Origin: Cupriavidus sp. EM10
GTDB taxonomy: Bacteria; Pseudomonadota; Gammaproteobacteria; Burkholderiales; Burkholderiaceae
Length of the DNA stretch: 64,000 bases
Reading direction: 5' to 3'
NCBI RefSeq assembly: GCF_018729255.1
Contig: NZ_CP076062.1
Coordinates: 186,001-250,000, forward strand
Every line of letters begins with the position of its first letter. Positions within the stretch are counted from its first letter, which is position 1. A program made the translations under genes and the position numbers. Of the stretch, positions 1 to 64,000 are shown one piece after another. The notes under the pieces were generated by a model. The model did no database searches and was not told the origin of the DNA. It saw only the letters and a list, made by a program, of their open reading frames with translations.

Positions 1-234
1 GGCGAGGAGAAACACTCTGAAGCCAGAACAGTCCAGAAACGAACTGATTGCGTCTATTCTCCTTCGCGTCAGAACGTCATAGAGATCATGGGGCTTGGTA
101 TGCGTGGGCTCATCGAAACAACTCATGAGGAGGTCGGCACTCACGCCACATGAGTGAGCCGCGGCATCGAAGTCGATGCCGAGAGCTTGGGATTGATCGA
201 TGATTGCCTGGTAAAGGCGAAGTCCTGTTTGCAC
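1..234 (-). CDS. Partial hypothetical protein, 3' end outside the window
   Basis: An open frame runs from a GTG at 234 to the window edge, giving 78 residues without a stop. It begins VQTGLRLYQAIIDQSQALGI and is not recognised. It starts 14 bases after the stop of the HDOD gene on the same strand, with a weak purine stretch (GAGAAA) before the GTG, so it probably belongs to the same transcript as the exonuclease and HDOD genes. The in-frame stop just upstream leaves GTG 234 as the only usual start. The composition is mixed and globular with no membrane segment. No function can be proposed. Confidence 0.5.
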   Translation of the reverse strand, partial: MQTGLRLYQAIIDQSQALGIDFDAAAHSCGVSADLLMSCFDEPTHTKPHDLYDVLTRRRIDAISSFLDCSGFRVFLLA

Positions 235-247
235 GGGAAACGGTTTC

Positions 248-1127
248 TCAGCTCGAAATCACGATCGCATCAACTGCATCTCGCACGGGGCCACGAAGAC
301 GTTCCAGCCGCTCTTGCGAGAGGCCCAGCGCCGATGCCAGTTTGCTGTCAAGCGATGCCATGATCAGTTCTTCCCTTACTCCTGACAGGGTGTACCACGA
401 GTACTCGGAAGACGCACGCAGTATCTTACCGAGGATTGCTGCGCGGTCAGGCTCGGGGAAGTCCGCGATTGCAGTCCTAACGCTTTGCGGGAATCGCCAG
501 CGGAGCAAGAGTTCCGCAGTGACATCGTTGTGGGAAAACCCAAGGATTTCTCGCTCCACGCTTACGCGTTTGGCCAGATCCAGAGGGTGCACCAGAGTGC
601 CAATCTGTTTGGCTTCCGCTGGGAGTCTCAGCTGGATGAGTAGGACGCCGAGCCCTTGCATGAGCCCGGCGGTGAAGGCCTCTTCGGCGTCCACGCCAAG
701 GGTGCCGGCAATCTCTGCCCCCATGTACGCACTGGTGAGGCCGTGCCGCCAGTAGTTGCCCATGCTTATCCCAGCCACCTGTGGGAAGGCACTCATAACC
801 CCAGACGTGATCACCGTGGTGCGGAGTGTTTGCAGGCCAACCAGATTCACTGCACGTTCCACGCTGGCGATTCGGCCGCTTTCTCCGTAAAAGCTGGAGT
901 TCGCGACACGGATGACCTTTGCGGCAATGGTTTGATCCCGCCGAACGAGATCGATGATATCGGACAGGTCAGTTTTCTCGTACCGCGTCATTTCGACAAG
1001 GTCGTACACCACCTGCGGAATCGTTGGCAGCTTGACGGTTTGGTCAAAGACCTTGTTGAGGGCATCATAAAACTCCAGCAGGGCGGCGAGGTGGGGGCGT
1101 GATTTCCGGGGTTTGAGGGTCCGTCAT
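248..1127 (-). CDS. HDOD-domain protein, N-terminal frame interrupted
   Basis: The long frame below 1012 encodes a typical HDOD output/signalling domain: QTVKLPTIPQVVYDLVEM, then LVRRDQTIAAKVIRVANSSF, then AVNLVGLQTLRTTVITSGV. HDOD proteins are HD-domain relatives that mostly lack phosphohydrolase activity and act in signalling. The natural start is probably the ATG at 1127, whose ATGA overlaps the exonuclease stop, giving MTDPQTPEITPP. That start is in another frame. Removing one base from the G5 run at 1093-1097 joins it to the domain without a gap. Either the run is mis-sequenced or the gene is truly shifted; otherwise translation could only begin at the GTG at 1012, inside the domain. The family is well supported and the start is inferred. 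Confidence 0.75.
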
Positions 1128-1683
1128 GTGCCAAGCCGAGCGATTGCAGCCTCCAGGTCACGTTGGCCAGGCCGACGTGTTGCCTCAATGAACGGCTCGA
1201 TGAACTGACCAACATTGCGCAAGATCGCCTGCAGCGAGAAATGCTCCACCCAGTCCGAGAAGACAACTTCGTCTAGTGGTTCGCAGGAAACCGTCACGTC
1301 GGACGCCCGGAGAACGGGAGCTCGGGAAAGGTCCATCAACTTCATGTTCCTTTCATACGTAGCCCGGCCTGCTGCCGAAGCAATGGCACCGAGAGTCTTC
1401 TTCTTTAAATCGACCTTGCCGGCCTCGACATGTGCATAGAAGCTCTCAATGGAGCCGCCATGCTGTCCAAACACCTTGAGTGCGGTTGAGATACCTACCC
1501 GCGGAAGACCTTCTATGGTATCAGACGCGTCGCCCGCCAATGCCTTGGCCTGAAGGTAGGTCCAAGGGTCTGGCGTCCCGACATGGTCATGCAAGTCGTC
1601 TGCTGTGGCGATCAGCTTTTTTGCGCGTGAATCGAACCAACCGATGCCGTGTCCGACGGTGGGTGCGCAGCAGCACGGACAAC
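1124..1683 (-). pseudogene. 5'-3' exonuclease (FEN family), C-terminal fragment
   Basis: The frame carries the helix-hairpin-helix region of phage and polymerase-type 5' nucleases: YLQAKALAGDASDTIEGLP followed by RVGISTALKVF, which matches the usual ALxGDxSDNIPGVPGIG pattern. Full proteins cleave 5' flaps and RNA primers. The coding frame can be followed upstream to base 1683, where the IS21 element begins. The N-terminal piece lies on the far side of the element at 4372-4490. Joining the two leaves a frame mismatch and about 80 missing residues, including most of the acidic metal-binding core, so the gene is not functional. It is followed by the HDOD gene with an ATGA overlap. Confidence 0.75.
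1678..1683. repeat. Target-site duplication, left copy
   Basis: GACAAC directly abuts the left end of the IS21 element and is repeated exactly at 4372-4377 on the right side. A 6-bp duplication is within the range for this family and fixes both ends of the element. Confidence 0.85.
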
Positions 1684-1776
1684 TGCGGATTTCGGTGAAG
1701 GTGATCAGCGGTTTCGGCGAACGTGATCAGGGAAGGAAGGTGGTACTGCGCGGTCAGGAGATTGTAGCGTAGGTGA

Positions 1777-2532
1777 TCACGATGCCCGTTTCTTGACGTC
1801 GGTAGCCGAGCGCTTGCGCATGGATTCGCCTTTGAGCGATACCTTGTGCGCCTGGTGGACCAGCCGGTCCAGAATGGCGTCAGCCAGCGTCGGATCATCC
1901 AACCACTGGTGCCAATGCTCGATCGGGAGCTGGCTGGTCACGATGGTCGAGCGGGTGCCGACGCGATCGTCCAGAACTTCCAGCAGATCGCCGCGTGCGC
2001 TTTTAGAAGGCTCCTGTAGGCCCCAGTCGTCCAGCACCAGGACATCGATGCGCGCGAGCTGTGCCAGGCGGCGGGTGAAGCTCCCGTCGCCGTGGGCGAT
2101 CTGCAGTTCCTCGAACAGTCGCGGCACCCGCAGGTAGAGCGCAGAGAATCCCTGCCGACAGGCCTGCTGAGCAAACGCACAGGCCAGCCAGGACTTGCCG
2201 GCACCGGTCGCCCCGGTAAGGATGAGACTCTGAGCATTGCGGATCCAGTCGCAACTGGCCAGGCTGGCGACCAGCCGCTGGTCAAGACCGCGGCTGCCGT
2301 CATAGACCACATCCTCGAGGCATGCCTGGGCGTGCTTGAGCTTGGCCGAGCGCAGCAGCCGCTCCAGGCGCCTGGTGTCACGCCAAGCAATCTCCCGGTC
2401 GACCAGCATGGAGAAGCGTTCTTCGAACGGCAGGCTGGAGCTGGCGGTCAGGGCAGACTGTTCCTCGAAGGCCCGCGCCATCCCGTCGAGCTTCAGGGCC
2501 TTGAGCTGGCCGACGGTGTGTTGCATCAGCAT
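1777..2532 (-). CDS. istB: IstB, IS21-family transposition helper ATPase
   Basis: A 251-residue AAA+ ATPase of the DnaA/IstB type. The Walker A motif is GATGAGKSW and the Walker B motif is DVLVLDDWG. IstB loads with IstA on target DNA and stimulates strand transfer. The chosen start is the ATG at 2532 ([20 protein letters not shown]), the usual IstB N-terminus; the open frame further upstream overlaps istA and is not expected to be coding. It begins 7 bases after the istA stop, so the two are translated from one message. Length and motifs are normal. Confidence 0.95.
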
Positions 2533-2539
2533 AGTTTTC

Positions 2540-4093
2540 CTAATGGTAGTAGTCGGGTCCGCGCACGTTGTCGTGCATGGGGGAATGCCACTCGGTTTGC
2601 GATACCGGCAGAGTGGCTTGCCGGTCCAGATGGTTTTCAAGGATGGAGACCACAGACTTACGCGTGAGCGAGCCAATGGCGACGGCGCGGGCGCAAGCGG
2701 CTTCGAGCCGCTCCTTGCTGTACTTCTTGGCCAGACTCAGCAGACCCAGGCAGGCGCGATAGCCCATCTCGGGATGGCTCTTGTGGGTGAGCTGGTATTC
2801 GACGATGACGGCGACGTTGGGCCCAATCGAGGCTGCCCAGTTGAGCAGCCGGCCGGGCGTCCATTCGAGGTGCGCGCGGTGGGCCACCGGCATGTGTTCC
2901 TTGACCGTGCTGTGGCTGCCCTTGCGGGTATTGCGCGCGTGCAGCGCCACCCGTTTGCCGCCGTACAGGATCTCGATGGTGTGGCGAGTTACGCGAGCCT
3001 CCACCGCCTTGCGCACCAGGGCATGCGGCACGCTGTAGTAGTGGCCGTCGATCTCGACGTGGTAGTCGACGTTGACGCGGCACTGTTTGAACGTTGCAAC
3101 TTCGTAGCGCCGCGGCGGCAGCGGTCGCAGCACTGGCCGGTCCAACCGCTCGAACCACTCCCGGCGCGTGCCAGGCAGCTTCTTGAACGGTCGGTCGTTC
3201 AGGTCGGCGACGAGCTTCTTGATAGCCTTGTTGAGCTCGCCCAAGCTGTAGAAGCGGTGATTGCGCAGCCGCGCTAGGATCCACCGCTCGACGATCAGTA
3301 CGCCAGTCTCGACCTTGGCCTTGTCTTGCGGCTTGCGTGGCCGTGCTGGCAGCATGGCCGTGCCGTAGTGATGAACGAAGTCTTCTGCAGTTCGGGACAG
3401 CACTGGCTCGTATCGGTCAGGGCGAGCCACCAGCGCGCGCGGGTTGTCCGGAACAAGCAGCTCGGGCACGCCGCCGGCGAATTCCATCGCGCAGACCATT
3501 CCCCCGATCCAGTCGGCAGTGGTCTGCCCCCGGGTGGCGCACGCGTACGTGTAATTTGAAGCGCCGAGCACAGCGACGAAGATGCTGGCTTCGAAGGCAA
3601 TGCCGCCCTCCGCATCCAGAATCGGCACCATCTGACCGGCGAAGTCAGCAAACAGCTTCTCGCCGGCGCGGTGCTGCTGGCGCATGGACCGCTTGAGCGT
3701 CGCTGCCCAGTCCCGGTAACGGCAGCAGAACTGCGTGTATTGGTAAATGGGGACGTTTGGATTCGCCTCCAGGTATTCCTCCCACAGCAACTGCAGTGTC
3801 ACGCCCTTGCGGCGCAACTCGCGATGCAGATAGGGGAAGTCCGGCATCACCCGCCCGCCCGGGCTGTTGGCCGGCTTCTGCGCGCCGAACAGCCGCTGCT
3901 CCAGCGTATCTTCGTTCAGGCTGTCCGCCTGCGGCCAATCCAGCCCCGCTGCCTTCGCCATTGCCGCGTACTGCGAAACGGCGCCAACACTCACACCCGT
4001 CGCCCTAGCGATCTGCCGGTGCGAAAGGCCACACGCCCACTTCAGGCGAAGCACTTCCTTGATTTTGCGCATGGTCATCCGGTTGGCCGGCAT
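2540..4093 (-). CDS. istA: IstA, IS21-family transposase
   Basis: A 517-residue DDE transposase. The N-terminus has a helix-turn-helix ([20 protein letters not shown], about residues 24-43). The catalytic core shows the first Asp in LFADFAGQ, the second in LLVPDNPRA and the Glu in [12 protein letters not shown], the usual D-D-E order. It cuts and joins the element ends. The ATG at 4093 is preceded by AAGGAAG. Length is normal for the family and the frame is intact. Confidence 0.95.
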
Positions 4094-4179
4094 CAGCTTG
4101 CTTCCTTGAAAAAGGAAGCAGCGTATCGCCGGCGTTCTAGTCCATGCGCAGTCCCACCCCTAACCCCGGCCCCATTGCG

Positions 4180-4371
4180 GTGCGTGATCACCCATTTCGG
4201 CTGCTTGATCACCTATTTCGGCAACGTGATCACTCGTTTCGGGAAGCTGATCACCGATTTCGGCGGCATCGCCGAAGTGATCACGTTCCGCCGAAACCAG
4301 CGATCAGCATCCGCCCGAAACAGGTGATCACGTTCCCCCGAAATCGCTGATCACGCGCCCCGAAATACGCA
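4180..4371. repeat. Subterminal repeats of the IS21 right end
   Basis: Seven TGATCA-like palindromes alternate with TTTCGG or CCGAAA blocks at about 20-base intervals. The blocks switch orientation near 4265. A shorter set of the same units lies at 1684-1776. These are the probable IstA binding sites that bring the ends together. Confidence 0.8.
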
Positions 4372-4490
4372 GACAACGACCAGAGAGTGCCGCTGATCGC
4401 TTGTACCTCCATCCCTTGCGCGGTCAGGGTGTGAGAGTACTGATTTGCGTAACCAACTGCAGATCCATCCACGATCATGATTGCGGCCAT
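4372..4490 (-). pseudogene. 5'-3' exonuclease, N-terminal fragment
   Basis: About 40 codons beginning MAAIMIVDGSAVGY, the usual start of FEN-type exonucleases (IVDGSN-Y pattern), where the Asp is a metal ligand. The ATG at 4490 has a good ribosome site, GAGGGAG. The frame stops matching the family where it meets the IS21 element; the C-terminal part lies at 1124-1683. The first 6 bases are the right copy of the target duplication. The piece shows where the native transcript started. Confidence 0.7.
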
Positions 4491-4554
4491 CAGTGTTGCT
4501 CCCTCTACGCCTTTCACGTTTGATGTGTTCCCTTGTGCGACGCGCACAACTGGA

Positions 4555-4571
4555 GTATGCGTACATGATAC
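4555..4571. promoter_or_regulatory. Weak copy of the CATAACACGTATG-type operator
   Basis: GTATGCGTACATGATAC lies in the short gap between the divergent exonuclease and PAPS-reductase-like genes. It resembles the 13-bp element at 53892-53904 but has several mismatches, so it is a tentative member of the set. Confidence 0.35.
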
Positions 4572-4659
4572 TGCGGAAATGCGAGGGGTTATAGCTTGAT
4601 GAGCTGCATCCCCTACGGGCAAGGCCTCGCATGGCCTCCATCACAGGGAGATTCATAAC

Positions 4660-5868
4660 ATGGACATGTCCGTAGGAACGCAAGAACAAGCAATTCGCTT
4701 CATCACGCCGAAGTTCCTGGAAGGTGCCCCGGCCGGAAAGCCCAATCAGGTTGGTTTGTCGCCAGAGGTCGAATCCATGCTTGCCCGCGATGCGGTGGTG
4801 GCGGTCGGGGTCTCAGGCGGCAAGGATTCGGATGCCTGCGCTATTGCGGTGGCAAGGCACTTGGATCAGATCGGCCACAAGGGACCGCGGCTGCTGGTGC
4901 ATTCCGACCTAGGCCGTATCGAGTGGAAGGATAGCCTGCCGAGCTGCGAGCGGTTGGCACATCGATTGGGTTGGGAACTGCTGGTGGTTCGTCGGCAGGC
5001 TGGCGATATGCTGGACCGCTGGGAAGTACGGTGGCAGAAAAGTGTCTCGCGGTACGAGGACATGTCCTGTGTGAAGCTCATCCTTCCCTGGAGCACGCCG
5101 TCGATGCGATTCTGCACGAGCGAAATGAAGACACACCTCATATCCAGTGCGTTGCGAAAGCGCTTCCCGCAGGGAGACATTCTCAACGTGACGGGGATTC
5201 GCCGACAGGAAAGCAAGAACCGCAGCAAGATGCCGATCTGGGCGCCGAACTCCGGACTGACCCGCAAGAGTGGGGTTGGGATGACGTGGAACGCCATCAT
5301 CGACTGGCCTGTCCAGGACGTGGTGCATGCGATCCATGATGCGGAACTCGAGCTCCATGAGGCTTACACGAAGTACGGTATGTCAAGGGTCTCATGTTCG
5401 TTCTGCATAATGTCATCCGAGGCCGATCTGATAGCCTCCGCGATGTGCGAGGACAACCACGAGCCATACATCCGCATGGTGGAACTGGAGGCAAGGTCGT
5501 CATTTGCCTTCCAGGGGAACCGGTGGTTGTCCGACGTGGCGCCCCACGTCCTGCCGCCGTCGCTGCGAATCCGGGCCGACAAGGCCAAGGCAGTTGCGGC
5601 ACAGCGACAGGTGATAGAGGCCGCGATCCCGGAACATCTACTCTATACGGCTGGTTGGCCGACGTGCCTTCCCTCGCGGGAAGAGGCGGGGCTCCTGGCT
5701 GGTGTTCGCACGGAGGTTTCGGCGCTACTCGGGCTCAACGCCCAGTGCCTCGATGCCACCAGCGTGCTGAACCGTTACGGCAGTTTGCTGGAGCTGAAAG
5801 TGGCCAAGGGCAAAGCTGGCTCGGCGGAGGATACCTATCCCCAGCAGACGGAGCTTTGTTTTGGTTGA
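4660..5868 (+). CDS. PAPS-reductase-like PP-loop protein
   Basis: A 402-residue member of the adenine-nucleotide alpha-hydrolase group related to phosphoadenosine phosphosulfate reductases. The PP-loop VSGGKDSDACA sits at residues 51-61. Later Cys residues occur in MRFCTSEMK and SCSFCIM, as in DndC-like and phage or plasmid relatives, rather than the single C-terminal Cys of CysH. The ribosome site AGGGAG precedes the ATG at 4660; a second ATG two codons on is also possible. Relatives take part in sulfur transfer or phosphorothioate DNA modification, but no dnd or ssp partners are in this window, so the reaction here is unknown. Confidence 0.75.
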   Translation: MDMSVGTQEQAIRFITPKFLEGAPAGKPNQVGLSPEVESMLARDAVVAVGVSGGKDSDACAIAVARHLDQIGHKGPRLLVHSDLGRIEWKDSLPSCERLAHRLGWELLVVRRQAGDMLDRWEVRWQKSVSRYEDMSCVKLILPWSTPSMRFCTSEMKTHLISSALRKRFPQGDILNVTGIRRQESKNRSKMPIWAPNSGLTRKSGVGMTWNAIIDWPVQDVVHAIHDAELELHEAYTKYGMSRVSCSFCIMSSEADLIASAMCEDNHEPYIRMVELEARSSFAFQGNRWLSDVAPHVLPPSLRIRADKAKAVAAQRQVIEAAIPEHLLYTAGWPTCLPSREEAGLLAGVRTEVSALLGLNAQCLDATSVLNRYGSLLELKVAKGKAGSAEDTYPQQTELCFG

Positions 5869-5913
5869 CGTGAAACCAAACCCAATATGGATGTGCGATG
5901 ACAGAGACCGAAT

Positions 5914-6129
5914 TTGACGCCGCTTGTCGGCTTTGCCAAACGCTGGATACAAGGGCCAGTGACGTCGGAGTTCTTGAAGAAGGCCGATGAAAAGCGATTC
6001 ATTTGGATTCGCGACGACTTCCTGACTGTTGAGTGTGTAGTGAGAACCGGCGAGAAGCTGGCTTTCTTGATGCACGTGGCCAAAGTCAAGAAGGAGGTGC
6101 GGGAAACTGGGTACGTGTTCTTCGCGTAG
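5914..6129 (+). CDS. Small hypothetical protein, start uncertain
   Basis: An open frame of about 71 residues with a regular alpha/beta-like sequence (EKRFIWIRDDFLTVECVV) between the PAPS-reductase-like gene and a strong terminator. The only start in this frame is a TTG at 5914. An ATG at 5898 with a sensible opening (MTETEFDAACRL) is in another frame and closes after 30 codons, so a frameshift near 5913 is possible. No known family is recognised. Confidence 0.45.
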   Translation: MTPLVGFAKRWIQGPVTSEFLKKADEKRFIWIRDDFLTVECVVRTGEKLAFLMHVAKVKKEVRETGYVFFA

Positions 6130-6161
6130 TCGGAACGCATCTGTTGCGTGAAACTCCCTCC

Positions 6162-6200
6162 AAGCCCGCTGACGCGACTTAGGTCGTGCAGCGGGCTTTT
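6162..6200 (+). terminator. Rho-independent terminator
   Basis: AAGCCCGCTG pairs with CAGCGGGCTT and is followed by TTCT, downstream of the 5914-6129 gene. Confidence 0.85.
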
Positions 6201-6302
6201 CTCTTTGGCGCTGGCGTGCGCCGGCCGGGCTGGGGGACGCCAACTGGATCGCCCCCCCCAACAGTCGGCTCATCCCACCCGTGCCGAGGTTCGTGCAACC
6301 GC

Positions 6303-6318
6303 GTGTGGTGCATCTCTC
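6303..6318 (+). promoter_or_regulatory. CTGTGNNNCATYYCTC-type element
   Basis: GTGTGGTGCATCTCTC lies 50-65 bases before the 6368 start. It is one of at least nine similar elements in the window and no sigma-70 -10 box is evident nearby. Confidence 0.5.
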
Positions 6319-6367
6319 TCCATCTGATCAATCGCGGCGCCGTCCGCACACCACAAGGAGAAGGGAA

Positions 6368-6736
6368 ATGACACTTAACCAATCGGAACAGCAAGGCCTG
6401 AAGAGCGCGATCTTGGTCCATGAATCCCAGGCTGGCGTGGTCGAGCATTGCTTCTGCACGAAGGAACAAGCCGAGGCGACGCTGCGCGCATCCCCCGACG
6501 CCGATACCGGCGCAAGCATGTTCGTCACTGAAGAAGCTCTCGAGGCGGAGATGGTGTACTCGACATCTCCAGATCTGCGAGCACGCGTTGAGGCTGCCAA
6601 GTCCAAACTTCAATTCGATATCGCTGTCCGCGACGCGCTGAATCGAAACGGTGTGCCGGCTGACCGCATCCTTCGGGTTGCAGTCTACAAAGCAATCAAG
6701 GAGCTGCGGGAGACCGTGCTTCGTCCGGTGTGCTAA
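6368..6736 (+). CDS. Hypothetical protein
   Basis: A 122-residue soluble protein, MTLNQSEQQGLKSAILVHES at the N-terminus, with no membrane segment or known motif. AAGGAG lies 8 bases before the ATG at 6368, which fixes the start. It shares a transcript with the next gene 24 bases downstream, and the pair is bounded by terminators at 6162-6200 and 7130-7164. The leader has a GCGGC/GCCG hairpin before the ribosome site, also seen before 12313 and 21921. Function unknown. Confidence 0.7.
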   Translation: MTLNQSEQQGLKSAILVHESQAGVVEHCFCTKEQAEATLRASPDADTGASMFVTEEALEAEMVYSTSPDLRARVEAAKSKLQFDIAVRDALNRNGVPADRILRVAVYKAIKELRETVLRPVC

Positions 6737-6760
6737 AGCCTATCGATCTCAGGAGAGACT

Positions 6761-7120
6761 GTGAAATCAACGATCATTGATTGCCTCGCGGAACTCGGCT
6801 GGCAGAAGGACAGCATTGTCGATGCCTTCAGCAAGACGTTCGAAACTGTCGTTGCACCGAAGAAGGCCAGCGTTTGGCTGAGTTTCGATCAGGAGGGCAA
6901 TCGCTGGTGGCTCCGCAACGGTGAGTTCACCAGTGCCGGAGAGAACGTACTGGCGGCCTGCCATGCGATCATTCCCATCGGGATGCCTCCCAATGAAATC
7001 CAGAAAGCTGTCGAGGCGCTTGTTGCCGAGATGGAGTACAGGATAACTGGAGCGTACTCGGTTCGCCTTCTACGTCAACGGGACGCAGATACCGCACCCA
7101 GCTCCACATCGCCGTTCTGA
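6761..7120 (+). CDS. Hypothetical protein
   Basis: A 119-residue soluble protein with a GTG start at 6761, preceded by AGGAGA. It includes WLSFDQEGNRWWLRNGEF, a strand-rich central part, and a polar C-terminal tail. It is the second gene of a two-gene unit closed by a terminator ten bases downstream. No family recognised. Confidence 0.7.
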   Translation: MKSTIIDCLAELGWQKDSIVDAFSKTFETVVAPKKASVWLSFDQEGNRWWLRNGEFTSAGENVLAACHAIIPIGMPPNEIQKAVEALVAEMEYRITGAYSVRLLRQRDADTAPSSTSPF

Positions 7121-7129
7121 AGAGCTCCC

Positions 7130-7164
7130 CCCTCCCTACGCTACCAAGCGTTCGGAGGGCTTTT
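7130..7164 (+). terminator. Rho-independent terminator
   Basis: CCCTCC, ACGCT and their complements AAGCGT and GGAGGG form a long hairpin followed by CTTTTC, closing the 6368-7120 unit. Confidence 0.85.
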
Positions 7165-7262
7165 CATGGTCGACTCCAGAGGAGGTGTCAACTGGACCGC
7201 CCCTCAATATGTCCCGGCGTTGCTCATCTCCAGCAGCAACTCAACCCTACAAGGAGTCGGAC

Positions 7263-7703
7263 ATGAATCAACAGGAGAATATGGTGCCAGCAGTGACTGG
7301 CCAGGTGATGCAGGGCTACGCGGACTCGCCAGTGATTCTGGCGCCCTCTGGCCGGTTCATTACGGACAATCGAAACCGCAAGGTGGCTGAGGTATTCCAG
7401 CCGGGAGATTCCCCCGCGGAAGCCGAAGTGATGAAGCGGCGAATTGTAGGCTCGTTCAACGCGCTGCCAGACTTGGTTGGTGTTCTTCTTCGGGCGGACA
7501 AAGAGGGCAGCTTGTGGCAGGCCCTCTACAACGAGGGAATCACTGACGCCTACGATGAAGCACTGTCGCAGGCAGTGAAGGCATTGGGCGAGGAAGGCCT
7601 TACGACCGTCGCGCACCGTTACGATCTCGACCTCGAAGCCATCCGGGCCAAAACCGATCCAGATCGGGGCATGAATACCCCTGAGCCGCCGGCGATCGCG
7701 TGA
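7263..7703 (+). CDS. Hypothetical protein
   Basis: A 146-residue soluble protein starting MNQQENMVPAVTGQVMQGY, with AAGGAG just before the ATG. It contains the segment APSGRFITDNRNRKVAEVF and an acidic C-terminal helix. The upstream leader repeats a short stretch (CAACTGGACCGCCCC) also found before 6368 (CAACTGGATCGCCCC), so the two units may share control. It stands alone between two terminators. Function unknown. Confidence 0.7.
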   Translation: MNQQENMVPAVTGQVMQGYADSPVILAPSGRFITDNRNRKVAEVFQPGDSPAEAEVMKRRIVGSFNALPDLVGVLLRADKEGSLWQALYNEGITDAYDEALSQAVKALGEEGLTTVAHRYDLDLEAIRAKTDPDRGMNTPEPPAIA

Positions 7704-7722
7704 CACATTAACCAGCAGCATG

Positions 7723-7755
7723 CCCACCGCTCTCTTTGAGGCGGTGGGATTTCTA
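7723..7755 (+). terminator. Rho-independent terminator
   Basis: CCCACCGC pairs with GCGGTGGG across a short loop, followed by ATTTCTATTT. Confidence 0.8.
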
Positions 7756-7858
7756 TTTCCTTCCGTGCAGTGACGCTAGGCAGTGGCACGCCTATATCTC
7801 CCTGGTACGCATATCCCATAGCAAGTCCAACCCTGAACTAACAAAGGAGAACTCCGCT

Positions 7859-8464
7859 ATGGGTTTCAAATCGCAGATCGCACTTTACAAGGCATTCTTG
7901 GTCGCCGGCTTCAGTCTGGCGAAGCTTCGCTCGGTGGAAGCGCAAGACGGGCTCTGCTGGGAGGTAACTCTGAAGAAGGGCAAGGTCGAGATCCTCCACA
8001 TCAGCAATGGAGGTTTCGGCGGGCCGGACGAAGTTCGCAGCTTGCTGCAGAACGATGACGAGATCGGCCGCTATGTTGACGAACTGTACGCCGTCCCAGA
8101 GGTCGCTCAGATCATCCGAGACGCGATGATCGACGTACTGAAGGCGGAGAAGAAGTACGCGAAGGATGGCGAAACTCGCGACTTCGACGCTGAGATTGAA
8201 GCGGCCAAGGACGCCCCGCTCAAGCGCGCAGACGACACGACTGCCATGGTGATCGGAATCATGACGGATGCCAAACAGACGATCGATCAACTGAAGCGAG
8301 CTGCCAAGCGGAAGATCTGCTGGCTGGAGAAGTGCGAGGCCGGGGATTCCGATACGTACGTGTACATCAGCGCTCCGCTGAACGCGGAGACCCGTGCACA
8401 CGTCCACCAGAAGTACGGCGAGACGCTCGACGTCATCCTCAATGACCTGATCGAAGGCCTTTAA
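7859..8464 (+). CDS. Hypothetical protein
   Basis: A 201-residue soluble, helix-rich protein (MGFKSQIALYKAFLVAGFSL at the start) with several acidic helices. AAAGGAG precedes the ATG at 7859. It is a single-gene unit: a terminator starts 8 bases after the stop. No catalytic motif or known domain is visible. The size and the absence of neighbours in the same unit give no functional hint. Confidence 0.72.
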   Translation: MGFKSQIALYKAFLVAGFSLAKLRSVEAQDGLCWEVTLKKGKVEILHISNGGFGGPDEVRSLLQNDDEIGRYVDELYAVPEVAQIIRDAMIDVLKAEKKYAKDGETRDFDAEIEAAKDAPLKRADDTTAMVIGIMTDAKQTIDQLKRAAKRKICWLEKCEAGDSDTYVYISAPLNAETRAHVHQKYGETLDVILNDLIEGL

Positions 8465-8472
8465 CCCACGAC

Positions 8473-8501
8473 GCCCCGGACTAGATCCGGGGCTATTTCT
8501 T
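8473..8501 (+). terminator. Rho-independent terminator
   Basis: GCCCCGGA pairs with TCCGGGGC over a 5-base loop, followed by TATTTCTTT. The 248 bases from here to 8749 show no convincing gene. Confidence 0.85.
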
Positions 8502-8749
8502 TATGTGGCCTCAGGGTTTGCGGGGCGAGGCAGCTCTCTTACTGTTCTACGCGCCCATGACATGCATTCATTAGTCAAGTTACACCAATCTTTTGCCGCT
8601 TAGGCGCAGATGGCCGCACCGGCGGCCCGGTGGCGAGCGGGGCGAGGGGAAGAGTGGGCTGCTTCGGGTGGTGCGTACAGAAGCCTGTTACGCATTTCCC
8701 TCTGTAAGGCGGTCAGGCGCCGAAGCCACAACCTATCTCGGAGAATTAC

Positions 8750-9028
8750 ATGACTACTGCTACTCACAACATTCTCACTCCGTCCAACATTCGCGATCTC
8801 ACCATTTTCGGGTTCTACCCGAGTGGGCAGAAATTCTCCGGTACCGTGAAGGCCGGCTCCTCTTTCGAGGCAATGATTCGTGTTCTTGCAGACCGTCGCT
8901 ATTCAGACGACGGTGGCGACCTTGCAGTCTCCAGCGTGATTGACGCGGAGACGGGCCGGGTGGTTGACGGTGCTCTGCTGTCGGCCCAGCACGACTTGTT
9001 GCCGGAAGTTGAAGCCATTGAAGGGTAG
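8750..9028 (+). CDS. Hypothetical protein
   Basis: A 92-residue protein starting MTTATHNILTPSNIRDLTIF, with CGGAGA before the ATG. It has a beta-rich centre and an acidic C-terminus. It is followed 29 bases later by a second small gene, and a terminator closes the pair at 9386. The family is not recognised. Confidence 0.65.
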   Translation: MTTATHNILTPSNIRDLTIFGFYPSGQKFSGTVKAGSSFEAMIRVLADRRYSDDGGDLAVSSVIDAETGRVVDGALLSAQHDLLPEVEAIEG

Positions 9029-9057
9029 TCCAGTGCGTCACTGATCTGATCTCCACC

Positions 9058-9378
9058 ATGCAACCGCGCATGGATGGTGACCTCAGCGACCGCGATCGCC
9101 TCTTTGCCTACACTGAGTACGTTGGATTGCTGCTTGCCGAGGCACCGCTTGCGTTCGAAGGACTGACGCATGGTGCCATGGAGATGTCGGACGAGAACAT
9201 GACCCTGGAATTCGAAGACTGTCGGGGTCACGTGCACTACTTTGAGCCAGCATTCGCGCTTCTTGCACTTGCGGAGGCTGCGCTGCAGGTAGAGGTCACC
9301 ACTGCCGCGCTTCAAGTGAAGACGCTCGCGACGGTGGCACGCAGCTCATTGAATCTTGCTGCGATCGATGCACTTTGA
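9058..9378 (+). CDS. Hypothetical protein
   Basis: A 106-residue Ala-rich, mainly helical protein. No strong ribosome site precedes the ATG at 9058, and an ATG four codons later is equally possible. A terminator begins 7 bases after the stop, which supports a real gene end here. It is probably cotranscribed with the 8750 gene. Function unknown. Confidence 0.55.
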   Translation: MQPRMDGDLSDRDRLFAYTEYVGLLLAEAPLAFEGLTHGAMEMSDENMTLEFEDCRGHVHYFEPAFALLALAEAALQVEVTTAALQVKTLATVARSSLNLAAIDAL

Positions 9379-9385
9379 CGTCCAC

Positions 9386-9420
9386 GGGAGATCCCTTCAC
9401 CAGGGGTCTCCCATTTTTTT
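9386..9420 (+). terminator. Rho-independent terminator
   Basis: GGGAG..CCC pairs with GGG..CTCCC and is followed by seven T residues. Confidence 0.9.
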
Positions 9421-9435
9421 GCTCGAGCGTGCCTG

Positions 9436-9768
9436 CTAGTCCCACACGACGTGGACAGGCTCCATTGAGTTGATCCTGCCTACCAGGCGAGATCCATCAC
9501 CCACTGCGTACGCCTTGATCAGGAGATGTTGCGACTTGAAGTTGCCGTCTTCCTGCCAGGCCGTCTTCCAGACCGGAATCGTGCACTGCAGCCGGCCGGT
9601 CAGATCCTCCACCCACAAGCTGTAGCAAAGCTCACCCTGGACGGTGGCTACGGTGGGGCGCTGCCTGAGGGTGTACAGCCCGTGGAAATGCAGGCCTGAT
9701 GCCAGGGTGGCAAGGTGATCATGCTGCCCGCTCAATGCGAACTTTCGCGCGACGATGGTTTGCATCAT
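9436..9768 (-). CDS. Hypothetical protein, convergent
   Basis: About 110 residues from the ATG at 9768 (MMQTIVARKFALSGQHDHLA), with strand-rich segments such as GELCYSLWVEDLTGRLQCTI. The frame stays open up to 9900, and a start at 9849 (MANSDHQHQ) cannot be excluded because neither has a clear ribosome site. It converges on the 8750-9378 unit and is divergent from the methylase gene. No family recognised. Confidence 0.55.
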   Translation of the reverse strand: MMQTIVARKFALSGQHDHLATLASGLHFHGLYTLRQRPTVATVQGELCYSLWVEDLTGRLQCTIPVWKTAWQEDGNFKSQHLLIKAYAVGDGSRLVGRINSMEPVHVVWD

Positions 9769-9886
9769 TTGAGTACTGCCGTGGGTTTGAGTCCGCGATG
9801 GATTGATGGGAAAGCTATGCCCTTGGTGTTGATGGTCGCTGTTCGCCATTACGAGCTGCAAGGACCAACCAACAAGGAGCATACCC

Positions 9887-10938
9887 ATGCAATACGGCAC
9901 CTGTCACTTTACTTCAAAGCAAGCAGCCGATCGCTACTATCAACAGATGGGCTATTCCTCTGCGGACATTCCACTTGCAGAGGGGAACATCCGGATCGGA
10001 GAGCCCGCGTTGCGGGAGGGCGAGATCGCGAAGCCGGATGAGGACGGTCGGTACCACGTCTGGGCTCCTGAGAACGTGGAGAAAGCGCCTGCAGTTAGGC
10101 CGTCTCCCACAGTTTCTGCGCCGCGGCGCCGCGAGGACGATCGCCTGGCATCTGAGCTGGAGCTGTTGACGATCGAAGAAGGCACGATTCAACTGCCGTC
10201 GGAGAGACTGCAATGCTATGCGGAAATCAAGCGGCTGATCCAGAAGGGCGGGGGGCGCTACGATTCTCGCGGGTACTTCAAGTTCCCTGCGGGCATTGAT
10301 GCTGCAGTCATCCTCGAGGAGTTGCGGTGCGGGAATGTCGTGAATGGAAAGAAGGATTCCCAATCGTTCTTTTCCCCCAGCCTGTTGCACGTCGGGTTTG
10401 TGAAGCAGCGATGCCGAGACCCGGGCGGCGGTACTTGGAGCCGTCAGCTGGTGGTGGCGCATTGGCGGACATCGTGCGTGCGGCCGGGGCGGAGATTGTG
10501 GTCGTGGAGAATCATGCGCCGAATGTGCATATCCTAGAAGGCAAAGGCTATGACGTTCTGGACCGTGATTTCCTCACAGTGTCGCCGAGCGAGATTGGTT
10601 TGTTCGATGGCGTGATCGCGAACCCGCCATTCAGAAACAACCAGGATATCGACCACATCCAGCACATGTGGTCGTTCTTGAAGCCAGGTGGTTGCTTGTC
10701 AGTGGTCGCATCAACGGGCTGGCAGCGAGGATCTCAGCGCAAGCATCGCGCGTTCATTGAGTTCCTCGAGCAGAACCATGCCGAGATCGCTGAGATCGAG
10801 GCGGGGGCATTCAAGGAGTCAGGAACTAGCGTTGCTACGGTCCACATTTGCGCCTGGAAGACCGTTCCGGAACGTGCGAAGGCTGAATCGAGCCCTCGCC
10901 CATCGGCCGCGGCTACTCAGTTGGCCCTCATGCTGTGA
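9887..10938 (+). CDS. DNA adenine methylase-like protein, one frameshift
   Basis: Two overlapping frames make one protein. The first (from the ATG at 9887, AAGGAG upstream) ends with the phage-type accessory segment QLPSERLQCYAEIKRLIQKG and IDAAVILEELRCGNVVNGK. The second continues PVARRVCEAA, then the SAM-binding motif EPSAGGGALADIV and the catalytic motif NPPF. This is the layout of phage and plasmid methylases modifying N6-adenine or N4-cytosine. Adding one C to the C5 run at 10374-10378 restores a continuous reading SFFSPQPVARRV. As written it is interrupted; a sequencing error is the simplest reason. The specificity is unknown and no restriction enzyme is adjacent. Confidence 0.78.
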
Positions 10939-11004
10939 AATTCTGAGCTCAACTCAGTCGGATGGCCCGGCCTGTCTCGGCAAGGTCGGCATCTGAAAAC
11001 TCCC

Positions 11005-11038
11005 GCCCGCCGGTCTCTACAGACGGTGGGCATTTTTT
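11005..11038 (+). terminator. Rho-independent terminator
   Basis: GCCCGCCGGTCT pairs with AGACGGTGGGC, followed by ATTTTTTG, downstream of the methylase. Confidence 0.9.
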
Positions 11039-11149
11039 GTCCGCCTTCGGTCCCGATCGCTGCGCCCACCCGAACACCTCGCGATTCATCGTCCCTCCAC
11101 AGCACAGCATCCTGGCCGGTGCTGCCGTGCGCTAGGCACTTCACTGCCG

Positions 11150-11163
11150 CTGTGGTGCATTCC
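11150..11163 (+). promoter_or_regulatory. CTGTGNNNCATYYCTC-type element
   Basis: CTGTGGTGCATTCC lies 35-47 bases before the 11197 start, at a distance like the other copies. Confidence 0.5.
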
Positions 11164-11196
11164 TTAGCTGCAAGGAACAACGCAAAGGAGAAGCAG

Positions 11197-11589
11197 ATGA
11201 CGACAAGCAGTAAGGACCTGGTCTCAGGCGCGAAGCACGATGTCCTGGCCGGGCGCATTAAGCGATCGACGGGTCTGCAGTACTTCGGGTACCGAAAGGG
11301 AGCCGATTCGATCTTGATCAAGATGGCGGAAGGAAACCTGTTCGAGATCCCGGTGACCCCCGCCGGCTCTGCAATCGTAGTAGTGGCTGCAGTTGCCAGT
11401 GCTTTCGACGCTGGATCTACCCCGGCCGATGTTCTGGATGACTTTCGGCGACGAGGGGAAGTGGAAGGAGCTGTGCAATACCTTGGAGCTGATCCATTTG
11501 TTGGCGAATGGGCCGAGTTGGTTCAGACGCCGATGGAGAAGGAGGCTTCCGCGGCTCCTGCAAACACTGCCTTCACTCTGGAGATCTGA
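11197..11589 (+). CDS. Hypothetical protein
   Basis: A 130-residue soluble protein starting MTTSSKDLVSGAKHDVLAGR, with AAAGGAG before the ATG. The open frame extends further upstream but that part overlaps the preceding terminator and is not expected to be coding. It contains a hydrophobic strand run (AIVVVAAVASAF). The next gene starts 3 bases after its stop, so the two form one operon. Function unknown. Confidence 0.7.
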   Translation: MTTSSKDLVSGAKHDVLAGRIKRSTGLQYFGYRKGADSILIKMAEGNLFEIPVTPAGSAIVVVAAVASAFDAGSTPADVLDDFRRRGEVEGAVQYLGADPFVGEWAELVQTPMEKEASAAPANTAFTLEI

Positions 11590-11591
11590 AG

Positions 11592-12164
11592 ATGAACCAA
11601 TCCGAACTTCGCGACACTTTCCAGAATCTTGGTTTGCCCCTGAGTGACGTACAAGAGCTCGATCCCGACTCGCTGTTTCCCGGCGTATCAAAGTGGCATG
11701 TGTTGATAGAGGCCGTCGAAGGGACGTTGGTGAACCTGATGGCCAATGCAGCAGTATCGGCGGTGTCCAGTCCACTATCGGTGCCAATCGAGTTCCGGCT
11801 GGACGGTAAGCCAAGCAAGCTGGAGGTCTGGAATGTGCGTCTCGTAAGCGGGGTGAGTCTGATCCTCAGTGCGACTGTTGAACCGAAGCCTCTCACCGCT
11901 GGCGAACTCGACATCCGTGCGACGGTAAGTGTGGTTTCGGACCAGACCCTGATGCCGTTTGTTGAGGAGTTGGCGGTAGAGGGGCGACGGATCGAGGCGA
12001 TCGATCGACTAAGGGCGGAGGTCAAAGGTGTTGCGTCAGCCATCGAGAGCCTACTCGATGGTGTAAAGCAGCCTCGCGCGACCTACATCTATCGGGAACG
12101 TCTGGAATGCACGGCGATGGGTTGGGCCAGGCCCGATACACAGCAGCACGCCATCAACTCGTAA
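11592..12164 (+). CDS. Hypothetical protein
   Basis: A 190-residue soluble protein starting MNQSELRDTFQNLGLPLSDV. GGAG overlaps the end of the upstream gene. The middle is beta-rich (WNVRLVSGVSLILSATVEP) and the C-terminal part is helical. A terminator begins 8 bases after the stop. It is the second gene of a two-gene unit. The name of any family is not known to me. Confidence 0.7.
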   Translation: MNQSELRDTFQNLGLPLSDVQELDPDSLFPGVSKWHVLIEAVEGTLVNLMANAAVSAVSSPLSVPIEFRLDGKPSKLEVWNVRLVSGVSLILSATVEPKPLTAGELDIRATVSVVSDQTLMPFVEELAVEGRRIEAIDRLRAEVKGVASAIESLLDGVKQPRATYIYRERLECTAMGWARPDTQQHAINS

Positions 12165-12171
12165 CCACAGT

Positions 12172-12203
12172 AGCCCCTCTTCCAGAAGAGGGGGCTTTCT
12201 TTT
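12172..12203 (+). terminator. Rho-independent terminator
   Basis: AGCCCCTCTT pairs with AAGAGGGGGCT, followed by TTCTTTT. Confidence 0.9.
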
Positions 12204-12250
12204 CATTTCGCAGCGCGCAGAGGTTTCGGGCCCTCGCCGTTGTGGTCCCC

Positions 12251-12265
12251 TGTGAACCATCTCTC
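12251..12265 (+). promoter_or_regulatory. CTGTGNNNCATYYCTC-type element
   Basis: TGTGAACCATCTCTC lies 48-62 bases before the 12313 start, followed by a GCGGC/GCCGC hairpin and AGGAG. Confidence 0.55.
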
Positions 12266-12312
12266 AGCACCAACAATCGCGGCATTGCCGCACCGAACTC
12301 AGGAGAACGACC

Positions 12313-12552
12313 ATGGCAATCCACTACGACAATGCGGACGAGAACAAGGGCGGTTTCACGTCGGAGCAGATGAACGCACTGATTGAAGGGGCGAGCGAGC
12401 ATCAGGTCCGCCTTGCATTGCAGAAGGTGCTCCACGTTATGGCGAAGCTTGGCTTCGGCACGGACGAGGAGATTTCCGGGGCGGATGCTGTCGACGCAAT
12501 CGGCGAAGTATTCGCGGAAGTCACTGAGGAAGTGCTGCAAGGGCAGGGCTAA
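12313..12552 (+). CDS. Hypothetical acidic protein
   Basis: A 79-residue acidic helical protein, MAIHYDNADENKGGFTSEQM at the N-terminus, with CAGGAGAA before the ATG. It is followed by a second small gene 35 bases later. No motif recognised. Confidence 0.7.
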   Translation: MAIHYDNADENKGGFTSEQMNALIEGASEHQVRLALQKVLHVMAKLGFGTDEEISGADAVDAIGEVFAEVTEEVLQGQG

Positions 12553-12587
12553 CTCAGTTCAACCGAAGCAAATGGAGGGAGAACGAA

Positions 12588-12791
12588 TTGCCTACCAGTC
12601 CTGAACTCGCAAACATCGACGCGGCATTCGAGCGGCTCAACACGATTCTCGATACGACTGGGGCGCTAGATTCCGCGGCGACCCAGCATGCAGCCTACGC
12701 GTTGCGGCTCGCCATAGTGCAAGCGCTCGGTGACCAGGATCGAATCGAGGCCGCCGAAGCCTCTCTCGCGGAGCTGAAACTCAGTTCCTGA
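12588..12791 (+). CDS. Small hypothetical helical protein, TTG start
   Basis: A 67-residue helical protein. The start is a TTG at 12588, chosen because GGAGGGAG lies directly upstream at a suitable distance and no ATG or GTG is available. It is the second gene of the 12313 unit, closed by a terminator 15 bases downstream. Confidence 0.6.
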   Translation: MPTSPELANIDAAFERLNTILDTTGALDSAATQHAAYALRLAIVQALGDQDRIEAAEASLAELKLSS

Positions 12792-12806
12792 ATTGTGTAG
12801 CCCGAC

Positions 12807-12842
12807 GCCCGCGTGACCGACTCAGTCGGCCGCGGGCTTTTC
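12807..12842 (+). terminator. Rho-independent terminator
   Basis: GCCCGCG and GACCGACT pair with AGTCGG and CGCGGGC, followed by TTTTC. Confidence 0.88.
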
Positions 12843-13030
12843 AATTCAACGCCGGCGTTTCCCTGGGGCAACACCACGCCAAGCAATGTCGAAGCAGCAA
12901 CTGCTGCTGCTGTTGTTCATCGTGCGATGGCCATTGTAAGGACTTACACGAGCCTGTTCTGCATGCCCATTGTGCAAGGACTACGCAAAAAGCCCTTTGC
13001 ACTTTCCCTCAGGACACTCTGGAGTTGACA

Positions 13031-13099
13031 ATGCTTGCTGCTATCGCCCTCTCGCTTTTCCTGTTCGCTTGCGGCTATCCGTTTGCGAAGAAGAACTGA
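13031..13099 (+). CDS. Tiny lipoprotein-like peptide
   Basis: A 22-codon frame beginning MLAAIALSLFLFACGY, with GGAG 9 bases before the ATG. The sequence is a hydrophobic run ending in a lipobox-like FACG and a basic KK tail. This suits a very small membrane or lipidated peptide, like lysis-type or regulatory peptides on plasmids. It lies alone between the terminators at 12807 and 13176. Expression is not shown; the call rests on the ribosome site and the hydrophobic character. Confidence 0.4.
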   Translation: MLAAIALSLFLFACGYPFAKKN

Positions 13100-13175
13100 T
13101 CTTCGAATGTGGTTCGCTCCACGTCCGTCTGACGCCAACTAGGTCTTCTGAAGCCATGCTTCGGTTGGCTATGCC

Positions 13176-13214
13176 ACACCCAAGTTGAGCCGTGCTCACT
13201 TGGGTGTTTTTTTG
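13176..13214 (+). terminator. Rho-independent terminator
   Basis: CACCCAAGTTGAGC pairs with GCTCACTTGGGTG, followed by seven T residues. Confidence 0.9.
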
Positions 13215-13299
13215 CCCGCAGGGCATGGAAAAGTTCTTTTGGCCTTTGTTGCAATAGGTTTTGCAGATCTATTGTTTCCCCACACTGCTGCAGCCGGGC

Positions 13300-13329
13300 A
13301 AAAAAAAGCCCACCGATTCCTCAGTGGGC
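13300..13329 (-). terminator. Rho-independent terminator, minus strand
   Basis: Read on the minus strand, GCCCACTGA and CGGTGGGC form a hairpin followed by eight T residues, just after the stop of the sigma-like gene. Confidence 0.85.
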
Positions 13330-13349
13330 TTGATGGCGCATGGAGAAGG

Positions 13350-14495
13350 TTAGCGCTGCTTGATGGCGGCAAGCCGATTCTTAAACGTCCGGACAACCTG
13401 CTCATATCGGTTCAGTGCAGTATTGTCCGGCTTGGTTTCATCCGTACGCCACCGGAAGATGGTCATCTTCGTGACGCCCAGGATGGTAGCAAGATCGGTG
13501 TCCGACTCGACTTGCAGGTCGTTCGCCCAGCGCCCAAGGATATCGCTCATCGGCCGATTGAACATCTCGCGACGTGCCATGGCCTCAGGCTCTTCGTCGC
13601 GCAGCTTTCGGGCGGCGGTCATAATGTCTGCCGGCACCGAGGCCGTGCGGCCGTAGATATACGAGGAGAGCCGCGGCAGGCCGATGCCGAGTGCTGCGGC
13701 AAAGTCCTGGTTGCGCATTTGCAGATCTGCGCAGATTTGTACCAACTCGAGCTGGTCGGCCGAAAGAGTCTCGTTGCGGTTTGCACGGCGAACCCGCGGC
13801 TTAGGCGCGGCAGGGGCTGGGAGGGCCTCCAGATTCTTGTCCGCTGCGGCGGATTCGGGCGCCGGCGCGACGGGCGCAATCAGAGGATCAAGGTCGAAAA
13901 CGCCGAGATTGCTCAATTTCTCTTCTCCATTCAAATGCCTTCGGAAGGCCAGGGCCATTTTCGCAGCAGCAGTCCTGGAATCGATGACCTGGTCCCTATC
14001 AATTGGTTCGCTGTCTACCAAGCCAACATTTTCCAGCTCTTCACCACGCTCTCGCATCTCTTCGATCGAATCGTGGTTGATGGTAAGTGCGAGAGCGTCA
14101 CGAATGTGCTCCCGGCAAACATTGCTCGCAATTGCGTAGATTACCGCATAGATCGCGTTTGCCTCGCGCAGCTTATCCAGTTGCTTGGTGGCGAAGAAGA
14201 CTACCACTACTCGCTGCAGGATCTCGTCGACATCGCCAAGATCGACCTTAGACTTCAGAGCTCGTACGCGGCAAATCTTGTGCGTACGCTCATCTGCATA
14301 CATCGCTTTGATGAACCGATCGATGAAGGTCTTCGGGCGCTTGGGATTGTCCAGGAACTCGGCGCTCATGCGCTCAAGTTCCGACGGCTTGCCCGTTGCG
14401 GTAGGGGTGTCAAAGCCGTCAACCTCAGTGGTGTCCACAGGATCGACGCCTTCGTCTTCGGCAGGAATGAATTCGGCTACTTCTTCAGTCACCAT
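13350..14495 (-). CDS. Sigma-70 region-2-like protein with two HTH segments
   Basis: A 381-residue protein. Residues about 55-135 resemble sigma-factor region 2: VDLGDVDEILQRVVVVFFAT followed by AIYAVIYAIASNVCREHIRD matches the region 2 helices that bind core polymerase and the -10 box. A low-complexity linker follows (210-240). Two helix-turn-helix segments come next: NQDFAAALGIGLPRLSSYI (263-281) and TDLATILGVTKMTIFRWR (333-350). Region 4 of a normal sigma factor is not seen. It is a single-gene unit with its own terminator. It may direct transcription from plasmid promoters, or be a repressor that uses a sigma-like fold. The sigma link is based on sequence resemblance only. Confidence 0.6.
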   Translation of the reverse strand: MVTEEVAEFIPAEDEGVDPVDTTEVDGFDTPTATGKPSELERMSAEFLDNPKRPKTFIDRFIKAMYADERTHKICRVRALKSKVDLGDVDEILQRVVVVFFATKQLDKLREANAIYAVIYAIASNVCREHIRDALALTINHDSIEEMRERGEELENVGLVDSEPIDRDQVIDSRTAAAKMALAFRRHLNGEEKLSNLGVFDLDPLIAPVAPAPESAAADKNLEALPAPAAPKPRVRRANRNETLSADQLELVQICADLQMRNQDFAAALGIGLPRLSSYIYGRTASVPADIMTAARKLRDEEPEAMARREMFNRPMSDILGRWANDLQVESDTDLATILGVTKMTIFRWRTDETKPDNTALNRYEQVVRTFKNRLAAIKQR

Positions 14496-14521
14496 TGAAT
14501 GGAGTTAGATGGACTGTGTTC

Positions 14522-14806
14522 CTAGGTAGCAACCCGGTCAACCACTCGGTCCAGGCGCGGTAGAACTGCGCGTTGCACTTGCTCCACTGAATCCACCAGG
14601 TCGAGCATGATATGCACGCCGGCTACCAGGATGTCTGACTTCATCTCTGGGTAGAGCAACATTGCGCGTTCCATACGCTTGTTCACAAGAGCGACCGCCT
14701 GATCGGCCGATTTACCTTCGAGCCGGAGTGCAAGGACCGGGTTTTGGTTCTCTCGCACGCCGAGCGCGTCAAGGCCGATTTCGATAGGGCTGTACTCACG
14801 TTGCAT
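14522..14806 (-). CDS. Hypothetical protein, paralog of 14876-15274
   Basis: A 94-residue soluble protein. Its central segment (MLLYPEMKSDILVAGVHIM) aligns with YPEARAEILLAGLTVV of the adjacent upstream gene, so the two are probably distant duplicates. A near-consensus promoter with TTGACA and TATAAT lies at 14852-14879, and two copies of the 13-bp operator-like element overlap or precede it. Function unknown. Confidence 0.65.
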   Translation of the reverse strand: MQREYSPIEIGLDALGVRENQNPVLALRLEGKSADQAVALVNKRMERAMLLYPEMKSDILVAGVHIMLDLVDSVEQVQRAVLPRLDRVVDRVAT

Positions 14807-14851
14807 GACTGTTCCATCCTTGGCCGCCTTCTGCCGAGCGACGCTTTAACA

Positions 14852-14879
14852 ATTATACCTACGGGGCAACACGTGTCAA
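14852..14879 (-). promoter_or_regulatory. Promoter of the 14522-14806 gene with operator in the spacer
   Basis: On the minus strand, TTGACA (14879-14874) and TATAAT (14857-14852) are separated by 16 bases. The spacer and -35 box hold GGCAACACGTGTC, a variant of the 13-bp element. A better copy, CATAACACGTACG, lies at 14908-14920. Confidence 0.75.
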
Positions 14880-15274
14880 TAAACCAACCAGGCAGATGGT
14901 TGGGATACATAACACGTACGAGTGACCGGAGGGTAATCCCTCAGGCCGGCTTTGGCGCGACTACAGCAGATGCGATCGCGCGGGAACGGATCAGGCTGTG
15001 ACCTGGACAGCCATCTCCATGCGGGGACGAACTTCCGGATCTCGAGGATGTTCTTGGAGGATTTGCTTACAACGGTGAGGCCTGCCAACAAGATTTCCGC
15101 ACGCGCCTCGGGGTAGTCCTGGAGCGCATTGCTCATACACGTCATTGCTCGCATCCCCGAGCAGCTGGCGTTCACAAACTTGGAGCACTTCGGTTGACCC
15201 TCGGAGTCGAGACATCCCATTGATGCCATCCCGATTGTTGTTGCGAGCGACGTTTCCCCGGCGACTTTGTTCAT
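14876..15274 (-). CDS. Hypothetical protein with conserved Cys residues
   Basis: A 132-residue protein from the ATG at 15274 (MNKVAGETSLATTIGMASMG), preceded by AAGGAAGG. The N-terminal half holds several Cys residues (MGCLDSEGQPKCSKFVNASC). The part YPEARAEILLAGLTVVSK resembles the downstream gene 14522-14806. Its last codons overlap the promoter of that gene. Its own promoter is at 15348-15377. Function unknown. Confidence 0.6.
   Translation of the reverse strand: MNKVAGETSLATTIGMASMGCLDSEGQPKCSKFVNASCSGMRAMTCMSNALQDYPEARAEILLAGLTVVSKSSKNILEIRKFVPAWRWLSRSQPDPFPRDRICCSRAKAGLRDYPPVTRTCYVSQPSAWLVY
14908..14920. promoter_or_regulatory. 13-bp operator-like element
   Basis: CATAACACGTACG differs from the consensus CATAACACGTATG at one base. 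It lies 29 bases upstream of the -35 box of the 14522-14806 promoter, inside the 3' end of the preceding gene. Confidence 0.6.
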
Positions 15275-15347
15275 CTTGACCTTCCTTGCCTCTAATCGTT
15301 TTTGGTTTGTGCTTGGCCCTTGCCCCGTTGGTAACAAGGTGAGGCAC

Positions 15348-15377
15348 ATTATAAATACGCCACAAATGTTAGGTCAA
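15348..15377 (-). promoter_or_regulatory. Sigma-70 type promoter of the 14876-15274 gene
   Basis: On the minus strand TTGACC and TATAAT are separated by 18 bases, about 75 bases before the ATG. The rest of the 318-base gap from 15275 to 15592 is AT-rich, with no gene seen. Confidence 0.65.
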
Positions 15378-15555
15378 TTAAAATTGTCGGTAAGTTATTG
15401 TTTTAAAGGGATTTGTTTGCAAAAAAGCGTAATGCAAGTTTGGTCACCGAAAACACGTCTGCGTTTTTTTGCACTTCTTTAAGTGGATTAAGCGATGCGG
15501 ATCGAGTGTTTTGGCCCAGATTCGCTTTTCAGCCAGAAAACAGGGTACAGAATAA

Positions 15556-15586
15556 GAAAAACGCCACCCTGCAAAAGAGGGTGGCG
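15556..15586 (-). terminator. Rho-independent terminator, minus strand
   Basis: CGCCACCCT pairs with AGGGTGGCG, followed by TTTTTC on the minus strand, after the 15593-16111 gene. Confidence 0.88.
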
Positions 15587-15592
15587 GGCCGG

Positions 15593-16111
15593 TTAAAGGA
15601 ACGGATCTTCGTTGGAGATGTTCGCGTTCAGTGCCTTCTCTTCCTCAGGGAACAGAGGCAACGAGAACTCGTCTGGATGCCGAACTCGGCGATGGAGCTT
15701 GGCCTGCCAGTAATCCTTAGCGTCGTCGGTTGTTTCTTCAGCGTGGTCGGTCTTCGCTGCCGCTGCCGCAGGCAGGCGTGTCGGGACAATCGGTACGGAG
15801 TGCTTTGAGACTGAGGCGCGCTTCCCATTCACTGGCTTGTCAGCCGGCTCTGGTTTGGGCGGAGTTGTCGGTCGTTGAACAGCAGGCACGGGTTTCGATG
15901 TTCGCTCCTCCGGCGGCGCTGGTTGCCGCTGGTGCTCCAAGTGCGTCTGTCGAAGCAGCTCCAGAGAGCTTGGTCCCCGCCTGCGCACGGGGCGCTCGAC
16001 TTCGATGCGAGGCAAGTGCGTCTCGTCGCTTCGCAGTTCGATCGGCTCGAGGTGGTGCGGTGCGAACTGAAATTTTCCGCAGTAATACCACATGAAGAAT
16101 GGCCAACTCAT
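15593..16111 (-). CDS. Proline-rich single-pass membrane protein
   Basis: A 172-residue protein. The first 15 residues (MSWPFFMWYYCGKFQF) form a short hydrophobic aromatic segment, followed by a long Pro-, Arg- and Glu-rich region (PAPPEERTSKPVPAVQRP). The ATG at 16111 overlaps the stop of the upstream small gene in a TGATG junction, suggesting translational coupling. The topology suggests a membrane-anchored protein with an extended tail, as in some plasmid transfer or entry-exclusion proteins, but no family is recognised. Confidence 0.6.
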   Translation of the reverse strand: MSWPFFMWYYCGKFQFAPHHLEPIELRSDETHLPRIEVERPVRRRGPSSLELLRQTHLEHQRQPAPPEERTSKPVPAVQRPTTPPKPEPADKPVNGKRASVSKHSVPIVPTRLPAAAAAKTDHAEETTDDAKDYWQAKLHRRVRHPDEFSLPLFPEEEKALNANISNEDPFL

Positions 16112-16233
16112 CAGCGCATACAGGAGGGAGGGGCCCACCAGTACCCGTGGTCAGGATTGGATTTAATCGTGATCACAACGCTGAATGCCAAGGCGTAGAA
16201 CACTGCGAAGCACATCCATCGTTTTACTTTCAT
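16111..16233 (-). CDS. Small membrane peptide
   Basis: A 40-residue frame from the ATG at 16233: basic MKVKRW, one transmembrane run (CFAVFYALAFSVVITI), then a short polar tail. Its TGA overlaps the ATG of the next gene. A CTGTG..CATC promoter-like element lies 41 bases upstream. The size is below usual gene-calling limits, but start, overlap and topology are coherent. Confidence 0.55.
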   Translation of the reverse strand: MKVKRWMCFAVFYALAFSVVITIKSNPDHGYWWAPPSCMR

Positions 16234-16264
16234 CTGCTGCACCCTTGCGCGGTAGTCTGGACGC

Positions 16265-16282
16265 GAGAGAGATGACGAACAG
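16265..16282 (-). promoter_or_regulatory. CTGTGNNNCATYYCTC-type element
   Basis: CTGTTCGTCATCTCTCTC on the minus strand, about 40 bases before the 16233 start. Confidence 0.5.
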
Positions 16283-16361
16283 CCGCAAAGAATTGGTACT
16301 TGTCTCGGGCGGAGAACGGGAGAGTGGGTTCCGTGTCAGCCCGTGGCGGCCGCAGCAAAGA

Positions 16362-16390
16362 GAGAACCCGGCCAAGCAGAAGTGGCCGGG
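16362..16390 (-). terminator. Rho-independent terminator, minus strand
   Basis: CCCGGCCA pairs with TGGCCGGG, followed by TTCTCTC, after the stop of the 16407-17149 gene. Confidence 0.75.
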
Positions 16391-16406
16391 TCAGGGAGAT
16401 TACCAA

Positions 16407-17149
16407 TCAGACAAGCGCTTTGAGGCGGGTCCATTCGGCGTCAACATCCCAGGCTGAGACCGCGGCGAATCGCCCGACAAGCTCGTTGATGGTGATGTCG
16501 TGGGTGGGTTCATCAAGCGTGAGCATTGTCCTCAGCTCGGGAGCACCAACTTCAAACGCCTCAAGGCAGGTGAAGACATGGTCAATCTCGCTCGGCCACC
16601 CGTTTGTGCCCCGCAATTGAAGACTCGGCGTCGGCAGCCCAACCTGTTGCGCGACTAGCAGCCCGCCTTGTTGCAGCTTCGCGGCGATCAAAGCAAGCTG
16701 GTCATTGGAGATCGCGCCGGCGACGACAACGCACTCGCTGACCTGGCAGCTTGCGGCGTCGCAGTACACGAGCTCTAGCTTTGTGTTCTCACCTTGGTAC
16801 CGGATGCCCTGGTGGTATGGATCACCAAACGCCGTGGTGACCAGCTCGCGATAGGCTTCCGGAAGGAGGCGCGCGTCGTTCCCGGTGGGTGCATCGAAGT
16901 CGATCACCTCAATGGTGGCTTGCCCATCGTGAGCGGTGCTGAGGATACCGTCCTTGGTGGTGACAAGTACGATCGCCGGGTTGACGGCGCTGATGCCAGC
17001 TTCGTGCTCAATCAGGGCGATCGCGGTTTCGAGGCCAGCCACGTCGTTTCCTTCGGATCGTAAAGGTTTGCTTCGACGCCGGTCGTTACATCGTCCAACT
17101 GTGCTTTGGCGGCTTCGATGATCTTCTTGAGTGCTACTTGTGGATTCAT
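16407..17149 (-). CDS. Hypothetical protein, one frameshift
   Basis: The ATG at 17149 has a good ribosome site (AGGGAGA) and opens MNPQVALKKIIEAAKAQLDD. This frame closes early at 17012. Adding one G near 17052 (GAAGGAAAC) joins it smoothly to the downstream 211-residue frame (VAGLETAIALIEHEAGISAV onwards), giving about 247 residues. If the sequence is correct, the second part could start alone at the GTG at 17042. The protein is soluble, alpha/beta and unrecognised. A CTGTG..CATT element lies 62-78 bases upstream. Confidence 0.62.
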
Positions 17150-17210
17150 GCAGGGTCTCCCTGAAATGGGGGGTTAAAGTTAAGACGGAAAGCCTTGTCA
17201 GGAGAAATGG

Positions 17211-17227
17211 TGCACAGCCATGCGTAG
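17211..17227 (-). promoter_or_regulatory. CTGTGNNNCATYYCTC-type element
   Basis: CTGTGCACCATTTCTCC on the minus strand, before the 17149 start. Confidence 0.5.
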
Positions 17228-17247
17228 ATCCTGCGCGAGCGCGCAAA

Positions 17248-17276
17248 GAAAAAGCCTCCCGGGGTGCGGGAGGCTT
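17248..17276 (-). terminator. Rho-independent terminator, minus strand
   Basis: AAGCCTCCCG pairs with CGGGAGGCTT, followed by TTTCTTT, directly after the YqaJ-like gene. Confidence 0.9.
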
Positions 17277-17280
17277 GGGG

Positions 17281-18276
17281 TTAGATGACAAGCTCGACGG
17301 CTTCTCGATATTTGCCAAGATTTGGAGGAGCGTCCGGCACGGCGATCGACCTCGGAGGATGGATCTGCAGTGGCGTGGTATCCACGTCAGCGAGATTGAA
17401 GTCCTTTGCAACGGTGATTCGGAAGGACTCCTTACCCTTGCCGCGGTACGAATCCACGACCGTATCGGTCACAACAACGCCTTTGTCAGCAAGCAATTTT
17501 GTGTAGTCCACTTCGCCCTTCTTGCTGGTTCTGGATAGAAGCACGCCACAGCCTTCTCTCAGCTTTGCACCAGGTGGCAACAATGCGATAAGTGCTTCCC
17601 GGGCCAACTGCTCGCGTTCCTCCAACTCGTCTTTCTCACGCTTGATGAGAAGGTAGTGAGTCGCTGCTGCAGCCCACTCGTCGGACTCCCATATCCCAGA
17701 TTGCACTCGCTCCCAGAAAGCTATCTCTGCTGCGACAATCTGGTCAATCCGCGCCTGATCACGGTGTACTCGCAACAAGACTCCGTCCTGGCCGTCAAAG
17801 GAGTAGTAGTTCCCGTAATCGGCCTCTGCAACGAAGATCTGTTGCTGGACTTGGTCGACGTACTCGTCAGGGACGAGGCCGCTAAGGGCCAATTTGTGGG
17901 CACGTTCACCCGGACACTTGACCTCGAGCGGCTCGCCCGAGAACAAGTCGAATCCGTCGAATGAAGCCCGAATGAACGGGTGGACGGCACTCTCGGCGAC
18001 GAGGGGAGTGACTGTGGTGCTTGTCAGCTTCTCGTACTGCGCCCGCGCAAGAGGTTCAAGGAGCTTGCCCCGCTCGCGGATCTTCTGAAGGATAGGATTA
18101 CGTTTCGGGTCCGTACCCTTACCCGTCTTATGCTTGAACAGCTCATAAGCGCGGGTGTAGAGCGACTTTCCCATGATGATTGGGGCATCTGATGCTCCGA
18201 TGCCCTTGAGGCGCCAAGCAAGCCATTCAGGTGAGCCCTGAATAGTTGCCGGCCCTGACAGGACTTGCATTGCCAT
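17281..18276 (-). CDS. YqaJ-family viral-type recombination exonuclease
   Basis: A 331-residue protein of the YqaJ/lambda-exonuclease fold. The N-terminal signature is GSPEWLAWRLKGIGASDAPI, and the nuclease core has ASFDGF, then LEVKCPG with the conserved Glu and Lys (E-x-K). Such enzymes resect double-stranded ends to give 3' tails for a single-strand annealing protein. No annealing partner (Bet, RecT or Erf) is recognised nearby. The start is the ATG at 18276 with GAGGAGA upstream; an earlier in-frame start at 18303 is less likely. Single-gene unit with terminator. Confidence 0.85.
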   Translation of the reverse strand: MAMQVLSGPATIQGSPEWLAWRLKGIGASDAPIIMGKSLYTRAYELFKHKTGKGTDPKRNPILQKIRERGKLLEPLARAQYEKLTSTTVTPLVAESAVHPFIRASFDGFDLFSGEPLEVKCPGERAHKLALSGLVPDEYVDQVQQQIFVAEADYGNYYSFDGQDGVLLRVHRDQARIDQIVAAEIAFWERVQSGIWESDEWAAAATHYLLIKREKDELEEREQLAREALIALLPPGAKLREGCGVLLSRTSKKGEVDYTKLLADKGVVVTDTVVDSYRGKGKESFRITVAKDFNLADVDTTPLQIHPPRSIAVPDAPPNLGKYREAVELVI

Positions 18277-18349
18277 GGAGATCTCCTCGGGTTGCCATGC
18301 CATAGCACGGCGTTTTCGCTTGACCCTAGGAGATGAAGAACGCGTGCAG

Positions 18350-18824
18350 CTAAGCCGGGCTCGTCGGCCAACAGATGGCTGCGTCAGGCCAGCCTAGACA
18401 GCCGGTGAAGATGTGTGAGGCATCGACACGGCGTAGCGACCGGAGCTCATCGGCGATGAAAACGCGCGCCAGCGTGATCCAAGGAAAGCCGCTTCCAATG
18501 CAGGGCGATAGAAGGAGATATAGGGGAAGCTTCCGTCCAGCAGTCAACGGAAGTATCTAGGTGGCTTCGAGGGCGGGAAACCGCGTAGGCGGCGCCATGC
18601 ACAAGCTCGAAACCTACTGGTCCTTGACGGTACCGGACCGAGAATTCTCCAACACCGGCGGACACTGCGGACCCTCGACTATTCTCAACGGCTGTCAACC
18701 GAAAGACCAGCCAATCATCAAACTTCCAGTCAAGGCCGGCCGTTACCTCCGCATGCCATTGGGCGGCTCGGTGAACTGGCGGCACAATCGTGTCGACGTC
18801 AAGAGGCTCAAGTTCTGACAGCAT
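18350..18824 (-). CDS. Hypothetical protein, two frameshifts
   Basis: The ATG at 18824 starts MLSELEPLDVDTIVPPVHRA and reads well to about 18590. The frame then passes to LLDGSFPYISFYRPALEAAF and again to PWITLARVFIADELRSLRRV, ending at a TAG at 18350. Two single-base additions, near 18550 and near 18488, would give one protein of about 158 residues. As written, the first frame ends at 18447. The composition is mixed with aromatic segments; no family recognised. Confidence 0.45.
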
Positions 18825-18881
18825 GCGCACATTCTATGCCATCGACGCAGATGACATGGATGGAGAACGTGTTTCAAAATG

Positions 18882-18913
18882 AAAAAAGCCCTCCGTTACG
18901 AATAACGAAGGAC
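18882..18913 (-). terminator. Terminator, minus strand
   Basis: CCTTCGTTA and TAACGGAGG form a hairpin followed by GCTTTTTTC on the minus strand, after the 18946-19380 gene. Confidence 0.75.
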
Positions 18914-18945
18914 CTGTCTTACTAATGTGGGCTTGCGGGCGGTGC

Positions 18946-19380
18946 TTACTCCCTTTGGAACAGCCCAGGCAGGATGCCAACACCGACACCCGAACGCAGT
19001 CTCTCACAGTCTTGGCACCAGAAGGACTTCTGAGTACCCAGCAACGTTGTGGTCAGCGGGTTCAGCCCAAGCACGAATGCGTCCTTACGGCTTGGCACCA
19101 AGATCATGAATTCGTGCCCCTGGCTATCCCAACTCTTCCAGGTGACGTCGAACGTTCCGACGGACCCTGCCCACTGGCTGCTTGGGTCCTTCGTGACCTC
19201 GAGAGTTCCGGTTCCTTCCTTGGCATCACCACCGAAATTGTTGAGGGAGAGTTTCGCCGTGACACCGACAGAACTTCCCCCAAACATCTTCGTCGCGGTG
19301 TACACCGCAGGCTTGTCCGAGCACGCAGAGACCCCAATGGCTCCAATGGCCACCAGCAGGGCGAGGAAGAGCTTTCTCAT
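18946..19380 (-). CDS. Predicted lipoprotein
   Basis: A 144-residue protein with a classic lipoprotein signal: MRKLFLALLVAIGAIGVSAC, lipobox GVSAC with Cys at residue 20. It should be processed by signal peptidase II and anchored in a membrane. GGAG precedes the ATG at 19380. The mature part is beta-rich with late Cys residues (FWCQDCERLRSG). A CTGTG..CATT element lies 57-72 bases upstream. Function unknown. Confidence 0.75.
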   Translation of the reverse strand: MRKLFLALLVAIGAIGVSACSDKPAVYTATKMFGGSSVGVTAKLSLNNFGGDAKEGTGTLEVTKDPSSQWAGSVGTFDVTWKSWDSQGHEFMILVPSRKDAFVLGLNPLTTTLLGTQKSFWCQDCERLRSGVGVGILPGLFQRE

Positions 19381-19436
19381 GTACTTTTTCTCCGATAGGT
19401 TGGTTGGACGCAAGTTCATCGTCATGTCCTTGCGCG

Positions 19437-19452
19437 GAAGGAATGACTCACA
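19437..19452 (-). promoter_or_regulatory. CTGTGNNNCATYYCTC-type element
   Basis: TGTGAGTCATTCCTTC on the minus strand, preceded by CC, upstream of the lipoprotein gene. A looser copy on the plus strand (GGTTGTCGGGCATCTC, near 19483) precedes the 19554 gene. Confidence 0.5.
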
Positions 19453-19553
19453 GGAAGCCATAACTGGCGTCACGTATATGCGGTTGTCGGGCATCTCAGA
19501 GGGTCCTGCTATGCCGAATCGTCGGCCCAACCTTTATTAACGGAGAGATACCC

Positions 19554-20225
19554 ATGACGCTTTACTCGAAACCATGTTCGATTCACAACCAGCTCCGGAC
19601 TGGGGCTCATATGCTGAGTGGTGACGTACGCGCCTTCGTGGAGAGTCAGGCGTTCACTGATGGCTTAGTCACCGCTGAGAAGTACGATGTTGAGAAGGCC
19701 CGAATGACCATCGCCATGCTGAAATGCGTCGCCCTGGACCCCCTGCGCGGAGCAGATCGCCATGCGTTCATCACACAGGGGGAGGGAAAGCTTCGCTGCA
19801 ACCTCGCGTTTGACCGCCTGGCAAACTTTGTGGGTTTGTTCGAGATCGATTTGGCGGCTCCGCTCGCCAAAGCACTGGTCGATGCCGTCGAACAGAACCT
19901 GCGCGGCCGAATGTTCAAAGCGGCGCAAGCTAGTCGGCGTATTGAGCGTAGGTCAGTAGCCATGCTGGCAAAGGCGGCCAGGAGGGGGAATGCCGCTTAT
20001 CGGGCCTCGCTTGACGCCGCCATGCCAAAAGGAGTGCTTCGCTGGAGCCCTACGCCAGAGGACTACTTCCGCGCCAACGCAGCGTTTGATCGAGCGTACG
20101 GTAATGCCAGGGAGAACATCGAGCGCCGACTTAGCGCTCTGGGCCGAGTGGCTTCGCCGGGATTCACCGGCGGTTACACTGAAGCCGTCGCTGGATTCCT
20201 GCACAGTTACCTTTCGAGCAACTAG
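19554..20225 (+). CDS. Hypothetical protein
   Basis: A 223-residue soluble helical protein starting MTLYSKPCSIHNQLRTGAHM, with CGGAGAGA before the ATG. It contains a basic central helix (QASRRIERRSVAMLAKAARR) that could bind nucleic acid, but no defined motif. Divergent from the 18946-19380 lipoprotein gene and closed by a bidirectional terminator. Function unknown. Confidence 0.7.
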   Translation: MTLYSKPCSIHNQLRTGAHMLSGDVRAFVESQAFTDGLVTAEKYDVEKARMTIAMLKCVALDPLRGADRHAFITQGEGKLRCNLAFDRLANFVGLFEIDLAAPLAKALVDAVEQNLRGRMFKAAQASRRIERRSVAMLAKAARRGNAAYRASLDAAMPKGVLRWSPTPEDYFRANAAFDRAYGNARENIERRLSALGRVASPGFTGGYTEAVAGFLHSYLSSN

Positions 20226-20248
20226 GCGTTTGCAGTCCATAAACAAGA

Positions 20249-20283
20249 AGGGCCCGCTTGTGTTACAAGCGGGCCTTCTTCTT
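20249..20283. terminator. Bidirectional terminator
   Basis: AAGGGCCCGCTTGT pairs with ACAAGCGGGCCTT, followed by CTTCTTT on the plus strand and preceded by AGAA. It serves the convergent genes at 19554 and 20300. Confidence 0.85.
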
Positions 20284-20299
20284 TGTCGGTTATCCTGGC

Positions 20300-20974
20300 C
20301 TACTGCGCAATCTTGAGATTGATAGCGCGGCTGAGTCCTTCGCTGGCGTTCACCAGCCGCAGATCGTCGAGCGTCAGTTCAGGATTGTAGGAAGCCGCCA
20401 CGGAAGTCGCGCAACTGCGGCCCACCCGGCAAACCTCATACTCCACGACGAGCACGGGCTTCTTTACGGCCGCCGCGGAGTCTGCTGTCGCAGGATCGGT
20501 AGTCGCTGGATTCTGGCTAGTGAGGTCCTTATTCACGTGGTCCAGATTCACCAGCACATCGTTGGCCATATAGCTTGGGTCGGAACAAGTGCCAAAAGCC
20601 AGGCAAAGTCCAATTGAGGCTGCGATTCCAACCCCTGTGCTCAGGCTGACTTTACCGTCTTTGCCTTGTGGTGTGTACTTGTCTGCCTCGCCGGCGTAAA
20701 GCTCGCGCACGGAGTAGCGGATGCCTGGGTCGTCGTTGGAGACGTTGTACCCAGCCGCGGCAATCTTCTGGCTTAGCTTTTCAGCTACTGCCTCTTGTCC
20801 CTCTGGAGCAGTGACCCCAACCTTGCCCGAAAAGGAGCCGAGATTGGTATTCACATGCGCAGCGATAACTCGATAGTCGTCAGTCGCAACAATTGACGGC
20901 TTTGCTGCGAATGCAGGGGAACTGCAGGCCGTGATCAGGACCGCGATGGCGGCGAAAACTCCTCGAAAGTTCAT
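20300..20974 (-). CDS. Predicted lipoprotein
   Basis: A 224-residue protein with the signal MNFRGVFAAIAVLITACSSP; lipobox ITAC with Cys at 17. GGAGGG lies before the ATG at 20974. The mature part has SIVATDDYRVIAAHVNTNLG and a hydrophobic GIAASIGLCLAFG segment. A 13-bp operator-like element lies at 20986-20998, just upstream of the ribosome site, so the gene is probably part of that regulon. Function unknown. Confidence 0.72.
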   Translation of the reverse strand: MNFRGVFAAIAVLITACSSPAFAAKPSIVATDDYRVIAAHVNTNLGSFSGKVGVTAPEGQEAVAEKLSQKIAAAGYNVSNDDPGIRYSVRELYAGEADKYTPQGKDGKVSLSTGVGIAASIGLCLAFGTCSDPSYMANDVLVNLDHVNKDLTSQNPATTDPATADSAAAVKKPVLVVEYEVCRVGRSCATSVAASYNPELTLDDLRLVNASEGLSRAINLKIAQ

Positions 20975-20985
20975 GTGACCCTCCT

Positions 20986-20998
20986 AGTAACACGTATG
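20986..20998. promoter_or_regulatory. 13-bp operator-like element
   Basis: AGTAACACGTATG. On the minus strand it follows a TAATAT box and comes 12 bases before the start codon of the lipoprotein gene, so a bound protein would cover the transcription start region. Confidence 0.65.
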
Positions 20999-21091
20999 TA
21001 TATTATTGCTGGGGTTGATTGTATATGGATTGTCAAGTTTTGGGGAAGTTACCCCGGGATGTGTGATACGACTGCGCTGTGTGAGAGCTCA

Positions 21092-21194
21092 TAAAAAAAC
21101 TGGGCTCGCGTATCACGTGAGCCCAGTCTTGAGAACATCGAACGCCGTAGCATTCGACCAAAGGGTGCCGAGGCACCGTTTCAAGACTGGGCCC
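21092..21194 (-). ncRNA. Candidate structured RNA ending in a terminator
   Basis: Read on the minus strand, GGGCCCAGTCTTGA (21194-21181) pairs with TCAAGACTGGGCTC (21132-21119) in a 14-bp stem. Inside are two hairpins: GGTGC/GCACC (21177-21164) and CGAATGC/GCGTTCG (21156-21139). The 3' arm can instead pair with GAGCCCAGT (21107-21099), which is followed by seven T residues, so three-way junction and terminator are mutually exclusive. No credible protein gene covers this stretch. It could be a small RNA or an attenuator. Promoter not identified. Confidence 0.5.
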
Positions 21195-21862
21195 ATAGCT
21201 TTACCTGATTGGATTCGTCGACAGCAGTACGACGTTTCTAGGCTAGGTGTGCCTTTGCGACTCCCCACCAGTATGCACATGGCCGCTGTGTGATGGACTT
21301 TGCGTCCGGGGATAGTCATTGGCGCTTGCTCCCGTAGGGGGAGCACTTGAGGGTTTGTATCTCTACGACCCATTCCTCCGTTGGTTCCTTGCGGAATCAC
21401 GTGTTGTCCAACGCTCGGGAGACACCCGGCGTGCGACAGTTGTCGGTTCTCAGCGAATCCAGTGACCGAAGTCACGTTCATCTAAGACATCGGCGTGCAT
21501 AGCCGTCGTCGAGCACACAAAACAATCACGTGGGAGGCGTTGGGGAAAGATACGCTCAAGCGGTGATGGGGCATTGCGCTGGCCCGTCACCCTAGATGAC
21601 TACAAGGGAGGCGTCGCTACCTCGGATCAGCCTGGTGTCTCCAGTTCCTGCATCCGTTGAACCTTGCCCTTGGTGATGTGCAACATCCGCGCATACAGGG
21701 ACTGGGCGGGTATGCCGTGTGACCTCTCCTCCTCCTCCCTTTCCTTCCTGTGCTGCAGCCTGCCTGTTCCTATCTTGCTGGGAGGGTGAGACCAGACCCG
21801 ATGGGGAAGGGTGTCCGCGCCCGACCACCCACCGAAGCCGACCGGGGACAGTTGCTAATTCA
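21195..21862. other. Gene-poor stretch
   Basis: No frame here has a convincing start and codon pattern. On the minus strand it holds more small stable hairpins, for example GTGAC-TTCG-GTCAC (21475-21462) and a GCTCCC/GGGAGC hairpin near 21327-21345. It may extend the structured RNA at 21092-21194. An open stretch on the minus strand between 21630 and 21850 lacks a usable start codon. Confidence 0.5.
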
Positions 21863-21877
21863 TGTGACTCATCTCTC
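21863..21877 (+). promoter_or_regulatory. CTGTGNNNCATYYCTC-type element
   Basis: TGTGACTCATCTCTC, 44-58 bases before the 21921 start, followed by a GCGGC/GCCGC hairpin and AGGAG. Confidence 0.55.
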
Positions 21878-21920
21878 CAGAGTCAAACAACAGCGGCGCT
21901 GCCGCCCCTAGGAGCTTTGG

Positions 21921-22190
21921 ATGGACACTAACGAAACTCACTCTGGCGAAACGCGAATCGAGCGCATCACTGGCGGCCACAATCGCGTTCTCGTGCTGCA
22001 TACCAAGGACTCGGAAACCACCATTGTCATTCCGCCTGGTGTCAACGAGCACGATTGGATGGGACTGGAAGCCGAGCGGAACAGGCGAGAGGCGGCAAGT
22101 CTCTTCGATCGAGCACAGCAGCTGGCGGCTCGTGCTAAGCGGCTGGATTTGGCCGCCGGCTTGTGCAAGCCGTCAAATCCGTCGAACTGA
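21921..22190 (+). CDS. Hypothetical protein
   Basis: An 89-residue soluble protein starting MDTNETHSGETRIERITGGH, with AGGAGC before the ATG. A beta-strand part (RVLVLHTKDSETTIVIPPG) is followed by an Arg- and Ala-rich helix. It is a single-gene unit closed by the terminator at 22233. No family recognised. Confidence 0.68.
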   Translation: MDTNETHSGETRIERITGGHNRVLVLHTKDSETTIVIPPGVNEHDWMGLEAERNRREAASLFDRAQQLAARAKRLDLAAGLCKPSNPSN

Positions 22191-22232
22191 ATGGGGATCG
22201 CCTCGGCGATCGCTTCTCCTGTAACCGTGGTG

Positions 22233-22275
22233 CCCACCGAGTACCCTCTCACGAGGTACCGGTGGGTTTTCTTTT
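22233..22275 (+). terminator. Rho-independent terminator
   Basis: CCCACCGAGTACC pairs with GGTACCGGTGGG, followed by TTTTCTTTTC. Confidence 0.88.
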
Positions 22276-22282
22276 CAGGGAC

Positions 22283-22516
22283 TCAAATGGCTACCAACTG
22301 CATGAACTCGCCTCCCGCTCCGGCGCCGCGGCATTGGCCACAATGCCTACGGCCGCGATGGAGACTCGCTCGGTATTGTTCCAGGCCAGGCAGCTTACGA
22401 AAGGCCTCGTCTGAGAAGCGAGCCGATTTGAGGTTGGCAGCAAATGCAGCTGCCTTGCTCGGGTTCTTGAAAACGCTGTCAGCGCCGCAGACATAGTTGG
22501 TGAGGGTTTCAGCCAT
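22283..22516 (-). CDS. Hypothetical protein, C-terminus uncertain
   Basis: The ATG at 22516 has AGGAGAG upstream and opens MAETLTNYVCGADSVFKNPS. The N-terminal 50 residues look coding. After about 22367 the neighbouring frame (VSIAAVGIVANAAAPEREAS) looks more protein-like than the written one, so an indel is possible. Its leader is almost identical to that of the 23295 gene (see the direct repeats). Function unknown. Confidence 0.55.
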   Translation of the reverse strand: MAETLTNYVCGADSVFKNPSKAAAFAANLKSARFSDEAFRKLPGLEQYRASLHRGRRHCGQCRGAGAGGEFMQLVAI

Positions 22517-22547
22517 GGATCTCTCCTATTGAAGGTTGGACTTGCAA

Positions 22548-22563
22548 GAGGCAATGAGACACA
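22548..22563 (-). promoter_or_regulatory. CTGTGNNNCATYYCTC-type element
   Basis: TGTGTCTCATTGCCTC on the minus strand, 32-47 bases before the 22516 start. Confidence 0.5.
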
Positions 22564-22592
22564 GGCGAGACTAAGCGGGGGCGGAAAGGAAA

Positions 22593-22623
22593 ACGCCCCT
22601 CACTGGCTTACCAGGAGGGGCGT
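22593..22623 (-). terminator. Rho-independent terminator, minus strand
   Basis: ACGCCCCTC pairs with GAGGGGCGT, followed by TTTCC, after the 22647-22868 gene. Confidence 0.8.
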
Positions 22624-22646
22624 GAGGGAGTTAGGAAGTAGTGCGA

Positions 22647-22868
22647 TCAGGCGGCGATTACGCTGCGGATGTATTCCGGCCGACCCTCGATCCACACGTT
22701 CGGCGTGGCGCCAGTGTCGAAGGCGGTCGCGGTGCCATCCTCACCGAACGTGTCTACGAACAGTGCGGCACATGCGGTTTCGGCCCGTTCCTTGGTTGTA
22801 TCGAATATCGATGTGATGACGGCCTTGGTTTCGCCAATTACCGCAACCAGGTAGCTTTCCTTGGCCAT
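22647..22868 (-). CDS. Hypothetical protein
   Basis: A 73-residue protein from the ATG at 22868 (MAKESYLVAVIGETKAVITS), alpha/beta in character. The start overlaps the stop of the Cys-rich upstream gene in a TGATG junction, and AAGGAG lies at the right distance. Last gene of a four-gene minus-strand operon (23524 to 22647) that ends at the terminator 22593-22623. Function unknown. Confidence 0.68.
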   Translation of the reverse strand: MAKESYLVAVIGETKAVITSIFDTTKERAETACAALFVDTFGEDGTATAFDTGATPNVWIEGRPEYIRSVIAA

Positions 22869-23047
22869 CATTCATCTCCTTGCGCGTTGGCGAGACGGTC
22901 GACGCAGAGCTGCTCGAAAGCGGGGCAGTTCTCAACTTCATCGGCGTCTTCGGTTGGCCAGTTCTTTGAGCACTGGCTCAGCTCTCCAGGCCTGTACGTG
23001 CAGTGCGCGCAGGTCGCGCACAGATCATCATCGGAAATTGAGCGCAC
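22868..23047 (-). CDS. Small Cys-rich protein
   Basis: A 59-residue protein from a GTG at 23047, with AAGGAGA upstream. It holds a CATCAHC cluster and three further Cys residues (SQCSKNW, ENCPAF, QLCVDR), a pattern that could bind zinc or an iron-sulfur cluster. The stop overlaps the next start (TGATG). Short length hides it from ordinary gene calling, but the operon position and the ribosome site support it. Function unknown. Confidence 0.65.
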   Translation of the reverse strand: MRSISDDDLCATCAHCTYRPGELSQCSKNWPTEDADEVENCPAFEQLCVDRLANAQGDE

Positions 23048-23079
23048 TTTTCTCGTCTCCTTGCGTGGTGTTCCGTGGT

Positions 23080-23298
23080 TCAGTGGCCGCCGAGTAGAGC
23101 GGGTTTGGGTTCGGCAGTGAGGCTAGCCTTGTATTGACGAGCAAGCTTGAAGCTGTACGACGCGTTCGCCCGTGTCCTGTCCGCCAGCCAGGTTCCGGCC
23201 AGTTGGCCGCGCTTCCGGTGGATGCGAGCCCAGCGGGCGAGATATCGAGCGTCACGTACGAGCCACTCAATAGCCTCGCGGATTTCAGCCTGAGTCAT
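23080..23298 (-). CDS. Hypothetical basic protein
   Basis: A 72-residue Arg- and Trp-rich helical protein starting MTQAEIREAIEWLVRDARYL. The ATG at 23298 overlaps the stop of the upstream gene (ATGA) and has AGGGA in the right place; an ATG two codons earlier is less suitable. Basic residues suggest nucleic-acid or membrane-surface contact, but no family is recognised. Confidence 0.65.
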   Translation of the reverse strand: MTQAEIREAIEWLVRDARYLARWARIHRKRGQLAGTWLADRTRANASYSFKLARQYKASLTAEPKPALLGGH

Positions 23299-23524
23299 GG
23301 CCATTCCCTTGCTTGGTGACCCGGCTCAGACTTGCCCAGGTTGATGAGCGCCGCGCGAAGCTCGTTGTGGTCCATGCGGTTGATAGCTACCTGTGCCTCG
23401 ATCTTCTGCTCCAGCGGCAAGAGCGGGTAGATGTTCGCCTTCAGAACCTTGCGCGCCGTCTCGCAAAACTTGACGGCGTCCAGGCCTGCTTGGTTCGAAC
23501 TGTGTTGGATGGGATTTGTGGCAT
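23295..23524 (-). CDS. Hypothetical protein, start region frameshifted
   Basis: The frame reads ATNPIQHSSNQAGLDAVKFC onwards for about 75 residues. The ATG at 23524 with AGGAGAG lies one base out of frame. The sister leader at 22516 reads ATGGC, so the missing base is probably a G after the ATG, giving MATNPIQHSSN. First gene of a four-gene operon. Function unknown. Confidence 0.58.
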
Positions 23525-23555
23525 GGATCTCTCCTCTTGAAGGTTTAACTTGCAA

Positions 23556-23571
23556 GAGGCAATGAGACACA
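23556..23571 (-). promoter_or_regulatory. CTGTGNNNCATYYCTC-type element
   Basis: TGTGTCTCATTGCCTC on the minus strand, 32-47 bases before the 23524 start. Identical to the copy at 22548-22563. Confidence 0.5.
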
Positions 23572-23597
23572 GGCGGGACTAAGCGTAGACGGGAAGG

Positions 23598-23627
23598 AAA
23601 ACCCCCTCACTGGCTGGCCAGGAGAGG
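23598..23627 (-). terminator. Terminator, minus strand
   Basis: ACCCCTCT and AGTGAGGGGGT form an imperfect hairpin followed by TTTTCC, after the 23635-24024 gene. Confidence 0.65.
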
Positions 23628-23634
23628 GGTGGGG

Positions 23635-24024
23635 CTAGTTGGCTGGTACGATCCGGAGCGTGAAGGTATCCGGAAGCTTTCGCCCGAGGATGACGGAGGC
23701 GCACTGTCGGAATCGCTCCGACCAGGCCCCGGTTGTTCGGCGCCCGCTAGGTGCGCAGATCTTCCAGGCAGTTTCAATCTGGTCGTGCTGTTCCTGAGTG
23801 ACTTCGATGATCGAAGCGATTTCCTTCTCAATCCACGCGTCCGCAACTTCCACAGCGCGGCAGCGCGATGATTCGGTTCCCGCAGCGACCCAGTCGCCTC
23901 CGATTTCGCCTAGGACTTCAAACGTGCCAAGGATTCTGTTGGACGGTACGGCATGGATTACGCGAACGACGATTTCGCCCTCGACGCGCGAATACACTTC
24001 AGTTCGCTCTACTTGGTTCGGCAT
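23635..24024 (-). CDS. Hypothetical protein
   Basis: A 129-residue alpha/beta protein starting MPNQVERTEVYSRVEGEIVV, with AGGGAG before the ATG at 24024. One acidic helix (DAWIEKEIASIIEVTQEQHD) is followed by a basic C-terminus. Probably a single-gene unit, as a terminator lies directly downstream. No family recognised. Confidence 0.7.
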   Translation of the reverse strand: MPNQVERTEVYSRVEGEIVVRVIHAVPSNRILGTFEVLGEIGGDWVAAGTESSRCRAVEVADAWIEKEIASIIEVTQEQHDQIETAWKICAPSGRRTTGAWSERFRQCASVILGRKLPDTFTLRIVPAN

Positions 24025-24139
24025 CAGTTACTCCCTACGGGTTGGTTTGCAGAGGAGTAATGCGGCGCATGTGGGAATAACCGCGGTGCCGTAGTCGCGG
24101 GCAGGGGCACGCTGATGTGCAGGTGCCCGCAGGGCGGAC

Positions 24140-24409
24140 CTATCCATTGCTTCCACTGAACGGATTGGGTGCAACTCCCGGGGGTGCCACGGCAACTTGA
24201 TCTGGCAACGGCCCGGCCTCGAGCGAAGCGACAATCAGGTCGAGGTTTGCTTTCAATGCCTTTGCCATGCTGAGGCCCGCTTTGTCCCTTGTCAGGTCTA
24301 AGCTTCCATAGATGGATACGCGATCAAGGCGGTTCTCGATGGTCATCTCGCCGATGGCTACGACCTCGGACTCGTTTGCAAACGGGCTGAGCGTTTGTGA
24401 GGTGGACAT
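24140..24409 (-). CDS. Hypothetical protein
   Basis: An 89-residue protein starting MSTSQTLSPFANESEVVAIG, with AAAGGA before the ATG at 24409. Residues 20-60 form a mixed strand/helix unit and the C-terminus is Pro-rich. It begins two bases after the stop of the 35-residue gene at 24411-24518, and is the last gene of the RDD unit. Function unknown. Confidence 0.65.
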   Translation of the reverse strand: MSTSQTLSPFANESEVVAIGEMTIENRLDRVSIYGSLDLTRDKAGLSMAKALKANLDLIVASLEAGPLPDQVAVAPPGVAPNPFSGSNG

Positions 24410-24410
24410 C

Positions 24411-24518
24411 TCAGATCCTTTGTTCGGCCTTGCCGAGCTTTGGGGCGATCGCCTTTGCCTTGGCGACAACGTTGGTCCCGGGAATGAAGTCGTGCAGGAA
24501 CTGGCCGTTTGCACTCAT
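24411..24518 (-). CDS. Very small protein coupled to the RDD gene
   Basis: A 35-residue frame, MSANGQFLHDFIPGTNVVAK at the start. Its ATG overlaps the TGA of the RDD gene (TGATG), and the next gene starts right after it. The tight packing is the evidence for translation; there is no motif. Confidence 0.5.
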   Translation of the reverse strand: MSANGQFLHDFIPGTNVVAKAKAIAPKLGKAEQRI

Positions 24519-25009
24519 CAGGGGATGAGAAGCAGCAGGCCAGCCACTGCAGCGAGGAAAGCCGGCGAAGCGATGAAGAGGAGGCAAGTCAGGGTAACCA
24601 CCTTCATCGCACTTCGCAGCAGAATTTCCCCAAAGCGCAGCTTTCGGTCGGCCGCGCTGCGCGTGGCCAGTCGGAACAGCCACTTGCCGGGAGTTCCTTC
24701 CATCCGCAGCTTCGCAAACATTGATTCGTAGGCCCACCAGATGGCGGGGAGGCCGGCCATCACGTATGGCGCGATACCTCGCGCGATCGCTTCGTACCAG
24801 GCAAAAGTCAGGTGGTCAGCAGGCACACCCGCAAAGATCACCTGCAGCTGATCGGCTGACGGCATATCCATCATCATCGCCGCTATCCACGCTGCACCGA
24901 TGGTTGCTGCGGCCACTCCTGCTGCGAGGATACATGCATCTACGGCATTCGCGCCCAGCCGCCGACTGATGAGCAGGACCCTTGGCAGGACGTTTCGTTT
25001 CGTGATCAT
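24518..25009 (-). CDS. RDD-family membrane protein
   Basis: A 163-residue protein with three or four transmembrane segments (near residues 24-48, 75-95 and 140-162). The Arg and Asp of the family name sit in RRLGANAVDACILA, and TPGKWLFRLATRS matches the conserved TxGKxxxGL turn. RDD proteins are small membrane proteins, some acting in ion transport. AGGAAA precedes the ATG at 25009. It heads a three-gene unit with 24411 and 24140. Substrate unknown. Confidence 0.7.
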   Translation of the reverse strand: MITKRNVLPRVLLISRRLGANAVDACILAAGVAAATIGAAWIAAMMMDMPSADQLQVIFAGVPADHLTFAWYEAIARGIAPYVMAGLPAIWWAYESMFAKLRMEGTPGKWLFRLATRSAADRKLRFGEILLRSAMKVVTLTCLLFIASPAFLAAVAGLLLLIP

Positions 25010-25057
25010 TGGGAATTTCCTATCGCGTGAGTAGTTGTGCTGCCCGGGAAAGGTCGT

Positions 25058-25861
25058 TCAGGACCCGCTCGGCAGATTTTTCGATCCCCCGATCCGATCT
25101 GCCGCGGAGTTCGGGGCGGGGGAGGGGAGCTTCGATGCCTTGGCTTCTGCCGGCAAACTTGGGAAGAAGACCAAGCCGGCCATCGCTTCAAGCTCAGGGA
25201 GTGAGACGACCTCGTAGGCTGTCCCGGGTTCGTTGTTGACAACGTAGGCCGCTCCCTTCTGTGCGGCTGGGTCGAAGACGACCTTGAAAATCCGGTCCGG
25301 GACCAGGATGCGTCCATTGAGCTGTTTGACTTTGGCGCCGGTGAAGAGTGGGCCGGTGATGACATAGAGCGAGCCGCGACGCTCGACAAGGTTGCGGACG
25401 GCCATCTCGATTCCGGCAAAAAGGTGCCGGTTGTTGTCCGGGTCCTGCGCAACGATGTTGCTGAGCGTGAAGCTCTCATACTGGGCCTCTGGAGTGCTCA
25501 TATCGCCACTCGGAGCGAGGTGGCCTCGATCCATCCCCGAGCGTGCGAAGTCCGCGAGCTCGGCGCGGTCCTTGGATGGGAGGCGTGAATCAGGGTGAAA
25601 CGCGTCCGCCCGTTGTAGCGAACGGGCTGCGCGAACACGCGACGGCGTGAGATGTTCCGCCGACCAGATTGCCGCACGGCTTAGGGGCGAATGCATGACG
25701 GCGAACTCGGTAAAGCAGAGCTCCGTAGCGCCCTGCGCCAGGCGGGCGTTCGCGACGATAGGCGCCGTGCCCTGGTAGTAGCTTCGCGCGCAGGCTGGGT
25801 CTTGCGCGTACCCCGGGATTGCCAGCACGCACAGCAGGGCGGCGAGCAGGTGCGATTTCAT
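25058..25861 (-). CDS. Secreted DNA/RNA non-specific endonuclease (NUC family)
   Basis: A 267-residue protein with a signal peptide (MKSHLLAALLCVLAIPGYAQ). The catalytic motif DRGHLAPSGD is typical of beta-beta-alpha-metal nucleases, with His as general base, and the downstream Asn-rich NNRHLFAGIE supplies the metal-binding Asn. The enzyme should degrade nucleic acid in the periplasm or outside the cell. Relatives are common on conjugative plasmids. The ATG at 25861 overlaps the upstream VRR-NUC stop (ATGA), so the two are coupled. Length is normal. Confidence 0.87.
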   Translation of the reverse strand: MKSHLLAALLCVLAIPGYAQDPACARSYYQGTAPIVANARLAQGATELCFTEFAVMHSPLSRAAIWSAEHLTPSRVRAARSLQRADAFHPDSRLPSKDRAELADFARSGMDRGHLAPSGDMSTPEAQYESFTLSNIVAQDPDNNRHLFAGIEMAVRNLVERRGSLYVITGPLFTGAKVKQLNGRILVPDRIFKVVFDPAAQKGAAYVVNNEPGTAYEVVSLPELEAMAGLVFFPSLPAEAKASKLPSPAPNSAADRIGGSKNLPSGS

Positions 25862-26373
25862 CGTAGTCTGGTCCTCTTTGGCGGCTCGTACACAGTGCAA
25901 GGAGAGATCCCCTGACCAATGCGTGCAGGGATGAAGTCGGCAAGTTGAGATGCGTCATCGACCCAGCCGGCCAATCCTCCGTTCTGCGCCACGTTCCGAA
26001 GGAATGCCCATTGATCGTCGGTGGGCTCCTTTCCCGGGCGCTTCACTTCCACAGCGAAGAATCGACCGTCTTTCAGTTGTCCGACGATGTCTGAGACGCC
26101 AGGGATAGAGAACCGGACAAAGCGCTTCTGATCCCCTTCGCCGTACACAGCCACGCCTGTGTTCATGCGCATGACCCAGGCAACGCTGGGATGCTGCTCG
26201 AGCAGCTCCATGCATGCCAGCAGTACTTTGGTTTCGCGCGGCGACGGCGGATCGGTCGGCTTCGCTCTCGCCGCCCGCTTCGTGGGCTTCTCCTGGGGAA
26301 CCACCGGCGTGCTGGTCTTCTGAACACGACCGAGCAGCGCCTCGTACTCCTTCTCGCTGAGCCGTTTTCCCAT
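25858..26373 (-). CDS. VRR-NUC domain protein
   Basis: A 171-residue protein. Its C-terminal half is a VRR-NUC nuclease domain: NTGVAVYGEGDQKRFVRFSI, PGVSDIVG (catalytic Asp) and FFAVEVKRPGK (E-x-K). Phage and plasmid members act as structure-specific or Holliday-junction-type nucleases. The N-terminal 50 residues are a basic Pro-rich extension. The start is the ATG at 26373; the open frame continues far upstream but that part is antisense-like low-complexity sequence. Overlaps the secreted nuclease gene by four bases. Confidence 0.82.
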   Translation of the reverse strand: MGKRLSEKEYEALLGRVQKTSTPVVPQEKPTKRAARAKPTDPPSPRETKVLLACMELLEQHPSVAWVMRMNTGVAVYGEGDQKRFVRFSIPGVSDIVGQLKDGRFFAVEVKRPGKEPTDDQWAFLRNVAQNGGLAGWVDDASQLADFIPARIGQGISPCTVYEPPKRTRLR

Positions 26374-26375
26374 TG

Positions 26376-26965
26376 CTAGCCGAACATGTCGCCAAGTTTT
26401 TCCAGTGCTTCGAGCGCAACGGGGTCGAAGCTCTGGGGGCTCGCCGGCGCCGGTTGCGTGGCAGGGACGGTTCCAGGGTTTGCGGCAACGGCAATGGCAG
26501 GGGGCACGATCGTGGCAGGCGTTTCCGCTTCCTCCACACCCTGCGCGAGAAGTGGTTGGATGGGCTCGACCACGGTTTCGCGCAAGGGTGGTGGTTGCTC
26601 CGCCGGCGCCACTGCTACCGGAGACGGGGTAGCAGGACGGGCAGCCGGCCGGGCTGAAATTGCGCGGGGCTTCAGCACCCTGGCAGAGCGTCCCTTGGCG
26701 CCTCGGCGCACCTGTTTGTCGTGCGGTGCGGATTCGATGAGACCCCGGGACCAGCCAGTGCCTCCTCAATGGCGTCATCCAATGTTCCTGCATCCCGGTG
26801 CTTGATGAACCACTGATACAGGACGCCCCTGATGAGAGGGGTTTCGGTCCGGTATGGCATTTCTGCGAGGAACTCAAGAGCCCCAGGGCAGGTTGCCTCC
26901 GCGATCACCAAGTTGATGCGCCGCTCCGGTTCGTCTGGGTCGAACACCCGGATGAGCTTAGGCAT
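26376..26965 (-). CDS. ParR/StbB-like plasmid partition adaptor, one frameshift
   Basis: The gene follows parM directly. From the ATG at 26965 it opens MPKLIRVFDPDEPERRINLV, and the segment FLAEMPYRTETPLIRGVLYQ fits a ribbon-helix-helix-like DNA-binding start. Adding one G to the C4/G4 run at 26743-26746 joins it to a long Pro/Ala-rich tail that ends ALEALEKLGDMFG, giving about 196 residues. The layout, DNA-binding start and flexible tail ending in a short helix, is that of ParR proteins that cap ParM filaments. The assignment rests on position and architecture rather than a diagnostic motif. Confidence 0.6.
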
Positions 26966-27985
26966 CTACGGTTTCCTGTTGGCTCTGCCGCTTCATTGCT
27001 TGGCGCAGCGCCACGCCCATGCCGTAACGGCCGAAGCCATTCGCTACTGACATGCGGGGTTGTCAAGGAGAATGCAGTGCGACCACTTCTTCTTGATTTC
27101 TTCGTAGAGCAGCGGAGCGCCGCCGCCGGCCAGGATCACGCCGTGCAACTTCCGCACGTCCATGGACAGCAAGGAGTCGGCCTTGGCGTTGATCTTCTGG
27201 GCAACGTGCGAGACCGCCTTTGCAACTTCTTCTGAGATGTCGATTTCTTGACCAAACTGCAAAATCGACTTGGTCCGGATCGCGGTTTCGCACTCGATGA
27301 GATTCGAGTGAATCCCGCGGCCATCGAGAATGCGTACCAGATGCTCCGCGGCGAAATTCAGCCCTTCGCATGTGCCGGCGCCGCGTTCAACGTACTGCCC
27401 TTCGAGCATCAGTAGAAAGTCGGTCGTGAAGTGGCCGACTTCGATGACAGCCCAACTCTTCGTCCGATCGGATGCGTCCTTGATATGACTCCGGATCGGG
27501 AGCCCCTTCTCGTCCAAGTAGAAGTCGCAATACGCGCCCATGGGTTGGGGCAGGACGCGCATCTCGGCCTTGACGATACGTTCCGTGACCTCTTTGAGTC
27601 GAGCTTGCTGGGAAGAGAACAAGTTCGCCGGGGTACCGATCACGAGAAGCGGTTTGTCGAGGCCGGGAACCCCCATGGCTTCAAAGCGCTTCATGGTCGA
27701 GGCGACCAACGCCTGGTACTCGGGGGTGTTGATCCAGTCGTTCGACAGACCGGCATTGGCGCCGGGACTGCCCTGGAGCCGAGCCGTGTCGCCCGTGAAG
27801 AACTGCTTTCCCTCGATTTCGACGGTTTCGATGGCGGCTCGCCGCGCGGTAGTCTCGTCTGAGATCCCGATGGCAGGCGAGACGATGGAGGGGAAGGTGA
27901 GGTGGTAGGACTCGCCTTGGGCAAAGGCTACGGCCTTGACGGCGCTTCGGCCCACGTCGAGGCCAATGATGGTTTGGGTAAGCAT
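26958..27985 (-). CDS. parM: ParM/StbA-like actin-type plasmid segregation ATPase, frameshifted near its end
   Basis: Actin-fold motifs are clear: phosphate-1 loop IIGLDVGRSAVK, phosphate-2 VIEVGHFTTDFLL and adenosine motif VILAGGGAPLL. The protein polymerises to push plasmid copies apart, together with the ParR-like product and a centromere. The ATG at 27985 follows GTGAGA. The written frame stops at 27044 after LLDNPACQ; one extra C near 27055 continues it as MSVANGFGRYGMGVALRQAM, which matches the conserved ParM C-terminus (DP-FANVRG-YG). It ends four codons into the next gene. The promoter at 28111-28139 carries the 13-bp operator in its spacer. Confidence 0.88.
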
Positions 27986-28110
27986 GAAATTCTCACAGTG
28001 CAGAGTCGAAAAGGCCCCGCAACCGGGGCCGGCCACCGATGCGCAATCCGCTGTGCGCAATGTGTACTGCTCATTGTTCACTGCAGATACCGCACCTGTT
28101 ACGCGTCCGC

Positions 28111-28139
28111 ATTTTAGAATACATAACACGTATTGACAA
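28111..28139 (-). promoter_or_regulatory. parM promoter with operator in the spacer
   Basis: On the minus strand TTGTCA and TAAAAT are 17 bases apart. The spacer is largely CATAACACGTATT (28122-28134), a one-mismatch copy of the 13-bp element. Binding there would block polymerase. Confidence 0.75.
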
Positions 28140-28153
28140 GGCGACTGTAGCGA

Positions 28154-28743
28154 ATGGAGAATTCGCCTCCGGGGGACGTTTACGGAGTTCCGTACTCAAC
28201 CCCCAAAGGACGCTTAATACATGGTACGTACTCAACCCCCGAGATCGACGATTTGCAGTTGCCCTCACCGCCGCCCGAAAAGCGGTCGAGGAGACGGAGA
28301 ACCTTATCCGAACCATTGATACAACCCTCGAACGAATCGACCAGCTGATGTACGTGATGCAGCCGTTTCAGTCCGGCCGAATCGGCATAAAGCGGTCGCT
28401 AAGTAAGCGGAAATTGCGCTGGGAAGTGCGAATCTTTCGGCAGCTCCGTAGCCGCAAGTGGGTCTCCTCGTTTGCGAGCCACAAGGGGTTGCGGCGCCGC
28501 GTGAAGCGTTCCCGGGAGTGGGAGGCAAACTACAAGTTCCTGCAGTTGCTCTGCGATCGAGTCACCCTGCTGTTTGAGTTGCGGTCGCAAGCGGTGGACC
28601 GGCTCTGGCGTTTCTCGCATGGATCGACCCGTTCCACCAGGGCCCGAGAGGCTGCGATAAGCGACACGGTCGCCCTAGTGGACGGGCTGCTGGAGCGGAT
28701 CGAGGCACGGTTCGAAGGCGATATGGAACTTGAGGACGAATAG
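28154..28743 (+). CDS. Hypothetical protein, start and frame uncertain
   Basis: From about 28250 to the stop the frame is clearly coding: LTAARKAVEETENLIRTIDT, then a basic segment (KRSLSKRKLRWEVRIF) and an acidic end. No usual start codon exists in this frame upstream. The ATG at 28154 (MENSPPG) comes into frame if one G is added to the G5 run at 28171-28175. An internal start at the ATG near 28347 is the other choice. A 14-bp direct repeat, CGTACTCAACCCCC, occurs at 28191 and 28227. The protein is helical and highly basic; function unknown. Confidence 0.58.
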
Positions 28744-28769
28744 GCTAAGCGGGATCAATGCCGACCAAG

Positions 28770-28803
28770 GCCCTGGTGCAGAGACTGTGCCGGGGCTTTT
28801 TCT
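28770..28803 (+). terminator. Rho-independent terminator
   Basis: GCCCTGGTGCA pairs with TGTGCCGGGGC (with G-U pairs), followed by TTTTTC. Confidence 0.8.
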
Positions 28804-30279
28804 TTATGGGTAGCGAGTGTCTCGGCCGGGCCGGATATTGGGCGAAGATTGGATTGAGGCGGACGTAGAGGAGATAGCTGCCAGGCGGAGGTCCTGTGGG
28901 GAGTCGGGATTTCTGCCACGCGGGGTATTGGGCGGAGGGAGTCCTGGGCTCTGTGCGATGGGAGACGGGACTGGCTCTGGCGGGATCTCGGGTTTGGCCT
29001 GTTCTGCGGCTTTGCGTAGTGCGCTGTTCTGCGGGCGGGTGGATGGGCTGGTTGTCTCACTCTGCCGACCGGTGGTCGTTCTCTCGCCTGCGCGGGTGTC
29101 CGCCTTGTTCCCTTGTTCTCTCTCTGTCCGATTGGGCGGCCGGTGGTCCTGTGCTTGTTGCGGTGGGGCGGGGAGGTAGCCGGCGATGGCTTGGTGCGGA
29201 GTGAGCTTGGGCGCGGAGTGAGAACTTCGGTTGGCGGTGGCTTGGGTTTGGTGTCCCTCGGCGGCCCGTGGTCCGCCGGAGCCTTTGGTGTCGCCGGCGC
29301 ATCAGCGCGGGCCCGTGAGGGGCTATGGTTCTGCCGACGGGATAACTATTTGTCCTGCCGGGGCTCGTTCTGGTGGTGTGCGGGCTGCGCTTGTGCGCCC
29401 TCCTGCGTCGGGGTTGTTGCGTCGCCGTGAGCATAACCATTTGTCCTCTTCCTTCCTTGTGTCGCCGCGGGATCTCGCTCCCTGTTCTTCCTGAGAGCCG
29501 GGTGCGCTGCTGCTGTCCTGGTGCCGGGGCGGGATTGGGCTGCTCCTTCTTGCCCGGTCATCTCTCGCCGGAACTGTGGATGGGATCGAATGGATCTAAT
29601 GGATGAAGGGGAGGGGCGGCCGGTGTCGTTCTGCCGATGGCGTGTCGGGGAGCCGGGTGGATCTGTCGGCGGGGCGGAGGTCCTAGGCTGGGTTGGTTGT
29701 TCTGCTGGCGTGGGAATGGTGCTGGTGGTGGATGGTTGTGGCGCTGGGTGGCTGGTTCTGTCGGCGGGGGATCGGGTGGAGCGGCGTTGTGCTGGCGGGA
29801 GACTGATGGTGTTGGTTTTGAGAGTGGCGGCGGTGCGGTGGCGGTGTCAGGCGGAGTGAGAAGTTTCGCTGGCGATGGTGCGAGGGAAGTCGGGTATGAG
29901 CTCGGATTGAGTGGGGCTGGAGTGTCGGCAGGCGATGGCGTGGGTGGAGTCGGGTATGGGCGGGGCGGGGCGGGAGATTGGCTGGCGATGGCGTGTTGCG
30001 GTGTGGTTGTTGGGCAGGCGGTTGTTTTGGCCGTGTGGGGGAGGGCTGGCGTACCTGGTGCCGTAGCCGCCGGCGCCGTGGGGGCGACGCCCGGCGAAGC
30101 CGGGCTGGGGTGTTGCCCCGGGGTAAATGTTTGGCCGGAGGGCTTCTCTTGGGCGCTCCCCTGTGGGTAAATGGTTGCCCCTGCTACCGGGTTCTATGAC
30201 CGGCGCCGGTGAGTAAATGCTTGGCCGTATCTGTTTCGCTGGTCTGGGTGCGGTGTATGTTGGTGTTGCTATACCCATG
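28804..30279. other. G-rich gene-poor region with degenerate repeats
   Basis: The plus strand is rich in G and T over about 1.5 kb. Open frames on both strands are low-complexity and lack ribosome sites. Recurrent short units include TCTGCCGA, GGCGGCCGGTGGTC (near 29064, 29136, 29259) and GGCGATGG with AGTCGGGTATG (near 29875 and 29933). Iteron-like repeats lie at 29341, 29433 and 30121-30349. Such skewed, repeat-rich, gene-free DNA beside a partition operon suits an origin, a centromere or oriT. No initiator gene is adjacent. Confidence 0.55.
29341..29446 (+). repeat. Two diverged iteron-like repeats
   Basis: GATAACTATTTGTCC (29341-29355) and ATAACCATTTGTCC (29433-29446), 92 bases apart. 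They resemble the four repeats at 30121-30349 but differ at the 3' end. Confidence 0.45.
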
Positions 30280-30349
30280 TGTAACACGTATGCATAATCT
30301 GCTTGATTGATTTAAGTACTGTGCGTATGATGGGTATAAATGGTTGGCC
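30121..30349 (+). repeat. Iteron-like direct repeats
   Basis: Four copies close to RTAAATGNTTGGCC occur at 30121-30135, 30164-30178, 30210-30225 and 30333-30349. All are in the same orientation, the first three about 45 bases apart. Direct repeats of this size and spacing are typical of plasmid initiator or centromere-protein sites. Confidence 0.6.
30280..30292. promoter_or_regulatory. 13-bp operator-like element
   Basis: TGTAACACGTATG, followed by CATAATC. It lies between the iteron-like repeats and about 77 bases before the 30369 gene. Confidence 0.6.
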
Positions 30350-30368
30350 ACACATGAAGGGGTCTGAG

Positions 30369-30638
30369 ATGCGTACGAAGGTGAAGGTTGGTCTGATGAT
30401 TGGGGGTCTCGTCCTGGTGGCAACGGCGATCGTGCTGGCGCCCGTGCTGCGCGACCTCGCTTGGCTGAAGTGGACCCTGTACGTGTGCGCCGCACTGATG
30501 CTGTCCCCGCTGTTCATGAGCGGTCACGTGGACGTGCCCGACACCACCCCGGAAGATCCGACCTTCGAAAAGAATCGCATCGGCGATGCAAGGCAGGATG
30601 TCTGGGGGTTCAACGGTCAAGACAGCAGCAACGACTAA
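30369..30638 (+). CDS. Small two-pass membrane protein
   Basis: An 89-residue protein starting MRTKVKVGLMIGGLVLVATA, with AAGGGG before the ATG at 30369. Two transmembrane segments (residues about 8-28 and 35-53) are followed by a soluble acidic tail (DVPDTTPEDPTFEKNRIGDA). It lies just upstream of the helicase gene and is probably in its transcript. Function unknown. Confidence 0.65.
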   Translation: MRTKVKVGLMIGGLVLVATAIVLAPVLRDLAWLKWTLYVCAALMLSPLFMSGHVDVPDTTPEDPTFEKNRIGDARQDVWGFNGQDSSND

Positions 30639-30673
30639 GCGCGGCGAAACTGGAGAGGATGAAAGGGGTAGAG

Positions 30674-32473
30674 ATGAGCAAGGCTACGCACGAACAACTT
30701 ACCGCGATCAACAGCGCCGTCCGTCGCCTGGTGGTCCAGGCCTGCCCGGGTGCCGGCAAGACGTTCACCCTGAGGGAGTACGCACTGGTGCGTCCCTCGG
30801 AGCGCATCCTGTACCTCACCTACACGAAGTCTCTCCAGACCGAAGCCGAGGGCAAGTTCCCCCAGAACGTCGAATGCCGCACCACTCATTCCCTTGCGTG
30901 GTCGTTCGGCCGTCGCTTCAAGGACGCCGGTAAGCTGGGCGACCTGCGCCCGAGCGACTTCGCCCGCGCCTTCGGCATCGAGATCGGCTTTGCCAGTATC
31001 CTGGTGACCACTGTCACGAGCTTTCTCTTCTCCGCGGATACCGACTTCGAACCGCACCATGTGCCGGACACGATCGCCGAGGCAGATGTCGCCGAGACCC
31101 TGAAGTGGGGCAGGCTCGCTTGGGAGGCCATGCGGGATCTCGGCCGCAAGAACGTTCCCATGCCCCATGACGGCTATCTCAAGCTGTTCCAGCTTTCGAA
31201 GCCGGACCTGTCGCGTCGCTACGATCGCATCTTGTTCGACGAAGGTCAGGACGCCAACCCGGTCACGACCTCGATCGTTCTTGCCCAGAATTGCCCTGTG
31301 GTGATCGTCGGCGACCGGTATCAGGCGATCTTTGCATTCCGGGGTGCCGTCAATGCCATGGACATGATCCAACCGGATGAAACGGTCTACCTCACCCAGA
31401 GCCATCGCTTCGGCCCTGGCATTGCCCGGCTGGCCACGATGCTCCTCTCCGCGTTCCGCGGCGAAGAGCGACCTGTGCACAGTGCCTTCCCGGATCGGCC
31501 GACTGGCTACACGGTCGACGTGTCCAAGCCGTACGCGGTCATCGGCCGCACGAACGCCAAGCTGTTCGACAAGGCTGTCGCCATGCTGGGCAACAAGCGA
31601 CTGCACTTTGTCGGTGGGCTCAGTAATTACCCATTTGACAAGTTGGTGGACGTTTGGAGCCTGATGAGCGGCCAGCCGGCCGCCGTCAAGGACCAGCTGC
31701 TCAAGACCTTTGGTTCGCTGGAGAAGCTCGAGGAGTACGCGACGGGCGTTGACGACAAGGAAATTCTCTCCCTGATCGGTGTGGTGAAGGAGTACCGCAG
31801 CGCGATCCCATCGCTGGTCGAGAGGATCAAGGCGGAGGCAGTGGAACAAGCAGAGCACGCTGACGTTCTGCTCTCGACGGCCCATCGTGCGAAGGGTCTC
31901 GAATTCAGCCAGGTACTGCTGCTCGACGACTTCGAAGACTTCGTCACGGCAAATGGCGAGCTGCTGACTCTGGATACGCCCGAACTGGTCCAGGAACTGC
32001 ACCTGCTGTTCGTGGCCCTCACCCGCGCCGAGGACGTTATCGAGCTCAACGCCCAGATGCAGGACATCATCGCGATCCTAGGGGATCGCGTGCCTGAAGC
32101 TCAGCCAACCCCGGGCGAGAGGAGCACCGAACAAGTGGGGGAGCAGCTTGGCCAGATTCCGGGTTTTGATTACGTGCCTGTTGTGTATACGTGTGATGTA
32201 GCGGAAAATGCCACGCGTGAACAAGATGCCCCGATGGTCGCGCTGGCGCAAGTGCCGGTTGGTGCTGGCACTGACATCGAGAAATCGGTGGAACTGGCGA
32301 TCCTCCGGCAAGGCCTCCTTCACGTTCCGCGGCTGGCGCAAGAGGTTGGCGTGAGCCGCGAGATAATGGCGGATGTGATCGTCGAGATGATCCGGAAGGG
32401 TCTGCTGGCCGAGTCGCTCTTCCTGGGTAGCCCGGAGGTAGTCAGCCGTCTGCGGGTGGCGGTGGCGGCGTGA
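30674..32473 (+). CDS. UvrD/Fbh1-like superfamily 1 helicase
   Basis: A 599-residue SF1A helicase. Motif I is ACPGAGKT (23-30), Ia includes ILYLTYTKS, motif II is FDEGQDANP (188-196), III is GDRYQAIFAFRGA (213-225), V is STAHRAKGLE (401-410) and VI is LFVALTRAED (445-454). The THSLAWSFG element (71-79) resembles Fbh1-type helicases. It should unwind DNA 3' to 5' and may remove recombinase filaments. The C-terminal 130 residues are unrelated to the core. The ATG at 30674 has AAAGGGG upstream. A partial 13-bp element at 32186 lies inside the coding region. Confidence 0.9.
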   Translation: MSKATHEQLTAINSAVRRLVVQACPGAGKTFTLREYALVRPSERILYLTYTKSLQTEAEGKFPQNVECRTTHSLAWSFGRRFKDAGKLGDLRPSDFARAFGIEIGFASILVTTVTSFLFSADTDFEPHHVPDTIAEADVAETLKWGRLAWEAMRDLGRKNVPMPHDGYLKLFQLSKPDLSRRYDRILFDEGQDANPVTTSIVLAQNCPVVIVGDRYQAIFAFRGAVNAMDMIQPDETVYLTQSHRFGPGIARLATMLLSAFRGEERPVHSAFPDRPTGYTVDVSKPYAVIGRTNAKLFDKAVAMLGNKRLHFVGGLSNYPFDKLVDVWSLMSGQPAAVKDQLLKTFGSLEKLEEYATGVDDKEILSLIGVVKEYRSAIPSLVERIKAEAVEQAEHADVLLSTAHRAKGLEFSQVLLLDDFEDFVTANGELLTLDTPELVQELHLLFVALTRAEDVIELNAQMQDIIAILGDRVPEAQPTPGERSTEQVGEQLGQIPGFDYVPVVYTCDVAENATREQDAPMVALAQVPVGAGTDIEKSVELAILRQGLLHVPRLAQEVGVSREIMADVIVEMIRKGLLAESLFLGSPEVVSRLRVAVAA

Positions 32474-32557
32474 TGGTTGCCCAGGACGGATGGCTGGGTG
32501 CGGCCCCTGCGTGGCGCCGCCATAGCCGTCGTGGCTCCTGAAGGCGGCACGTCTCAT

Positions 32558-32575
32558 GTCGTTGGATTGGTCAAG
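32558..32575 (+). promoter_or_regulatory. TTGGTCAAG leader element, copy 1
   Basis: GTCGTTGGATTGGTCAAG lies 16 bases before the 32591 start. It is a degenerate relative of the palindrome at 33001-33015. Confidence 0.35.
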
Positions 32576-32590
32576 TTTCGGAGAATTGGG

Positions 32591-32998
32591 ATGATGATGA
32601 ACAAGGTCCGAGCACTCACCGAGCAGCAGGCGAAAGAAGTCTGGGCGATTCTCGTGCGCTGCTGCGGCGCACGAGAGGGCGTCCCGACGGCCGCGATCTT
32701 TGCGCGGCTCATGTCCCGCTGCACAGTCCCCATCCGCTGGACGTTCGATAGCGCCAATGGCAGCGCGGTGTTCTGCGCTCCGGAGATGCGTGTCATCCCC
32801 CGGGTGTCCATTCCGACCGGCACCTGGGTTGCGATGCTCCTGCGGGCGAACGAAGAGATCCGTTCCATCGTGCCGGCCGGCGCAGAGATCGACTCCCACT
32901 CGCTGGCCGCGCTCGCTTCGTGTGACCGCACCCAGGCAGCGGCGTCACAGGACGCACACGGGGCAGGGGCTCAAGCCACTGCGCGCGTCGCAATCTGA
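32591..32998 (+). CDS. Hypothetical protein
   Basis: A 135-residue soluble protein from the first of three consecutive ATG codons (32591), with GGAG upstream. Residues 50-100 are beta-rich (WTFDSANGSAVFCAPEMRVI). It starts a train of plus-strand genes (32591-36254) with short gaps or overlaps. Function unknown. Confidence 0.65.
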   Translation: MMMNKVRALTEQQAKEVWAILVRCCGAREGVPTAAIFARLMSRCTVPIRWTFDSANGSAVFCAPEMRVIPRVSIPTGTWVAMLLRANEEIRSIVPAGAEIDSHSLAALASCDRTQAAASQDAHGAGAQATARVAI

Positions 32999-33000
32999 TT

Positions 33001-33015
33001 TTGACGTTTGGTCAA
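33001..33015 (+). promoter_or_regulatory. Palindromic leader element, copy 2
   Basis: TTGACGTTTGGTCAA, an inverted repeat TTGAC-N5-GTCAA, ends 13 bases before the ATG at 33029. A near copy (TCGACGTTTGGTCAA) lies at 33577-33591. Confidence 0.5.
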
Positions 33016-33028
33016 GAAACCAAGAATC

Positions 33029-33559
33029 ATGAGCTCCATTGAACTTCATACACACCGCGGCCTGAAGTGCGTTCGTCTCGGCGGCGGCTGGTACTTCAAT
33101 CCGAAGGTCAGCATGCAGGGCTTCTGCTACGTCGGCGATTCGACGGCACCCGATACCGAGATCGGCCCCGGCAGTCGCTACTACGGTCCGGACGTATGGG
33201 AGTCGAAAGACGGACCCATGTACGGGCGTGAACTGCTCAAGGTTCGCCCGGTGCACTGGGATGCATGGTTTGCCGGTCACCTCAACGAAGCATATGGCGG
33301 CGATCGCCAGTACGACCGCATGAAGGCGTGGCCTGCGAAACTAGAGCTCACCGATGCCGGGCGCGACAAGGGGCTCCACGAGCTGGATGGCCTGGTGGTG
33401 GGCAGCGAGGAAGAGTTCGTTGCTCGCCTGAAGTTCTTCGCCCAGGTGCCTGCCGTGGCAGAGCGCAAGTCGGGTGTCACCGAACAGAAGGGCGCTTTCC
33501 CGCGACCGAATCCAGTCGTGGCGGTCACGTCCGCTGCGTGGCTCGGCGCCCAGCTCTGA
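33029..33559 (+). CDS. Hypothetical protein
   Basis: A 176-residue soluble protein from the ATG at 33029 (MSSIELHTHRGLKCVRLGGG). Aromatic and Gly-rich strands dominate (WYFNPKVSMQGFCYVGDS). No strong ribosome site is present, but the palindrome TTGACGTTTGGTCAA lies just upstream. Second gene of the 32591-36254 train. Function unknown. Confidence 0.62.
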   Translation: MSSIELHTHRGLKCVRLGGGWYFNPKVSMQGFCYVGDSTAPDTEIGPGSRYYGPDVWESKDGPMYGRELLKVRPVHWDAWFAGHLNEAYGGDRQYDRMKAWPAKLELTDAGRDKGLHELDGLVVGSEEEFVARLKFFAQVPAVAERKSGVTEQKGAFPRPNPVVAVTSAAWLGAQL

Positions 33560-33576
33560 CGATGGCACATCTGGAT

Positions 33577-33591
33577 TCGACGTTTGGTCAA
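33577..33591 (+). promoter_or_regulatory. Palindromic leader element, copy 3
   Basis: TCGACGTTTGGTCAA, differing by one base from 33001-33015 and located 26 bases before the 33617 start. Confidence 0.5.
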
Positions 33592-33616
33592 GTCGGCACG
33601 GGTTTGGGGGGATTCG

Positions 33617-34180
33617 ATGGAAAAGCTTGATCACGAGCCATCGAGCCGCACGGCGCGGAAGGCGCAACGGCTGCTGTCATTGGATTTGCCAAGCGACGAG
33701 ACCGCAGGGCGCCGAGGCGAATCGTGGAGCGCGGCCTACCCTGTCGAGCCTGACCCGGCGGCGATCGAGCTGGCAAAGGGGATTCTCGGTGCTCGATTCG
33801 AGGCCGACCACAAAGACCTGAATGCCATGCAGCGGGCCGCGCGAGATGCCGGGCTCGCGTTCGAGCTCACGCTCTTCGGCACGAATGCAGCGGATGCGAG
33901 ATGCGTTGTCACTGAGGTGGCGGCATGGAACCTGCGCACTGCGCCGGCGGCGCGAATCCATCGACGGATTCGCGCCTTGTCGCGGAAGGTGAGCAGATCG
34001 GTCGCCGCATCGGTTGCTCGTGTAGACCCGACCACCCTGGGCGGCCGTGGGGCAGCCGGCCGTCAGCGCGATCACAGCCGCGCTGCAGAAGGCCGCGCCA
34101 TCCTGCGCGGCCAGATCGCCCGGCTTGAGGCCGAACTCACTCGGCGAGCAACTGGATCGTCAGCAGACAACCAGCAATGA
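33617..34180 (+). CDS. Hypothetical basic protein
   Basis: A 187-residue protein starting MEKLDHEPSSRTARKAQRLL, with GGGGGGA before the ATG. The C-terminal half is Arg-rich (AARIHRRIRALSRKVSRSVA) and predicted helical, compatible with nucleic-acid binding. It overlaps a possible upstream start of the next gene by four bases. Function unknown. Confidence 0.62.
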   Translation: MEKLDHEPSSRTARKAQRLLSLDLPSDETAGRRGESWSAAYPVEPDPAAIELAKGILGARFEADHKDLNAMQRAARDAGLAFELTLFGTNAADARCVVTEVAAWNLRTAPAARIHRRIRALSRKVSRSVAASVARVDPTTLGGRGAAGRQRDHSRAAEGRAILRGQIARLEAELTRRATGSSADNQQ

Positions 34181-34221
34181 TCGCCCGTACCCAATTCTGC
34201 GAGATCAACGGAGAACGAAGC

Positions 34222-34797
34222 ATGCCGCACACCACGACCGAACGCCCACGCATCGACGCCCTGTATTTCCGTGAGCGCATGGACCGCGTGCTGGCCGGCA
34301 TCCACCGTTACACGCCGGCGGAGCTCGCCCGCGAGCTGGCCCGCATGGCCATGGTCGCCGCTCCGGACATTGCCGTGAGGGAGATCGAAGAGCGCCGCGC
34401 GTCGATCGGTAGCGCCGCAGCGGACGCTCCGCCGACAGAAGCTTGCAGCGAGGACGGCGTGGCCACGACCGAGGCCGCGTGTGCCGATCCGAACGGCACC
34501 GCGCTGCGCAAAGCTGTTCTAACGGGTTTGGTCAAGCTGGGCCACAAAATCGACGATGACCGCGTCACCATCTACCGGGCAAAGGAGGATTCGGGCAACG
34601 CGCTTCACCAGGTCACCGAGGCGATCGTGAGTGCGGTGAGCGCCGTTCTCGCTCGCACGGATCTGGTATGCCGGCCGGCGTCCTACGCAAGCCTGTTTGA
34701 AATGGGCTTCGGCAATGCGGAGATCGTGGCGCTCTCCCGAGACGGGGAAAAGCAGGGCGCCGTACAGGCCGCGGCAGCCGTGGAGGCCGGACGATGA
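34222..34797 (+). CDS. Hypothetical protein
   Basis: A 191-residue helical protein starting MPHTTTERPRIDALYFRERM. The ATG at 34222 was chosen for its GGAGAA ribosome site; an in-frame ATG at 34177 overlaps the previous stop and is possible. Acidic middle, Ala-rich end. It overlaps the next gene by ATGA. Function unknown. Confidence 0.62.
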   Translation: MPHTTTERPRIDALYFRERMDRVLAGIHRYTPAELARELARMAMVAAPDIAVREIEERRASIGSAAADAPPTEACSEDGVATTEAACADPNGTALRKAVLTGLVKLGHKIDDDRVTIYRAKEDSGNALHQVTEAIVSAVSAVLARTDLVCRPASYASLFEMGFGNAEIVALSRDGEKQGAVQAAAAVEAGR

Positions 34798-35588
34798 ACC
34801 ACAATCTTTCGCCGAAGCCAGTGCCGGCGATTGCCGTTCTGCGATGGGCACGACAGGCCGGGGACCTGATTCGTCGCGGCTTCATCGCCTGGGTGGCGCT
34901 GATGGCTGTGTTCTGCATCGCCGCCAGCCTGGTCCGGACATCCGTCGTGCTGGCCACCGTGTTGTCTTCGATGGCGTTCCTCTTTGGCATTCGCGTCGCT
35001 GCACTTGTTGACGACACATCGGAACGCACGATCGGTGAGATGGTGGGCGTGGTAATGGGCGGGTTTGGCGTGACACTGCGCTACGCGGGAGTTGTCGTAC
35101 TCACGGTGGCCGTACTGAACGCGCTGCCGGCGCTGCTGCTCGGCAACATCACGGCCGCCTTGCGTCCATTCCACAACCCGGGCCTGCAGTCGATCTGGAG
35201 CGCCACCGACACGTTCACCGCGATCAACGAAATGTTCGTTCTGCCGATCGCAGGAATGCTGATGTTCCTGTGCTGCTTCATCATGCCGCTGGTGGCGTCG
35301 ACCTTCCAGTACCACCTGATCAGCTTCTTTGGCGTCAACTGGCGTCAGGCCTACCGAACCGGTCGAGCGGGGCTGCCGCGCATGAACATCGGCGCCATCT
35401 TTGGCTTCTACCTGGTTGCCTTTGGACTTCTCGCCCTGACGGTCGCGTTCGCGCCGATCGCGGCGCCGGTAGTCTTCGCTTTCCTTTCCGCCTTCTCGTA
35501 CGTCGCGTTCCGAGAGATCTATCTCGGAATCGGCACGAATCGGAAGGTCGCCCTGGCCGAGTTGCGTGCCGTGGCTTCCTTTACCTAA
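34794..35588 (+). CDS. Multi-pass membrane protein
   Basis: A 264-residue protein with about six transmembrane segments, for example FIAWVALMAVFCIAASLV (31-48), VVVLTVAVLNALPALLLG and MLMFLCCFIMPLVAS. The start overlaps the upstream stop (ATGA). The last loop holds a polar segment (NWRQAYRTGRAGLPRMNIGA). The plan resembles small plasmid inner-membrane proteins, some tied to conjugation or stress, but no family is identified. Confidence 0.65.
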   Translation: MNHNLSPKPVPAIAVLRWARQAGDLIRRGFIAWVALMAVFCIAASLVRTSVVLATVLSSMAFLFGIRVAALVDDTSERTIGEMVGVVMGGFGVTLRYAGVVVLTVAVLNALPALLLGNITAALRPFHNPGLQSIWSATDTFTAINEMFVLPIAGMLMFLCCFIMPLVASTFQYHLISFFGVNWRQAYRTGRAGLPRMNIGAIFGFYLVAFGLLALTVAFAPIAAPVVFAFLSAFSYVAFREIYLGIGTNRKVALAELRAVASFT

Positions 35589-35604
35589 CAAACAGGAGAT
35601 CCTC

Positions 35605-35832
35605 ATGCATGCAGGACAAGTCAGTATGTCCAACGGAGTCACCATCGACGTGGTGCAACAGGAAACCGGTGCCGTTTTGCTCGAGTTCGGACGAGCAGGG
35701 AACTACACGGGTTTGCTGATGGCGGGCAATACTCGTGACGAGGTCCTCGCCAAGCTGGGTGAGCTCACTGCCTTGGTCGCCGCTCTGCCGCAGACGGCGC
35801 AGGCGGAAGAGCCCGCTCTGGCCGGTGCCTGA
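35605..35832 (+). CDS. Hypothetical protein
   Basis: A 75-residue protein starting MHAGQVSMSNGVTIDVVQQE, with GGAG before the ATG at 35605. Beta-rich first half and a helical acidic end. It follows the membrane protein gene by 16 bases. Function unknown. Confidence 0.65.
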   Translation: MHAGQVSMSNGVTIDVVQQETGAVLLEFGRAGNYTGLLMAGNTRDEVLAKLGELTALVAALPQTAQAEEPALAGA

Positions 35833-35885
35833 CGGCGGCCGGTCAACCACCAGAATCCAGAAGAGACCGCGCAAGGGAGCGGGCC

Positions 35886-36254
35886 ATGGCCAAAGACGAT
35901 TTCATCCGCATCAAGTACACCCGCGAAGTCGACGGGCGCAAGAAGCGCAGCTCGGTTTCCGTGGACCCAGACCTCTTCGAGATCTTTGCGAAGATCCGCG
36001 GCACTGTTCCGGCAGCTCGCGCAGTGCTGCGCGAATGGGCGGTTGCGGTCGACGCGGACCGCCAGTGGCAGGATGGCCTGGGTGTCGATGGCGGCATCGG
36101 CCTTTCTCGCATGGTGCAGAGGCGGATGTTCTCCGAGATCAACACGTTCGTCGACAAGGGCATGGTGGTAATTCAGAAGGAAGATGCGGATCTGCATCCG
36201 AATGCCCCTCGGCCGAGCAGGAGCAGTGCCCGCCGGCGGAGCGCCTCAGCCTGA
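35886..36254 (+). CDS. Hypothetical protein with a ribbon-helix-helix-like start
   Basis: A 122-residue protein starting MAKDDFIRIKYTREVDGRKK, with AGGGAG upstream. Residues 1-60 (RSSVSVDPDLFEIFAKIRG) suggest a strand followed by helices, as in ribbon-helix-helix regulators, but the match is loose. The basic tail (RPSRSSARRRSAS) fits DNA contact. It ends the 32591 gene train; the next gene has its own promoter. Confidence 0.55.
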   Translation: MAKDDFIRIKYTREVDGRKKRSSVSVDPDLFEIFAKIRGTVPAARAVLREWAVAVDADRQWQDGLGVDGGIGLSRMVQRRMFSEINTFVDKGMVVIQKEDADLHPNAPRPSRSSARRRSASA

Positions 36255-36269
36255 GTGAATCTTCTCGGC

Positions 36270-36311
36270 TTGACAACATTTACCGCTCGCGTATTATACA
36301 TACGTGTTATT
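36270..36311 (+). promoter_or_regulatory. Promoter of the 36330 unit with operator at the start site
   Basis: TTGACA (36270-36275) and TATTAT (36292-36297) are 16 bases apart. The 13-bp element in reverse orientation, CATACGTGTTATT (36299-36311), directly follows the -10 box and would cover the transcription start. Confidence 0.8.
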
Positions 36312-36329
36312 ATTCGATTGTCCTGGAGC

Positions 36330-36563
36330 ATGACGATGAGTGCAGAGACGGGACGCCCGAAGCCTCCCCAGTTCGCTACCAAGGAGGCTGAGCTTCGCCA
36401 CAGGGAATATGCCTGCCTCGCCAGGATCGAGAGCCTGCAACGCAAGCTTACTGAAGGGAGTGTCATTCCGGTACCGGAACTGCGCTCGTATCTGGCTACT
36501 GTGAAACTGGAGTTGAACAAGGTGCGTGCGAGCATGGCAGAAGAGGGGATCGCGGCCCTGTGA
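36330..36563 (+). CDS. Hypothetical coiled-coil protein
   Basis: A 77-residue helical protein starting MTMSAETGRPKPPQFATKEA, with CTGGAG before the ATG at 36330. Heptad-like Leu spacing (RIESLQRKLTEG, TVKLELNKVRASMA) suggests a short coiled coil. First gene of the unit driven by the operator-bearing promoter at 36270-36311. Function unknown. Confidence 0.62.
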   Translation: MTMSAETGRPKPPQFATKEAELRHREYACLARIESLQRKLTEGSVIPVPELRSYLATVKLELNKVRASMAEEGIAAL

Positions 36564-36590
36564 CGCGCGATCTAATTAGCGCAGCAAACC

Positions 36591-36719
36591 ATGAAAAAGT
36601 ACGCTCCGGAGTTCTATCGCCGAAATTCAGTTGTACTGCTCGCGTTTGCGGTCATCGTGGCAAGCGTTGTAATGACCCTCGGCACTGCGCATCCACACTT
36701 TCATCCTGACGTGACATGA
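36591..36719 (+). CDS. Small single-pass membrane protein
   Basis: A 42-residue frame starting MKKYAPEFYRRNSVVLLAFA, with one transmembrane segment (VVLLAFAVIVASVVMTLG) and a His-rich end. The stop overlaps the ATG of the next gene (ATGA). No strong ribosome site, but basic N-terminus, membrane segment and overlap are consistent with a real gene. Confidence 0.52.
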   Translation: MKKYAPEFYRRNSVVLLAFAVIVASVVMTLGTAHPHFHPDVT

Positions 36720-37114
36720 GCCTACAAGAACTAGCAAGCAAACCGGCCGGGCCGGACCAAATTGCACGAGCGCGAGAGCTTTGCGATAGGTCACTAGCGT
36801 TGACTGCCCGGTTGTCTGCGTTTATGCGGACGAACCCGACACGAGGGCAGATGCTCGACTTTCTCGAAGAGTTGAACAAGTCGGCAAAACAAACGGCGTA
36901 CGAGGAAGGCATCAAGCGCATCTGTGAGGCGGTCGGCATCCTGGAGCCGTCTCCACAAGACAGGCTCATGGCCATGCAAGTAGGCATGCTTCGCGAGCAG
37001 AACGAGTTACTGCATCACATTGCAACCGGCGTTGGCGCGATTCCGAAAGACAAGCCACTTAGCTTCACCGGTGCGGTAGGCGCGGCGATTGTTGGCACCC
37101 TGCTCACACGTTGA
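36716..37114 (+). CDS. Hypothetical helical protein
   Basis: A 132-residue protein starting MSLQELASKPAGPDQIARAR, mostly helical, with a short hydrophobic end (FTGAVGAAIVGTLLT) that may insert in a membrane. It is coupled to the upstream small membrane gene by an ATGA overlap. Function unknown. Confidence 0.62.
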   Translation: MSLQELASKPAGPDQIARARELCDRSLALTARLSAFMRTNPTRGQMLDFLEELNKSAKQTAYEEGIKRICEAVGILEPSPQDRLMAMQVGMLREQNELLHHIATGVGAIPKDKPLSFTGAVGAAIVGTLLTR

Positions 37115-37174
37115 GCCGTGCTCCGTCTGGCCTGCTCGTAATCAATCAAGTTGCTGTACCCATCTAAAGACATC

Positions 37175-37738
37175 ATGGATTTGCTCTATCAAGTTTGGCC
37201 CCTCGCTTGCATAGCAGTGATCCAAGTGATCTTCGAAGTCTGCCTTCTCGGTGGGGAAAGAGCGTTTAAGTTCCTTGCATTGAAACTCGGCACTTTCAAA
37301 GCGCAGATGGTTGGGTTGGCGATTGCAGCAGCGTTGGCATTCCCGTGGCTACATCTGGTGCTCGCGTCGCCAGCCGAATGGCCGCAGCTGATCCCTGCTT
37401 GGTACGACGGAAGGGCGTGGTTTCTCCTGGCTGTCGGTCTAACGGCTATGTTCTACTTGGCCATGCGATTTCGAGCGTGGACTTTACTGATCCTTGCTGC
37501 GATTGCGATCAACCTCACCGCGCTGGTGACATGCTTGGTACTGATGCTCTCGAGCGCGATGCAGCCACAGTTTCGATCTGAAGTTCTTGGACTAGCCGCC
37601 CTCGTGTTGCCATTTATCGCCGACGCCAGAATTTGGTCGAGGACGTCCGGGACTTGCGATATTGAGCGCGACATTCTGATGGTCCTGCCGATGTTCGGAA
37701 TTCTCCTCTCCTACTTGATGGTGCTCGGCAGCCGCTGA
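37175..37738 (+). CDS. Multi-pass membrane protein
   Basis: A 187-residue protein with about five transmembrane segments, beginning MDLLYQVWPLACIAVIQVIF, then VGLAIAAALAFPWLHLVLA, WFLLAVGLTAMFYLAM, TLLILAAIAINLTALVTC and a last one near the end. The ATG at 37175 lacks a strong ribosome site; a TTG at 37151 is also open. It belongs to the 36330 unit. Function unknown. Confidence 0.6.
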   Translation: MDLLYQVWPLACIAVIQVIFEVCLLGGERAFKFLALKLGTFKAQMVGLAIAAALAFPWLHLVLASPAEWPQLIPAWYDGRAWFLLAVGLTAMFYLAMRFRAWTLLILAAIAINLTALVTCLVLMLSSAMQPQFRSEVLGLAALVLPFIADARIWSRTSGTCDIERDILMVLPMFGILLSYLMVLGSR

Positions 37739-37870
37739 AATGCATGCTGCTAAACAAGCGAAAAGACGGAAGAGCAAGTCGCTGCAAGGTTGCGGTGCGT
37801 GACCCGCGTGAGGCAAACCAACAACGACTGTAGTCCAAGTACACACAATCGACACGTAAGTAATCGCGCA

Positions 37871-38077
37871 ATGGCAACGCACATCGACAACGAAACTGCT
37901 GACCTCATCAATACTGTCGTGGACTTCGCGGCACAGTCGCGCAAGCAGTATGCGGACAGCAAGGAATGGACGACGACCGAGTCGCATGGATGTGAAACCA
38001 TCCGTGTTCCTGTGGCCCTGCTGAACCGCATTCGCGACCTCGGCATCGCCATTCAAAGCGCAACCTCTCACGCCTAA
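37871..38077 (+). CDS. Small hypothetical protein
   Basis: A 68-residue protein starting MATHIDNETADLINTVVDFA, mainly helical. No clear ribosome site; the ATG was chosen by codon pattern. The 130 bases upstream hold no obvious gene. It is followed 18 bases later by the 38096 gene. Function unknown. Confidence 0.52.
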   Translation: MATHIDNETADLINTVVDFAAQSRKQYADSKEWTTTESHGCETIRVPVALLNRIRDLGIAIQSATSHA

Positions 38078-38095
38078 CCATCTGAGTGGAAGAAG

Positions 38096-38527
38096 ATGAC
38101 CAGCGAGATCAACATTTTTGGCGACCCGCCGACGCAGTCGGAGATTGACGGGAACCTCCGTGCAGACAGGAGGAGCCTTACGACCGGAGAGAAGATTGCA
38201 CTTGGCCCAGGCGTACTAGGCCTTGAGGTTCTGGTCGGTGCGGCCGTCGACGCATTCAATGGTGAGTCCAACCGCATCACCGGGAAGAGCTCTCCGTGGG
38301 AAGCCGCTCCGGGCGCCATTGACTGGGACTGGTCCAAGTCGATCTTTGCCGAAAGCTACGCAAACAAAGTGCGTGCCATGAAGCGCGATCTGGTGCGATG
38401 TGAAGTGACAGCATTGACGCGCCAGTTCAACCTGGAGCAAAAGGCGATCTCTGCTGTGAAGGAAGCCGGGGCGGTCGCGGGAAGCATTGCTGATACGATT
38501 CTATCCAGCGTCGTCGGCAAGAAGTGA
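38096..38527 (+). CDS. Hypothetical protein
   Basis: A 143-residue protein starting MTSEINIFGDPPTQSEIDGN, with GGAAGAAG near the ATG. It has a hydrophobic glycine-rich part (LGPGVLGLEVLVGAAVDAF) and two long helices at the end. Not clearly membrane-spanning. Part of a tight plus-strand gene train. Function unknown. Confidence 0.62.
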   Translation: MTSEINIFGDPPTQSEIDGNLRADRRSLTTGEKIALGPGVLGLEVLVGAAVDAFNGESNRITGKSSPWEAAPGAIDWDWSKSIFAESYANKVRAMKRDLVRCEVTALTRQFNLEQKAISAVKEAGAVAGSIADTILSSVVGKK

Positions 38528-38577
38528 TCACCAGGGGCGGCGCTTAGGCTGAGGGTCTCACCGGAGGGTGCTCAAGC

Positions 38578-38874
38578 ATGGTCAATATCCTGGTTGCCGC
38601 TCTGGCAGCCTTTGGCGTTTCGGGCTGCATCGAACTTCCTGATTTCGGGGCGGAATCCGCCGCACGCGAGGTGGCACAGGCCTATATCAGCGATGTGACC
38701 GGCACCGACCCGGTCGCAATCAAGCAAAGTGTCCGGATAGCCGGTAGCAAGGCCTACGTTAGCGCCGAGCACGGCGACGGATTCAAAAGATGCGAGTTGG
38801 TTCTCAGACGGACCATCCAAGACAACAAGACGGGCTGGCGGGTCGAGCATGCGACTTGCGGCTACGCAACCTGA
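38578..38874 (+). CDS. Predicted small lipoprotein
   Basis: A 98-residue protein with a short signal (MVNILVAALAAFGVSGCIEL; lipobox GVSGC, Cys 17), GGAGG before the ATG. The mature domain has two further Cys residues (KRCELVL, ATCGYAT) that could form a disulfide. Such small secreted proteins are frequent in this part of the window. Function unknown. Confidence 0.65.
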   Translation: MVNILVAALAAFGVSGCIELPDFGAESAAREVAQAYISDVTGTDPVAIKQSVRIAGSKAYVSAEHGDGFKRCELVLRRTIQDNKTGWRVEHATCGYAT

Positions 38875-38875
38875 A

Positions 38876-39058
38876 ATGCCAAAGAGAGAAATAGACATTC
38901 AAGACGTGCTCAGGGAGCAATTTGAGTCCGGCGAAGCGGTCCTGGTACTGCAGGCGGAAATGCCTGATGCGGCCCTCTTGTTGGCGATCAGAACAGCCCT
39001 TTCGTATGGCGCCGCATTCAAGGTGGTGCCGGGGCAGCAGCTGCGACAGTTGAACTGA
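38876..39058 (+). CDS. Small hypothetical protein
   Basis: A 60-residue alpha/beta protein starting MPKREIDIQDVLREQFESGE. It starts two bases after the lipoprotein stop, so it relies on the same transcript and probably on reinitiation. No family recognised. Confidence 0.55.
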   Translation: MPKREIDIQDVLREQFESGEAVLVLQAEMPDAALLLAIRTALSYGAAFKVVPGQQLRQLN

Positions 39059-39102
39059 GTGTCGGTGATCGCCGGGGCTCACATACCAGGAGAGCAGTGA
39101 GA

Positions 39103-39189
39103 ATGATGGAAATGGCACATCGCGAAGCGGCACCTCACCGTCCGATCAGTTTCGAGCTCGCTCAGCAACCCATGAAGCCGGCATCGTGA
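39103..39189 (+). CDS. Tiny leader-like peptide coupled to the next gene
   Basis: A 28-codon frame starting MMEMAHREAAPHRPISFELA, with GGAGAG upstream. Its TGA overlaps the next ATG (TGATG), which suggests a coupling peptide more than an independent protein. Confidence 0.4.
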   Translation: MMEMAHREAAPHRPISFELAQQPMKPAS

Positions 39190-39494
39190 TGACCGAGATC
39201 GAAAAGCGTGCGTGCGAGGCCTTGCACCAGGCATTCTGCCGGCTCCGCCACTTCTCCACGCGAGACCTGAACGAGTTGGGCCGAGAGCACTTGTTCATGG
39301 TCGCCGATGCGGCGCACAACATTCCGGATGCGTTGGCGGGGAACGCGTGCCATCGAGCGAATCTGGAGCGAGACGTTTTGGCGCTCGAGGCCATGCTTGT
39401 GGAACCATACGATATCGCTATCGGCAGGTACCTTGTTCGAGAGGAATCACGGGTGTCGTTCTTCGAGAGCCTTCGGTCCGCCATTGGATTCTGA
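39189..39494 (+). CDS. Hypothetical protein
   Basis: A 101-residue helical protein starting MTEIEKRACEALHQAFCRLR. The ATG overlaps the stop of the tiny upstream frame. Helices with many Glu, His and Asp residues are present, but no metal motif is evident. It ends the 37871-39494 train; a new operator-linked unit begins at 39552. Function unknown. Confidence 0.6.
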   Translation: MTEIEKRACEALHQAFCRLRHFSTRDLNELGREHLFMVADAAHNIPDALAGNACHRANLERDVLALEAMLVEPYDIAIGRYLVREESRVSFFESLRSAIGF

Positions 39495-39551
39495 CAAGCC
39501 ACACAGTCCGATAAACTACCGAAGTCCGCTAACTGATTCCCCTTTCAGCGT

Positions 39552-40373
39552 ATGCATACGTGTAATGTAGCGAAGAATGGTCAACAGGCGGCGCCGGTGC
39601 AGGGTCCAGTGGATCTGGATGCGACCAGGCGCGATGCCGTCAATCTCCCGCCCGAGTGGCAAAGCACGGTGATGGCCCTGGCGGAAGAACTGGCTGGGGC
39701 ACGAGCCTTGGTCGAGAACTCCGCCAAGGATGCCGCTGACGCCGCCGCGTTTCGTCGAATCAACACGCCGGAAGTGGCGCACTTTGTGCACGCGTCGTAC
39801 AACGAGGCAATGCACCAGCGGGTGCGTTGGGGGCCAGCGCACGACATGGCCAAGTCCAACGAGGACTGGTATGCGCTCCTCGGATACCTCGCCGGCAAGG
39901 CGCAACAGCCTGACATCCCGCTCGATAAGCGCCTCCACCATGTCATCGCGACGTCCGGGGCCTGCTTTAACTGGCACGGGGTCCTGACGGGCAGCTGGTC
40001 GGACCGTGAAGCCGCCGATGCCCTCGAGCGAGCGCGGACCCAACCCCGAGGCCCCATCCAACACTCCCTGAAATGTGACAGTGAAGTCTTCAACGCCGTT
40101 GCGGACGGGCGGAAGACGCATGAGATCCGGTTCGACGACCGCGATTACAGGCTAGGTGACGTACTGCTCCTCAAGGAGACCGTCTACTCCGCTGCGGAAA
40201 TGCAGACCGGAGCACCGGTGCTCTCCACAGGGCAGGAGATCTGGCGAGTCGTCTCGCACGTGCTGACGGGATACGGCCTTTTCCCGGGCTGGGTTTGCCT
40301 CTCGCTTGAGTCACCGAACACAAAGCGGGCCGCACTGGGCCCGGACACCGCAGCGAATTCACCGGAGGCTTGA
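39552..40373 (+). CDS. DUF3850-domain protein with helical N-terminal part
   Basis: A 273-residue protein. The C-terminal 85 residues form a DUF3850 (ASCH/PUA-like) domain: HSLKCDSEVFNAVADGRKTH, then EIRFDDRDYRLGDVLLLKE, typical of a small RNA-binding fold common in phages and plasmids. The N-terminal part holds AHFVHASYNEAMHQRVRWGP, a helical phage-mosaic module. The ATG at 39552 lies within the 13-bp operator-like element, so the true start may be further in; an ATG at 39579 comes into frame if one G is added. Operator placement suggests repression of this unit. Confidence 0.72.
   Translation: MHTCNVAKNGQQAAPVQGPVDLDATRRDAVNLPPEWQSTVMALAEELAGARALVENSAKDAADAAAFRRINTPEVAHFVHASYNEAMHQRVRWGPAHDMAKSNEDWYALLGYLAGKAQQPDIPLDKRLHHVIATSGACFNWHGVLTGSWSDREAADALERARTQPRGPIQHSLKCDSEVFNAVADGRKTHEIRFDDRDYRLGDVLLLKETVYSAAEMQTGAPVLSTGQEIWRVVSHVLTGYGLFPGWVCLSLESPNTKRAALGPDTAANSPEA
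39555..39567. promoter_or_regulatory. 13-bp operator-like element
   Basis: CATACGTGTAATG, the reverse orientation of the consensus with one mismatch, at the start of the DUF3850-like gene. TGTAGCGAA follows, as also near 28145. Confidence 0.55.
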
Positions 40374-40375
40374 AG

Positions 40376-41047
40376 ATGACCACCATTCAGGAAGATGTCC
40401 CACAGAAACTTCTCGCGTTCGAGGTCCACGACGGTGACGATGGCTGGGCGATTCGCTTTGCGAGCACCAATGTCGTTGCTCGGCGGGAGGGCGCCGCAGA
40501 AATGGGTACGGACTTCGAGTCGGTGGAGCACTGCAAGCGTTCACCGAAGTTCGACCAGTACGCTCCGGGCCCGGTGCCGGCTTCTGCCCTGATCGAGAAC
40601 GGCTGGACCATCCAATGCAGCCACTGCGAGCGCGAGGTGAGCCAGCACATGTTCGATGCACTGGCCGACGAGGACCTCGATCCCGATGACTTCGAGATTG
40701 TCACGGAGGGACAACGCGCCTACTGCTCGCGAACGTGTCAGGGGGAGCACCGGGCGTGGTTCCGCGGCCGTGCCGCCGCAGAATCAGCACTGATCGAGCT
40801 CGTGCTAGCGAAATACCCCCAGGCAACGATCAAGCGGGTCCACATCTGCGGTTCCACGCTGGAACCCACCGAGCCTGGCGGTGGAATGCGTTGTCTTGCG
40901 GAGTTTCTCTTCCCCGGTGCGAAGTACGGAGGCGCAACCTTCGTGTTTGGCGACAGGAGCGTCTATGTCGCTCGCGGTGATGTCGACGCTTTCAATGGCC
41001 TCTATGGCAAGTCCACTGCGACACAGGGCGAGGAGGTATCAGCATGA
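40376..41047 (+). CDS. Hypothetical zinc-ribbon-like protein
   Basis: A 223-residue protein starting MTTIQEDVPQKLLAFEVHDG, with GGAGG before the ATG. Four Cys residues in CSHCERE and YCSRTCQGE can bind zinc. The rest is alpha/beta (HICGSTLEPTEPGGGMRCLA). It lies between the DUF3850-like and MazG-like genes and overlaps the latter by ATGA. Function unknown. Confidence 0.65.
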   Translation: MTTIQEDVPQKLLAFEVHDGDDGWAIRFASTNVVARREGAAEMGTDFESVEHCKRSPKFDQYAPGPVPASALIENGWTIQCSHCEREVSQHMFDALADEDLDPDDFEIVTEGQRAYCSRTCQGEHRAWFRGRAAAESALIELVLAKYPQATIKRVHICGSTLEPTEPGGGMRCLAEFLFPGAKYGGATFVFGDRSVYVARGDVDAFNGLYGKSTATQGEEVSA

Positions 41048-42477
41048 CACAAGCACATATGGCGCGTACCAACGGATCGTCGGCGGCGATCGCAGCCATC
41101 GCATATGCTGTCACCGCCGAAGAAGGGATCACGTTCTTGCGCTGCTGGCAGCAGGGTGAGTTCGAGACCATTCGGGTCGATTGGCCAAACGCCCCGGAAG
41201 CCGTGTTCCTGGGGGTCGAACCGCCCGAACTGGCGCAGCTTTCTGGACGTGACGACGCCCCTCAGGAGCGGTCGACGTTCGCCGAACAGGTGATACGGAT
41301 TCTGGAGTCGAGTGCATCAGCTTGGGATGATATGCGTGCCGATGAGCCGGACGAGAACGCCCGCGGTCGCATGCGTGCGCGTTCTGACGAGAACCGGGGG
41401 AACGTTGAGCGCATCAAGAAGTTGCTTGCAGACGCCAACATGGCGGTACCGCATGGCGGATGTCCAGCGCCAGTAGATGCCACGGAAGCGAAAGAGCGAG
41501 ATCATTTGGGATGCCCGCACTGCGGGACGGGTGTGTATGCCGCCGGCCTGACACGAGCGGCGGACATCGCAGAAGGCACCTGCTCCCAAAGTCGCAACCA
41601 CCTCTTTCGAAGCGCGGCAAAGATCATCGCCGCGAAGATCCGCGCCGAGTCCCCAGAGCCGGCGCCACGCGGAGGGGATGCCATGCTCCAGGCCTTCAAG
41701 GCATCAGGCCTCAAGCCGACGGCGGGTAATCGCAGGGCCTTCCGGGCTGGGTTTGTCTCCGCAGCTCCGCCGCCGGTCGTTTGGGATGGGCAACCGGTCG
41801 AGACAATTCTCTACTGGGCAAAGGCGTACTCCGGAAGCGGGTTTGGTGGCGGGCACGGCATGATCGTCAGGCTCCTTAACGAATACGCCGAGCTATCCGA
41901 GCTTGTCGCCGCATTCGGTGCCTCGATTCGTCTTGCACCATTCCAATGGCGCGTTCAGCCCTGGATGCTCGAGTGCTTCGGCGCGAAGATCGCCGCGGAT
42001 CGCGCAGAGCGCAACCATCGCTTCTATGAAGAGGCAACCGAGCTCGTACAAGCCAACGGCATGACATGCAGCGAAGCCCATCAGCTGGTCGACTACACGT
42101 TCGGCCGCCCGCCCGGTGAACTGAAACAGGAGATCGGGGGTGTGATGGTGACTCTCGCTGCTCTGTGCCTCGCAAGCGGCGCGGACATGCACCTGGCAGG
42201 CGAAACTGAACTCGCCAGGATCTGGACCATCGTCGAGAAGATTCGCGCGAAGCAGGCTGCAAAGCCGAAGCACTCGCCGCTTCCAGAGTACGTCCCGGCC
42301 GCGGTCTCGATGGATCGCCCCCTACGCGATCGCATTTTACAGATCGCAATGGAAGCCGACGCAGCAGCGAACCTGGGAGGCAACCAGCACATGGCCACCA
42401 CTCTCGCAGACATCAGCGAGCGCCTTTTGCACATAGTTGCGCCGATCGATGTCACGCCGCAGCAGCTCCCAGCCTGA
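41044..42477 (+). CDS. Mosaic protein with a MazG-like domain
   Basis: A 477-residue protein built of several modules. Residues about 150-165 carry CPHCGTGVYAAG, a half zinc-binding site. Residues about 215-275 (SGLKPTAGNRRAFRAGF, YSGSGFGGGHGMIVRLLNE) are phage-like modules. Residues about 320-420 resemble MazG-like nucleotide pyrophosphohydrolases: RNHRFYEEATELVQ and GELKQEIGGVMVTLAALC hold the acidic residues expected to bind magnesium. MazG-like enzymes clean up or redirect nucleotide pools. The modular build is the unusual point. Start overlaps the upstream stop. Confidence 0.65.
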   Translation: MTQAHMARTNGSSAAIAAIAYAVTAEEGITFLRCWQQGEFETIRVDWPNAPEAVFLGVEPPELAQLSGRDDAPQERSTFAEQVIRILESSASAWDDMRADEPDENARGRMRARSDENRGNVERIKKLLADANMAVPHGGCPAPVDATEAKERDHLGCPHCGTGVYAAGLTRAADIAEGTCSQSRNHLFRSAAKIIAAKIRAESPEPAPRGGDAMLQAFKASGLKPTAGNRRAFRAGFVSAAPPPVVWDGQPVETILYWAKAYSGSGFGGGHGMIVRLLNEYAELSELVAAFGASIRLAPFQWRVQPWMLECFGAKIAADRAERNHRFYEEATELVQANGMTCSEAHQLVDYTFGRPPGELKQEIGGVMVTLAALCLASGADMHLAGETELARIWTIVEKIRAKQAAKPKHSPLPEYVPAAVSMDRPLRDRILQIAMEADAAANLGGNQHMATTLADISERLLHIVAPIDVTPQQLPA

Positions 42478-42509
42478 TCTGCAGGATTCGAAATGACCCA
42501 AGGACCGAA

Positions 42510-43640
42510 ATGACTGACACCAAAGACGCCACTGCCGCGCAGACGGCTGAGAATGCTCAGATCGCGCCGGTGGTGGCGCGCATTGACGCGGCGCCCGCCG
42601 TACCAGCGCCAACGGAGGCCGAGATTGCGCAGGCATGGGCAACCTACAGCCAGCAGCAACGGATCGGAAAGCCGATGGTCGCTGCATTCGTGCTGGACAT
42701 GCTGGCGAAGTACGCCGCGACCGCCGCATCAGCGGGCGGGCCCGCCGGCGATACGTACCTGTGCAAAGCGTGGGGCGAAACCGATCTACCTGCGGCGGCT
42801 ATCGTCGTCGGTATGGATGGTGTGCGCGATTTCCTGGTCTCGGAATGGCTCGGGTCTGCGGATGACACTCATGACGATGGCACGAATTCGCTGGAGGACG
42901 CTCTGCAAGACATGCAAGAGCAGTGGTTGCGGGAAGGCGAAGCATGGGAATGGTCGATCGCATTCGAGCTCGGCGGCGTCAGCGTACAGAAAGTCGGCTG
43001 CGCCTCACCGGCACCCGCAGCGCAGGCGGGTTGCACTTTGATGCCGTGGCGCTGTTTCCACTGCGACGAAAAGTTTGACGACCACGCTGCAGCTGCAGAG
43101 CACTTCGGCACGTCGATGGCGCAGGAGCCCGCCTGCCAAATCGACATCACCACGTATCGCGAAATGGAGTCCCTCGTGCGCCAGCACGTCGAGGAAGATA
43201 CCGACCTGCATCGCGAGATCGCGCGCCTGCAGTGCGAGCATGCTACGGCGCTGATCCGTGAGGAAGAAAAGGGTTATGCGCGCGGCCTGCAACAGGCTGC
43301 GCAAGCGACGCTGACGGATAACGATCTGATCGAAATCGGCCGCACGCACAGCATTCATCCGGACAGCGCATTGCCGTTTGCGCGTGAAATCGCCACTCGC
43401 CAACAACAGGGCAGCGAGGCGGGCGTAGCCGCGCCTGTGTGCATAGGTGAATTTGTGTGCGGGGAAGTGCAGTTCGGCGTAGACGGGCCTGAATGCGGGG
43501 ACTACGAAATCATCTACACAAATGGCTTGCTGGATCAAGTCAACGAGGGCCACCAGTGCAAATCGTTCGGCATCTACATCGATCGCGCCGCCTTGGTTGC
43601 GGAGAACACGGCCGCAACCGAGGGAGGCGAGCGTGGCTAA
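42510..43640 (+). CDS. Phage-mosaic hypothetical protein with a C2H2-like segment
   Basis: A 376-residue protein. An Ala-rich opening leads to WATYSQQQRIGKPMVAAFVL. A zinc-finger-like segment WRCFHCDEKFDDHAAAAEHF sits near 180-200. A coiled-coil follows (DTDLHREIARLQCEHATAL). These modules are familiar from beta-proteobacterial phage hypotheticals, which supports the host group. No enzyme motif. It overlaps the next gene by eight bases. Confidence 0.65.
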   Translation: MTDTKDATAAQTAENAQIAPVVARIDAAPAVPAPTEAEIAQAWATYSQQQRIGKPMVAAFVLDMLAKYAATAASAGGPAGDTYLCKAWGETDLPAAAIVVGMDGVRDFLVSEWLGSADDTHDDGTNSLEDALQDMQEQWLREGEAWEWSIAFELGGVSVQKVGCASPAPAAQAGCTLMPWRCFHCDEKFDDHAAAAEHFGTSMAQEPACQIDITTYREMESLVRQHVEEDTDLHREIARLQCEHATALIREEEKGYARGLQQAAQATLTDNDLIEIGRTHSIHPDSALPFAREIATRQQQGSEAGVAAPVCIGEFVCGEVQFGVDGPECGDYEIIYTNGLLDQVNEGHQCKSFGIYIDRAALVAENTAATEGGERG

Positions 43641-43935
43641 GTTCTCTGTTGGGCAGGTTTGGCGCGGCAAACGTCCGGCCCATTCAAACGGTTTCGTTAA
43701 TGACCGCGTGATTACGTACGTCAGCCCGGTTGGGCGAATCCAGTACGACGGACCTACCGTCAACTTAGGGCGAAGGTTGCCAATAGTGGAAGCGGAAGTG
43801 TTCGAGAAATGGGCAGGAAGAGAGGTCGGCAACGAGCTCCCGGAAGGCGAGTGGCAACGCTGGTGCGATTACAAGCCGGAGAAGCGCGGCACGGCGGAAA
43901 TCGCCGCAGAGGATAAGGGAGGTGGCAATGCGTGA
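43633..43935 (+). CDS. Hypothetical protein
   Basis: A 100-residue protein with a GTG start at 43633 overlapping the upstream stop; GGGAGGCGA precedes it. It reads VAKFSVGQVWRGKRPAHSNG and then a strand-rich segment (VITYVSPVGRIQYDG), suggesting a small beta-barrel fold. Gene train 39552-47862. Function unknown. Confidence 0.58.
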   Translation: MAKFSVGQVWRGKRPAHSNGFVNDRVITYVSPVGRIQYDGPTVNLGRRLPIVEAEVFEKWAGREVGNELPEGEWQRWCDYKPEKRGTAEIAAEDKGGGNA

Positions 43936-45565
43936 CATGAACCAATGGCCGGATGCAGCACTACACCTTCCGGAACCGATGGATGATCCCGTAGGAGAAA
44001 CGCACCACATGCCGGGGTCATCGGAATATACGATCGCCTATCTTGATGCCAAGAAAGCTCCGCCCGGAACGAAACTCTACATCCACCAGCGGGGCAGCGT
44101 GCAGCAGGAGGAATCGGTGCTCGGTGATGGTGCGCCTCCAGCACCAAATGACCGCGTTTTGGAGCTGGAAAGCGTGCTGCGCAGTGTGGCCGGGCAGTTC
44201 GAACGCTTTGGCGATCGATTGCCGGTTGCTTTCGATTCGCGAGTAATCCACTACGTGCGCGATGCGCTGGCCGGCGCTGTGCCAGAGGCCGGAGCGGGCA
44301 ATGATACGACGCCGGATCTCAGGAAGGCATTGATTGACGCCATTGTCGAACATACAGATTCGTCGGAAAGCTGGGCGGAGGGCATCATTCAGCAGGCGAT
44401 GCTGGCAGCTCCTTTCGCGGCGCCCACGGCACGATTGCCCATGAATGAGCCTACTGCGCAGGCGGGAGAACTCGGGCTCAAGCGCACCTTCAAACGGTAC
44501 GACGCGCACGGGAAGGAAGATCCGCACGGCGTGTTTGTCTACTTTCTCGACATGCTCGAAGCAGTCAGCATCGCAACGGCACTCCCCCACGAACCAGATG
44601 TCGCGCTCCTGGCCAGCATGGCAACATGTCTGAATCACGGCTTTGGCATACTCCCCGCAGATGCGCAGCGCACCATGCTTTACGACATGCGCAAGCTCTA
44701 CAACGAGGTGGCGGGCAAAGGCTACTACCGCCCTGAAAGCCGGGAGGCTTACACCCGTTGGCTATCCAGGGAGATCGACGGCGGAGAGCGCGTGTCGGGC
44801 GGCATGGCGGATCTATTCTCACGGCAAGCAATTGCGCCGGAGCCGATCTACCAACTGCGCATGGCAGACGGATCATGGATCGACCAGGCCGAGCAGAGCT
44901 ACCGAAACAACATTCAGTATGCGGCCAACATAGTGCGAATTGTCTATGAGGCCCCTGCAAGCGCCGAGCACGTGGGTGGCCTCGCTAGTCATCCGGTCGT
45001 TGCCAAGCTGATCGAAGTTGCCCGATGTGCTTACCTCGCAATGGACGACTCGGAAGAGCAAGTGGTCGCCCAACGGCGTTGTCACGTTGTGGATGCAGGA
45101 TCTTTCGATTCCCTCTCCAATGCGCTTGATGCTCTTGACGAACTGCCAGACGACCAACCCGGCCATGCCATGGGCCCCGCTCAAAAGGCAGAGTGGGCGC
45201 TGCGCGGGGCGGCGACAGGTGTTCATCAACCCAGCGCTGCGCTGCCGCTAGCGCCCGATATGGAGGCGCCTGCTTCAGGCGCTGCGCCAGTTGAAGTCAA
45301 GGTGACGCCGGCCATGCGCGGCTGGCTTGAGCACATCGGGCGTGGGGGCGAGATCCGGCGCTCTGCCCAGTTCTTCACGGGCCCATACTCGACTCCCGGT
45401 CGCGGCGGCTTGACCTACGTGATGGTCGGAAAGCTCGAGGATGCGGGTCTGATTGAATGGGAGCCGGACGCGCCATTGGGGACTATTCAGCACGTTCGTG
45501 CTCGCCTGACCGATGCTGGTCGCGCCGTCATTGAAACAAAGAATGCGCGGGGTCGAAATGGCTGA
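43928..45565 (+). CDS. Large phage-mosaic hypothetical protein, winged-helix-like end
   Basis: A 545-residue protein of several modules. An early module contains LRKALIDAIVEHTDSSESWA; a central one YQLRMADGSWIDQAEQSYRN, known from beta-proteobacterial phage proteins. The last 85 residues (VTPAMRGWLEHIGRGGEIRR, GGLTYVMVGKLEDAGLIEWE, ARLTDAGRAVIE) form a winged-helix-like fold of the MarR type. GAGG precedes the ATG at 43928; a GTG at 43922 is possible. Function unknown; a regulatory or structural scaffold role is conceivable. Confidence 0.6.
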   Translation: MRDMNQWPDAALHLPEPMDDPVGETHHMPGSSEYTIAYLDAKKAPPGTKLYIHQRGSVQQEESVLGDGAPPAPNDRVLELESVLRSVAGQFERFGDRLPVAFDSRVIHYVRDALAGAVPEAGAGNDTTPDLRKALIDAIVEHTDSSESWAEGIIQQAMLAAPFAAPTARLPMNEPTAQAGELGLKRTFKRYDAHGKEDPHGVFVYFLDMLEAVSIATALPHEPDVALLASMATCLNHGFGILPADAQRTMLYDMRKLYNEVAGKGYYRPESREAYTRWLSREIDGGERVSGGMADLFSRQAIAPEPIYQLRMADGSWIDQAEQSYRNNIQYAANIVRIVYEAPASAEHVGGLASHPVVAKLIEVARCAYLAMDDSEEQVVAQRRCHVVDAGSFDSLSNALDALDELPDDQPGHAMGPAQKAEWALRGAATGVHQPSAALPLAPDMEAPASGAAPVEVKVTPAMRGWLEHIGRGGEIRRSAQFFTGPYSTPGRGGLTYVMVGKLEDAGLIEWEPDAPLGTIQHVRARLTDAGRAVIETKNARGRNG

Positions 45566-46202
45566 CAACAGCGCCGGACATGCCGAAGCAGCAGGAGACT
45601 CGAAGGAGAGGAAGTTTCGAGAGTTACTGCAGCTACACCGCAGCGCGGTACATCAGGGAGACACCGATCTGTCGGATGCCTTTGAGATCCGCTTACGAGA
45701 GTACTGTGAGCAGCTGGCTACCGGCCCGCACGACTCAGCCCCTCTTTCTGAACCCGTGATTCTTGACTTCGCCGCGATGCACGGTCTCATTTCCCCGCGC
45801 CGGCAGCAGAGGGAATGGTCAAGGAAGTTCAATCAGAAGCTGTTGGGGTTTGTGCGGAGCGTGCTTGCCGACTCTGAGCGCCGAGAAGCTGCGGCGCCGC
45901 ATCGTAGCCACCTGGCCGCCGCTGAAACGGCAAGAGACCCTGACCACGCCGACAACGCCGAAGACCTGGGCGAGGAGCTGCAGCACGCTTGTGCCGCAAG
46001 GCAGAGACAGGCGGGTGAGCACAGGGGGAATGGTCTGGTGGCCATAGTCGGTGAAATCGAACTGGTTCGCTCCGATTCAGACACTCGCCTTAGTACCGGT
46101 GCGCATAGATCCCTGTCTTTCGCGCTCAACACCGCTCGGGCCATTGCCGGCGAGGCCGCTTCCCGCGATAGCGGAGATGGAGGCTGTCATGTCCACGTTT
46201 GA
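45558..46202 (+). CDS. Hypothetical protein
   Basis: A 214-residue soluble helical protein starting MADNSAGHAEAAGDSKERKF. It overlaps the upstream stop by eight bases. It is rich in Arg, Ala and Glu with no conserved motif visible, and the C-terminal third may be disordered. Part of the 39552-47862 train. Function unknown. Confidence 0.58.
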   Translation: MADNSAGHAEAAGDSKERKFRELLQLHRSAVHQGDTDLSDAFEIRLREYCEQLATGPHDSAPLSEPVILDFAAMHGLISPRRQQREWSRKFNQKLLGFVRSVLADSERREAAAPHRSHLAAAETARDPDHADNAEDLGEELQHACAARQRQAGEHRGNGLVAIVGEIELVRSDSDTRLSTGAHRSLSFALNTARAIAGEAASRDSGDGGCHVHV

Positions 46203-46701
46203 GAGCTTCGATTGCCCGGAATGCGGAGGCAAGGAAACAGTCAAGATCATGCCGACTGCCGGCGGGCGCGGTACCGGCGAAGCTACCTCCTACGCGGCGA
46301 ATTGCGCTGCATGCAACCGCACGGTGGCGGAGGAACTGCCATCGAACTCGGATGGCAAACGGGCAACCGCCACGCGCGAACTCAAGCGCATCCTTGCCAG
46401 GTGGCCAGAAGAAAAGGCAGGCCGGCCGGGCGTGATGAGGACGCCGCCAGTTGTATCCATGCCGTCGGGTGCTGACGATCGCCAACGCGCCCAGGAGAGC
46501 GCGACGATCACCCTTGCGGACAATACCTTCAAAGAACGTGACTTGCTGGAGCGCGCGATGCGCAATCTGCGGGCGATCGCTCCGCGTCGAGGCGAAATAC
46601 GCTGGGTGTTGGTGCATCAGCTTTTCAGCACCGGTAGCACAGTGTCAGCAGCGATCTGCCGCGAGTTTGGGTACGACCCCGACGAGAAGGTTAAGCCATG
46701 A
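46189..46701 (+). CDS. Zinc-ribbon protein with a helical C-terminal part
   Basis: A 170-residue protein starting MSTFESFDCPECGGKETVKI, with GGAGG before the ATG. CPEC and CAAC, 27 residues apart, form a zinc ribbon. The C-terminal part (EIRWVLVHQLFSTGSTVSAA) looks like a small helical DNA-contact domain. It may bind nucleic acid. It overlaps the DUF5131-like gene by ATGA. Confidence 0.65.
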   Translation: MSTFESFDCPECGGKETVKIMPTAGGRGTGEATSYAANCAACNRTVAEELPSNSDGKRATATRELKRILARWPEEKAGRPGVMRTPPVVSMPSGADDRQRAQESATITLADNTFKERDLLERAMRNLRAIAPRRGEIRWVLVHQLFSTGSTVSAAICREFGYDPDEKVKP

Positions 46702-47862
46702 GCAAGGGTAGCAAGATCGAGTGGACGGACCATACATTTTTGGCTCGGTTGCGAGCCTGTCAGCCCTGGCTGCGATCATTGCTACGCGGAGGTATCGACG
46801 CCAGTTCGCGTGCTGGGCGTGAAGTTCGGTACGAGGCAACCGCGTCACCGGACCTCCGCTGAGAACTGGAAACAGCCCTTGCGCTGGGAACGAGAGCACG
46901 CGCAGTTCTATGCAGAGCATGGGCGCCGGCAGCGGGTGTTCAGCGCGAGTCTTTCAGATTGGCTAGACAATGCAGTGCCGATCGAATGGCTGGTGGATCT
47001 GCTTGACCTGGTGCGCCGGACGCCCAGTCTCGATTGGCTCCTGCTAACAAAGCGCATCGGCAACTTCAAGAAGCGGCTGGCAGATGCCAGCGACTACGTT
47101 TGGAACAGCGGCGCCGGCGCTATCGCTGACGCGGTTTCATTGCGCGAGTGGGTCGATGAATGGCGTAGCGGGCATCCCCCTGCAAACGTCTTTGTTGGGG
47201 CTACTATTGTCAATCAGGCAGAAGCGGATCGCGACATCCCAAAGCTGCTCGAAGTGCCGGCATATGTGCGCTTCCTTTCGATGGAGCCACTACTAGCGCC
47301 AGTAGACATCAGTGACTTCCTGACCCCGAGCTATCCGCATTGTGAAACCGGATTCGCCCAAGGCGAACGAATGGAGGCCGGATACTGTGGCACGTGCGCC
47401 GGTCACGTCAGCGACCCTATTCACAACCCAGCGATGCGTGACTTCGTCGACTGGGTGATCGTTGGCTGCGAGAGCGGGCCCCACGCAAGGCCGGCGCATC
47501 CGGATTGGGTAAGGAGCTTGAGGGACCAAGCCGTAGCCGCCGGTATTGCCTTCCTGTTCAAGCAGTGGGGTGAATGGTTGCCGTGGGATCATTTCAACGC
47601 TGCGCGAATCGACGACAGTTTGGAGAGCACACGATACGCGACGATGGAATGGAAGGGCGATCGCTGGGAAGACGTCGGTTACCCGATCTGGTCTGATTCT
47701 GTCGACGGCATAGTTGATGACAGGCACTGTATGGGGCGCGTAGGGAAGAAGGCCGCAGGTCGCTTGCTCGACGGGAAACTCTACGACGGATTCCCGGTGG
47801 CGGGCGCACAACCAGGGCGACATTCGTCGGTCTTGGCCACTGGCGCGGCCGTGAGTACATAG
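46698..47862 (+). CDS. DUF5131/phage Gp37-Gp68-like protein, frame interrupted near its start
   Basis: The ATG at 46698 reads MSKGSKIEWTDHTF, the family N-terminus. At the T5 run 46737-46741 the frame changes. The following frame continues WLGCEPVSPGCDHCYAE, the Cys cluster of this radical-SAM-related group, then WLLLTKRIGNFKKRLADAS, YVRFLSMEPLLAPVDI and IDWVIVGCESG-type segments. Removing one base at the T run would restore it, though the usual NPW between HTF and LGC is also partly absent. As written, translation would have to start at the GTG at 46810, without the Cys cluster. The activity of the family is not established. Confidence 0.75.
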
Positions 47863-47868
47863 AATGCG

Positions 47869-47907
47869 CATAACGCGTATTGATAAGCCGCGTGTCTGTT
47901 TGTTATA
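47869..47907 (+). promoter_or_regulatory. Promoter with 13-bp operator-like element
   Basis: CATAACGCGTATT (47869-47881) overlaps a TTGATA -35 box (47880-47885), followed 17 bases later by TTATAG. It drives the 48038 unit. Confidence 0.65.
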
Positions 47908-48037
47908 GTCAAGTCACGCGCGGATTTCGGCGTGATATTCGTCGCTGCCGGTACGTGTGGGTTTGAAGTCGTTCAAGATCCCCGGCTTTTGTCCGTTTAC
48001 CGGAATTGGGGCATACCAAATACTGCGAAGGACGGGC

Positions 48038-48304
48038 ATGGACATCCCCCTCGAGGTAGGAAAGGCGATCTACCGAACAGCAATCGACAGGAAGGCCCAC
48101 GACGCCGAAGGCGTCGCATGGTGGGCGGGCGTGGTTGCGGAAGTCGCTGCCGTGATTCGGGCGGATAACGTGTCAGCCGCCGCCCAGGTAATCCTGTGGT
48201 GGCACGCGGACTGGACAGAGGTTGGCGACACAGCGAGGGCAGCGGCCTCACGCATTCGGCGTGCCGCCCGAAACCTCAAGGTGCGGCTCGTCACGCAGGA
48301 ATGA
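48038..48304 (+). CDS. Hypothetical protein
   Basis: An 88-residue helical protein starting MDIPLEVGKAIYRTAIDRKA, with AAGGACGGG before the ATG at 48038. Trp-rich helices (VAWWAGVVAEV, VILWWHADW) give it an amphipathic character. First gene after the operator-bearing promoter at 47869. Function unknown. Confidence 0.62.
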   Translation: MDIPLEVGKAIYRTAIDRKAHDAEGVAWWAGVVAEVAAVIRADNVSAAAQVILWWHADWTEVGDTARAAASRIRRAARNLKVRLVTQE

Positions 48305-48386
48305 ACCGAGCGTGCTGCCGTCGCGCTGCGCCCCTAATTTCTGCCTTCCACCGGACGATCCATGTACCTCAGGGGATGAAAACAGC

Positions 48387-48584
48387 ATGCTCAAGTCGCT
48401 ACAGTCGTTGAACCTGGTTGGTGTCGCTGTCGTCAGCTACCTGCTAGTGACACTAGTTCTGCTTATCGGCGGTGTGTTCTGGCAGAAACTGCTCAATGGG
48501 GGCTTCCTGATGTTTATCGTAGGCTTTATACCCTGCTGCATTGGGCTGTTCTTCATCAAGTTCGAGGGCGGCCCGAAGCGGTAG
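48387..48584 (+). CDS. Small two-pass membrane protein
   Basis: A 65-residue protein starting MLKSLQSLNLVGVAVVSYLL, with two transmembrane segments (9-30 and 37-57) and a basic end. AGGGGATGA lies about 14 bases upstream. It begins a run of four small membrane proteins (48387-50294). Function unknown. Confidence 0.6.
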   Translation: MLKSLQSLNLVGVAVVSYLLVTLVLLIGGVFWQKLLNGGFLMFIVGFIPCCIGLFFIKFEGGPKR

Positions 48585-48631
48585 CGAGAGCCGCGGGGCC
48601 GAGGACGTCGCATCTATGGAGCAAACTTCGG

Positions 48632-49057
48632 ATGAATCAAGTAACTGGTAGTGCGGCATCGCCAACGAAGTCGGTGTTTGATGCCTTTGGGGCGATTGGC
48701 TGCGGCATATATGTCGGCGGCGCTGTTGCCGTTACCCTCTATTTCCTTCAGGAAGGCGGGATTCGTCTGACAGAAGGGCTTCCGGTTGCTGCGGTCGTCG
48801 CAGCGGCGGTAGCCGCTCTGTTGACGTTGGTCCGATGCGTGCTGACGGGCTTTTATGTGCCGTTGGCCATGATTGGCGTCTTCGTTCTCGGCTTTGGCGC
48901 TATCACGAAGATATCGGCCAACCTGCCTGATCCCGCCGCCGGCGGACTCGGTGCAGTTCAACTACGAATCGATGTAGCAATGCCATGGGTGTTCTTCGGT
49001 ATCTGCATGCTGGCCTTGTCCCTGGCATGTTTGACGCCTCGGCAGGATCTTGACTAG
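48632..49057 (+). CDS. Four-pass membrane protein
   Basis: A 141-residue protein starting MNQVTGSAASPTKSVFDAFG, with four transmembrane segments (near 20-40, 50-72, 76-95 and 113-133). The loops are short. No transporter motif. It belongs to the 48387-50294 cluster of small membrane proteins. Function unknown. Confidence 0.62.
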   Translation: MNQVTGSAASPTKSVFDAFGAIGCGIYVGGAVAVTLYFLQEGGIRLTEGLPVAAVVAAAVAALLTLVRCVLTGFYVPLAMIGVFVLGFGAITKISANLPDPAAGGLGAVQLRIDVAMPWVFFGICMLALSLACLTPRQDLD

Positions 49058-49076
49058 AGCTTTGGGGAGGGAAGGT

Positions 49077-49358
49077 ATGGTTCGCGCATACGAAATCTGG
49101 AAGGCTTACGCAATGGCCGTTGTTGACGCGGTGTTTGCCTACCTGGACAAGACAGACGATTGGGGTTGGCCACCCGTATTGGCTATGGTCCTTCCACTGC
49201 TGCCGCTACTCGCTGTCGACTGGTTTGTGTCCCGCTGGGTTTCTCTGGGCTTGTTCTTGCCCGTCGGCCTGCCCATTGGATGGTTCGTTGGGTCTCTGTT
49301 CTGCGCCTATCTTGCAACCGAGCATGGATCGTACCGTGAAGTGAGGCGACGCAGGTGA
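49077..49358 (+). CDS. Small two-pass membrane protein
   Basis: A 93-residue protein starting MVRAYEIWKAYAMAVVDAVF, with a very good ribosome site (GGAGGGAAGG). Two transmembrane segments (about 38-55 and 62-83) and a basic tail. Function unknown. Confidence 0.65.
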   Translation: MVRAYEIWKAYAMAVVDAVFAYLDKTDDWGWPPVLAMVLPLLPLLAVDWFVSRWVSLGLFLPVGLPIGWFVGSLFCAYLATEHGSYREVRRRR

Positions 49359-49392
49359 AGTGCTCTGTTGACCGACCCTGCGAGGAGAAGTT

Positions 49393-49989
49393 TTGACGGT
49401 ATGGGACTGGTTCTTCCCCGCGCGAAGGAAGCGCACGAGGGAAGGGTTGCCTTCGATCGATGTCTCCACCACGGCTGACTTCTATAAGGTCTTCACTTCA
49501 CCGAACCCTGTTCTGAGTGCGACGATCCACAACATAGCCGGCGACCAGGTTGGCACGGCCAGATACTCCATCTCGCCGCTGTCGGACCGCGTCTATGTCT
49601 TCGACATCAGAATTGCTCCACACCATCAGCGGCATGGCTATGGGACCGCAATGCTCTGCTACCTCGCAAAGGAGTATGGCCAGCCGATTACCCCCATCCA
49701 CGAAGTTGAGAGCGCCAACGAGTTCTGGGGCGCCGCCCGTCGTTACAGGGGAGCCGGCCTTTCCGTAACCGAAGATATCTCGATCAGCGAGATGGCACTC
49801 GAGGCGACGCGTTGGCAGCATCTCGCGCCCATCGCAGAGTGCCTGGACAAACTGATCACTAGACGGCTGCGTGTCGATCGCGAACCCTGGCATGTTGCCG
49901 TTGGTCGCGGGTTTGGCGCGGAGGACAACGGCGACGCCGCTACTTCTGGGCCGGCGATATCGGACGATTCGAATACTGTGAGAACATGA
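49393..49989 (+). CDS. GNAT-family N-acetyltransferase
   Basis: A 198-residue protein with a GNAT core: RVYVFDIRIAPHHQRHGYGT contains the acetyl-CoA binding motif Q/R-x-x-G-x-G/A (QRHGYG), and IHEVESANEFWGAARRYRGA matches the end of the fold. The start is a TTG at 49393, supported by GAGGAG at the right distance. The C-terminal 60 residues are outside the core. The substrate is unknown. It overlaps the next gene by ATGA. Confidence 0.75.
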   Translation: MTVWDWFFPARRKRTREGLPSIDVSTTADFYKVFTSPNPVLSATIHNIAGDQVGTARYSISPLSDRVYVFDIRIAPHHQRHGYGTAMLCYLAKEYGQPITPIHEVESANEFWGAARRYRGAGLSVTEDISISEMALEATRWQHLAPIAECLDKLITRRLRVDREPWHVAVGRGFGAEDNGDAATSGPAISDDSNTVRT

Positions 49990-50294
49990 GCAAACAAGAG
50001 AAGTTCTATGACTGGCTGTCGACTGGGGAACCACCACCCATCAATAGGCGCGTCTACGAGGCAGCCAAGCTGCCGTTTGCATATTTGGCGCAGTTCCTGT
50101 GGTGGGCCTCTTCCCCTTGGCGCCGAGCTCTTCCACTGGCGCTTGCGGGCGTCGCTCTCCTCTGCGGCTTTTTGATCCTGATGGGGGATGAAACCATTAC
50201 TTGGGGCGATTTCGGGACGGTCGCTACCGTCGCAACAGTTGTTCTGGGCGTAGTCGTCGTGATTCTCGACGTGCTGAGGGCAATATTCGAGTAA
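49986..50294 (+). CDS. Small membrane protein
   Basis: A 102-residue protein starting MSKQEKFYDWLSTGEPPPIN, with two transmembrane segments (about 47-66 and 76-98). Coupled to the GNAT gene by an ATGA overlap, so the two may act together. Function unknown. Confidence 0.62.
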   Translation: MSKQEKFYDWLSTGEPPPINRRVYEAAKLPFAYLAQFLWWASSPWRRALPLALAGVALLCGFLILMGDETITWGDFGTVATVATVVLGVVVVILDVLRAIFE

Positions 50295-50328
50295 CGCTCC
50301 GCACTTCACTCCTATTGGGACGTTTTCA

Positions 50329-51063
50329 ATGAGCACAAGCCGGGCTACTCGCCGCGATCCTATGGCAGACGTCATGCCACTCGAGCTTCTGGAAGTGGCG
50401 CATCTGCTGATCAGTAGAGGTCAGAATGAACTCTATTGGGAAAGAGTTCCCCTTCCGAAGCGACCGGTTGGCCAGGTCCGCTACGAAGTGGCTCGCCAGG
50501 CAGCGACCTTTGTTGTGCCATTGGTAGGTCTAACCTGCGCCGCGCAGATCTACGGGGCAACTGGCTTGCTGCTTGGGCTGCCGCTTGCATGGCTAGGCGG
50601 CTACTTCTTGGATCTGCAACTCAAGTCTGCGATTGGGAAGAAGAAGATTCGTGATGACATGATTGACGCTGGCCGCTACAAGGCGGTGGGCTGGTTGGCC
50701 GCGCAGATGGGTATGCGCCCAGACGAGATCACACTGGCGACGATCCGGAAGATGAACAAGGATTACGTCATTGTTAAGGCGCGTATGGACCTGGAGTTGG
50801 CTCGCCGCGAGGAAGCCCGCAAGGTCGCTCACGTACGGCAGTCGCCGTCCTCCGATGATGTGCATCATGATTACACTCCGGGGGTAGTCGCTGCCGCCGG
50901 ATTGGGTGCAGCAACCGCCTACACGTCAGTCGACGACGATGACGACTACTATGATCGAGGCCAATCCAACTCGCCGGCCGTGAACCCTGCTAACGGGATG
51001 CCAATGATTGCTGGCACTCATGTCGACGTCAACGGCAACATGTTTGGAACCGACACGTTCTGA
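50329..51063 (+). CDS. Hypothetical membrane-associated protein
   Basis: A 244-residue protein starting MSTSRATRRDPMADVMPLEL. Two hydrophobic segments near residues 60-95 (ATFVVPLVGLTCAAQIYGAT, LLLGLPLAWLGGYFL) form a hairpin, followed by a helical soluble part and an Asp-rich tail (SVDDDDDYYDRG). It precedes the metallopeptidase pair in the same direction. Function unknown. Confidence 0.6.
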   Translation: MSTSRATRRDPMADVMPLELLEVAHLLISRGQNELYWERVPLPKRPVGQVRYEVARQAATFVVPLVGLTCAAQIYGATGLLLGLPLAWLGGYFLDLQLKSAIGKKKIRDDMIDAGRYKAVGWLAAQMGMRPDEITLATIRKMNKDYVIVKARMDLELARREEARKVAHVRQSPSSDDVHHDYTPGVVAAAGLGAATAYTSVDDDDDYYDRGQSNSPAVNPANGMPMIAGTHVDVNGNMFGTDTF

Positions 51064-51109
51064 TGCCGGGATATTTTGGACTTCGCGGAGCACGCAGCCC
51101 GCGGAGAAG

Positions 51110-51238
51110 ATGGCGCCCGAACTCGCCGCGCTCTACCCCTCGAAGTCCTGGCATCGCTGGTTCTCCACCGCCTCTGCCTTCCCCACTCTTTCGCTCCGCA
51201 TTCGCGCTATCGAGACGGGGCGCAAGGCATTGCTCTGA
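51110..51238 (+). CDS. Short protein resembling an M48 peptidase C-terminus
   Basis: A 42-residue frame starting MAPELAALYPSKSWHRWFST and containing PTLSLRIRAIETG, similar to the STHP-x-xxRIxxL ending of M48 peptidases. GGAGAAG is directly before the ATG. It lies upstream of the HEVAH protein at 51253 in another frame. It may be a remnant or a rearranged part of the same peptidase. Low confidence as an expressed gene. Confidence 0.35.
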   Translation: MAPELAALYPSKSWHRWFSTASAFPTLSLRIRAIETGRKALL

Positions 51239-51252
51239 GAACGATCGCGTTC

Positions 51253-51795
51253 ATGATTAATCTCATCAAACTACTGTTGCTGGCGACCACTGTTGTAGGT
51301 TCTGGCGTGTGGATTTGGCGTACCACCGACCCAGACCCTAAACGCTACAGGGCGAGTCTCAGCCCGCAGGAGATACAGACATCGTGGAAGCGCGCACCCT
51401 GGGTGATCTCGGAACTGGCGTGCTTGGCGAAGGCCGCGGGCCTGCGTAGCTCGCTTGCGTTCGGGATCGCAAACGCCGGCGCTCACTACTCCCCTTTTTG
51501 GCACCGCGTCTCCATTTCCCGAGCTTTTCTAGCGAGGTTATCGGATACCGATTTACGCCTGATCCTGGCGCATGAAGTCGCGCATGCAGCGCGTCGATTG
51601 CAAACCTTCAGTCGTTGCGGAGCGATAGAGGAAGAACTTGCGGCTGATCGCGCAGCTTTGCAAATGACGGGCAGCACTCCAGAGCAATGGGCTGAGGCCA
51701 TTCGCGCGTCGGTGATTGCCGAGCCCGGCATGGCGATCACGAATCAGCTTGCACTGCGCGCGGAGGTCCTTGGCATTCAATTGGAGGAACCATGA
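51253..51795 (+). CDS. M48-like membrane metallopeptidase
   Basis: A 180-residue protein with an N-terminal membrane segment (MINLIKLLLLATTVVGSGVW). The zinc motif HEVAH (107-111) is followed by IEEELAADRAALQ, whose Glu is the expected third ligand. DTDLRLILAHEVAHA is the usual M48 context. Compared with HtpX-type enzymes it is short. The first ATG with a sensible membrane segment is 51253. Coupled by an overlap to the 45-residue gene at 51792. Substrate unknown. Confidence 0.72.
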   Translation: MINLIKLLLLATTVVGSGVWIWRTTDPDPKRYRASLSPQEIQTSWKRAPWVISELACLAKAAGLRSSLAFGIANAGAHYSPFWHRVSISRAFLARLSDTDLRLILAHEVAHAARRLQTFSRCGAIEEELAADRAALQMTGSTPEQWAEAIRASVIAEPGMAITNQLALRAEVLGIQLEEP

Positions 51796-51929
51796 ACGAT
51801 CCGTTTGATCTGGAAGGCGAGCCGATGGGCGCTGGCGCCGACATCACGGCGACCCGCCGCGCGCAGTTCGCTCAGGCTAACGCCTCGCTGGCACTGGAAC
51901 CGGAGCACACATGCGTCGCCATAGCCTGA
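51792..51929 (+). CDS. Small hypothetical protein
   Basis: A 45-residue frame starting MNDPFDLEGEPMGAGADITA, with GGAGG before the ATG. The ATG overlaps the M48-like stop (ATGA) and its end overlaps the start of the M41-like gene by 19 bases. Placement between two peptidases suggests a linked role, such as adaptor or inhibitor, but nothing in the sequence proves it. Confidence 0.58.
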   Translation: MNDPFDLEGEPMGAGADITATRRAQFAQANASLALEPEHTCVAIA

Positions 51930-53080
51930 CCCTCACGCTGGCAAAGATCCTGTTCAAGGACGGGCCCGTGAAGTTCTTCCAGCTCATCTACATCCTCGGC
52001 CGTTCGAAGCTACGCCGGACTTATGATGCCCACACACGGCGCTTTCTCCAAGCCGGCCACGCAGCGCTATTCGCCGCGGGCGTGATAGTGCTGTGGCTCG
52101 CTGTGCGAGAGCCATCCCTGATCGATGCAAGGTCTACGGCCGGCCGGATCTTCTGCGGAGCGATCGGCATGGCTCTTACACTGAGCGGTGCGACGTGGTT
52201 TCTCATGCCGGCATTTCAACGAGCGACGCTGCTGGGGGAGGTGACGGCCGGCACGTTGTACGGGATGCTCCTCGCCGGTGTCACGTGGTTGGGTTGGGAG
52301 CGTGCGGCGGCGCTATACCAGGCCAATCCTGTAGCGTTAGTCGCTGGAGTACTCGTCGTCGCGGCACTTGTGCTGGCGTTTGCCCATCCTCTCTCGCTCC
52401 TACTGCGTTTCCGATTGTTGCGGCTGCGCACCAATCATTACGCGTTCGAGACCCCATACCACCAGATGCTCGCCTCGCGCCCAGCTAGGGGACAGTACAG
52501 GGGAGTGGCAATTCATGAGGCTGGCCATGCTCTGATGTACAGCTTGGGCGATCGGGTGCCGGAGGACGCGATCGCCTATATTGACTTCGACACCATCTCA
52601 CCGAATCTGGGGCAGGTTTCGCTGCCATCGCTGAAGGAGGGTGACATCAGCATGGCCATGCTGGAGTGGAAACTGTACACATACCTCGCAGGGATGGTGG
52701 CGGAGGTTTTGCGTGCAGGGACTCACGGCATGGGCGTGTCCGGAGACCTCGAAGGCTGGAGCGAGTTAGTTGGCCCATACCTCCTGTTGCGCAGCGATGT
52801 TGTGTACTTCGCCAATCCAAGTAACGAGCTGGAGATCGAGTCCAACAAGAGGGAGGTTGCAGCGTTGAAGAAACACATGCTGGCAGTGCTCACGCGCTTT
52901 ATGCGGGCGAACTGGCATGTCGTCGAGCGGATCGCTGACTGCCTTGAGGAGGTGGACTGCCTTGATCACCAGCAGTTGGCCGGCCTGATTACTGGCGTGG
53001 TGCGCACGGGCGGGCTGCCGACGCCAGTTTGGCCAGAGCACATGGGTGGCACGCCACTGCGCCAGGTCCCGGGCGCTTGA
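51911..53080 (+). CDS. Membrane M41-like metallopeptidase without an AAA domain
   Basis: A 389-residue protein. About three transmembrane segments lie in the first 170 residues (AALFAAGVIVLWLAV, MALTLSGATWFLMPA, ALVAGVLVVAALVLAF). The soluble part has AIHEAGHALMYSLGD with HEAGH at 202-206 and LAGMVAEVL plus SGDLEGWSEL, matching the FtsH protease pattern HEAGH ... GGxAAE ... SNDL, where the last Asp is the third zinc ligand. The AAA ATPase that feeds substrates to FtsH is absent. It is followed by a terminator. It follows an M48-like peptidase in the same unit. Confidence 0.8.
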   Translation: MRRHSLTLTLAKILFKDGPVKFFQLIYILGRSKLRRTYDAHTRRFLQAGHAALFAAGVIVLWLAVREPSLIDARSTAGRIFCGAIGMALTLSGATWFLMPAFQRATLLGEVTAGTLYGMLLAGVTWLGWERAAALYQANPVALVAGVLVVAALVLAFAHPLSLLLRFRLLRLRTNHYAFETPYHQMLASRPARGQYRGVAIHEAGHALMYSLGDRVPEDAIAYIDFDTISPNLGQVSLPSLKEGDISMAMLEWKLYTYLAGMVAEVLRAGTHGMGVSGDLEGWSELVGPYLLLRSDVVYFANPSNELEIESNKREVAALKKHMLAVLTRFMRANWHVVERIADCLEEVDCLDHQQLAGLITGVVRTGGLPTPVWPEHMGGTPLRQVPGA

Positions 53081-53094
53081 CGCCGGGCATAAAA

Positions 53095-53125
53095 AAACCG
53101 CCGACGCATAGCGCCGGCGGTTTCT
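53095..53125. terminator. Bidirectional terminator
   Basis: AACCGCCGACGC pairs with GCGCCGGCGGTT; T-rich on the plus side and a run of A on the other, serving the convergent 51911 and 53145 genes. Confidence 0.85.
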
Positions 53126-53144
53126 GTGGGTTAGAAATCAGTCG

Positions 53145-53324
53145 TTAAGAACGCTGTTTCCGAAAGCCATGCAGGGAGTCCTGCCTTTCCTTGTTCTGTT
53201 CGGTCGGTGTGCGGCGAGCTTCTTTGCGCACTGCCTGGATAGCACCGACAAGTGGTGCGAAGAACAGACGCGGGGCTTCCCGAGCTGCGGTAACGAACTC
53301 CGAGCGAAAGCTGGTCTTGATCAT
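53145..53324 (-). CDS. Small basic protein
   Basis: A 59-residue protein starting MIKTSFRSEFVTAAREAPRL, with a short hydrophobic patch (FFAPLVGAI) and a basic end (HGFRKQRS). Its ATG overlaps the upstream stop (ATGA). Too short for routine gene calling but consistent with the two-gene minus unit 53593-53145. Confidence 0.58.
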   Translation of the reverse strand: MIKTSFRSEFVTAAREAPRLFFAPLVGAIQAVRKEARRTPTEQNKERQDSLHGFRKQRS

Positions 53325-53593
53325 TCGAGCATCTCCCTGACGGCCCGGTATCCAGTGATGCCGAGGTACACCAAGTATAACACCGCGTCAACGACGGTGA
53401 TCGTGTGCTCGAGGAACGAGATCACCTGGAGGGTGAAGGTTGGAATTCCGACCGTTTCCAGGAACCGGATCAGCAAAGACAAGCCGACAGCGACGCTACC
53501 GATGATTAAGAAGATCAACGTGCCGACGACAGTATGTGCTGCGAAGTGCGCAACGGGCGCCCACCAGGCTTTGTGATGTTTCGTTTCAGTCAT
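53321..53593 (-). CDS. Small membrane protein
   Basis: A 90-residue protein starting MTETKHHKAWWAPVAHFAAH, with AGGAGA before the ATG. Two transmembrane segments (VVGTLIFLIIGSVAVGLSLL and ITVVDAVLYLVYLGITGY). It heads a two-gene unit with 53145. Function unknown. Confidence 0.65.
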   Translation of the reverse strand: MTETKHHKAWWAPVAHFAAHTVVGTLIFLIIGSVAVGLSLLIRFLETVGIPTFTLQVISFLEHTITVVDAVLYLVYLGITGYRAVREMLE

Positions 53594-53754
53594 GTTTCTC
53601 CTGTGTTGAGTTAAGCACCTGGGAACCCCAGGGCTCCAAGCCTCCTTGCATAGACCTGGCAACACAGGAATGCGCAACGCATGGGGATAAGTTGGGGTGG
53701 TGTCTTATTGGACGTCGTCGGCAGGCCGAGAGACAGAAGACCATTCAGTAGAAC

Positions 53755-53865
53755 GTGAGCGTCACCGCCGACGAGTTGCTGGAGGGTTTGAACCCGGTCG
53801 ACGCGGACCCGCGCTCGGCCCGCAGCGGCTGCCGGCCACCTTCGCACGATTTGCGGGCATCTTGA
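53755..53865 (+). pseudogene. Fragment duplicated from the 3' end of the 59004-59633 gene
   Basis: The frame reads VSVTADELLEGLNPVDADPR, against LSITANELLQGLNPVDADPL at the end of the 59004-59633 product. DNA identity is high through GGGTTTGAACCCGGTCGACG. No upstream part of the gene is present; a TAG lies two codons before. It is therefore a truncated copy. Confidence 0.7.
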
Positions 53866-53904
53866 CAAATAGCACCAAATCGAACAAGATGCATAACATG
53901 TATG
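53862..53904 (+). promoter_or_regulatory. Promoter with operator-like element, copy of 58893-58935
   Basis: TTGACA (53862-53867), 17 bases, CAAGAT (53885-53890), then CATAACATGTATG (53892-53904). The order matches the promoter of the 58680-58870 gene, of which this is a duplicated copy. It may now drive the 54026 gene. Confidence 0.65.
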
Positions 53905-53918
53905 TATATGCGCGGAGT

Positions 53919-53999
53919 ATAGCAATAGCGATTCAGGCGGCGGCCGTGCAAGCAATCATTGATGGCGAGTTGTGCGGAGTGCGAAGACAATGTTGGTAG
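53919..53999 (+). pseudogene. Fragment duplicated from the 5' end of the 58680-58870 gene
   Basis: The frame reads IAIAIQAAAVQAIIDGEL against MAMAAAAVQANIDDEF. DNA shows GTGCAAGCAA-CATTGATG-CGAGTT in both. The start codon has become ATA and the frame ends at 53999. A decayed copy. Confidence 0.68.
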
Positions 54000-54025
54000 A
54001 CAGATCATTCACGAGGTAGCACTAG

Positions 54026-54499
54026 ATGACAGGACCTTACCCGGCCGATCGCCGGCCCAATGCCACAACAATTCTGACCCATTGGGAGACGCTGCATCAC
54101 CAGAACTCCGTGCCCGTGACGCGCCATCAAGAGGCGATCACCATGGCGCTGGATATCGCTGGGAATGTCGATGATCCGGAACTCCTGCCAGGAATGCTGA
54201 TGATGCTGCTCTCAGAGGTCCCGGCCGAGCCGCTGCTGGGTGCCAAGCCGCAGCAAATTGGGTCGGTGCTGGGTCTGACGAGCCTGGGATATTTGCTCAG
54301 TCGACAGGACCATGCGGAAACGTTGCGGCGCATGTTGAGCGCAGGCGATGGGGTGGTCCTCCTCCGGATTACCGGTGATCTCGACCGGCATCATGCGAAT
54401 GTCGAGATCTTCGAAGATTGGGAGGGCTATCAGCGATTCTTGGTGCCAATCCTGCGCCGCGGAAAGCTTCAGAAGGGCGACGGGAGTACGCTGCTTTAA
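54026..54499 (+). CDS. Hypothetical protein
   Basis: A 157-residue alpha/beta protein starting MTGPYPADRRPNATTILTHW, with GAGG before the ATG. It has Leu-rich helices in the middle and ends NVEIFEDWEGYQRFLVPILR. The upstream duplicated promoter with the operator-like element may control it. Function unknown. Confidence 0.65.
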   Translation: MTGPYPADRRPNATTILTHWETLHHQNSVPVTRHQEAITMALDIAGNVDDPELLPGMLMMLLSEVPAEPLLGAKPQQIGSVLGLTSLGYLLSRQDHAETLRRMLSAGDGVVLLRITGDLDRHHANVEIFEDWEGYQRFLVPILRRGKLQKGDGSTLL

Positions 54500-54545
54500 C
54501 TGCATCGCGTCATCGACGCCAAGCGCGGAGCATAGGAAAAGTACG

Positions 54546-54971
54546 ATGAAGACGATCGTTGTTGCGGCACTTCTCTCCGGCATGGTGCTGACCGGATGCG
54601 AGGAGGTTGAGAAAATCGGGTCGATTGTCAGTGGAGAGCCAATGACGATCGCGTTTGCGCCTGGCTTCCAGATCGCAGTTGAAGGGAAGCCTGTAGCGGT
54701 ATCAGGATTCGACCCTTGCCCGAAGCGAGACCGCGCCATGACGAAGGTGTTCGGACCAGCTCCGACCGACGGCGCGAAAGAATGCATCGTTGTCCGTCCT
54801 TTCACTCAGTCGGTCAAGGTCCGACTGAGCGCCCGAACGGACGAAGTATGGATTGTCCTCCGAGACACGGTGCATCCAGATCGTATGTCTTTGCGACGCC
54901 CCGATGGGTCGCTGGTCGAATCGTTCGCGGCCTACATGAAGAATGCGGCCACGGTCGACAAGGCGAGCTAA
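54546..54971 (+). CDS. Predicted lipoprotein
   Basis: A 141-residue protein with signal MKTIVVAALLSGMVLTGCEE; lipobox LTGC with Cys 18. AGGAAA precedes the ATG at 54546. The mature domain is beta-rich with FDPCPKRDRAM and KECIVVRPF, possibly one disulfide. Function unknown. Confidence 0.7.
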   Translation: MKTIVVAALLSGMVLTGCEEVEKIGSIVSGEPMTIAFAPGFQIAVEGKPVAVSGFDPCPKRDRAMTKVFGPAPTDGAKECIVVRPFTQSVKVRLSARTDEVWIVLRDTVHPDRMSLRRPDGSLVESFAAYMKNAATVDKAS

Positions 54972-54988
54972 CTGCACCGGACAACGAC

Positions 54989-55344
54989 GTGGATCTGATT
55001 GAGCCAAAATCCGCCCCGTGTGCGACGCACTGAACAGCATCGTGGGTGTTCGTACACTCTGGTCGTGTGAGGGGCACGCCTTTCGGCCATCCCGTCCCTA
55101 TGTCGTATTCGAGGCGTCTGAATCGTTCGCGCTGCAGGTCCATCGGTTGATCGGTGATGGACACGCCGGCGGCAGGTTGACCTACTGGTGGAACATGACA
55201 GCAAACTTTGGGGAGAACGCGCAGCTTCAGTGGCTCATCGAGGCGGCGTCCATCCCGAGGTGGCACTACTTGCCAATAGTCCGGCACAGAATCGACACGG
55301 AATTGCTCACGTTTGCGGCACTGATCAACGACGCTTGGGCATAG
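54989..55344 (+). CDS. Hypothetical protein, one frameshift near its start
   Basis: A GTG at 54989 opens VDLIEPKSAP; adding one C to the C4 run at 55014-55017 continues it as VCDALNSIVGVRTLWSCEGH for a total of about 118 residues. As written, only a GTG at 55018 is usable. The SCEGH and RPYVVFEASE segments resemble small phage proteins that carry a conserved Cys-His, but no named family is assigned. Confidence 0.58.
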
Positions 55345-55355
55345 AAATCGCAACC

Positions 55356-55973
55356 ATGACTGCCACAATCGAAACACTGCTTGCCGCTGTGGGCAAAGCG
55401 GTCAGCGGGATCAAGGCCAAGCATCCTGAACCTGATGTGGGCGGAGGCGTTCCGAACGCGCAGATAGTAGAGCTCCATGAACGCCAGGTCGCCGCTTGGC
55501 GTGCGCAGGCAGCGGAAGCCAGCCTGCTGGCACAGCACAAGTCAGAGTCAGGTGAGTCTGAGCTGGCGCTCGTACTATCGGAATGGAGCGAGCGGACGAT
55601 GCGCGCAGCCGATGAGAGAGCTAGATATCTCACGTCTGCAGAGTATCAAGAATGGCTCGCGGGCCGGCAGGAGTGGTTGGCGGAGGCCACCGTTGACACG
55701 GTCGCATCCGACAATAGCAAACGGGCGTGCGCGCTCGGCAAGGGTGTACGCGTCGTGATCGCTGAGGACATTGATAGGCGGTTCTGGCGCTATCGGTCAG
55801 GCCAGACCGGTACGGTCAGGTATGTGCTCGATGATGGCGGCGTGGAAGTACTGCTCGACGGCTACAAACGCGAAAAGCTATCCAACTGGTGGCGTCGCAT
55901 CTGGCGAGGCGAAGGCGCCAACCTGGTCCCTTGGCACGGCGTGTTCAAGGCCTCGGAATTGCGAGTCATTTGA
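55356..55973 (+). CDS. Hypothetical protein
   Basis: A 205-residue protein starting MTATIETLLAAVGKAVSGIK. The first half is helical. The second half holds GKGVRVVIAEDIDRRFWRYR and GQTGTVRYVLDDGGVEVLLD, an SH3-like or KOW-type beta unit. Ribosome site weak. Function unknown. Confidence 0.6.
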   Translation: MTATIETLLAAVGKAVSGIKAKHPEPDVGGGVPNAQIVELHERQVAAWRAQAAEASLLAQHKSESGESELALVLSEWSERTMRAADERARYLTSAEYQEWLAGRQEWLAEATVDTVASDNSKRACALGKGVRVVIAEDIDRRFWRYRSGQTGTVRYVLDDGGVEVLLDGYKREKLSNWWRRIWRGEGANLVPWHGVFKASELRVI

Positions 55974-55990
55974 ACCACAGGAGCCGCAGG

Positions 55991-56206
55991 GTGAGTACCA
56001 AGGTTTGGAACGTGATGTACGTGCTGGGAAATACTGGCCGCATTGTTGGCGATGCGGGAAATCCTTAGGCCCGCCAGTCCGCGCTTCACGTAGCCGCAGT
56101 CGTCGACAAGAACGGTTGGCGAGTCTGGGTGGAGCACCACAAGACCGGCAAGCGCCTTTTCGAGAGCGATCGCGAGAAGGCGCACAGGGAAGCCGGCCCT
56201 GTGTAG
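55991..56206 (+). CDS. Small hypothetical protein with an in-frame TAG
   Basis: The frame runs from a GTG at 55991 (STKVWNVMYVLGNTGRIVG) to a TAG at 56204-56206, 72 codons, but contains a TAG at 56066-56068. Both sides look coding: GDAGNP, stop, ARQSALHVAAVVDKNGWRVW. No frame change is needed, so it is either a point error, a true nonsense mutation, or an amber that is read through. Neighbouring genes are intact. No family recognised. Confidence 0.5.
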
Positions 56207-56217
56207 AGGAAATGGCT

Positions 56218-56460
56218 ATGAGTCTGTTTGACGAAGCGAGGCGTTGGCGCCAACAGTGGGGCTACGTTGGCCGGGGCGGCGTGGTAGTGGTGTTTGAGGG
56301 CAAGGCGCAGGGGTGGGTGAACAAACTTCGGAACCCTGAACGTTGGCAGCCTGGCTGCGTGGCGTTCGATGAACAGGGCCGGAGCTGGACAACCATCGCT
56401 GGCAATGAACGAGACGGGGCGCTGATGTGGTTGCCCAATGACCCGATCAAGGAAGAGTGA
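56218..56460 (+). CDS. Small hypothetical protein
   Basis: An 80-residue protein starting MSLFDEARRWRQQWGYVGRG, with AGGA upstream of the ATG at 56218 (an ATG two codons earlier is possible). Strand-rich and Trp-rich (KLRNPERWQPGCVAFDEQG). The stop overlaps the next GTG start (GTGA). Function unknown. Confidence 0.62.
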   Translation: MSLFDEARRWRQQWGYVGRGGVVVVFEGKAQGWVNKLRNPERWQPGCVAFDEQGRSWTTIAGNERDGALMWLPNDPIKEE

Positions 56461-56681
56461 GCACGATCCTTACTGAAGCAGAGCGAGTCGCGATTCGCGG
56501 CTTGGCGTCAGGCGACAAGACACAACTCGAGGCCGCGCAGGGCGCCTTTAATCGGGCCGCACGGCAACACGGCGTGGACTCCTGCGTAGAGCTCCAATTC
56601 ATGGCTGAAGTGCTTGCGCCGGTTCCGGATCTGCTACTGCGCTCACAGTATCGCGCGGCCGTACTGAAGCAAGCGATTTGA
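56457..56681 (+). CDS. Small hypothetical helical protein
   Basis: A 74-residue protein with a GTG start at 56457 overlapping the upstream stop (GTGA). Starts VSTILTEAERVAIRGLASGD; helical throughout. Function unknown. Confidence 0.6.
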   Translation: MSTILTEAERVAIRGLASGDKTQLEAAQGAFNRAARQHGVDSCVELQFMAEVLAPVPDLLLRSQYRAAVLKQAI

Positions 56682-56696
56682 TTGGAAATGGACCAA

Positions 56697-57086
56697 ATGA
56701 GCGTAGCAAAGAGCGTTGCATCACTACTTGTCCTCTCGGCTGTCACAGGCTGCGCAATGACGCAACAGGAATTGGCGCTCGAACCGCCAAATGCAAAATT
56801 TGTCGTTGCTGCAGAGTTCGGATGTCTCTATGAAAAGGGCGCCGAAAGAGCTGCTTCCAGCTTGGGCATGAGCGAACCGAAGATGAGCGGCTACATTAGC
56901 TCCAAAGGCGGCTACGCATGGTTCCGACAACCGCTGACCTTGATCATGCTGCGTTCCAAAGGCGCCGGCAGCACTGAGATCACGCGACAGCAACACGGAA
57001 GCGCGGCGGTCCTAGGCCAAGGCGAAGACATGCTTGCTTACTTGAAATCGAATCCATGTGCGGTCGATCCCCAGAGCCCAGAGTAG
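56697..57086 (+). CDS. Predicted lipoprotein
   Basis: A 129-residue protein with signal MSVAKSVASLLVLSAVTGCA; lipobox AVTGC, Cys 19. Two more Cys residues (EFGCLYEKGA and SNPCAVDP) may bridge. An ATG three codons upstream (56688) is possible. Last of the 54026-57086 train. Function unknown. Confidence 0.65.
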   Translation: MSVAKSVASLLVLSAVTGCAMTQQELALEPPNAKFVVAAEFGCLYEKGAERAASSLGMSEPKMSGYISSKGGYAWFRQPLTLIMLRSKGAGSTEITRQQHGSAAVLGQGEDMLAYLKSNPCAVDPQSPE

Positions 57087-57117
57087 CTACACCAGCGAAG
57101 AGGAATAGCCATTCGAT

Positions 57118-57321
57118 TCACTGGCCGCGTCCGCTGGGGCACAGATCGCTACCACTGATGACTGTAGCTTCCCCACCAACCGCGAGCCGCGTCCCCGGTG
57201 GAATCACCGTGGTGTAGCCGGGCGACCCGATTGCCTTGTATGCTCCCGCGCCGATGTCCTCCAAGATACCTGCGTGAGACACCCCTGCCAAACTGAGGGC
57301 GGCACCGACCAGCAGCGTCAA
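57118..57321 (-). CDS. Small secreted protein
   Basis: A 67-residue frame from a TTG at 57321: TLLVGAALSLAGVSHAG looks like the core of a signal peptide with cleavage after SHA. The mature part is short (ILEDIGAGAYKAIGSPGYTT). Upstream residues in the same frame (KRRTLKT) would improve the signal but have no start codon. It follows the 57327 gene directly. Function unknown. Confidence 0.45.
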   Translation of the reverse strand: MTLLVGAALSLAGVSHAGILEDIGAGAYKAIGSPGYTTVIPPGTRLAVGGEATVISGSDLCPSGRGQ

Positions 57322-57326
57322 GGTTT

Positions 57327-57650
57327 TCAGAGTTCGCCTCTTCGTCGTTCAATCTTCCCGTTCAGGTGTGTTTCCGAATGGATCGCGCCATCGCACTCAC
57401 CTTGTGGGCGGCCCGCGAAGCACTGGGATTGCCCGAACAGCGGGGCAATGATCAACGGCCCTGCCACGAAGAAAACATTGAGCATGATGAAATCCATCAG
57501 GAAAGCCTTCCCGAACCCGGCTCGGGCCTCTTCCGATAGAGCAGGGAGATTCCAGAAGGCAAGGCCCACCCCGCTCTTGATGCACGCCAGCACGAAAGCC
57601 GCGAGCATGACACATAGCATCAGGGCACCGATCATTTCCCTGCGTTTCAT
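57327..57650 (-). CDS. Small two-pass membrane protein
   Basis: A 107-residue protein starting MKRREMIGALMLCVMLAAFV, with AGGAG before the ATG. Two transmembrane segments (about 7-25 and 52-72) with a Cys-containing soluble end (GQSQCFAGRPQGECDGA). Part of the minus-strand run 58870-57118. Function unknown. Confidence 0.62.
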   Translation of the reverse strand: MKRREMIGALMLCVMLAAFVLACIKSGVGLAFWNLPALSEEARAGFGKAFLMDFIMLNVFFVAGPLIIAPLFGQSQCFAGRPQGECDGAIHSETHLNGKIERRRGEL

Positions 57651-57715
57651 CCTTACTCCTGTACCTGTTACTTTTGACTGGGGCGGCGAGGAGATCGCGC
57701 CTGGCGCCTTTCCGA

Positions 57716-57942
57716 TTAGTTCTTGCCAAAGATCCGGCGAACGCAGACAAGCAGCGGAATTCCGGTGAGAAGCAGCGCGAATCCAACGATGACGGGATGC
57801 GCCTGCGATGTTTCAAAAACCACGATGCGACGCCGGACTTCGCCATCAAGTACGGGACACCCAGCAACACGGACACCAACGCAACAACGGCGAATATTCC
57901 AGGCATAAGGTGAGCCAGTAAGTCTTTGGTAGTCTTGTTCAC
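57716..57942 (-). CDS. Small two-pass membrane protein, one frameshift
   Basis: From a GTG at 57942 with GGAG upstream: NKTTKDLLAHLMPGIFAVVA, then VSVLLGVPYLMAKSGVASWF. Adding one base to the A5/T5 run at 57815-57819 continues as FETSQAHPVIVGFALLLTGI and ends VRRIFGKN at 57716, giving 75 residues with two transmembrane segments. As written the frame runs on into unrelated sequence. Confidence 0.58.
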
Positions 57943-58019
57943 TGCATAAACTCCACCGGCTACCGGCCGATCATCACGGGGTGCTCGTGCGCCATATCTT
58001 TTTCGATTGTCTAGCCGCC

Positions 58020-58232
58020 CTAGATGGTGCCCTTCTTGTAAGCATCGATTTCGACGTGATAGGTCGAATCTTGGCCGAACCGATCGAGGTAGGCCAGCGG
58101 GAGTACACCTCTTTTGACCATCTCCACGGGAGACGGAACATCCTTGCCGGGGCCCGTGCCGATGAACTTCGTGATGTGCTCCAGATCTGCAGCCGGAAGA
58201 GTGACAGCGTTCGTGGGCTCGGTGTGGGTCAT
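58020..58232 (-). CDS. Small hypothetical protein
   Basis: A 70-residue protein starting MTHTEPTNAVTLPAADLEHI, with AAGGA before the ATG. Its start region overlaps the end of the upstream membrane gene. Soluble, mixed composition (YLDRFGQDSTYHVEIDAYKK). Function unknown. Confidence 0.6.
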   Translation of the reverse strand: MTHTEPTNAVTLPAADLEHITKFIGTGPGKDVPSPVEMVKRGVLPLAYLDRFGQDSTYHVEIDAYKKGTI

Positions 58233-58663
58233 GGCATTCCTTTTGGTGGGGCTGGAACGTTTCGGGGAAGAAAGCAGCATGGGATACGCGGCGACTGACG
58301 CAATGGCGCCCAACACGAGAATGGCGGACATTGCCCATGCAATGACGGAGCCAAGCTGGGCAGGCGTTGGCATTGCAATAGTCCCCGCAGCCGTTGCTGG
58401 GACAGACAGAGCGTCTGCAGCACCAATCTGAATGCACAAACCCCGACGAGAAGGAACGGCATGTAGACGTACTTGTACTGTTTCGTCAGCACGAGTACAG
58501 CGACGATGGTGACGAAGCCGGCGATCGATGCGGCAGCGACCCACGTTGGAAGGCTGCCAAAGATGATCGCTTGCCCCTCCAGAAGGCAGTAGACCGCCAC
58601 GCACAAGATGACTTCAGCAATCCACCAGGCTAGGGTGGGAATCTTGTTCAGTTCGCGAACCAT
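58229..58663 (-). CDS. Multi-pass membrane protein, one or two frameshifts
   Basis: From the ATG at 58663 (strong GGGAGAGAAG): MVRELNKIPTLAWWIAEVIL, then two or three transmembrane segments up to YKYVYMPFLLVG. Adding one base at the C4 run 58441-58444 continues as CIQIGAADALSVPATAAGTI and a further membrane segment (VIAWAMSAILVLGAIASVAA). The end is unclear: one frame stops at 58229 overlapping the next start, the other runs into the 58020 gene. Function unknown. Confidence 0.55.
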   Translation of the reverse strand: MVRELNKIPTLAWWIAEVILCVAVYCLLEGQAIIFGSLPTWVAAASIAGFVTIVAVLVLTKQYKYVYMPFLLVGVCAFRLVLQTLCLSQQRLRGLLQCQRLPSLAPSLHGQCPPFSCWAPLRQSPRIPCCFLPRNVPAPPKGMP

Positions 58664-58679
58664 TGGCTTCTCTCCCAGA

Positions 58680-58870
58680 TCATCCGCATTGGTGACACGC
58701 GATCGCCTTGGCGAGGCCGGCGATCTTGAAGAGATCGAGACCATCGCGATCTGCGTGGGCGAGGACGTCGTGAGCGTGCTGCAGTGACCAATGGCCCCCG
58801 CGATTAGCGCGTGATAGTTGTGGAACTCGTCATCAATGTTTGCTTGCACCGCGGCAGCAGCCATCGCCAT
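58680..58870 (-). CDS. Small hypothetical protein, one frameshift
   Basis: From the ATG at 58870: MAMAAAAVQANIDDEFHNYH. Adding one G to the C5/G5 run at 58796-58800 continues as HWSLQHAHDVLAHADRDGLD and KIAGLAKAIACHQCG, about 64 residues. A decayed copy of its 5' end lies at 53919-53999. It has its own operator-bearing promoter. Function unknown. Confidence 0.55.
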
Positions 58871-58892
58871 GATTCGACACTCCGAAATTATA

Positions 58893-58935
58893 AGTACGTG
58901 TTATGGAGTTTGTGCGATTCACGTATGAGTGTCAA
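58893..58935 (-). promoter_or_regulatory. Promoter with 13-bp operator-like element
   Basis: On the minus strand: TTGACA (58935-58930), 17 bases, CAAACT (58912-58907), then CATAACACGTACT (58905-58893). Same order as the duplicated copy at 53862-53904. Confidence 0.68.
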
Positions 58936-59003
58936 GTCCGGGCTGTTCGTGGGGCAGTGGCCGACCTTCTGGCGCTGGGTTCGCTCGGGCAAGGATGCGC
59001 AGG

Positions 59004-59633
59004 CTAGGGCGCGTTACGTGCTCGGAGAGCTCTTGAAACGAGCGGGTCCGCGTCGACCGGGTTCAAACCCTGTAGCAACTCGTTGGCCGTGATGCTCAGG
59101 TTCTGCAGAATGGTATCCGCCTCCCATTCCGGTGTGCGGATCTGGAGGAGGTGCGCCGAGGCCGCGCCGATCGCAATGCCGAGGGCGTGCTTCGCCGCGG
59201 CAGGATCAAATACGATCCTGAGGGAGCTCCCATGTCGCGTTACCTTGGGTTTGGCGATCAAGCAGCAGATCCAGGTGAGCGACAGAGTAGGGTGTAGCAG
59301 TGCGAACCACCAGGGTACCCTCGACGTGAGATCCTGGATGAAGGCCCTGACATCCTCGATCTCATAGAGTTCGCGAGAGTCGGCGTCGTAGCCGCCGATC
59401 CCGACGAGCAGTTTGGACGCGTTGGCTGAGATGTCCTCTGCAGTCCGGCCGAGCTTCCTGAATATCTCAGCCAGCTCTAATGCATCGCGAGAAACAACAG
59501 AGCGGTTGTCAATCTGGCAGACGAGAATCTTGCCGTGCGTTGGGTCTTCGATCCGGAGGAGGAGTGTCTGTTCGGCTGTCATGTGTGTTGGCGCGGGAAG
59601 AGAGTTGAGTAGGGGAGGGGGGCGGCTGTTCAC
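59004..59633 (-). CDS. Partner gene of the AbiEi-like antitoxin, unknown family
   Basis: A 209-residue protein whose GTG start at 59633 overlaps the AbiEi-like stop (GTGA); an ATG at 59582 (MTAEQTLLLRIEDPTHGKIL) is also possible. It has two hydrophobic segments (WWFALLHPTLSLTWICCLIA and AKHALGIAIGAASAHLL) and no nucleotidyltransferase motif, so it is not the usual AbiEii toxin. The end (ITANELLQGLNPVDADP) is duplicated at 53755. It may be the effector of this pair, or an unrelated cotranscribed gene. Confidence 0.62.
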   Translation of the reverse strand: MNSRPPPLLNSLPAPTHMTAEQTLLLRIEDPTHGKILVCQIDNRSVVSRDALELAEIFRKLGRTAEDISANASKLLVGIGGYDADSRELYEIEDVRAFIQDLTSRVPWWFALLHPTLSLTWICCLIAKPKVTRHGSSLRIVFDPAAAKHALGIAIGAASAHLLQIRTPEWEADTILQNLSITANELLQGLNPVDADPLVSRALRARNAP

Positions 59634-60358
59634 GGTTTAAGCGTGATCCGCACATCCTTCATTTTGTTTGACCACCGCTTTCCGCGGCTGCGCTTGTCGA
59701 CATGCGGCTGGAGGTCCTCGCCCCATGCAAACCCGCTTTCCTCGCCCAAGGTTCTCGCAAGCTTGAGAACCTTGATTCGCGTGCACTGCGCCATGAACGA
59801 GTGGAGGACCGGTGCTCGTATGCTCCGCATTGTGGCGAGGATGTTCACTACCTCTTCGAGCGTTTGGCCTTTGCCGACGTCGCTGACGAGCTCGAGGAAC
59901 GCACGCTCAGGGACGGACACGAGGACCGATGGATTGCCGGCGGGTATTGGCTTCAGGCCCTCGCTGTATGGGAGCGATTCTTCGAACAGGTCAGTCGTTT
60001 GATACGAATACCTGAGATGGTCTTTGACCCAGTCCGGGAACTTGTATGAGTCCTGTCCCCAAAGTACGACCGTCGGGCGGAAGGCGACTTTATGGCGGAC
60101 ACCCTGCCAATCCAGAGCGGTTTTTCCACCTACGTGGAGTCCCCTTATGCGCCGGCTCAAGAACGCTATGACACCTTCTGTGGTTGGGTGGTCGCCTCTC
60201 AGGAGATAGGCGCCCTTCCCGAGCCGCTGGAGCCAGGCGGCGCTCACCAGGTAGCTAAGGGCGCGTTCGGATATGCCCATATCGCGGAGCATTTCTGTGT
60301 CCATCGGCTGACCGCGAGGGGCTTGATCCATCAGGTTCTGGAGTGGCTCATTGCGCAT
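59630..60358 (-). CDS. AbiEi-like antitoxin / transcriptional regulator
   Basis: A 242-residue protein. The N-terminal winged helix includes LRDMGISERALSYLVSAAWL followed by QRLGKGAYLLRGDH, and the family signature RGLHVGGKTALDWQGV lies near residues 73-88. In type IV systems AbiEi represses its own operon and blocks the toxin AbiEii. Here the downstream coupled gene is not AbiEii. The ATG at 60358 has only a weak ribosome site. An element distantly related to the 13-bp operator lies about 50 bases upstream. Confidence 0.78.
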   Translation of the reverse strand: MRNEPLQNLMDQAPRGQPMDTEMLRDMGISERALSYLVSAAWLQRLGKGAYLLRGDHPTTEGVIAFLSRRIRGLHVGGKTALDWQGVRHKVAFRPTVVLWGQDSYKFPDWVKDHLRYSYQTTDLFEESLPYSEGLKPIPAGNPSVLVSVPERAFLELVSDVGKGQTLEEVVNILATMRSIRAPVLHSFMAQCTRIKVLKLARTLGEESGFAWGEDLQPHVDKRSRGKRWSNKMKDVRITLKP

Positions 60359-60405
60359 TCTGACGAGAGTGAAGGCGTTGTAATTTGGAAGATACCTCGG
60401 TAAAA

Positions 60406-60430
60406 GTGTATGTTAATACGTAAAAATAAC
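60406..60430. promoter_or_regulatory. AT-rich palindromic element before the AbiEi-like gene
   Basis: GTGTATGTTAATACGTAAAA with flanking AT-rich bases contains TTACGTATTAACATAC on the minus strand. It resembles the CATAACACGTATG set loosely and is well placed for autoregulation by the AbiEi-like protein. Confidence 0.4.
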
Positions 60431-60619
60431 GCAAGTATCGTGCTGGGGCTCCAGACGGATACCCATCGCTGATGAGTGCTGCTGGAGGGGAGCTCGGTCG
60501 TAACGTGAGAAAGCTGATATGTCGCATACTGGCAACATTCGAGCTGTCCGAGCATCTCGTACAATTAGGGCCCCAAAGAAGGGGGCGCCGGCGCGTGCCG
60601 TGCAATAACTGGGAGACGT

Positions 60620-61147
60620 ATGTCCGCTAGAGCAGAGGCCCGTAAGAGGTTTGTTGAGCAGGTACAAAATGCGATTGACGAAGCACAGGCCAAGGTGCGC
60701 GGGCTGTTTGACGATCCCTCCGCTAAGGTGGAAATCGTCCACACTTCAGTCGTTCCGCAGATCATCGCTGACTGGGGATCTCAAGCGCAGTTGAACTGGG
60801 CCCTGGCCCAAAGGAAGTGCAGCTCAAATACAAGGAGCTGCTTTATCGGGATTCGATCGAAGAATGTCGTTTGCATTCTGAGCCTGGTGCGCGTTAGTCG
60901 CGCCGGCGAACTCACGACGCTTCTCTTCCTCGAGCGTGACTTGGACAATCGTGCGATCGATGGACTTGGGCTCGTCGCAATTGACGTGGTTCTCGATGCC
61001 CTCTCGGTCTATTTCGAGTCCGAATACATTGTGATCGAAAAGCCACTAAAACCAGTGGTCCCGTACTATGAAGCCAACGGCTACACGAAGGCCAGGATGC
61101 TGGGGAGGACGGTAAGCACGATGACGCGCCCCGCCAAAAGGCAGTAG
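60620..61147 (+). CDS. GNAT-like protein
   Basis: A 175-residue protein starting MSARAEARKRFVEQVQNAID, with GGGAGA before the ATG. The C-terminal half resembles the end of a GNAT fold: LTTLLFLERDLDNRAIDGLG and PVVPYYEANGYTKAR, where PYYEANGY corresponds to the FYEKxGF element. The acetyl-CoA loop is not clear, so activity is uncertain. A small basic gene follows 78 bases later. Function unknown. Confidence 0.5.
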   Translation: MSARAEARKRFVEQVQNAIDEAQAKVRGLFDDPSAKVEIVHTSVVPQIIADWGSQAQLNWALAQRKCSSNTRSCFIGIRSKNVVCILSLVRVSRAGELTTLLFLERDLDNRAIDGLGLVAIDVVLDALSVYFESEYIVIEKPLKPVVPYYEANGYTKARMLGRTVSTMTRPAKRQ

Positions 61148-61225
61148 AATGTACGCAATTACCCTTCCAATTGATCATTTGTGATCACCCTGGCATTTGG
61201 GCACGACAAATCAATAGGACAAATC

Positions 61226-61426
61226 ATGGATCTCAAGACTGGCCGCTTGGCACCGAAGGTGCGCCGTACTAAGGAGTCTGCAGATAAAGCTGCAGTTGCT
61301 CGTGTGCGAGCCATGCTCGCGCGTCCTGAGATGAGCGTTGAGGCGCTGAAGAAGCGAGCTGAACAAGCCAAACAATGGGATGCATCGGCGGTCTCCGGTG
61401 GAGCCTATGCCGGCATCCGGCGCTGA
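61226..61426 (+). CDS. Small basic protein
   Basis: A 66-residue protein starting MDLKTGRLAPKVRRTKESAD, with AGGAC before the ATG at 61226. Helical and Arg/Lys-rich. It could be paired with the upstream GNAT-like gene, but no known toxin or antitoxin motif is seen. A terminator follows. Confidence 0.58.
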   Translation: MDLKTGRLAPKVRRTKESADKAAVARVRAMLARPEMSVEALKKRAEQAKQWDASAVSGGAYAGIRR

Positions 61427-61448
61427 TCTGCGCCCCGGAATCTCGCGA

Positions 61449-61474
61449 AGCCCTGCACTTGCAGGGCTTTTTCA
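61449..61474 (+). terminator. Rho-independent terminator
   Basis: AGCCCTGCA pairs with TGCAGGGCT, followed by TTTTC. Confidence 0.88.
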
Positions 61475-61487
61475 TTTCTGTTGACGG

Positions 61488-62021
61488 TCAACGCCCGATC
61501 GCCCCCAACTCAATGCTCGCAGCGGGCGGCCTACCGCCACGTTTCTTGAAGAAGCGGTCGACCTTTGCGCGTTGTTCCTCCACGAGCGATTCGTTGACCG
61601 GGTTCTGCTTGAACCGCTCGATCCATTCCTTGTCTGCCCGTTTCAGGGACTGGTTTGCGATCGCGTGAGCGACGAGGTAGTACTTGTATGCCGACCCGCT
61701 ACGCTTCATGCCGACGGCACGTCTAGCTAGCAGCCACGCGCCCTTTGCGGCGATCGCATACTTCTCGGGCTTGCTGATATGGTAGAGATTCATCTTGCGA
61801 CGATGGGGTTTGTGCGTCGTGATATCCGCGAGCTCCCTCCCGCGCCATTGAGCGAAGCTGTCGATCGGGCCTTTCCACTTCCCGTTCTTCCACCTCACAT
61901 CAATGATGTCCCCAGATTTCACTTGGACCTGGTACCGGCCGTTGTGGAACGGATTTTGAGTCATTGGCCACCAAACCCCGTCCACGAAAAGAGGTTTCTT
62001 CTTTCGGTCGTTCTCTTCCAT
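61488..62021 (-). CDS. Hypothetical basic protein
   Basis: A 177-residue protein starting MEENDRKKKPLFVDGVWWPM, with AGGAA before the ATG. The first half is a beta-rich unit (YQVQVKSGDIIDVRWKNGKW); the second is helical and very basic (ANQSLKRADKEWIERFKQNP), likely to bind nucleic acid. It converges on the 60620 unit. Function unknown. Confidence 0.65.
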   Translation of the reverse strand: MEENDRKKKPLFVDGVWWPMTQNPFHNGRYQVQVKSGDIIDVRWKNGKWKGPIDSFAQWRGRELADITTHKPHRRKMNLYHISKPEKYAIAAKGAWLLARRAVGMKRSGSAYKYYLVAHAIANQSLKRADKEWIERFKQNPVNESLVEEQRAKVDRFFKKRGGRPPAASIELGAIGR

Positions 62022-62144
62022 CTGTTATTCCTGCACGGTGCGTCGTTATCGATACTCAGCCAATCTAAGGGCGATCGAGACTCTCGGCAAGGGGCGCGGC
62101 TCCTCCGGCCGCCGTGGGGAGGGGCATAATCTTGAAATCCGGAT

Positions 62145-62878
62145 TTACTCGAGATCTGCGGCCTCGGCGCGGCCTTCCGCCCATGCCTTCAGCAGGATAG
62201 GCTCGTCGGCAAACATGATGGGGGCTCATCCAGGCCTGCGTGGTAGTCACGTCTACCGACGGCCTCAGCTGCTCTCTCTACGGACTCCCTTTCACTGCGC
62301 CATTCCTCAGGGTAGGCAATGCGGGTGATGCGTGCCAGCGCGAGAGCAACCCGCTCGTCCAGCCCTCGCATGCGAGGGGCAGGTGGCTTCGGGCGGGATT
62401 TCGGCGCCGGCAACATTCCGAAATGGGCCTGAGAAATTGATACTCGCCGACGAAGGTGGGTCGCCTGAGCTCGAAGCCCCTTCGCGGTACTGAAGTTATC
62501 CCAGCCAGCCTCGATGGACGCTTCAGACGTGAGCTCACCGGCCTGGGTAAGCATCGCGGCCCATTGCTCGGGTGAGTCAAACTCGGTCAGCCAGCCATTC
62601 CCCTCATAGCATTGAAGGACAGCCTCGTCGTTGTTCAGGAGGAGGACGCGGCTCGGCGTGAACTGGCCGTCGTACTCTTCGTATTCGTCCGCTGACCTCG
62701 ACTCGCCGTGATACCGCTGCCACGCTGATTCAGCGAGGGCCTTGCCATCCGCCATTGAAAGCGGATGACTGATCGGCACCTGCCGGCGGCCATCCATGTA
62801 GAAGTACGCGAGCCCTGGATGCTCGTCGTGCATGTCCCGACATACCTGGCCCTCTACAACAATGCTGGCGACTTGCAT
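62145..62878 (-). CDS. Hypothetical protein, one frameshift near its end
   Basis: From the ATG at 62878 (MQVASIVVEGQVCRDMHDEH), soluble, with RVLLLNNDEAVLQCYEGNGW in the middle and an Arg-rich helical end. Near its end, adding one base to the G5 run 62220-62224 turns HAGLDEPPS into DEPPIMFADEPILLKAWAEG and a stop at 62145. As written it stops at 62189. A TTG start at 62914 is possible. Function unknown. Confidence 0.62.
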
Positions 62879-62942
62879 TTGTGCACTCGTGTGTGAATAC
62901 CGCGGTCCTGACAACTAACGCGCCTCGATCATCTCTACTGCG

Positions 62943-63818
62943 CTAGCGGGCGGATAGCAGGACGCTGAGAGGGGCAAGGAGGCTCCTGCCGCCGGCAAAC
63001 ACGCCGACCATCTGTGCGGCGCCGAACAAGAACAGCAGGAGTCCAAACCCCTTGGCAAACCGGTGGCGATTCCTTGCATCGGGCCTCAACGGCTCGAAGG
63101 CGTTCAGAAACACGGACAGGACGATGGCAATCGTGGCCACCGCCAACATTCCCAGCCACGACGGCATCAGGCCGCGGCGCTCACTCTGATCGGTTGCCGC
63201 CGGCGGCATGTCCGTCCCCTCGAGGGGTGTGGCTGCCGGGGCTGCTTCTGGAGCGGAGGCGATCGGCGCGATCGGCGTCGGCATGGGCGACGCCGGCGGC
63301 GGAGCAGATGAGACTGCTTTCACGGGGGAGGGCGTGCCCTTGACTTTGAACCGCGCTTCCTGCGGCGGGAAGCAGACGCCCACCCCGGCACAGCCCTGAT
63401 ACCTGACCGTCATCTTGAAGCGATGGGGGGCTTGCTCTGCCACTGTCAGCCGCACCGTGGCGTCCCTGGAAAACACCTTCTGCTGACCAAGAACCCGATC
63501 CACCCTCACTTCTGCTGCTGGGAAAACAGGGTCGCTAAGGCCGCCAGGTGGGTCGGTCTCGATGCGGATCTTGTCCCGATAGAGGTGATATCCGTCGGCG
63601 ATAGAGAACCGGAGCTCAATCTCGTGCCCGTGCTGCTGCACTGTCGGGCGGAATGCCTGGTCGGGGCTGAGGGTTTGCTCAACGGCCACGCCGGAAGAGG
63701 CAATGGCCATTGCGATGGGATCGTCGGTAGGCGATGCGAGTGCGATCGCCGGAACTGCGGCTATGACTGCCGCGGAAACTAGGGAAAATGCTGCCCACAT
63801 GTTGAGTCTACTTGTCAT
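62943..63818 (-). CDS. Shortened DsbD-like protein (alpha domain plus last membrane helices)
   Basis: A 291-residue protein with a signal peptide (residues 7-29, ending AIALAS). The periplasmic domain matches DsbD alpha: YQGCAGVGVCFPPQEARFKV with the paired Cys residues. After a Pro/Ala-rich linker come two membrane segments (WLGMLAVATIAIVLSVFLNA, FGLLLFLFGAAQMVGVFAGG) that resemble the end of the DsbD beta domain. The six helices with the catalytic Cys pair and the thioredoxin-like gamma domain are absent. It could pass electrons only with a partner. Start at 63818 or 63800. Confidence 0.7.
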   Translation of the reverse strand: MTSRLNMWAAFSLVSAAVIAAVPAIALASPTDDPIAMAIASSGVAVEQTLSPDQAFRPTVQQHGHEIELRFSIADGYHLYRDKIRIETDPPGGLSDPVFPAAEVRVDRVLGQQKVFSRDATVRLTVAEQAPHRFKMTVRYQGCAGVGVCFPPQEARFKVKGTPSPVKAVSSAPPPASPMPTPIAPIASAPEAAPAATPLEGTDMPPAATDQSERRGLMPSWLGMLAVATIAIVLSVFLNAFEPLRPDARNRHRFAKGFGLLLFLFGAAQMVGVFAGGRSLLAPLSVLLSAR

Positions 63819-64000
63819 ACATAAAGTTGCCGGGCACGTGGGGCTCGCAGTACATCTCATCCGCGACTGCGCTGCGCCCCACATTCGGGACAACGCATCG
63901 ATGAAGCTCTCTGGCTCGGGGTTTGACGCTTCAACCACCTTTCGAACGGGAGCATCGTGGCAGCTCCGACGGCCATGACGTAGATCGTGACCACACCGAG
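63808..64000 (-). CDS. Partial membrane protein with Cys motif, 5' end outside the window
   Basis: The frame at the edge reads VVTIYVMAVGAATMLPFERW, a membrane segment, then MRCPECGAQ. A change of frame near 63880 gives VADEMYCEPHVPGNFMYDK and a stop at 63808, overlapping the start of the DsbD-like gene. Together they suggest a zinc-ribbon tail after a transmembrane helix. As written the first frame stops at 63868. Its place suggests one operon with the DsbD-like gene. Confidence 0.5.

Follow-up and report, generated by a model that had tools for sequence, protein, structure and literature searches.

A dispersed 32-bp dyad at promoters of a Cupriavidus megaplasmid as the probable operator of a plasmid-wide Xre-type repressor

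The window, a 64-kb stretch of Cupriavidus sp. EM10 DNA, lies on C3, a 327-kb contig that represents a pMOL30-like Cupriavidus plasmid and makes up 5% of the genome. It carries a parM/stbA-type actin-like partition gene (26955–27985, minus strand, low end approximate; Pfam ALP_N/MreB-like_C and the annotation of NZ_CP026546.1), in which the present assembly has a frameshift close to the 3´ end, together with a uvrD-like helicase gene, a DUF3850-domain gene and several small genes. Rfam gave nothing in the window at gathering scores, and ARAGORN found no tRNA there. An earlier note had described a 13-bp element at promoters of this window, with nine good copies and three variants, and had ascribed it to one repressor. 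All nine copies are present at the positions given there; the 13-mer is in fact the strong half of a dyad of approximately 32 bp, ATACATAACACGTAYNNRTAMKNNNNNTGTAT. The strong half is ATACATAACACGTAY, the weaker half ends in TGTAT and the centre falls between the two middle Ns (best palindrome centre, 13.5).

The nine dyads are listed here with the strand of the strong half and the matrix score. The operator at 14905–14936 (+, 23.4) is located about 100 bp upstream of a 94-aa gene (14522–14806, −) and has no promoter above the scoring threshold; orthologs of this gene in pBVIE01, pSTY and RPME01 are also preceded by an operator (16.1, 22.1 and 22.4, respectively). The operator at 20983–21014 (+, 19.9), which has promoter-like boxes on both strands, lies just upstream of a 224-aa gene (20300–20974, −), whose relatives in pBVIE01 (35% identical) and pSTY (30% identical) both have an operator before them. 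In the parM promoter region, the operator at 28119–28150 (+, 34.2) overlies two promoters, in each case at the −35 box and spacer: TTGTCA-17-TAAAAT of parM (minus strand, 28139 to 28111) and TTGACA-18-GAGAAT on the plus strand (28133–28162). The parM gene is its presumed target, and an operator precedes parM at 147, 135 and 170 bp in pBVIE01, pSTY and RPME01. The operator at 30277–30308 (+, 28.5), whose right edge contains the −35 box of TTGATT-17-TATGAT (30303–30331), precedes a small gene and the uvrD-like gene, and is also found upstream of uvrD in the same three plasmids. Further along, 36283–36314 (−, 33.3) lies over both the −10 box of TTGACA-16-TATTAT (36270–36297) and its start region, 22 bp before a small gene that starts at 36336 (+), and 39539–39570 (−, 28.3) is positioned just upstream of the DUF3850-domain gene, whose longest frame is 39552–40373 (+) and whose start, as annotated in relatives, is downstream of the operator. 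The operator at 47866–47897 (+, 22.2) lies over the −35 box of TTGATA-18-TATAGT (47880–47909). At 53889–53920 (+, 30.2) the dyad begins where the −10 box of TTGACA-17-CAAGAT (53862–53890) ends and precedes a gene at 54026–54499 (+), and at 58877–58908 (−, 33.7) it covers the −10 box end and start region of TTGACA-17-CAAACT (minus strand, 58935 to 58907).

A tenth match to CATAACACGTATG, absent from the earlier list, is found at 32186–32198 in an operator-like site (32170–32201, −, 25.9) inside the uvrD-like reading frame. It has a counterpart at 26682 in NZ_CP043439.1 (CP043439 hereafter), and its function is doubtful. The three variants are all weak in the final matrix. That at 14865–14877 (+), a poor half-site at a distance of 43 bp from the copy at 14908, with a best nearby score of 6.7, may be real, because pMOL30, pBVIE01 and C. 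grimmiae p2 have the same core, AACACGTGTCAATAA, whereas those at 4555–4571 (8.6) and 60406–60430 (10.2) are indistinguishable from chance. In the score bins of the variants, the reversed C3 sequence gives more hits than C3 itself (21 versus 18 for the bin of 14865, 8 versus 4 for 8–10 and 7 versus 5 for 10–12).

The element had been expected to be rare in GC-rich DNA, and in the window it is far commoner than by chance: with up to two mismatches, CATAACACGTATG matches 10 times there, whereas 100 dinucleotide-preserving shuffles averaged 0.50 matches and never exceeded 3. The same search of the whole genome returned 46 matches, 28 of them on C3, and the reversed pattern 23, while a stricter 17-bp form with one mismatch returned 21, all on C3, against 1 for the control. 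Scanning the replicon with the operator matrix gave 46 sites on C3 and 1 in the reversed control. Sites were also found on the related plasmids pBVIE01 (63 sites, control 4), pSTY (46, control 5), RPME01 (44, control 1) and CP043439 (44, control 3); the smaller pMOL30 has 18 (control 4), in line with the backbone genes that it lacks. A matrix built from C3 only yielded, on its first pass, 58 sites in pBVIE01 (control 6), 45 in pSTY (control 3) and 40 in RPME01 (control 1). The 8-mer ACGTGTTA is the most over-represented in C3, CP043439, pSTY, pBVIE01 and RPME01 and ranks 18th in pMOL30; in EbN1p1, THAF12 and Pfung, de novo 8-mer counts pointed to no operator that could take its place. The shuffled and reversed controls reject a chance origin of the sites, and the strict matches, all on C3, reject a chromosomal regulon. 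The one-repressor regulon of the earlier note is thus supported and is not confined to the window: about 45 sites are dispersed over roughly 240 kb of C3, and the regulon extends to related plasmids in Beta- and Gammaproteobacteria.

The sites are linked to promoters. Among 199 sites on C3, pBVIE01, pSTY and RPME01, coding sequence accounts for only 10 and gaps between convergent genes for 5, as judged from the uncurated gene calls of a home-made caller; equal rates in coding or control DNA, or a spread over the chromosome, either of which would have spoken against the regulon, were not observed. The promoter position noted earlier also holds, as a sigma70-like box pair occurs within 60 bp of 8 of the 9 listed sites, compared with 32% of length-matched random intergenic stretches, according to our own scoring, in which some boxes overlap the operator itself. 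Operators are found in both orientations over the −35 box, spacer, −10 box or start site, mostly in promoter-bearing gaps. Relative to the downstream gene, 82 tandem sites are in the opposite and 34 in the same orientation, and 68 sites are divergent; a symmetric operator does not explain the tandem bias, which counts against our reading.

This arrangement bears on two other readings of the sites. Activator sites precede transfer operons in other MPF_F elements, and many operators here precede transfer and DNA-processing operons, as they would if an AcaCD/FlhDC-like activator turned the transfer genes on. However, AcaCD/FlhDC-like sites call for a constant position upstream of the −35 box, and the operators have no constant offset from the promoter boxes, lying upstream, over and downstream of them on both strands; several of the promoters already have near-consensus boxes, and we regard an activator as very improbable. 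A long, two-block conserved sequence that is nearly always in gaps would also suit a promoter read by an alternative sigma factor or by an RNA polymerase of the plasmid, but such a promoter should keep a single orientation to its gene, which the sites do not. Start-site sequencing of pMOL30 promoters revealed TTGACA-like and TAnAAT boxes, and pMOL30 is reported to encode no sigma factor (PMC7563307); we give this reading hardly any credence.

Placement is conserved among plasmids. In three plasmid comparisons, the operator is kept before 22/27, 18/22 and 14/19 orthologs of operator-bearing C3 genes, versus 10/123, 11/67 and 8/87 orthologs of other C3 genes. The retaining orthologs include those of the F-type transfer apparatus, parM, uvrD, topoisomerase and others.

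The gene of the best repressor candidate lies some 50 kb beyond the window. The candidate is a 207-aa Xre/Cro-type protein (C3:134920–135543, minus strand), whose gene is located between a DUF3150/MoxR module and a topoisomerase operon and which is likely the protein that binds the operator. Relatives of the CP043439 version (43% identity or more) are encoded by C3, pMOL30, pBVIE01, pSTY and RPME01 alike, and the RPME01 protein, at 43%, has an intact recognition helix. In tblastn searches (E up to 1e-3), only the Xre protein and ParB (23% in RPME01) among nine annotated DNA-binding proteins of CP043439 are common to all five plasmids, and the Xre protein is the only one of the nine clearly common to all tested operator plasmids. 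The same program found no 323-aa HTH_3 protein in C3, pBVIE01, pSTY or RPME01, no 298-aa CI-like protein or annotated 252-aa 'transcriptional regulator' in pMOL30 or RPME01, no H-NS in pMOL30 or pSTY, and neither the two HU proteins nor the Rep of CP043439 in pBVIE01, pSTY or RPME01.

An operator lies upstream of the regulator gene at 10 of 11 genome loci, and on the plasmids operators occupy its divergent promoter region. The operator at the regulator's own promoter is in most cases weaker than its counterpart on the topoisomerase side. In P. koreensis its score is just 5.7, and in RPME01 it was not seen; pMOL30 has the own-promoter operator without the topoisomerase-side one. Eight operator-bearing plasmids keep the recognition helix YWNS and the GNR after it unchanged; four plasmids without operators have lost them. 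Co-occurrence of the regulator with operator-rich genomes was 3/60 and 2/249. The genome scan for regulator loci used a pattern that contained YWNS and is biased to proteins with that helix, and one locus (L173, genome G060) apparently comes from the same genome as G045. Of 11 regulator genomes, 8 have one-mismatch whole-genome counts above the control, G062 only slightly so (30 versus 26), and G067, G068 and G070 have counts below it; at locus L183 the regulator is present and no operator was found.

Could another plasmid protein be the binder? Relatives of 66 C3 proteins exist on pBVIE01, pSTY and RPME01 alike, and many of these are annotated without function; the domain scan covered 20 proteins besides the Xre protein, and co-occurrence alone cannot single out the Xre protein among the other ~65. 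Yet among the proteins examined only the Xre gene pairs a DNA-binding fold with promoter operators, co-occurrence and a helix that tracks the operator, and we consider it quite unlikely that the operator, though real and plasmid-wide, is bound by another, unrecognised backbone protein. ParB, which the plasmid encodes, could repress transcription from the sites as dispersed centromere/operator elements, in the manner of KorB of RK2, a ParB-type silencer (PMC11790492; PMC5577506), and an operator is conserved in the parB-rep gap (C3 172388; CP043439 329711). ParB is nevertheless not conserved together with its would-be site: the RPME01 ParB is 23–24% and the ParA 29% identical, and still the plasmid retains its 44 operators. 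No ParB relative was found on the contig from Noviherbaspirillum, which need not be a closed plasmid, and the C3 list holds no operator close upstream of parB, which leaves a ParB binder very improbable.

The predicted fold is of the Xre HTH type. The AlphaFold2 model of the pMOL30 version (WP_011514827.1, gene RMET_RS30385; 94% identical) contains an all-helical HTH with a recognition helix, comprising helices 63–76, 81–87, 91–99, 109–119 and 123–129 with a pLDDT of about 90–94 over residues 61–120. Most of the Foldseek neighbours listed are Xre-type proteins; their E-values are weak (0.004 and above, the only hit below 0.001 being 9a7f, an integrative model), and the TM-score over the whole model is about 0.3. 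HTH_19 matches at 22.4 bits, below the curated cut-off of 30.2, and four relatives carry a precomputed PF12844 assignment; NCBIfam gave no match, and a PDB profile search with the relatives gave no sequence match. The N-terminal tail is disordered and rich in Lys, Ala and Pro, and is histone-H1-like in the Pseudomonas versions.

Noviherbaspirillum offers a variation of the pair. GNR of its regulator is replaced by GHR together with a shift of the operator, such that position 8 is C in 4 of 15 sites versus 175 of 199 elsewhere. The 15 sites come from the first pass, with 2 control hits at the same threshold. A near-twin contig has 9 sites (C at position 8 in 3) versus 3 control hits. Matrix iteration on the Noviherbaspirillum contig drifted to AT-rich DNA (58 versus 46 control hits), and the shifted operator therefore rests on the first-pass 15 sites. 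Regulator and operators may have changed specificity together there, possibly a natural case of such a joint shift.

We therefore favor, with a probability of roughly 0.78, the reading in which the element serves as operator in a repressor regulon that spans the plasmid and presumably includes the regulator gene itself, with the 207-aa Xre-type protein as its binder; binding and repression are deduced here from sequence comparisons. As a dimer or tetramer, the protein would cover the dyad and block sigma70 RNA polymerase, including at its own promoter, which would keep transfer, partition and DNA-metabolism genes at low, co-ordinated expression. The regulon would be released when the protein is absent, presumably for example after entry into a new cell. 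It is possible, although unlikely, that the protein is in addition an architectural, nucleoid-like organiser, a role that the wide spread of the sites, the long dyads suited to tetramers and the N-terminal tail would fit. It might then link operators that lie far apart, so that the megaplasmid is folded up and silenced as one domain and this state is tied to partition, with the parB-rep gap operator as an anchor.

The repressor regulon appears to be undescribed, as the earlier note supposed: our literature search found no published account of such an operator or regulon or of the control of megaplasmid backbone genes, and neither such an operator nor such a global regulator is mentioned in the accessible portions of the pMOL30 and pBVIE01 literature. 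Conjugative megaplasmids of the pMOL30/pBVIE01/pSTY type bear metal resistance and solvent and aromatic degradation, and those of the same type in Pseudomonas bear clinical resistance genes. An operator with a single candidate repressor would provide a testable control circuit and a sequence signature to spot backbone genes among 'hypothetical proteins'.

Several known systems resemble this regulon in part. The regulon was found here on pMOL30, pBVIE01 and pSTY, members of the pMOL30/pBVIE01/pSTY/pTTS12 megaplasmid backbone, of which pMOL30 and pBVIE01 share ~60 kb (PMC2864759). DdrO of Deinococcus, restriction C-proteins and ClgR rank among the solved structures closest in fold to the HTH part, but these serve chromosomal or restriction functions. 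In C proteins, two dimers together occupy a long dyad. SetR of SXT, Rco of pLS20 and ImmR are Xre/Cro-CI repressors of mobile elements, and share with the candidate regulator the HTH fold class, a divergent promoter region and, as proposed for the candidate, repression of transfer genes. They act at one or few operators near a master switch, in contrast to the dozens of dispersed sites here. In this respect the regulon is closer to that of IncP-1 (RK2), where plasmid-encoded KorA, KorB, KorC and TrbA likewise co-ordinate replication, partition and transfer genes through many operators (PMC4889941). The candidate regulator differs in belonging to another protein family, being Xre-type without a ParB domain (Pfam scan) and without a KorA family match in Pfam or NCBIfam, and its gene adjoins the topoisomerase/DUF3150 module, unlike those of the Kor proteins. 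To our knowledge the Kor operator sequences are unrelated to the operator described here. What the two share is many operators dispersed over the backbone promoters of one plasmid. Operators in the divergent promoter region of the candidate may point to autoregulation as well, but some relatives have only a weak operator, or none, at the promoter of the regulator gene itself.

All nine copies of a 13-bp element that the earlier note had singled out as good (starting at 14908, 20986, 28122, 30280, 36299, 39555, 47869, 53892 and 58893 in the window) are present at those positions. The window contains 10 matches at up to two mismatches versus 0.5 expected from shuffles, and the genome contains 46, 28 of them on the plasmid contig C3, compared with 23 when the pattern is reversed. 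Searched for in a 17-bp form (ATAACACGTAYNNATAM) at one mismatch, the element occurs 21 times in the genome, always on C3 (control, 1). When a weight matrix was built from C3 and extended outwards, conservation reached beyond 13 bp, and the best of the possible palindrome centres tested is position 13.5, which indicates that the 13-mer makes up the greater part of one half of a dyad of ~32 bp. This operator reads ATACATAACACGTAY-NN-RTAMK, followed by five loose bases and TGTAT, with a strong left half and a loose right half. The element and its nature had been correctly recognized, and its size was understated. With the final matrix, 46 sites on C3 score above 14, versus 1 on reversed C3. Three further sequences proposed as variants (14865–14877, 4555–4571 and 60406–60430) are weak: they score 6.7, 8.6 and 10.2, respectively, and in these bins reversed C3 has more hits than C3. 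The core of the one at 14865 recurs in three other plasmids.

The sites are concentrated in intergenic DNA. According to our gene calls, 43 of the 46 C3 sites are intergenic, although coding DNA makes up 72% of C3. Among 199 sites on C3 and the related large plasmids pBVIE01, pSTY and RPME01, 68 lie in divergent gaps, 10 in coding DNA and 5 in convergent gaps; for tandem sites, the motif strand runs along the gene in 34 and against it in 82. Around the sites, both strands are enriched in TATAAT-like and TTGACA-like boxes, at no fixed offset; any box overlapping the operator is not counted as evidence. The promoter linkage claimed for the window is borne out, with a promoter-like pair within 60 bp of 8/9 operators versus 32% of random intergenic stretches. 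The operators at 28119, 30277 and 47866 cover the -35 box or spacer, and those at 36283, 53889 and 58877 the -10 or start region, a spread that fits a repressor better than an activator. The convergent gap between parB and rep also holds a conserved operator (C3:172388, NZ_CP043439.1:329711 and pMOL30:3185), and no gene was called there; this operator could point to an overlooked gene, or to a connection with the centromere or origin.

C3 (327,127 bp) is one of four contigs in a 6.66-Mb genome, and the window spans its positions 186001–250000. In the plasmid collection the window has six relatives, all of them Cupriavidus records, including NZ_CP026546.1, NZ_CP043439.1, NZ_CP037902.1 and pMOL30. 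The relatives whose typing was inspected (CP026546, CP043439 and pMOL30) belong to replicon cluster 332, and CP043439 encodes ParAB, a Rep protein, ParM and an F-type transfer system. That pMOL30 and pBVIE01 have related backbones is already known (PMC2864759); the promoters of pMOL30 are described as TTGACA-like/TAnAAT, and an own sigma factor as absent from it, in PMC7563307. In the window, parM (26955–27985) is frameshifted near its 3´ end relative to NZ_CP026546.1, which looks like an assembly error more than decay because the 42-kb alignment with that record contains 32 gap openings at 99.8% identity. Positions 1–80000 of C3 contain no match at up to two mismatches, versus 28 in the other 247 kb, and a single matrix site (score 15.8, before the gene at 11708), which suggests that this stretch is accessory or co-integrated and for the most part does not belong to the regulon.

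The candidate regulator is a 207-aa Xre-type protein encoded at C3:134920–135543 (minus strand), ~50 kb outside the window. Its relatives are present on 39 plasmid records, and the regulator region was fetched from 11 of these and from CP043439. Seven fetched plasmids whose regulator is at least 41% identical (pMOL30, pBVIE01, C. grimmiae p2, pSTY, P. koreensis p3, RPME01 and pKF715B), together with CP043439, contain 10–44 matches each to NAACACGTANNNATAM at one mismatch (control, 0–3). The other four fetched plasmids, with a 24–34% identical regulator, contain 2 such matches (P. fungorum) or 0 (EbN1 plasmid 1, Halomonas THAF12 and Allochromatium pAt1; control, at most 1). In a first pass, a matrix trained on C3 alone found 58, 45 and 40 sites in pBVIE01, pSTY and RPME01 (controls 6, 3 and 1). 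With no matrix used, ACGTGTTA is the top over-represented 8-mer in C3, CP043439, pSTY, pBVIE01 and RPME01; it ranks 18th in pMOL30 and is absent from the nine top words listed for three operator-less plasmids.

The targets are retained as well. Where an operator precedes a C3 gene by no more than 400 bp, one also precedes the ortholog in 22/27 cases in pBVIE01, 18/22 in pSTY and 14/19 in RPME01, and where the C3 gene has no operator, in 10/123, 11/67 and 8/87, respectively; before orthologs in three operator-less plasmids, retention is 0/5, 1/11 and 0/3. The distance of the operator is kept in several cases across C3, pBVIE01, pSTY and RPME01, as before traE (43, 42, 39 and 35 bp) and parM (148, 147, 135 and 170 bp). 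By annotation, the neighbours of the CP043439 sites include transfer genes (DsbC-TraW-TraU-TrbC, OmpA-TraL, TraE and LepB-TraF-TraH-TraG), genes for a lytic transglycosylase, ParM, a UvrD-like helicase, an EAL-domain protein and a DNA methyltransferase, and the topoisomerase side and the regulator; no site scoring above 11 was found at its catabolic genes (~54–76 kb) or mer genes (~233–236.5 kb). Other repeated sequences were encountered. The Halomonas sp. THAF12 plasmid (L113–L121) contains CCCACCTA 40 times versus 15 expected, an over-represented element unrelated to the operator. Pseudomonas plasmids carry weaker operator-like sequences (e.g. gatgCCTAACACGCGAGtagaa) followed by A-rich runs near MoxR/VWA genes (L045:7747, 8925 and 10786; L178:7910 and 9765), perhaps operators fused to terminators. 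Many Pseudomonas chromosomes match AACACGTACGTATAC once each (e.g. G266:C1:5780662); this is probably a single site conserved on the chromosome and not connected with the plasmid regulon.

The position of the regulator gene is conserved, with DUF3150/MoxR/VWA genes on one side and a hypothetical-topoisomerase operon on the other, the latter side being replaced in pMOL30. In all five non-Cupriavidus plasmids for which flanking DNA was fetched, a strong operator (score 21.8–27.6) faces the topoisomerase side; none was found there in pMOL30. The promoter of the regulator itself (identified by eye as TTGAAT-16-TAGAAT in pMOL30) is overlapped by a second, mostly weaker operator, which scores 23.0 in pMOL30, 17.7 in both pBVIE01 and C. 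grimmiae, 13.6 in pSTY and only 5.7 in P. koreensis; none was found at this promoter in RPME01. A scan of 84,980 genomes yielded 11 regulator loci; in 10 of these, all but L183, the ~900 bp preceding the match contain an operator with a score of 17 or more. Regulator and operator also co-occur. Of 60 Cupriavidus genomes (that of EM10 among them), three have at least six strict operator matches (21, 21 and 6), and exactly these three encode a regulator at least 94% identical; another encodes a relative with 24% identity and has one strict match, and one has a single strict match without the regulator. Among 249 Pseudomonas genomes, the regulator is present in two, and only these exceed three exact matches (7 and 5); both were reached via the regulator, so this comparison tests the other 247 and is not a discovery.

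The predicted helix 91–99 holds YWNS, then GNR, in 8/8 aligned proteins from operator-bearing plasmids, and four proteins from operator-less plasmids have other residues at these positions. In two Noviherbaspirillum contigs (L180 and L181; G067:C18 and G068:C7), the protein is 43–48% identical and reads YWNS...GHR, and the operators before the same genes are altered, often having AACAGG, not AACACG. Operator position 8 is C in 4/15 Noviherbaspirillum sites and 3/9 on the near-twin contig versus 175/199 on C3, pBVIE01, pSTY and RPME01, and the selection of these sites with a C-type matrix biases against the observed shift. The regulator, with GHR in place of GNR, and its operators appear to have changed in concert. 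Further GHR-bearing relatives exist among database proteins; at L183 (YWHS...GHR), the usual-type operator was not found in its 6 kb. This covariation is suggestive, not conclusive, of the Xre protein reading the operator.

Other conserved proteins were compared as candidate binders. C3 has 66 proteins with relatives in pBVIE01, pSTY and RPME01. Nine DNA-binding proteins annotated in CP043439 were compared, and of these the Xre protein and ParB alone have relatives in all of C3, pMOL30, pBVIE01, pSTY and RPME01, the ParB relative in RPME01 being 23% identical. A Pfam scan of 20 conserved proteins revealed no DNA-binding transcription-factor domain above the cut-off, and one weak Whirly match. 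The AlphaFold2 model of the pMOL30 version of the regulator (P0001, 94% identical; mean pLDDT 77) is mostly confident for residues 61–207 and not for 1–60. The top Foldseek match is 9a7f, an integrative model (E 7.7e-4); next come DdrO, ClgR and C.BclI (E 0.004–0.008), then HigA and Stl. The aligned sequences show abundant Lys, Ala and Pro in the regulator tail, above all in Pseudomonas.

The operator is plasmid-wide, promoter-linked and evolutionarily retained, and its reader is strongly suggested to be the Xre protein. We propose that one dimer, or a pair of dimers occupying the dyad's four contact zones, would shut sigma70 promoters, that of the regulator among them, and that transfer, partition and DNA-processing genes would thereby be held low and balanced. 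By analogy, entry into a regulator-free cell may permit brief gene expression until the protein accumulates. No account of the operator or regulator was found among the top-ranked matches in searches of open-licence papers. The operator differs from the Kor operators of IncP-1 plasmids. The candidate regulator has no ParB domain and a different gene neighbourhood; owing to these three differences, it is not classed with the Kor network. The likeness lies in the way of working of the proposed regulon, to which that of the IncP-1 Kor network, as described in PMC11790492 and PMC4889941, is comparable.
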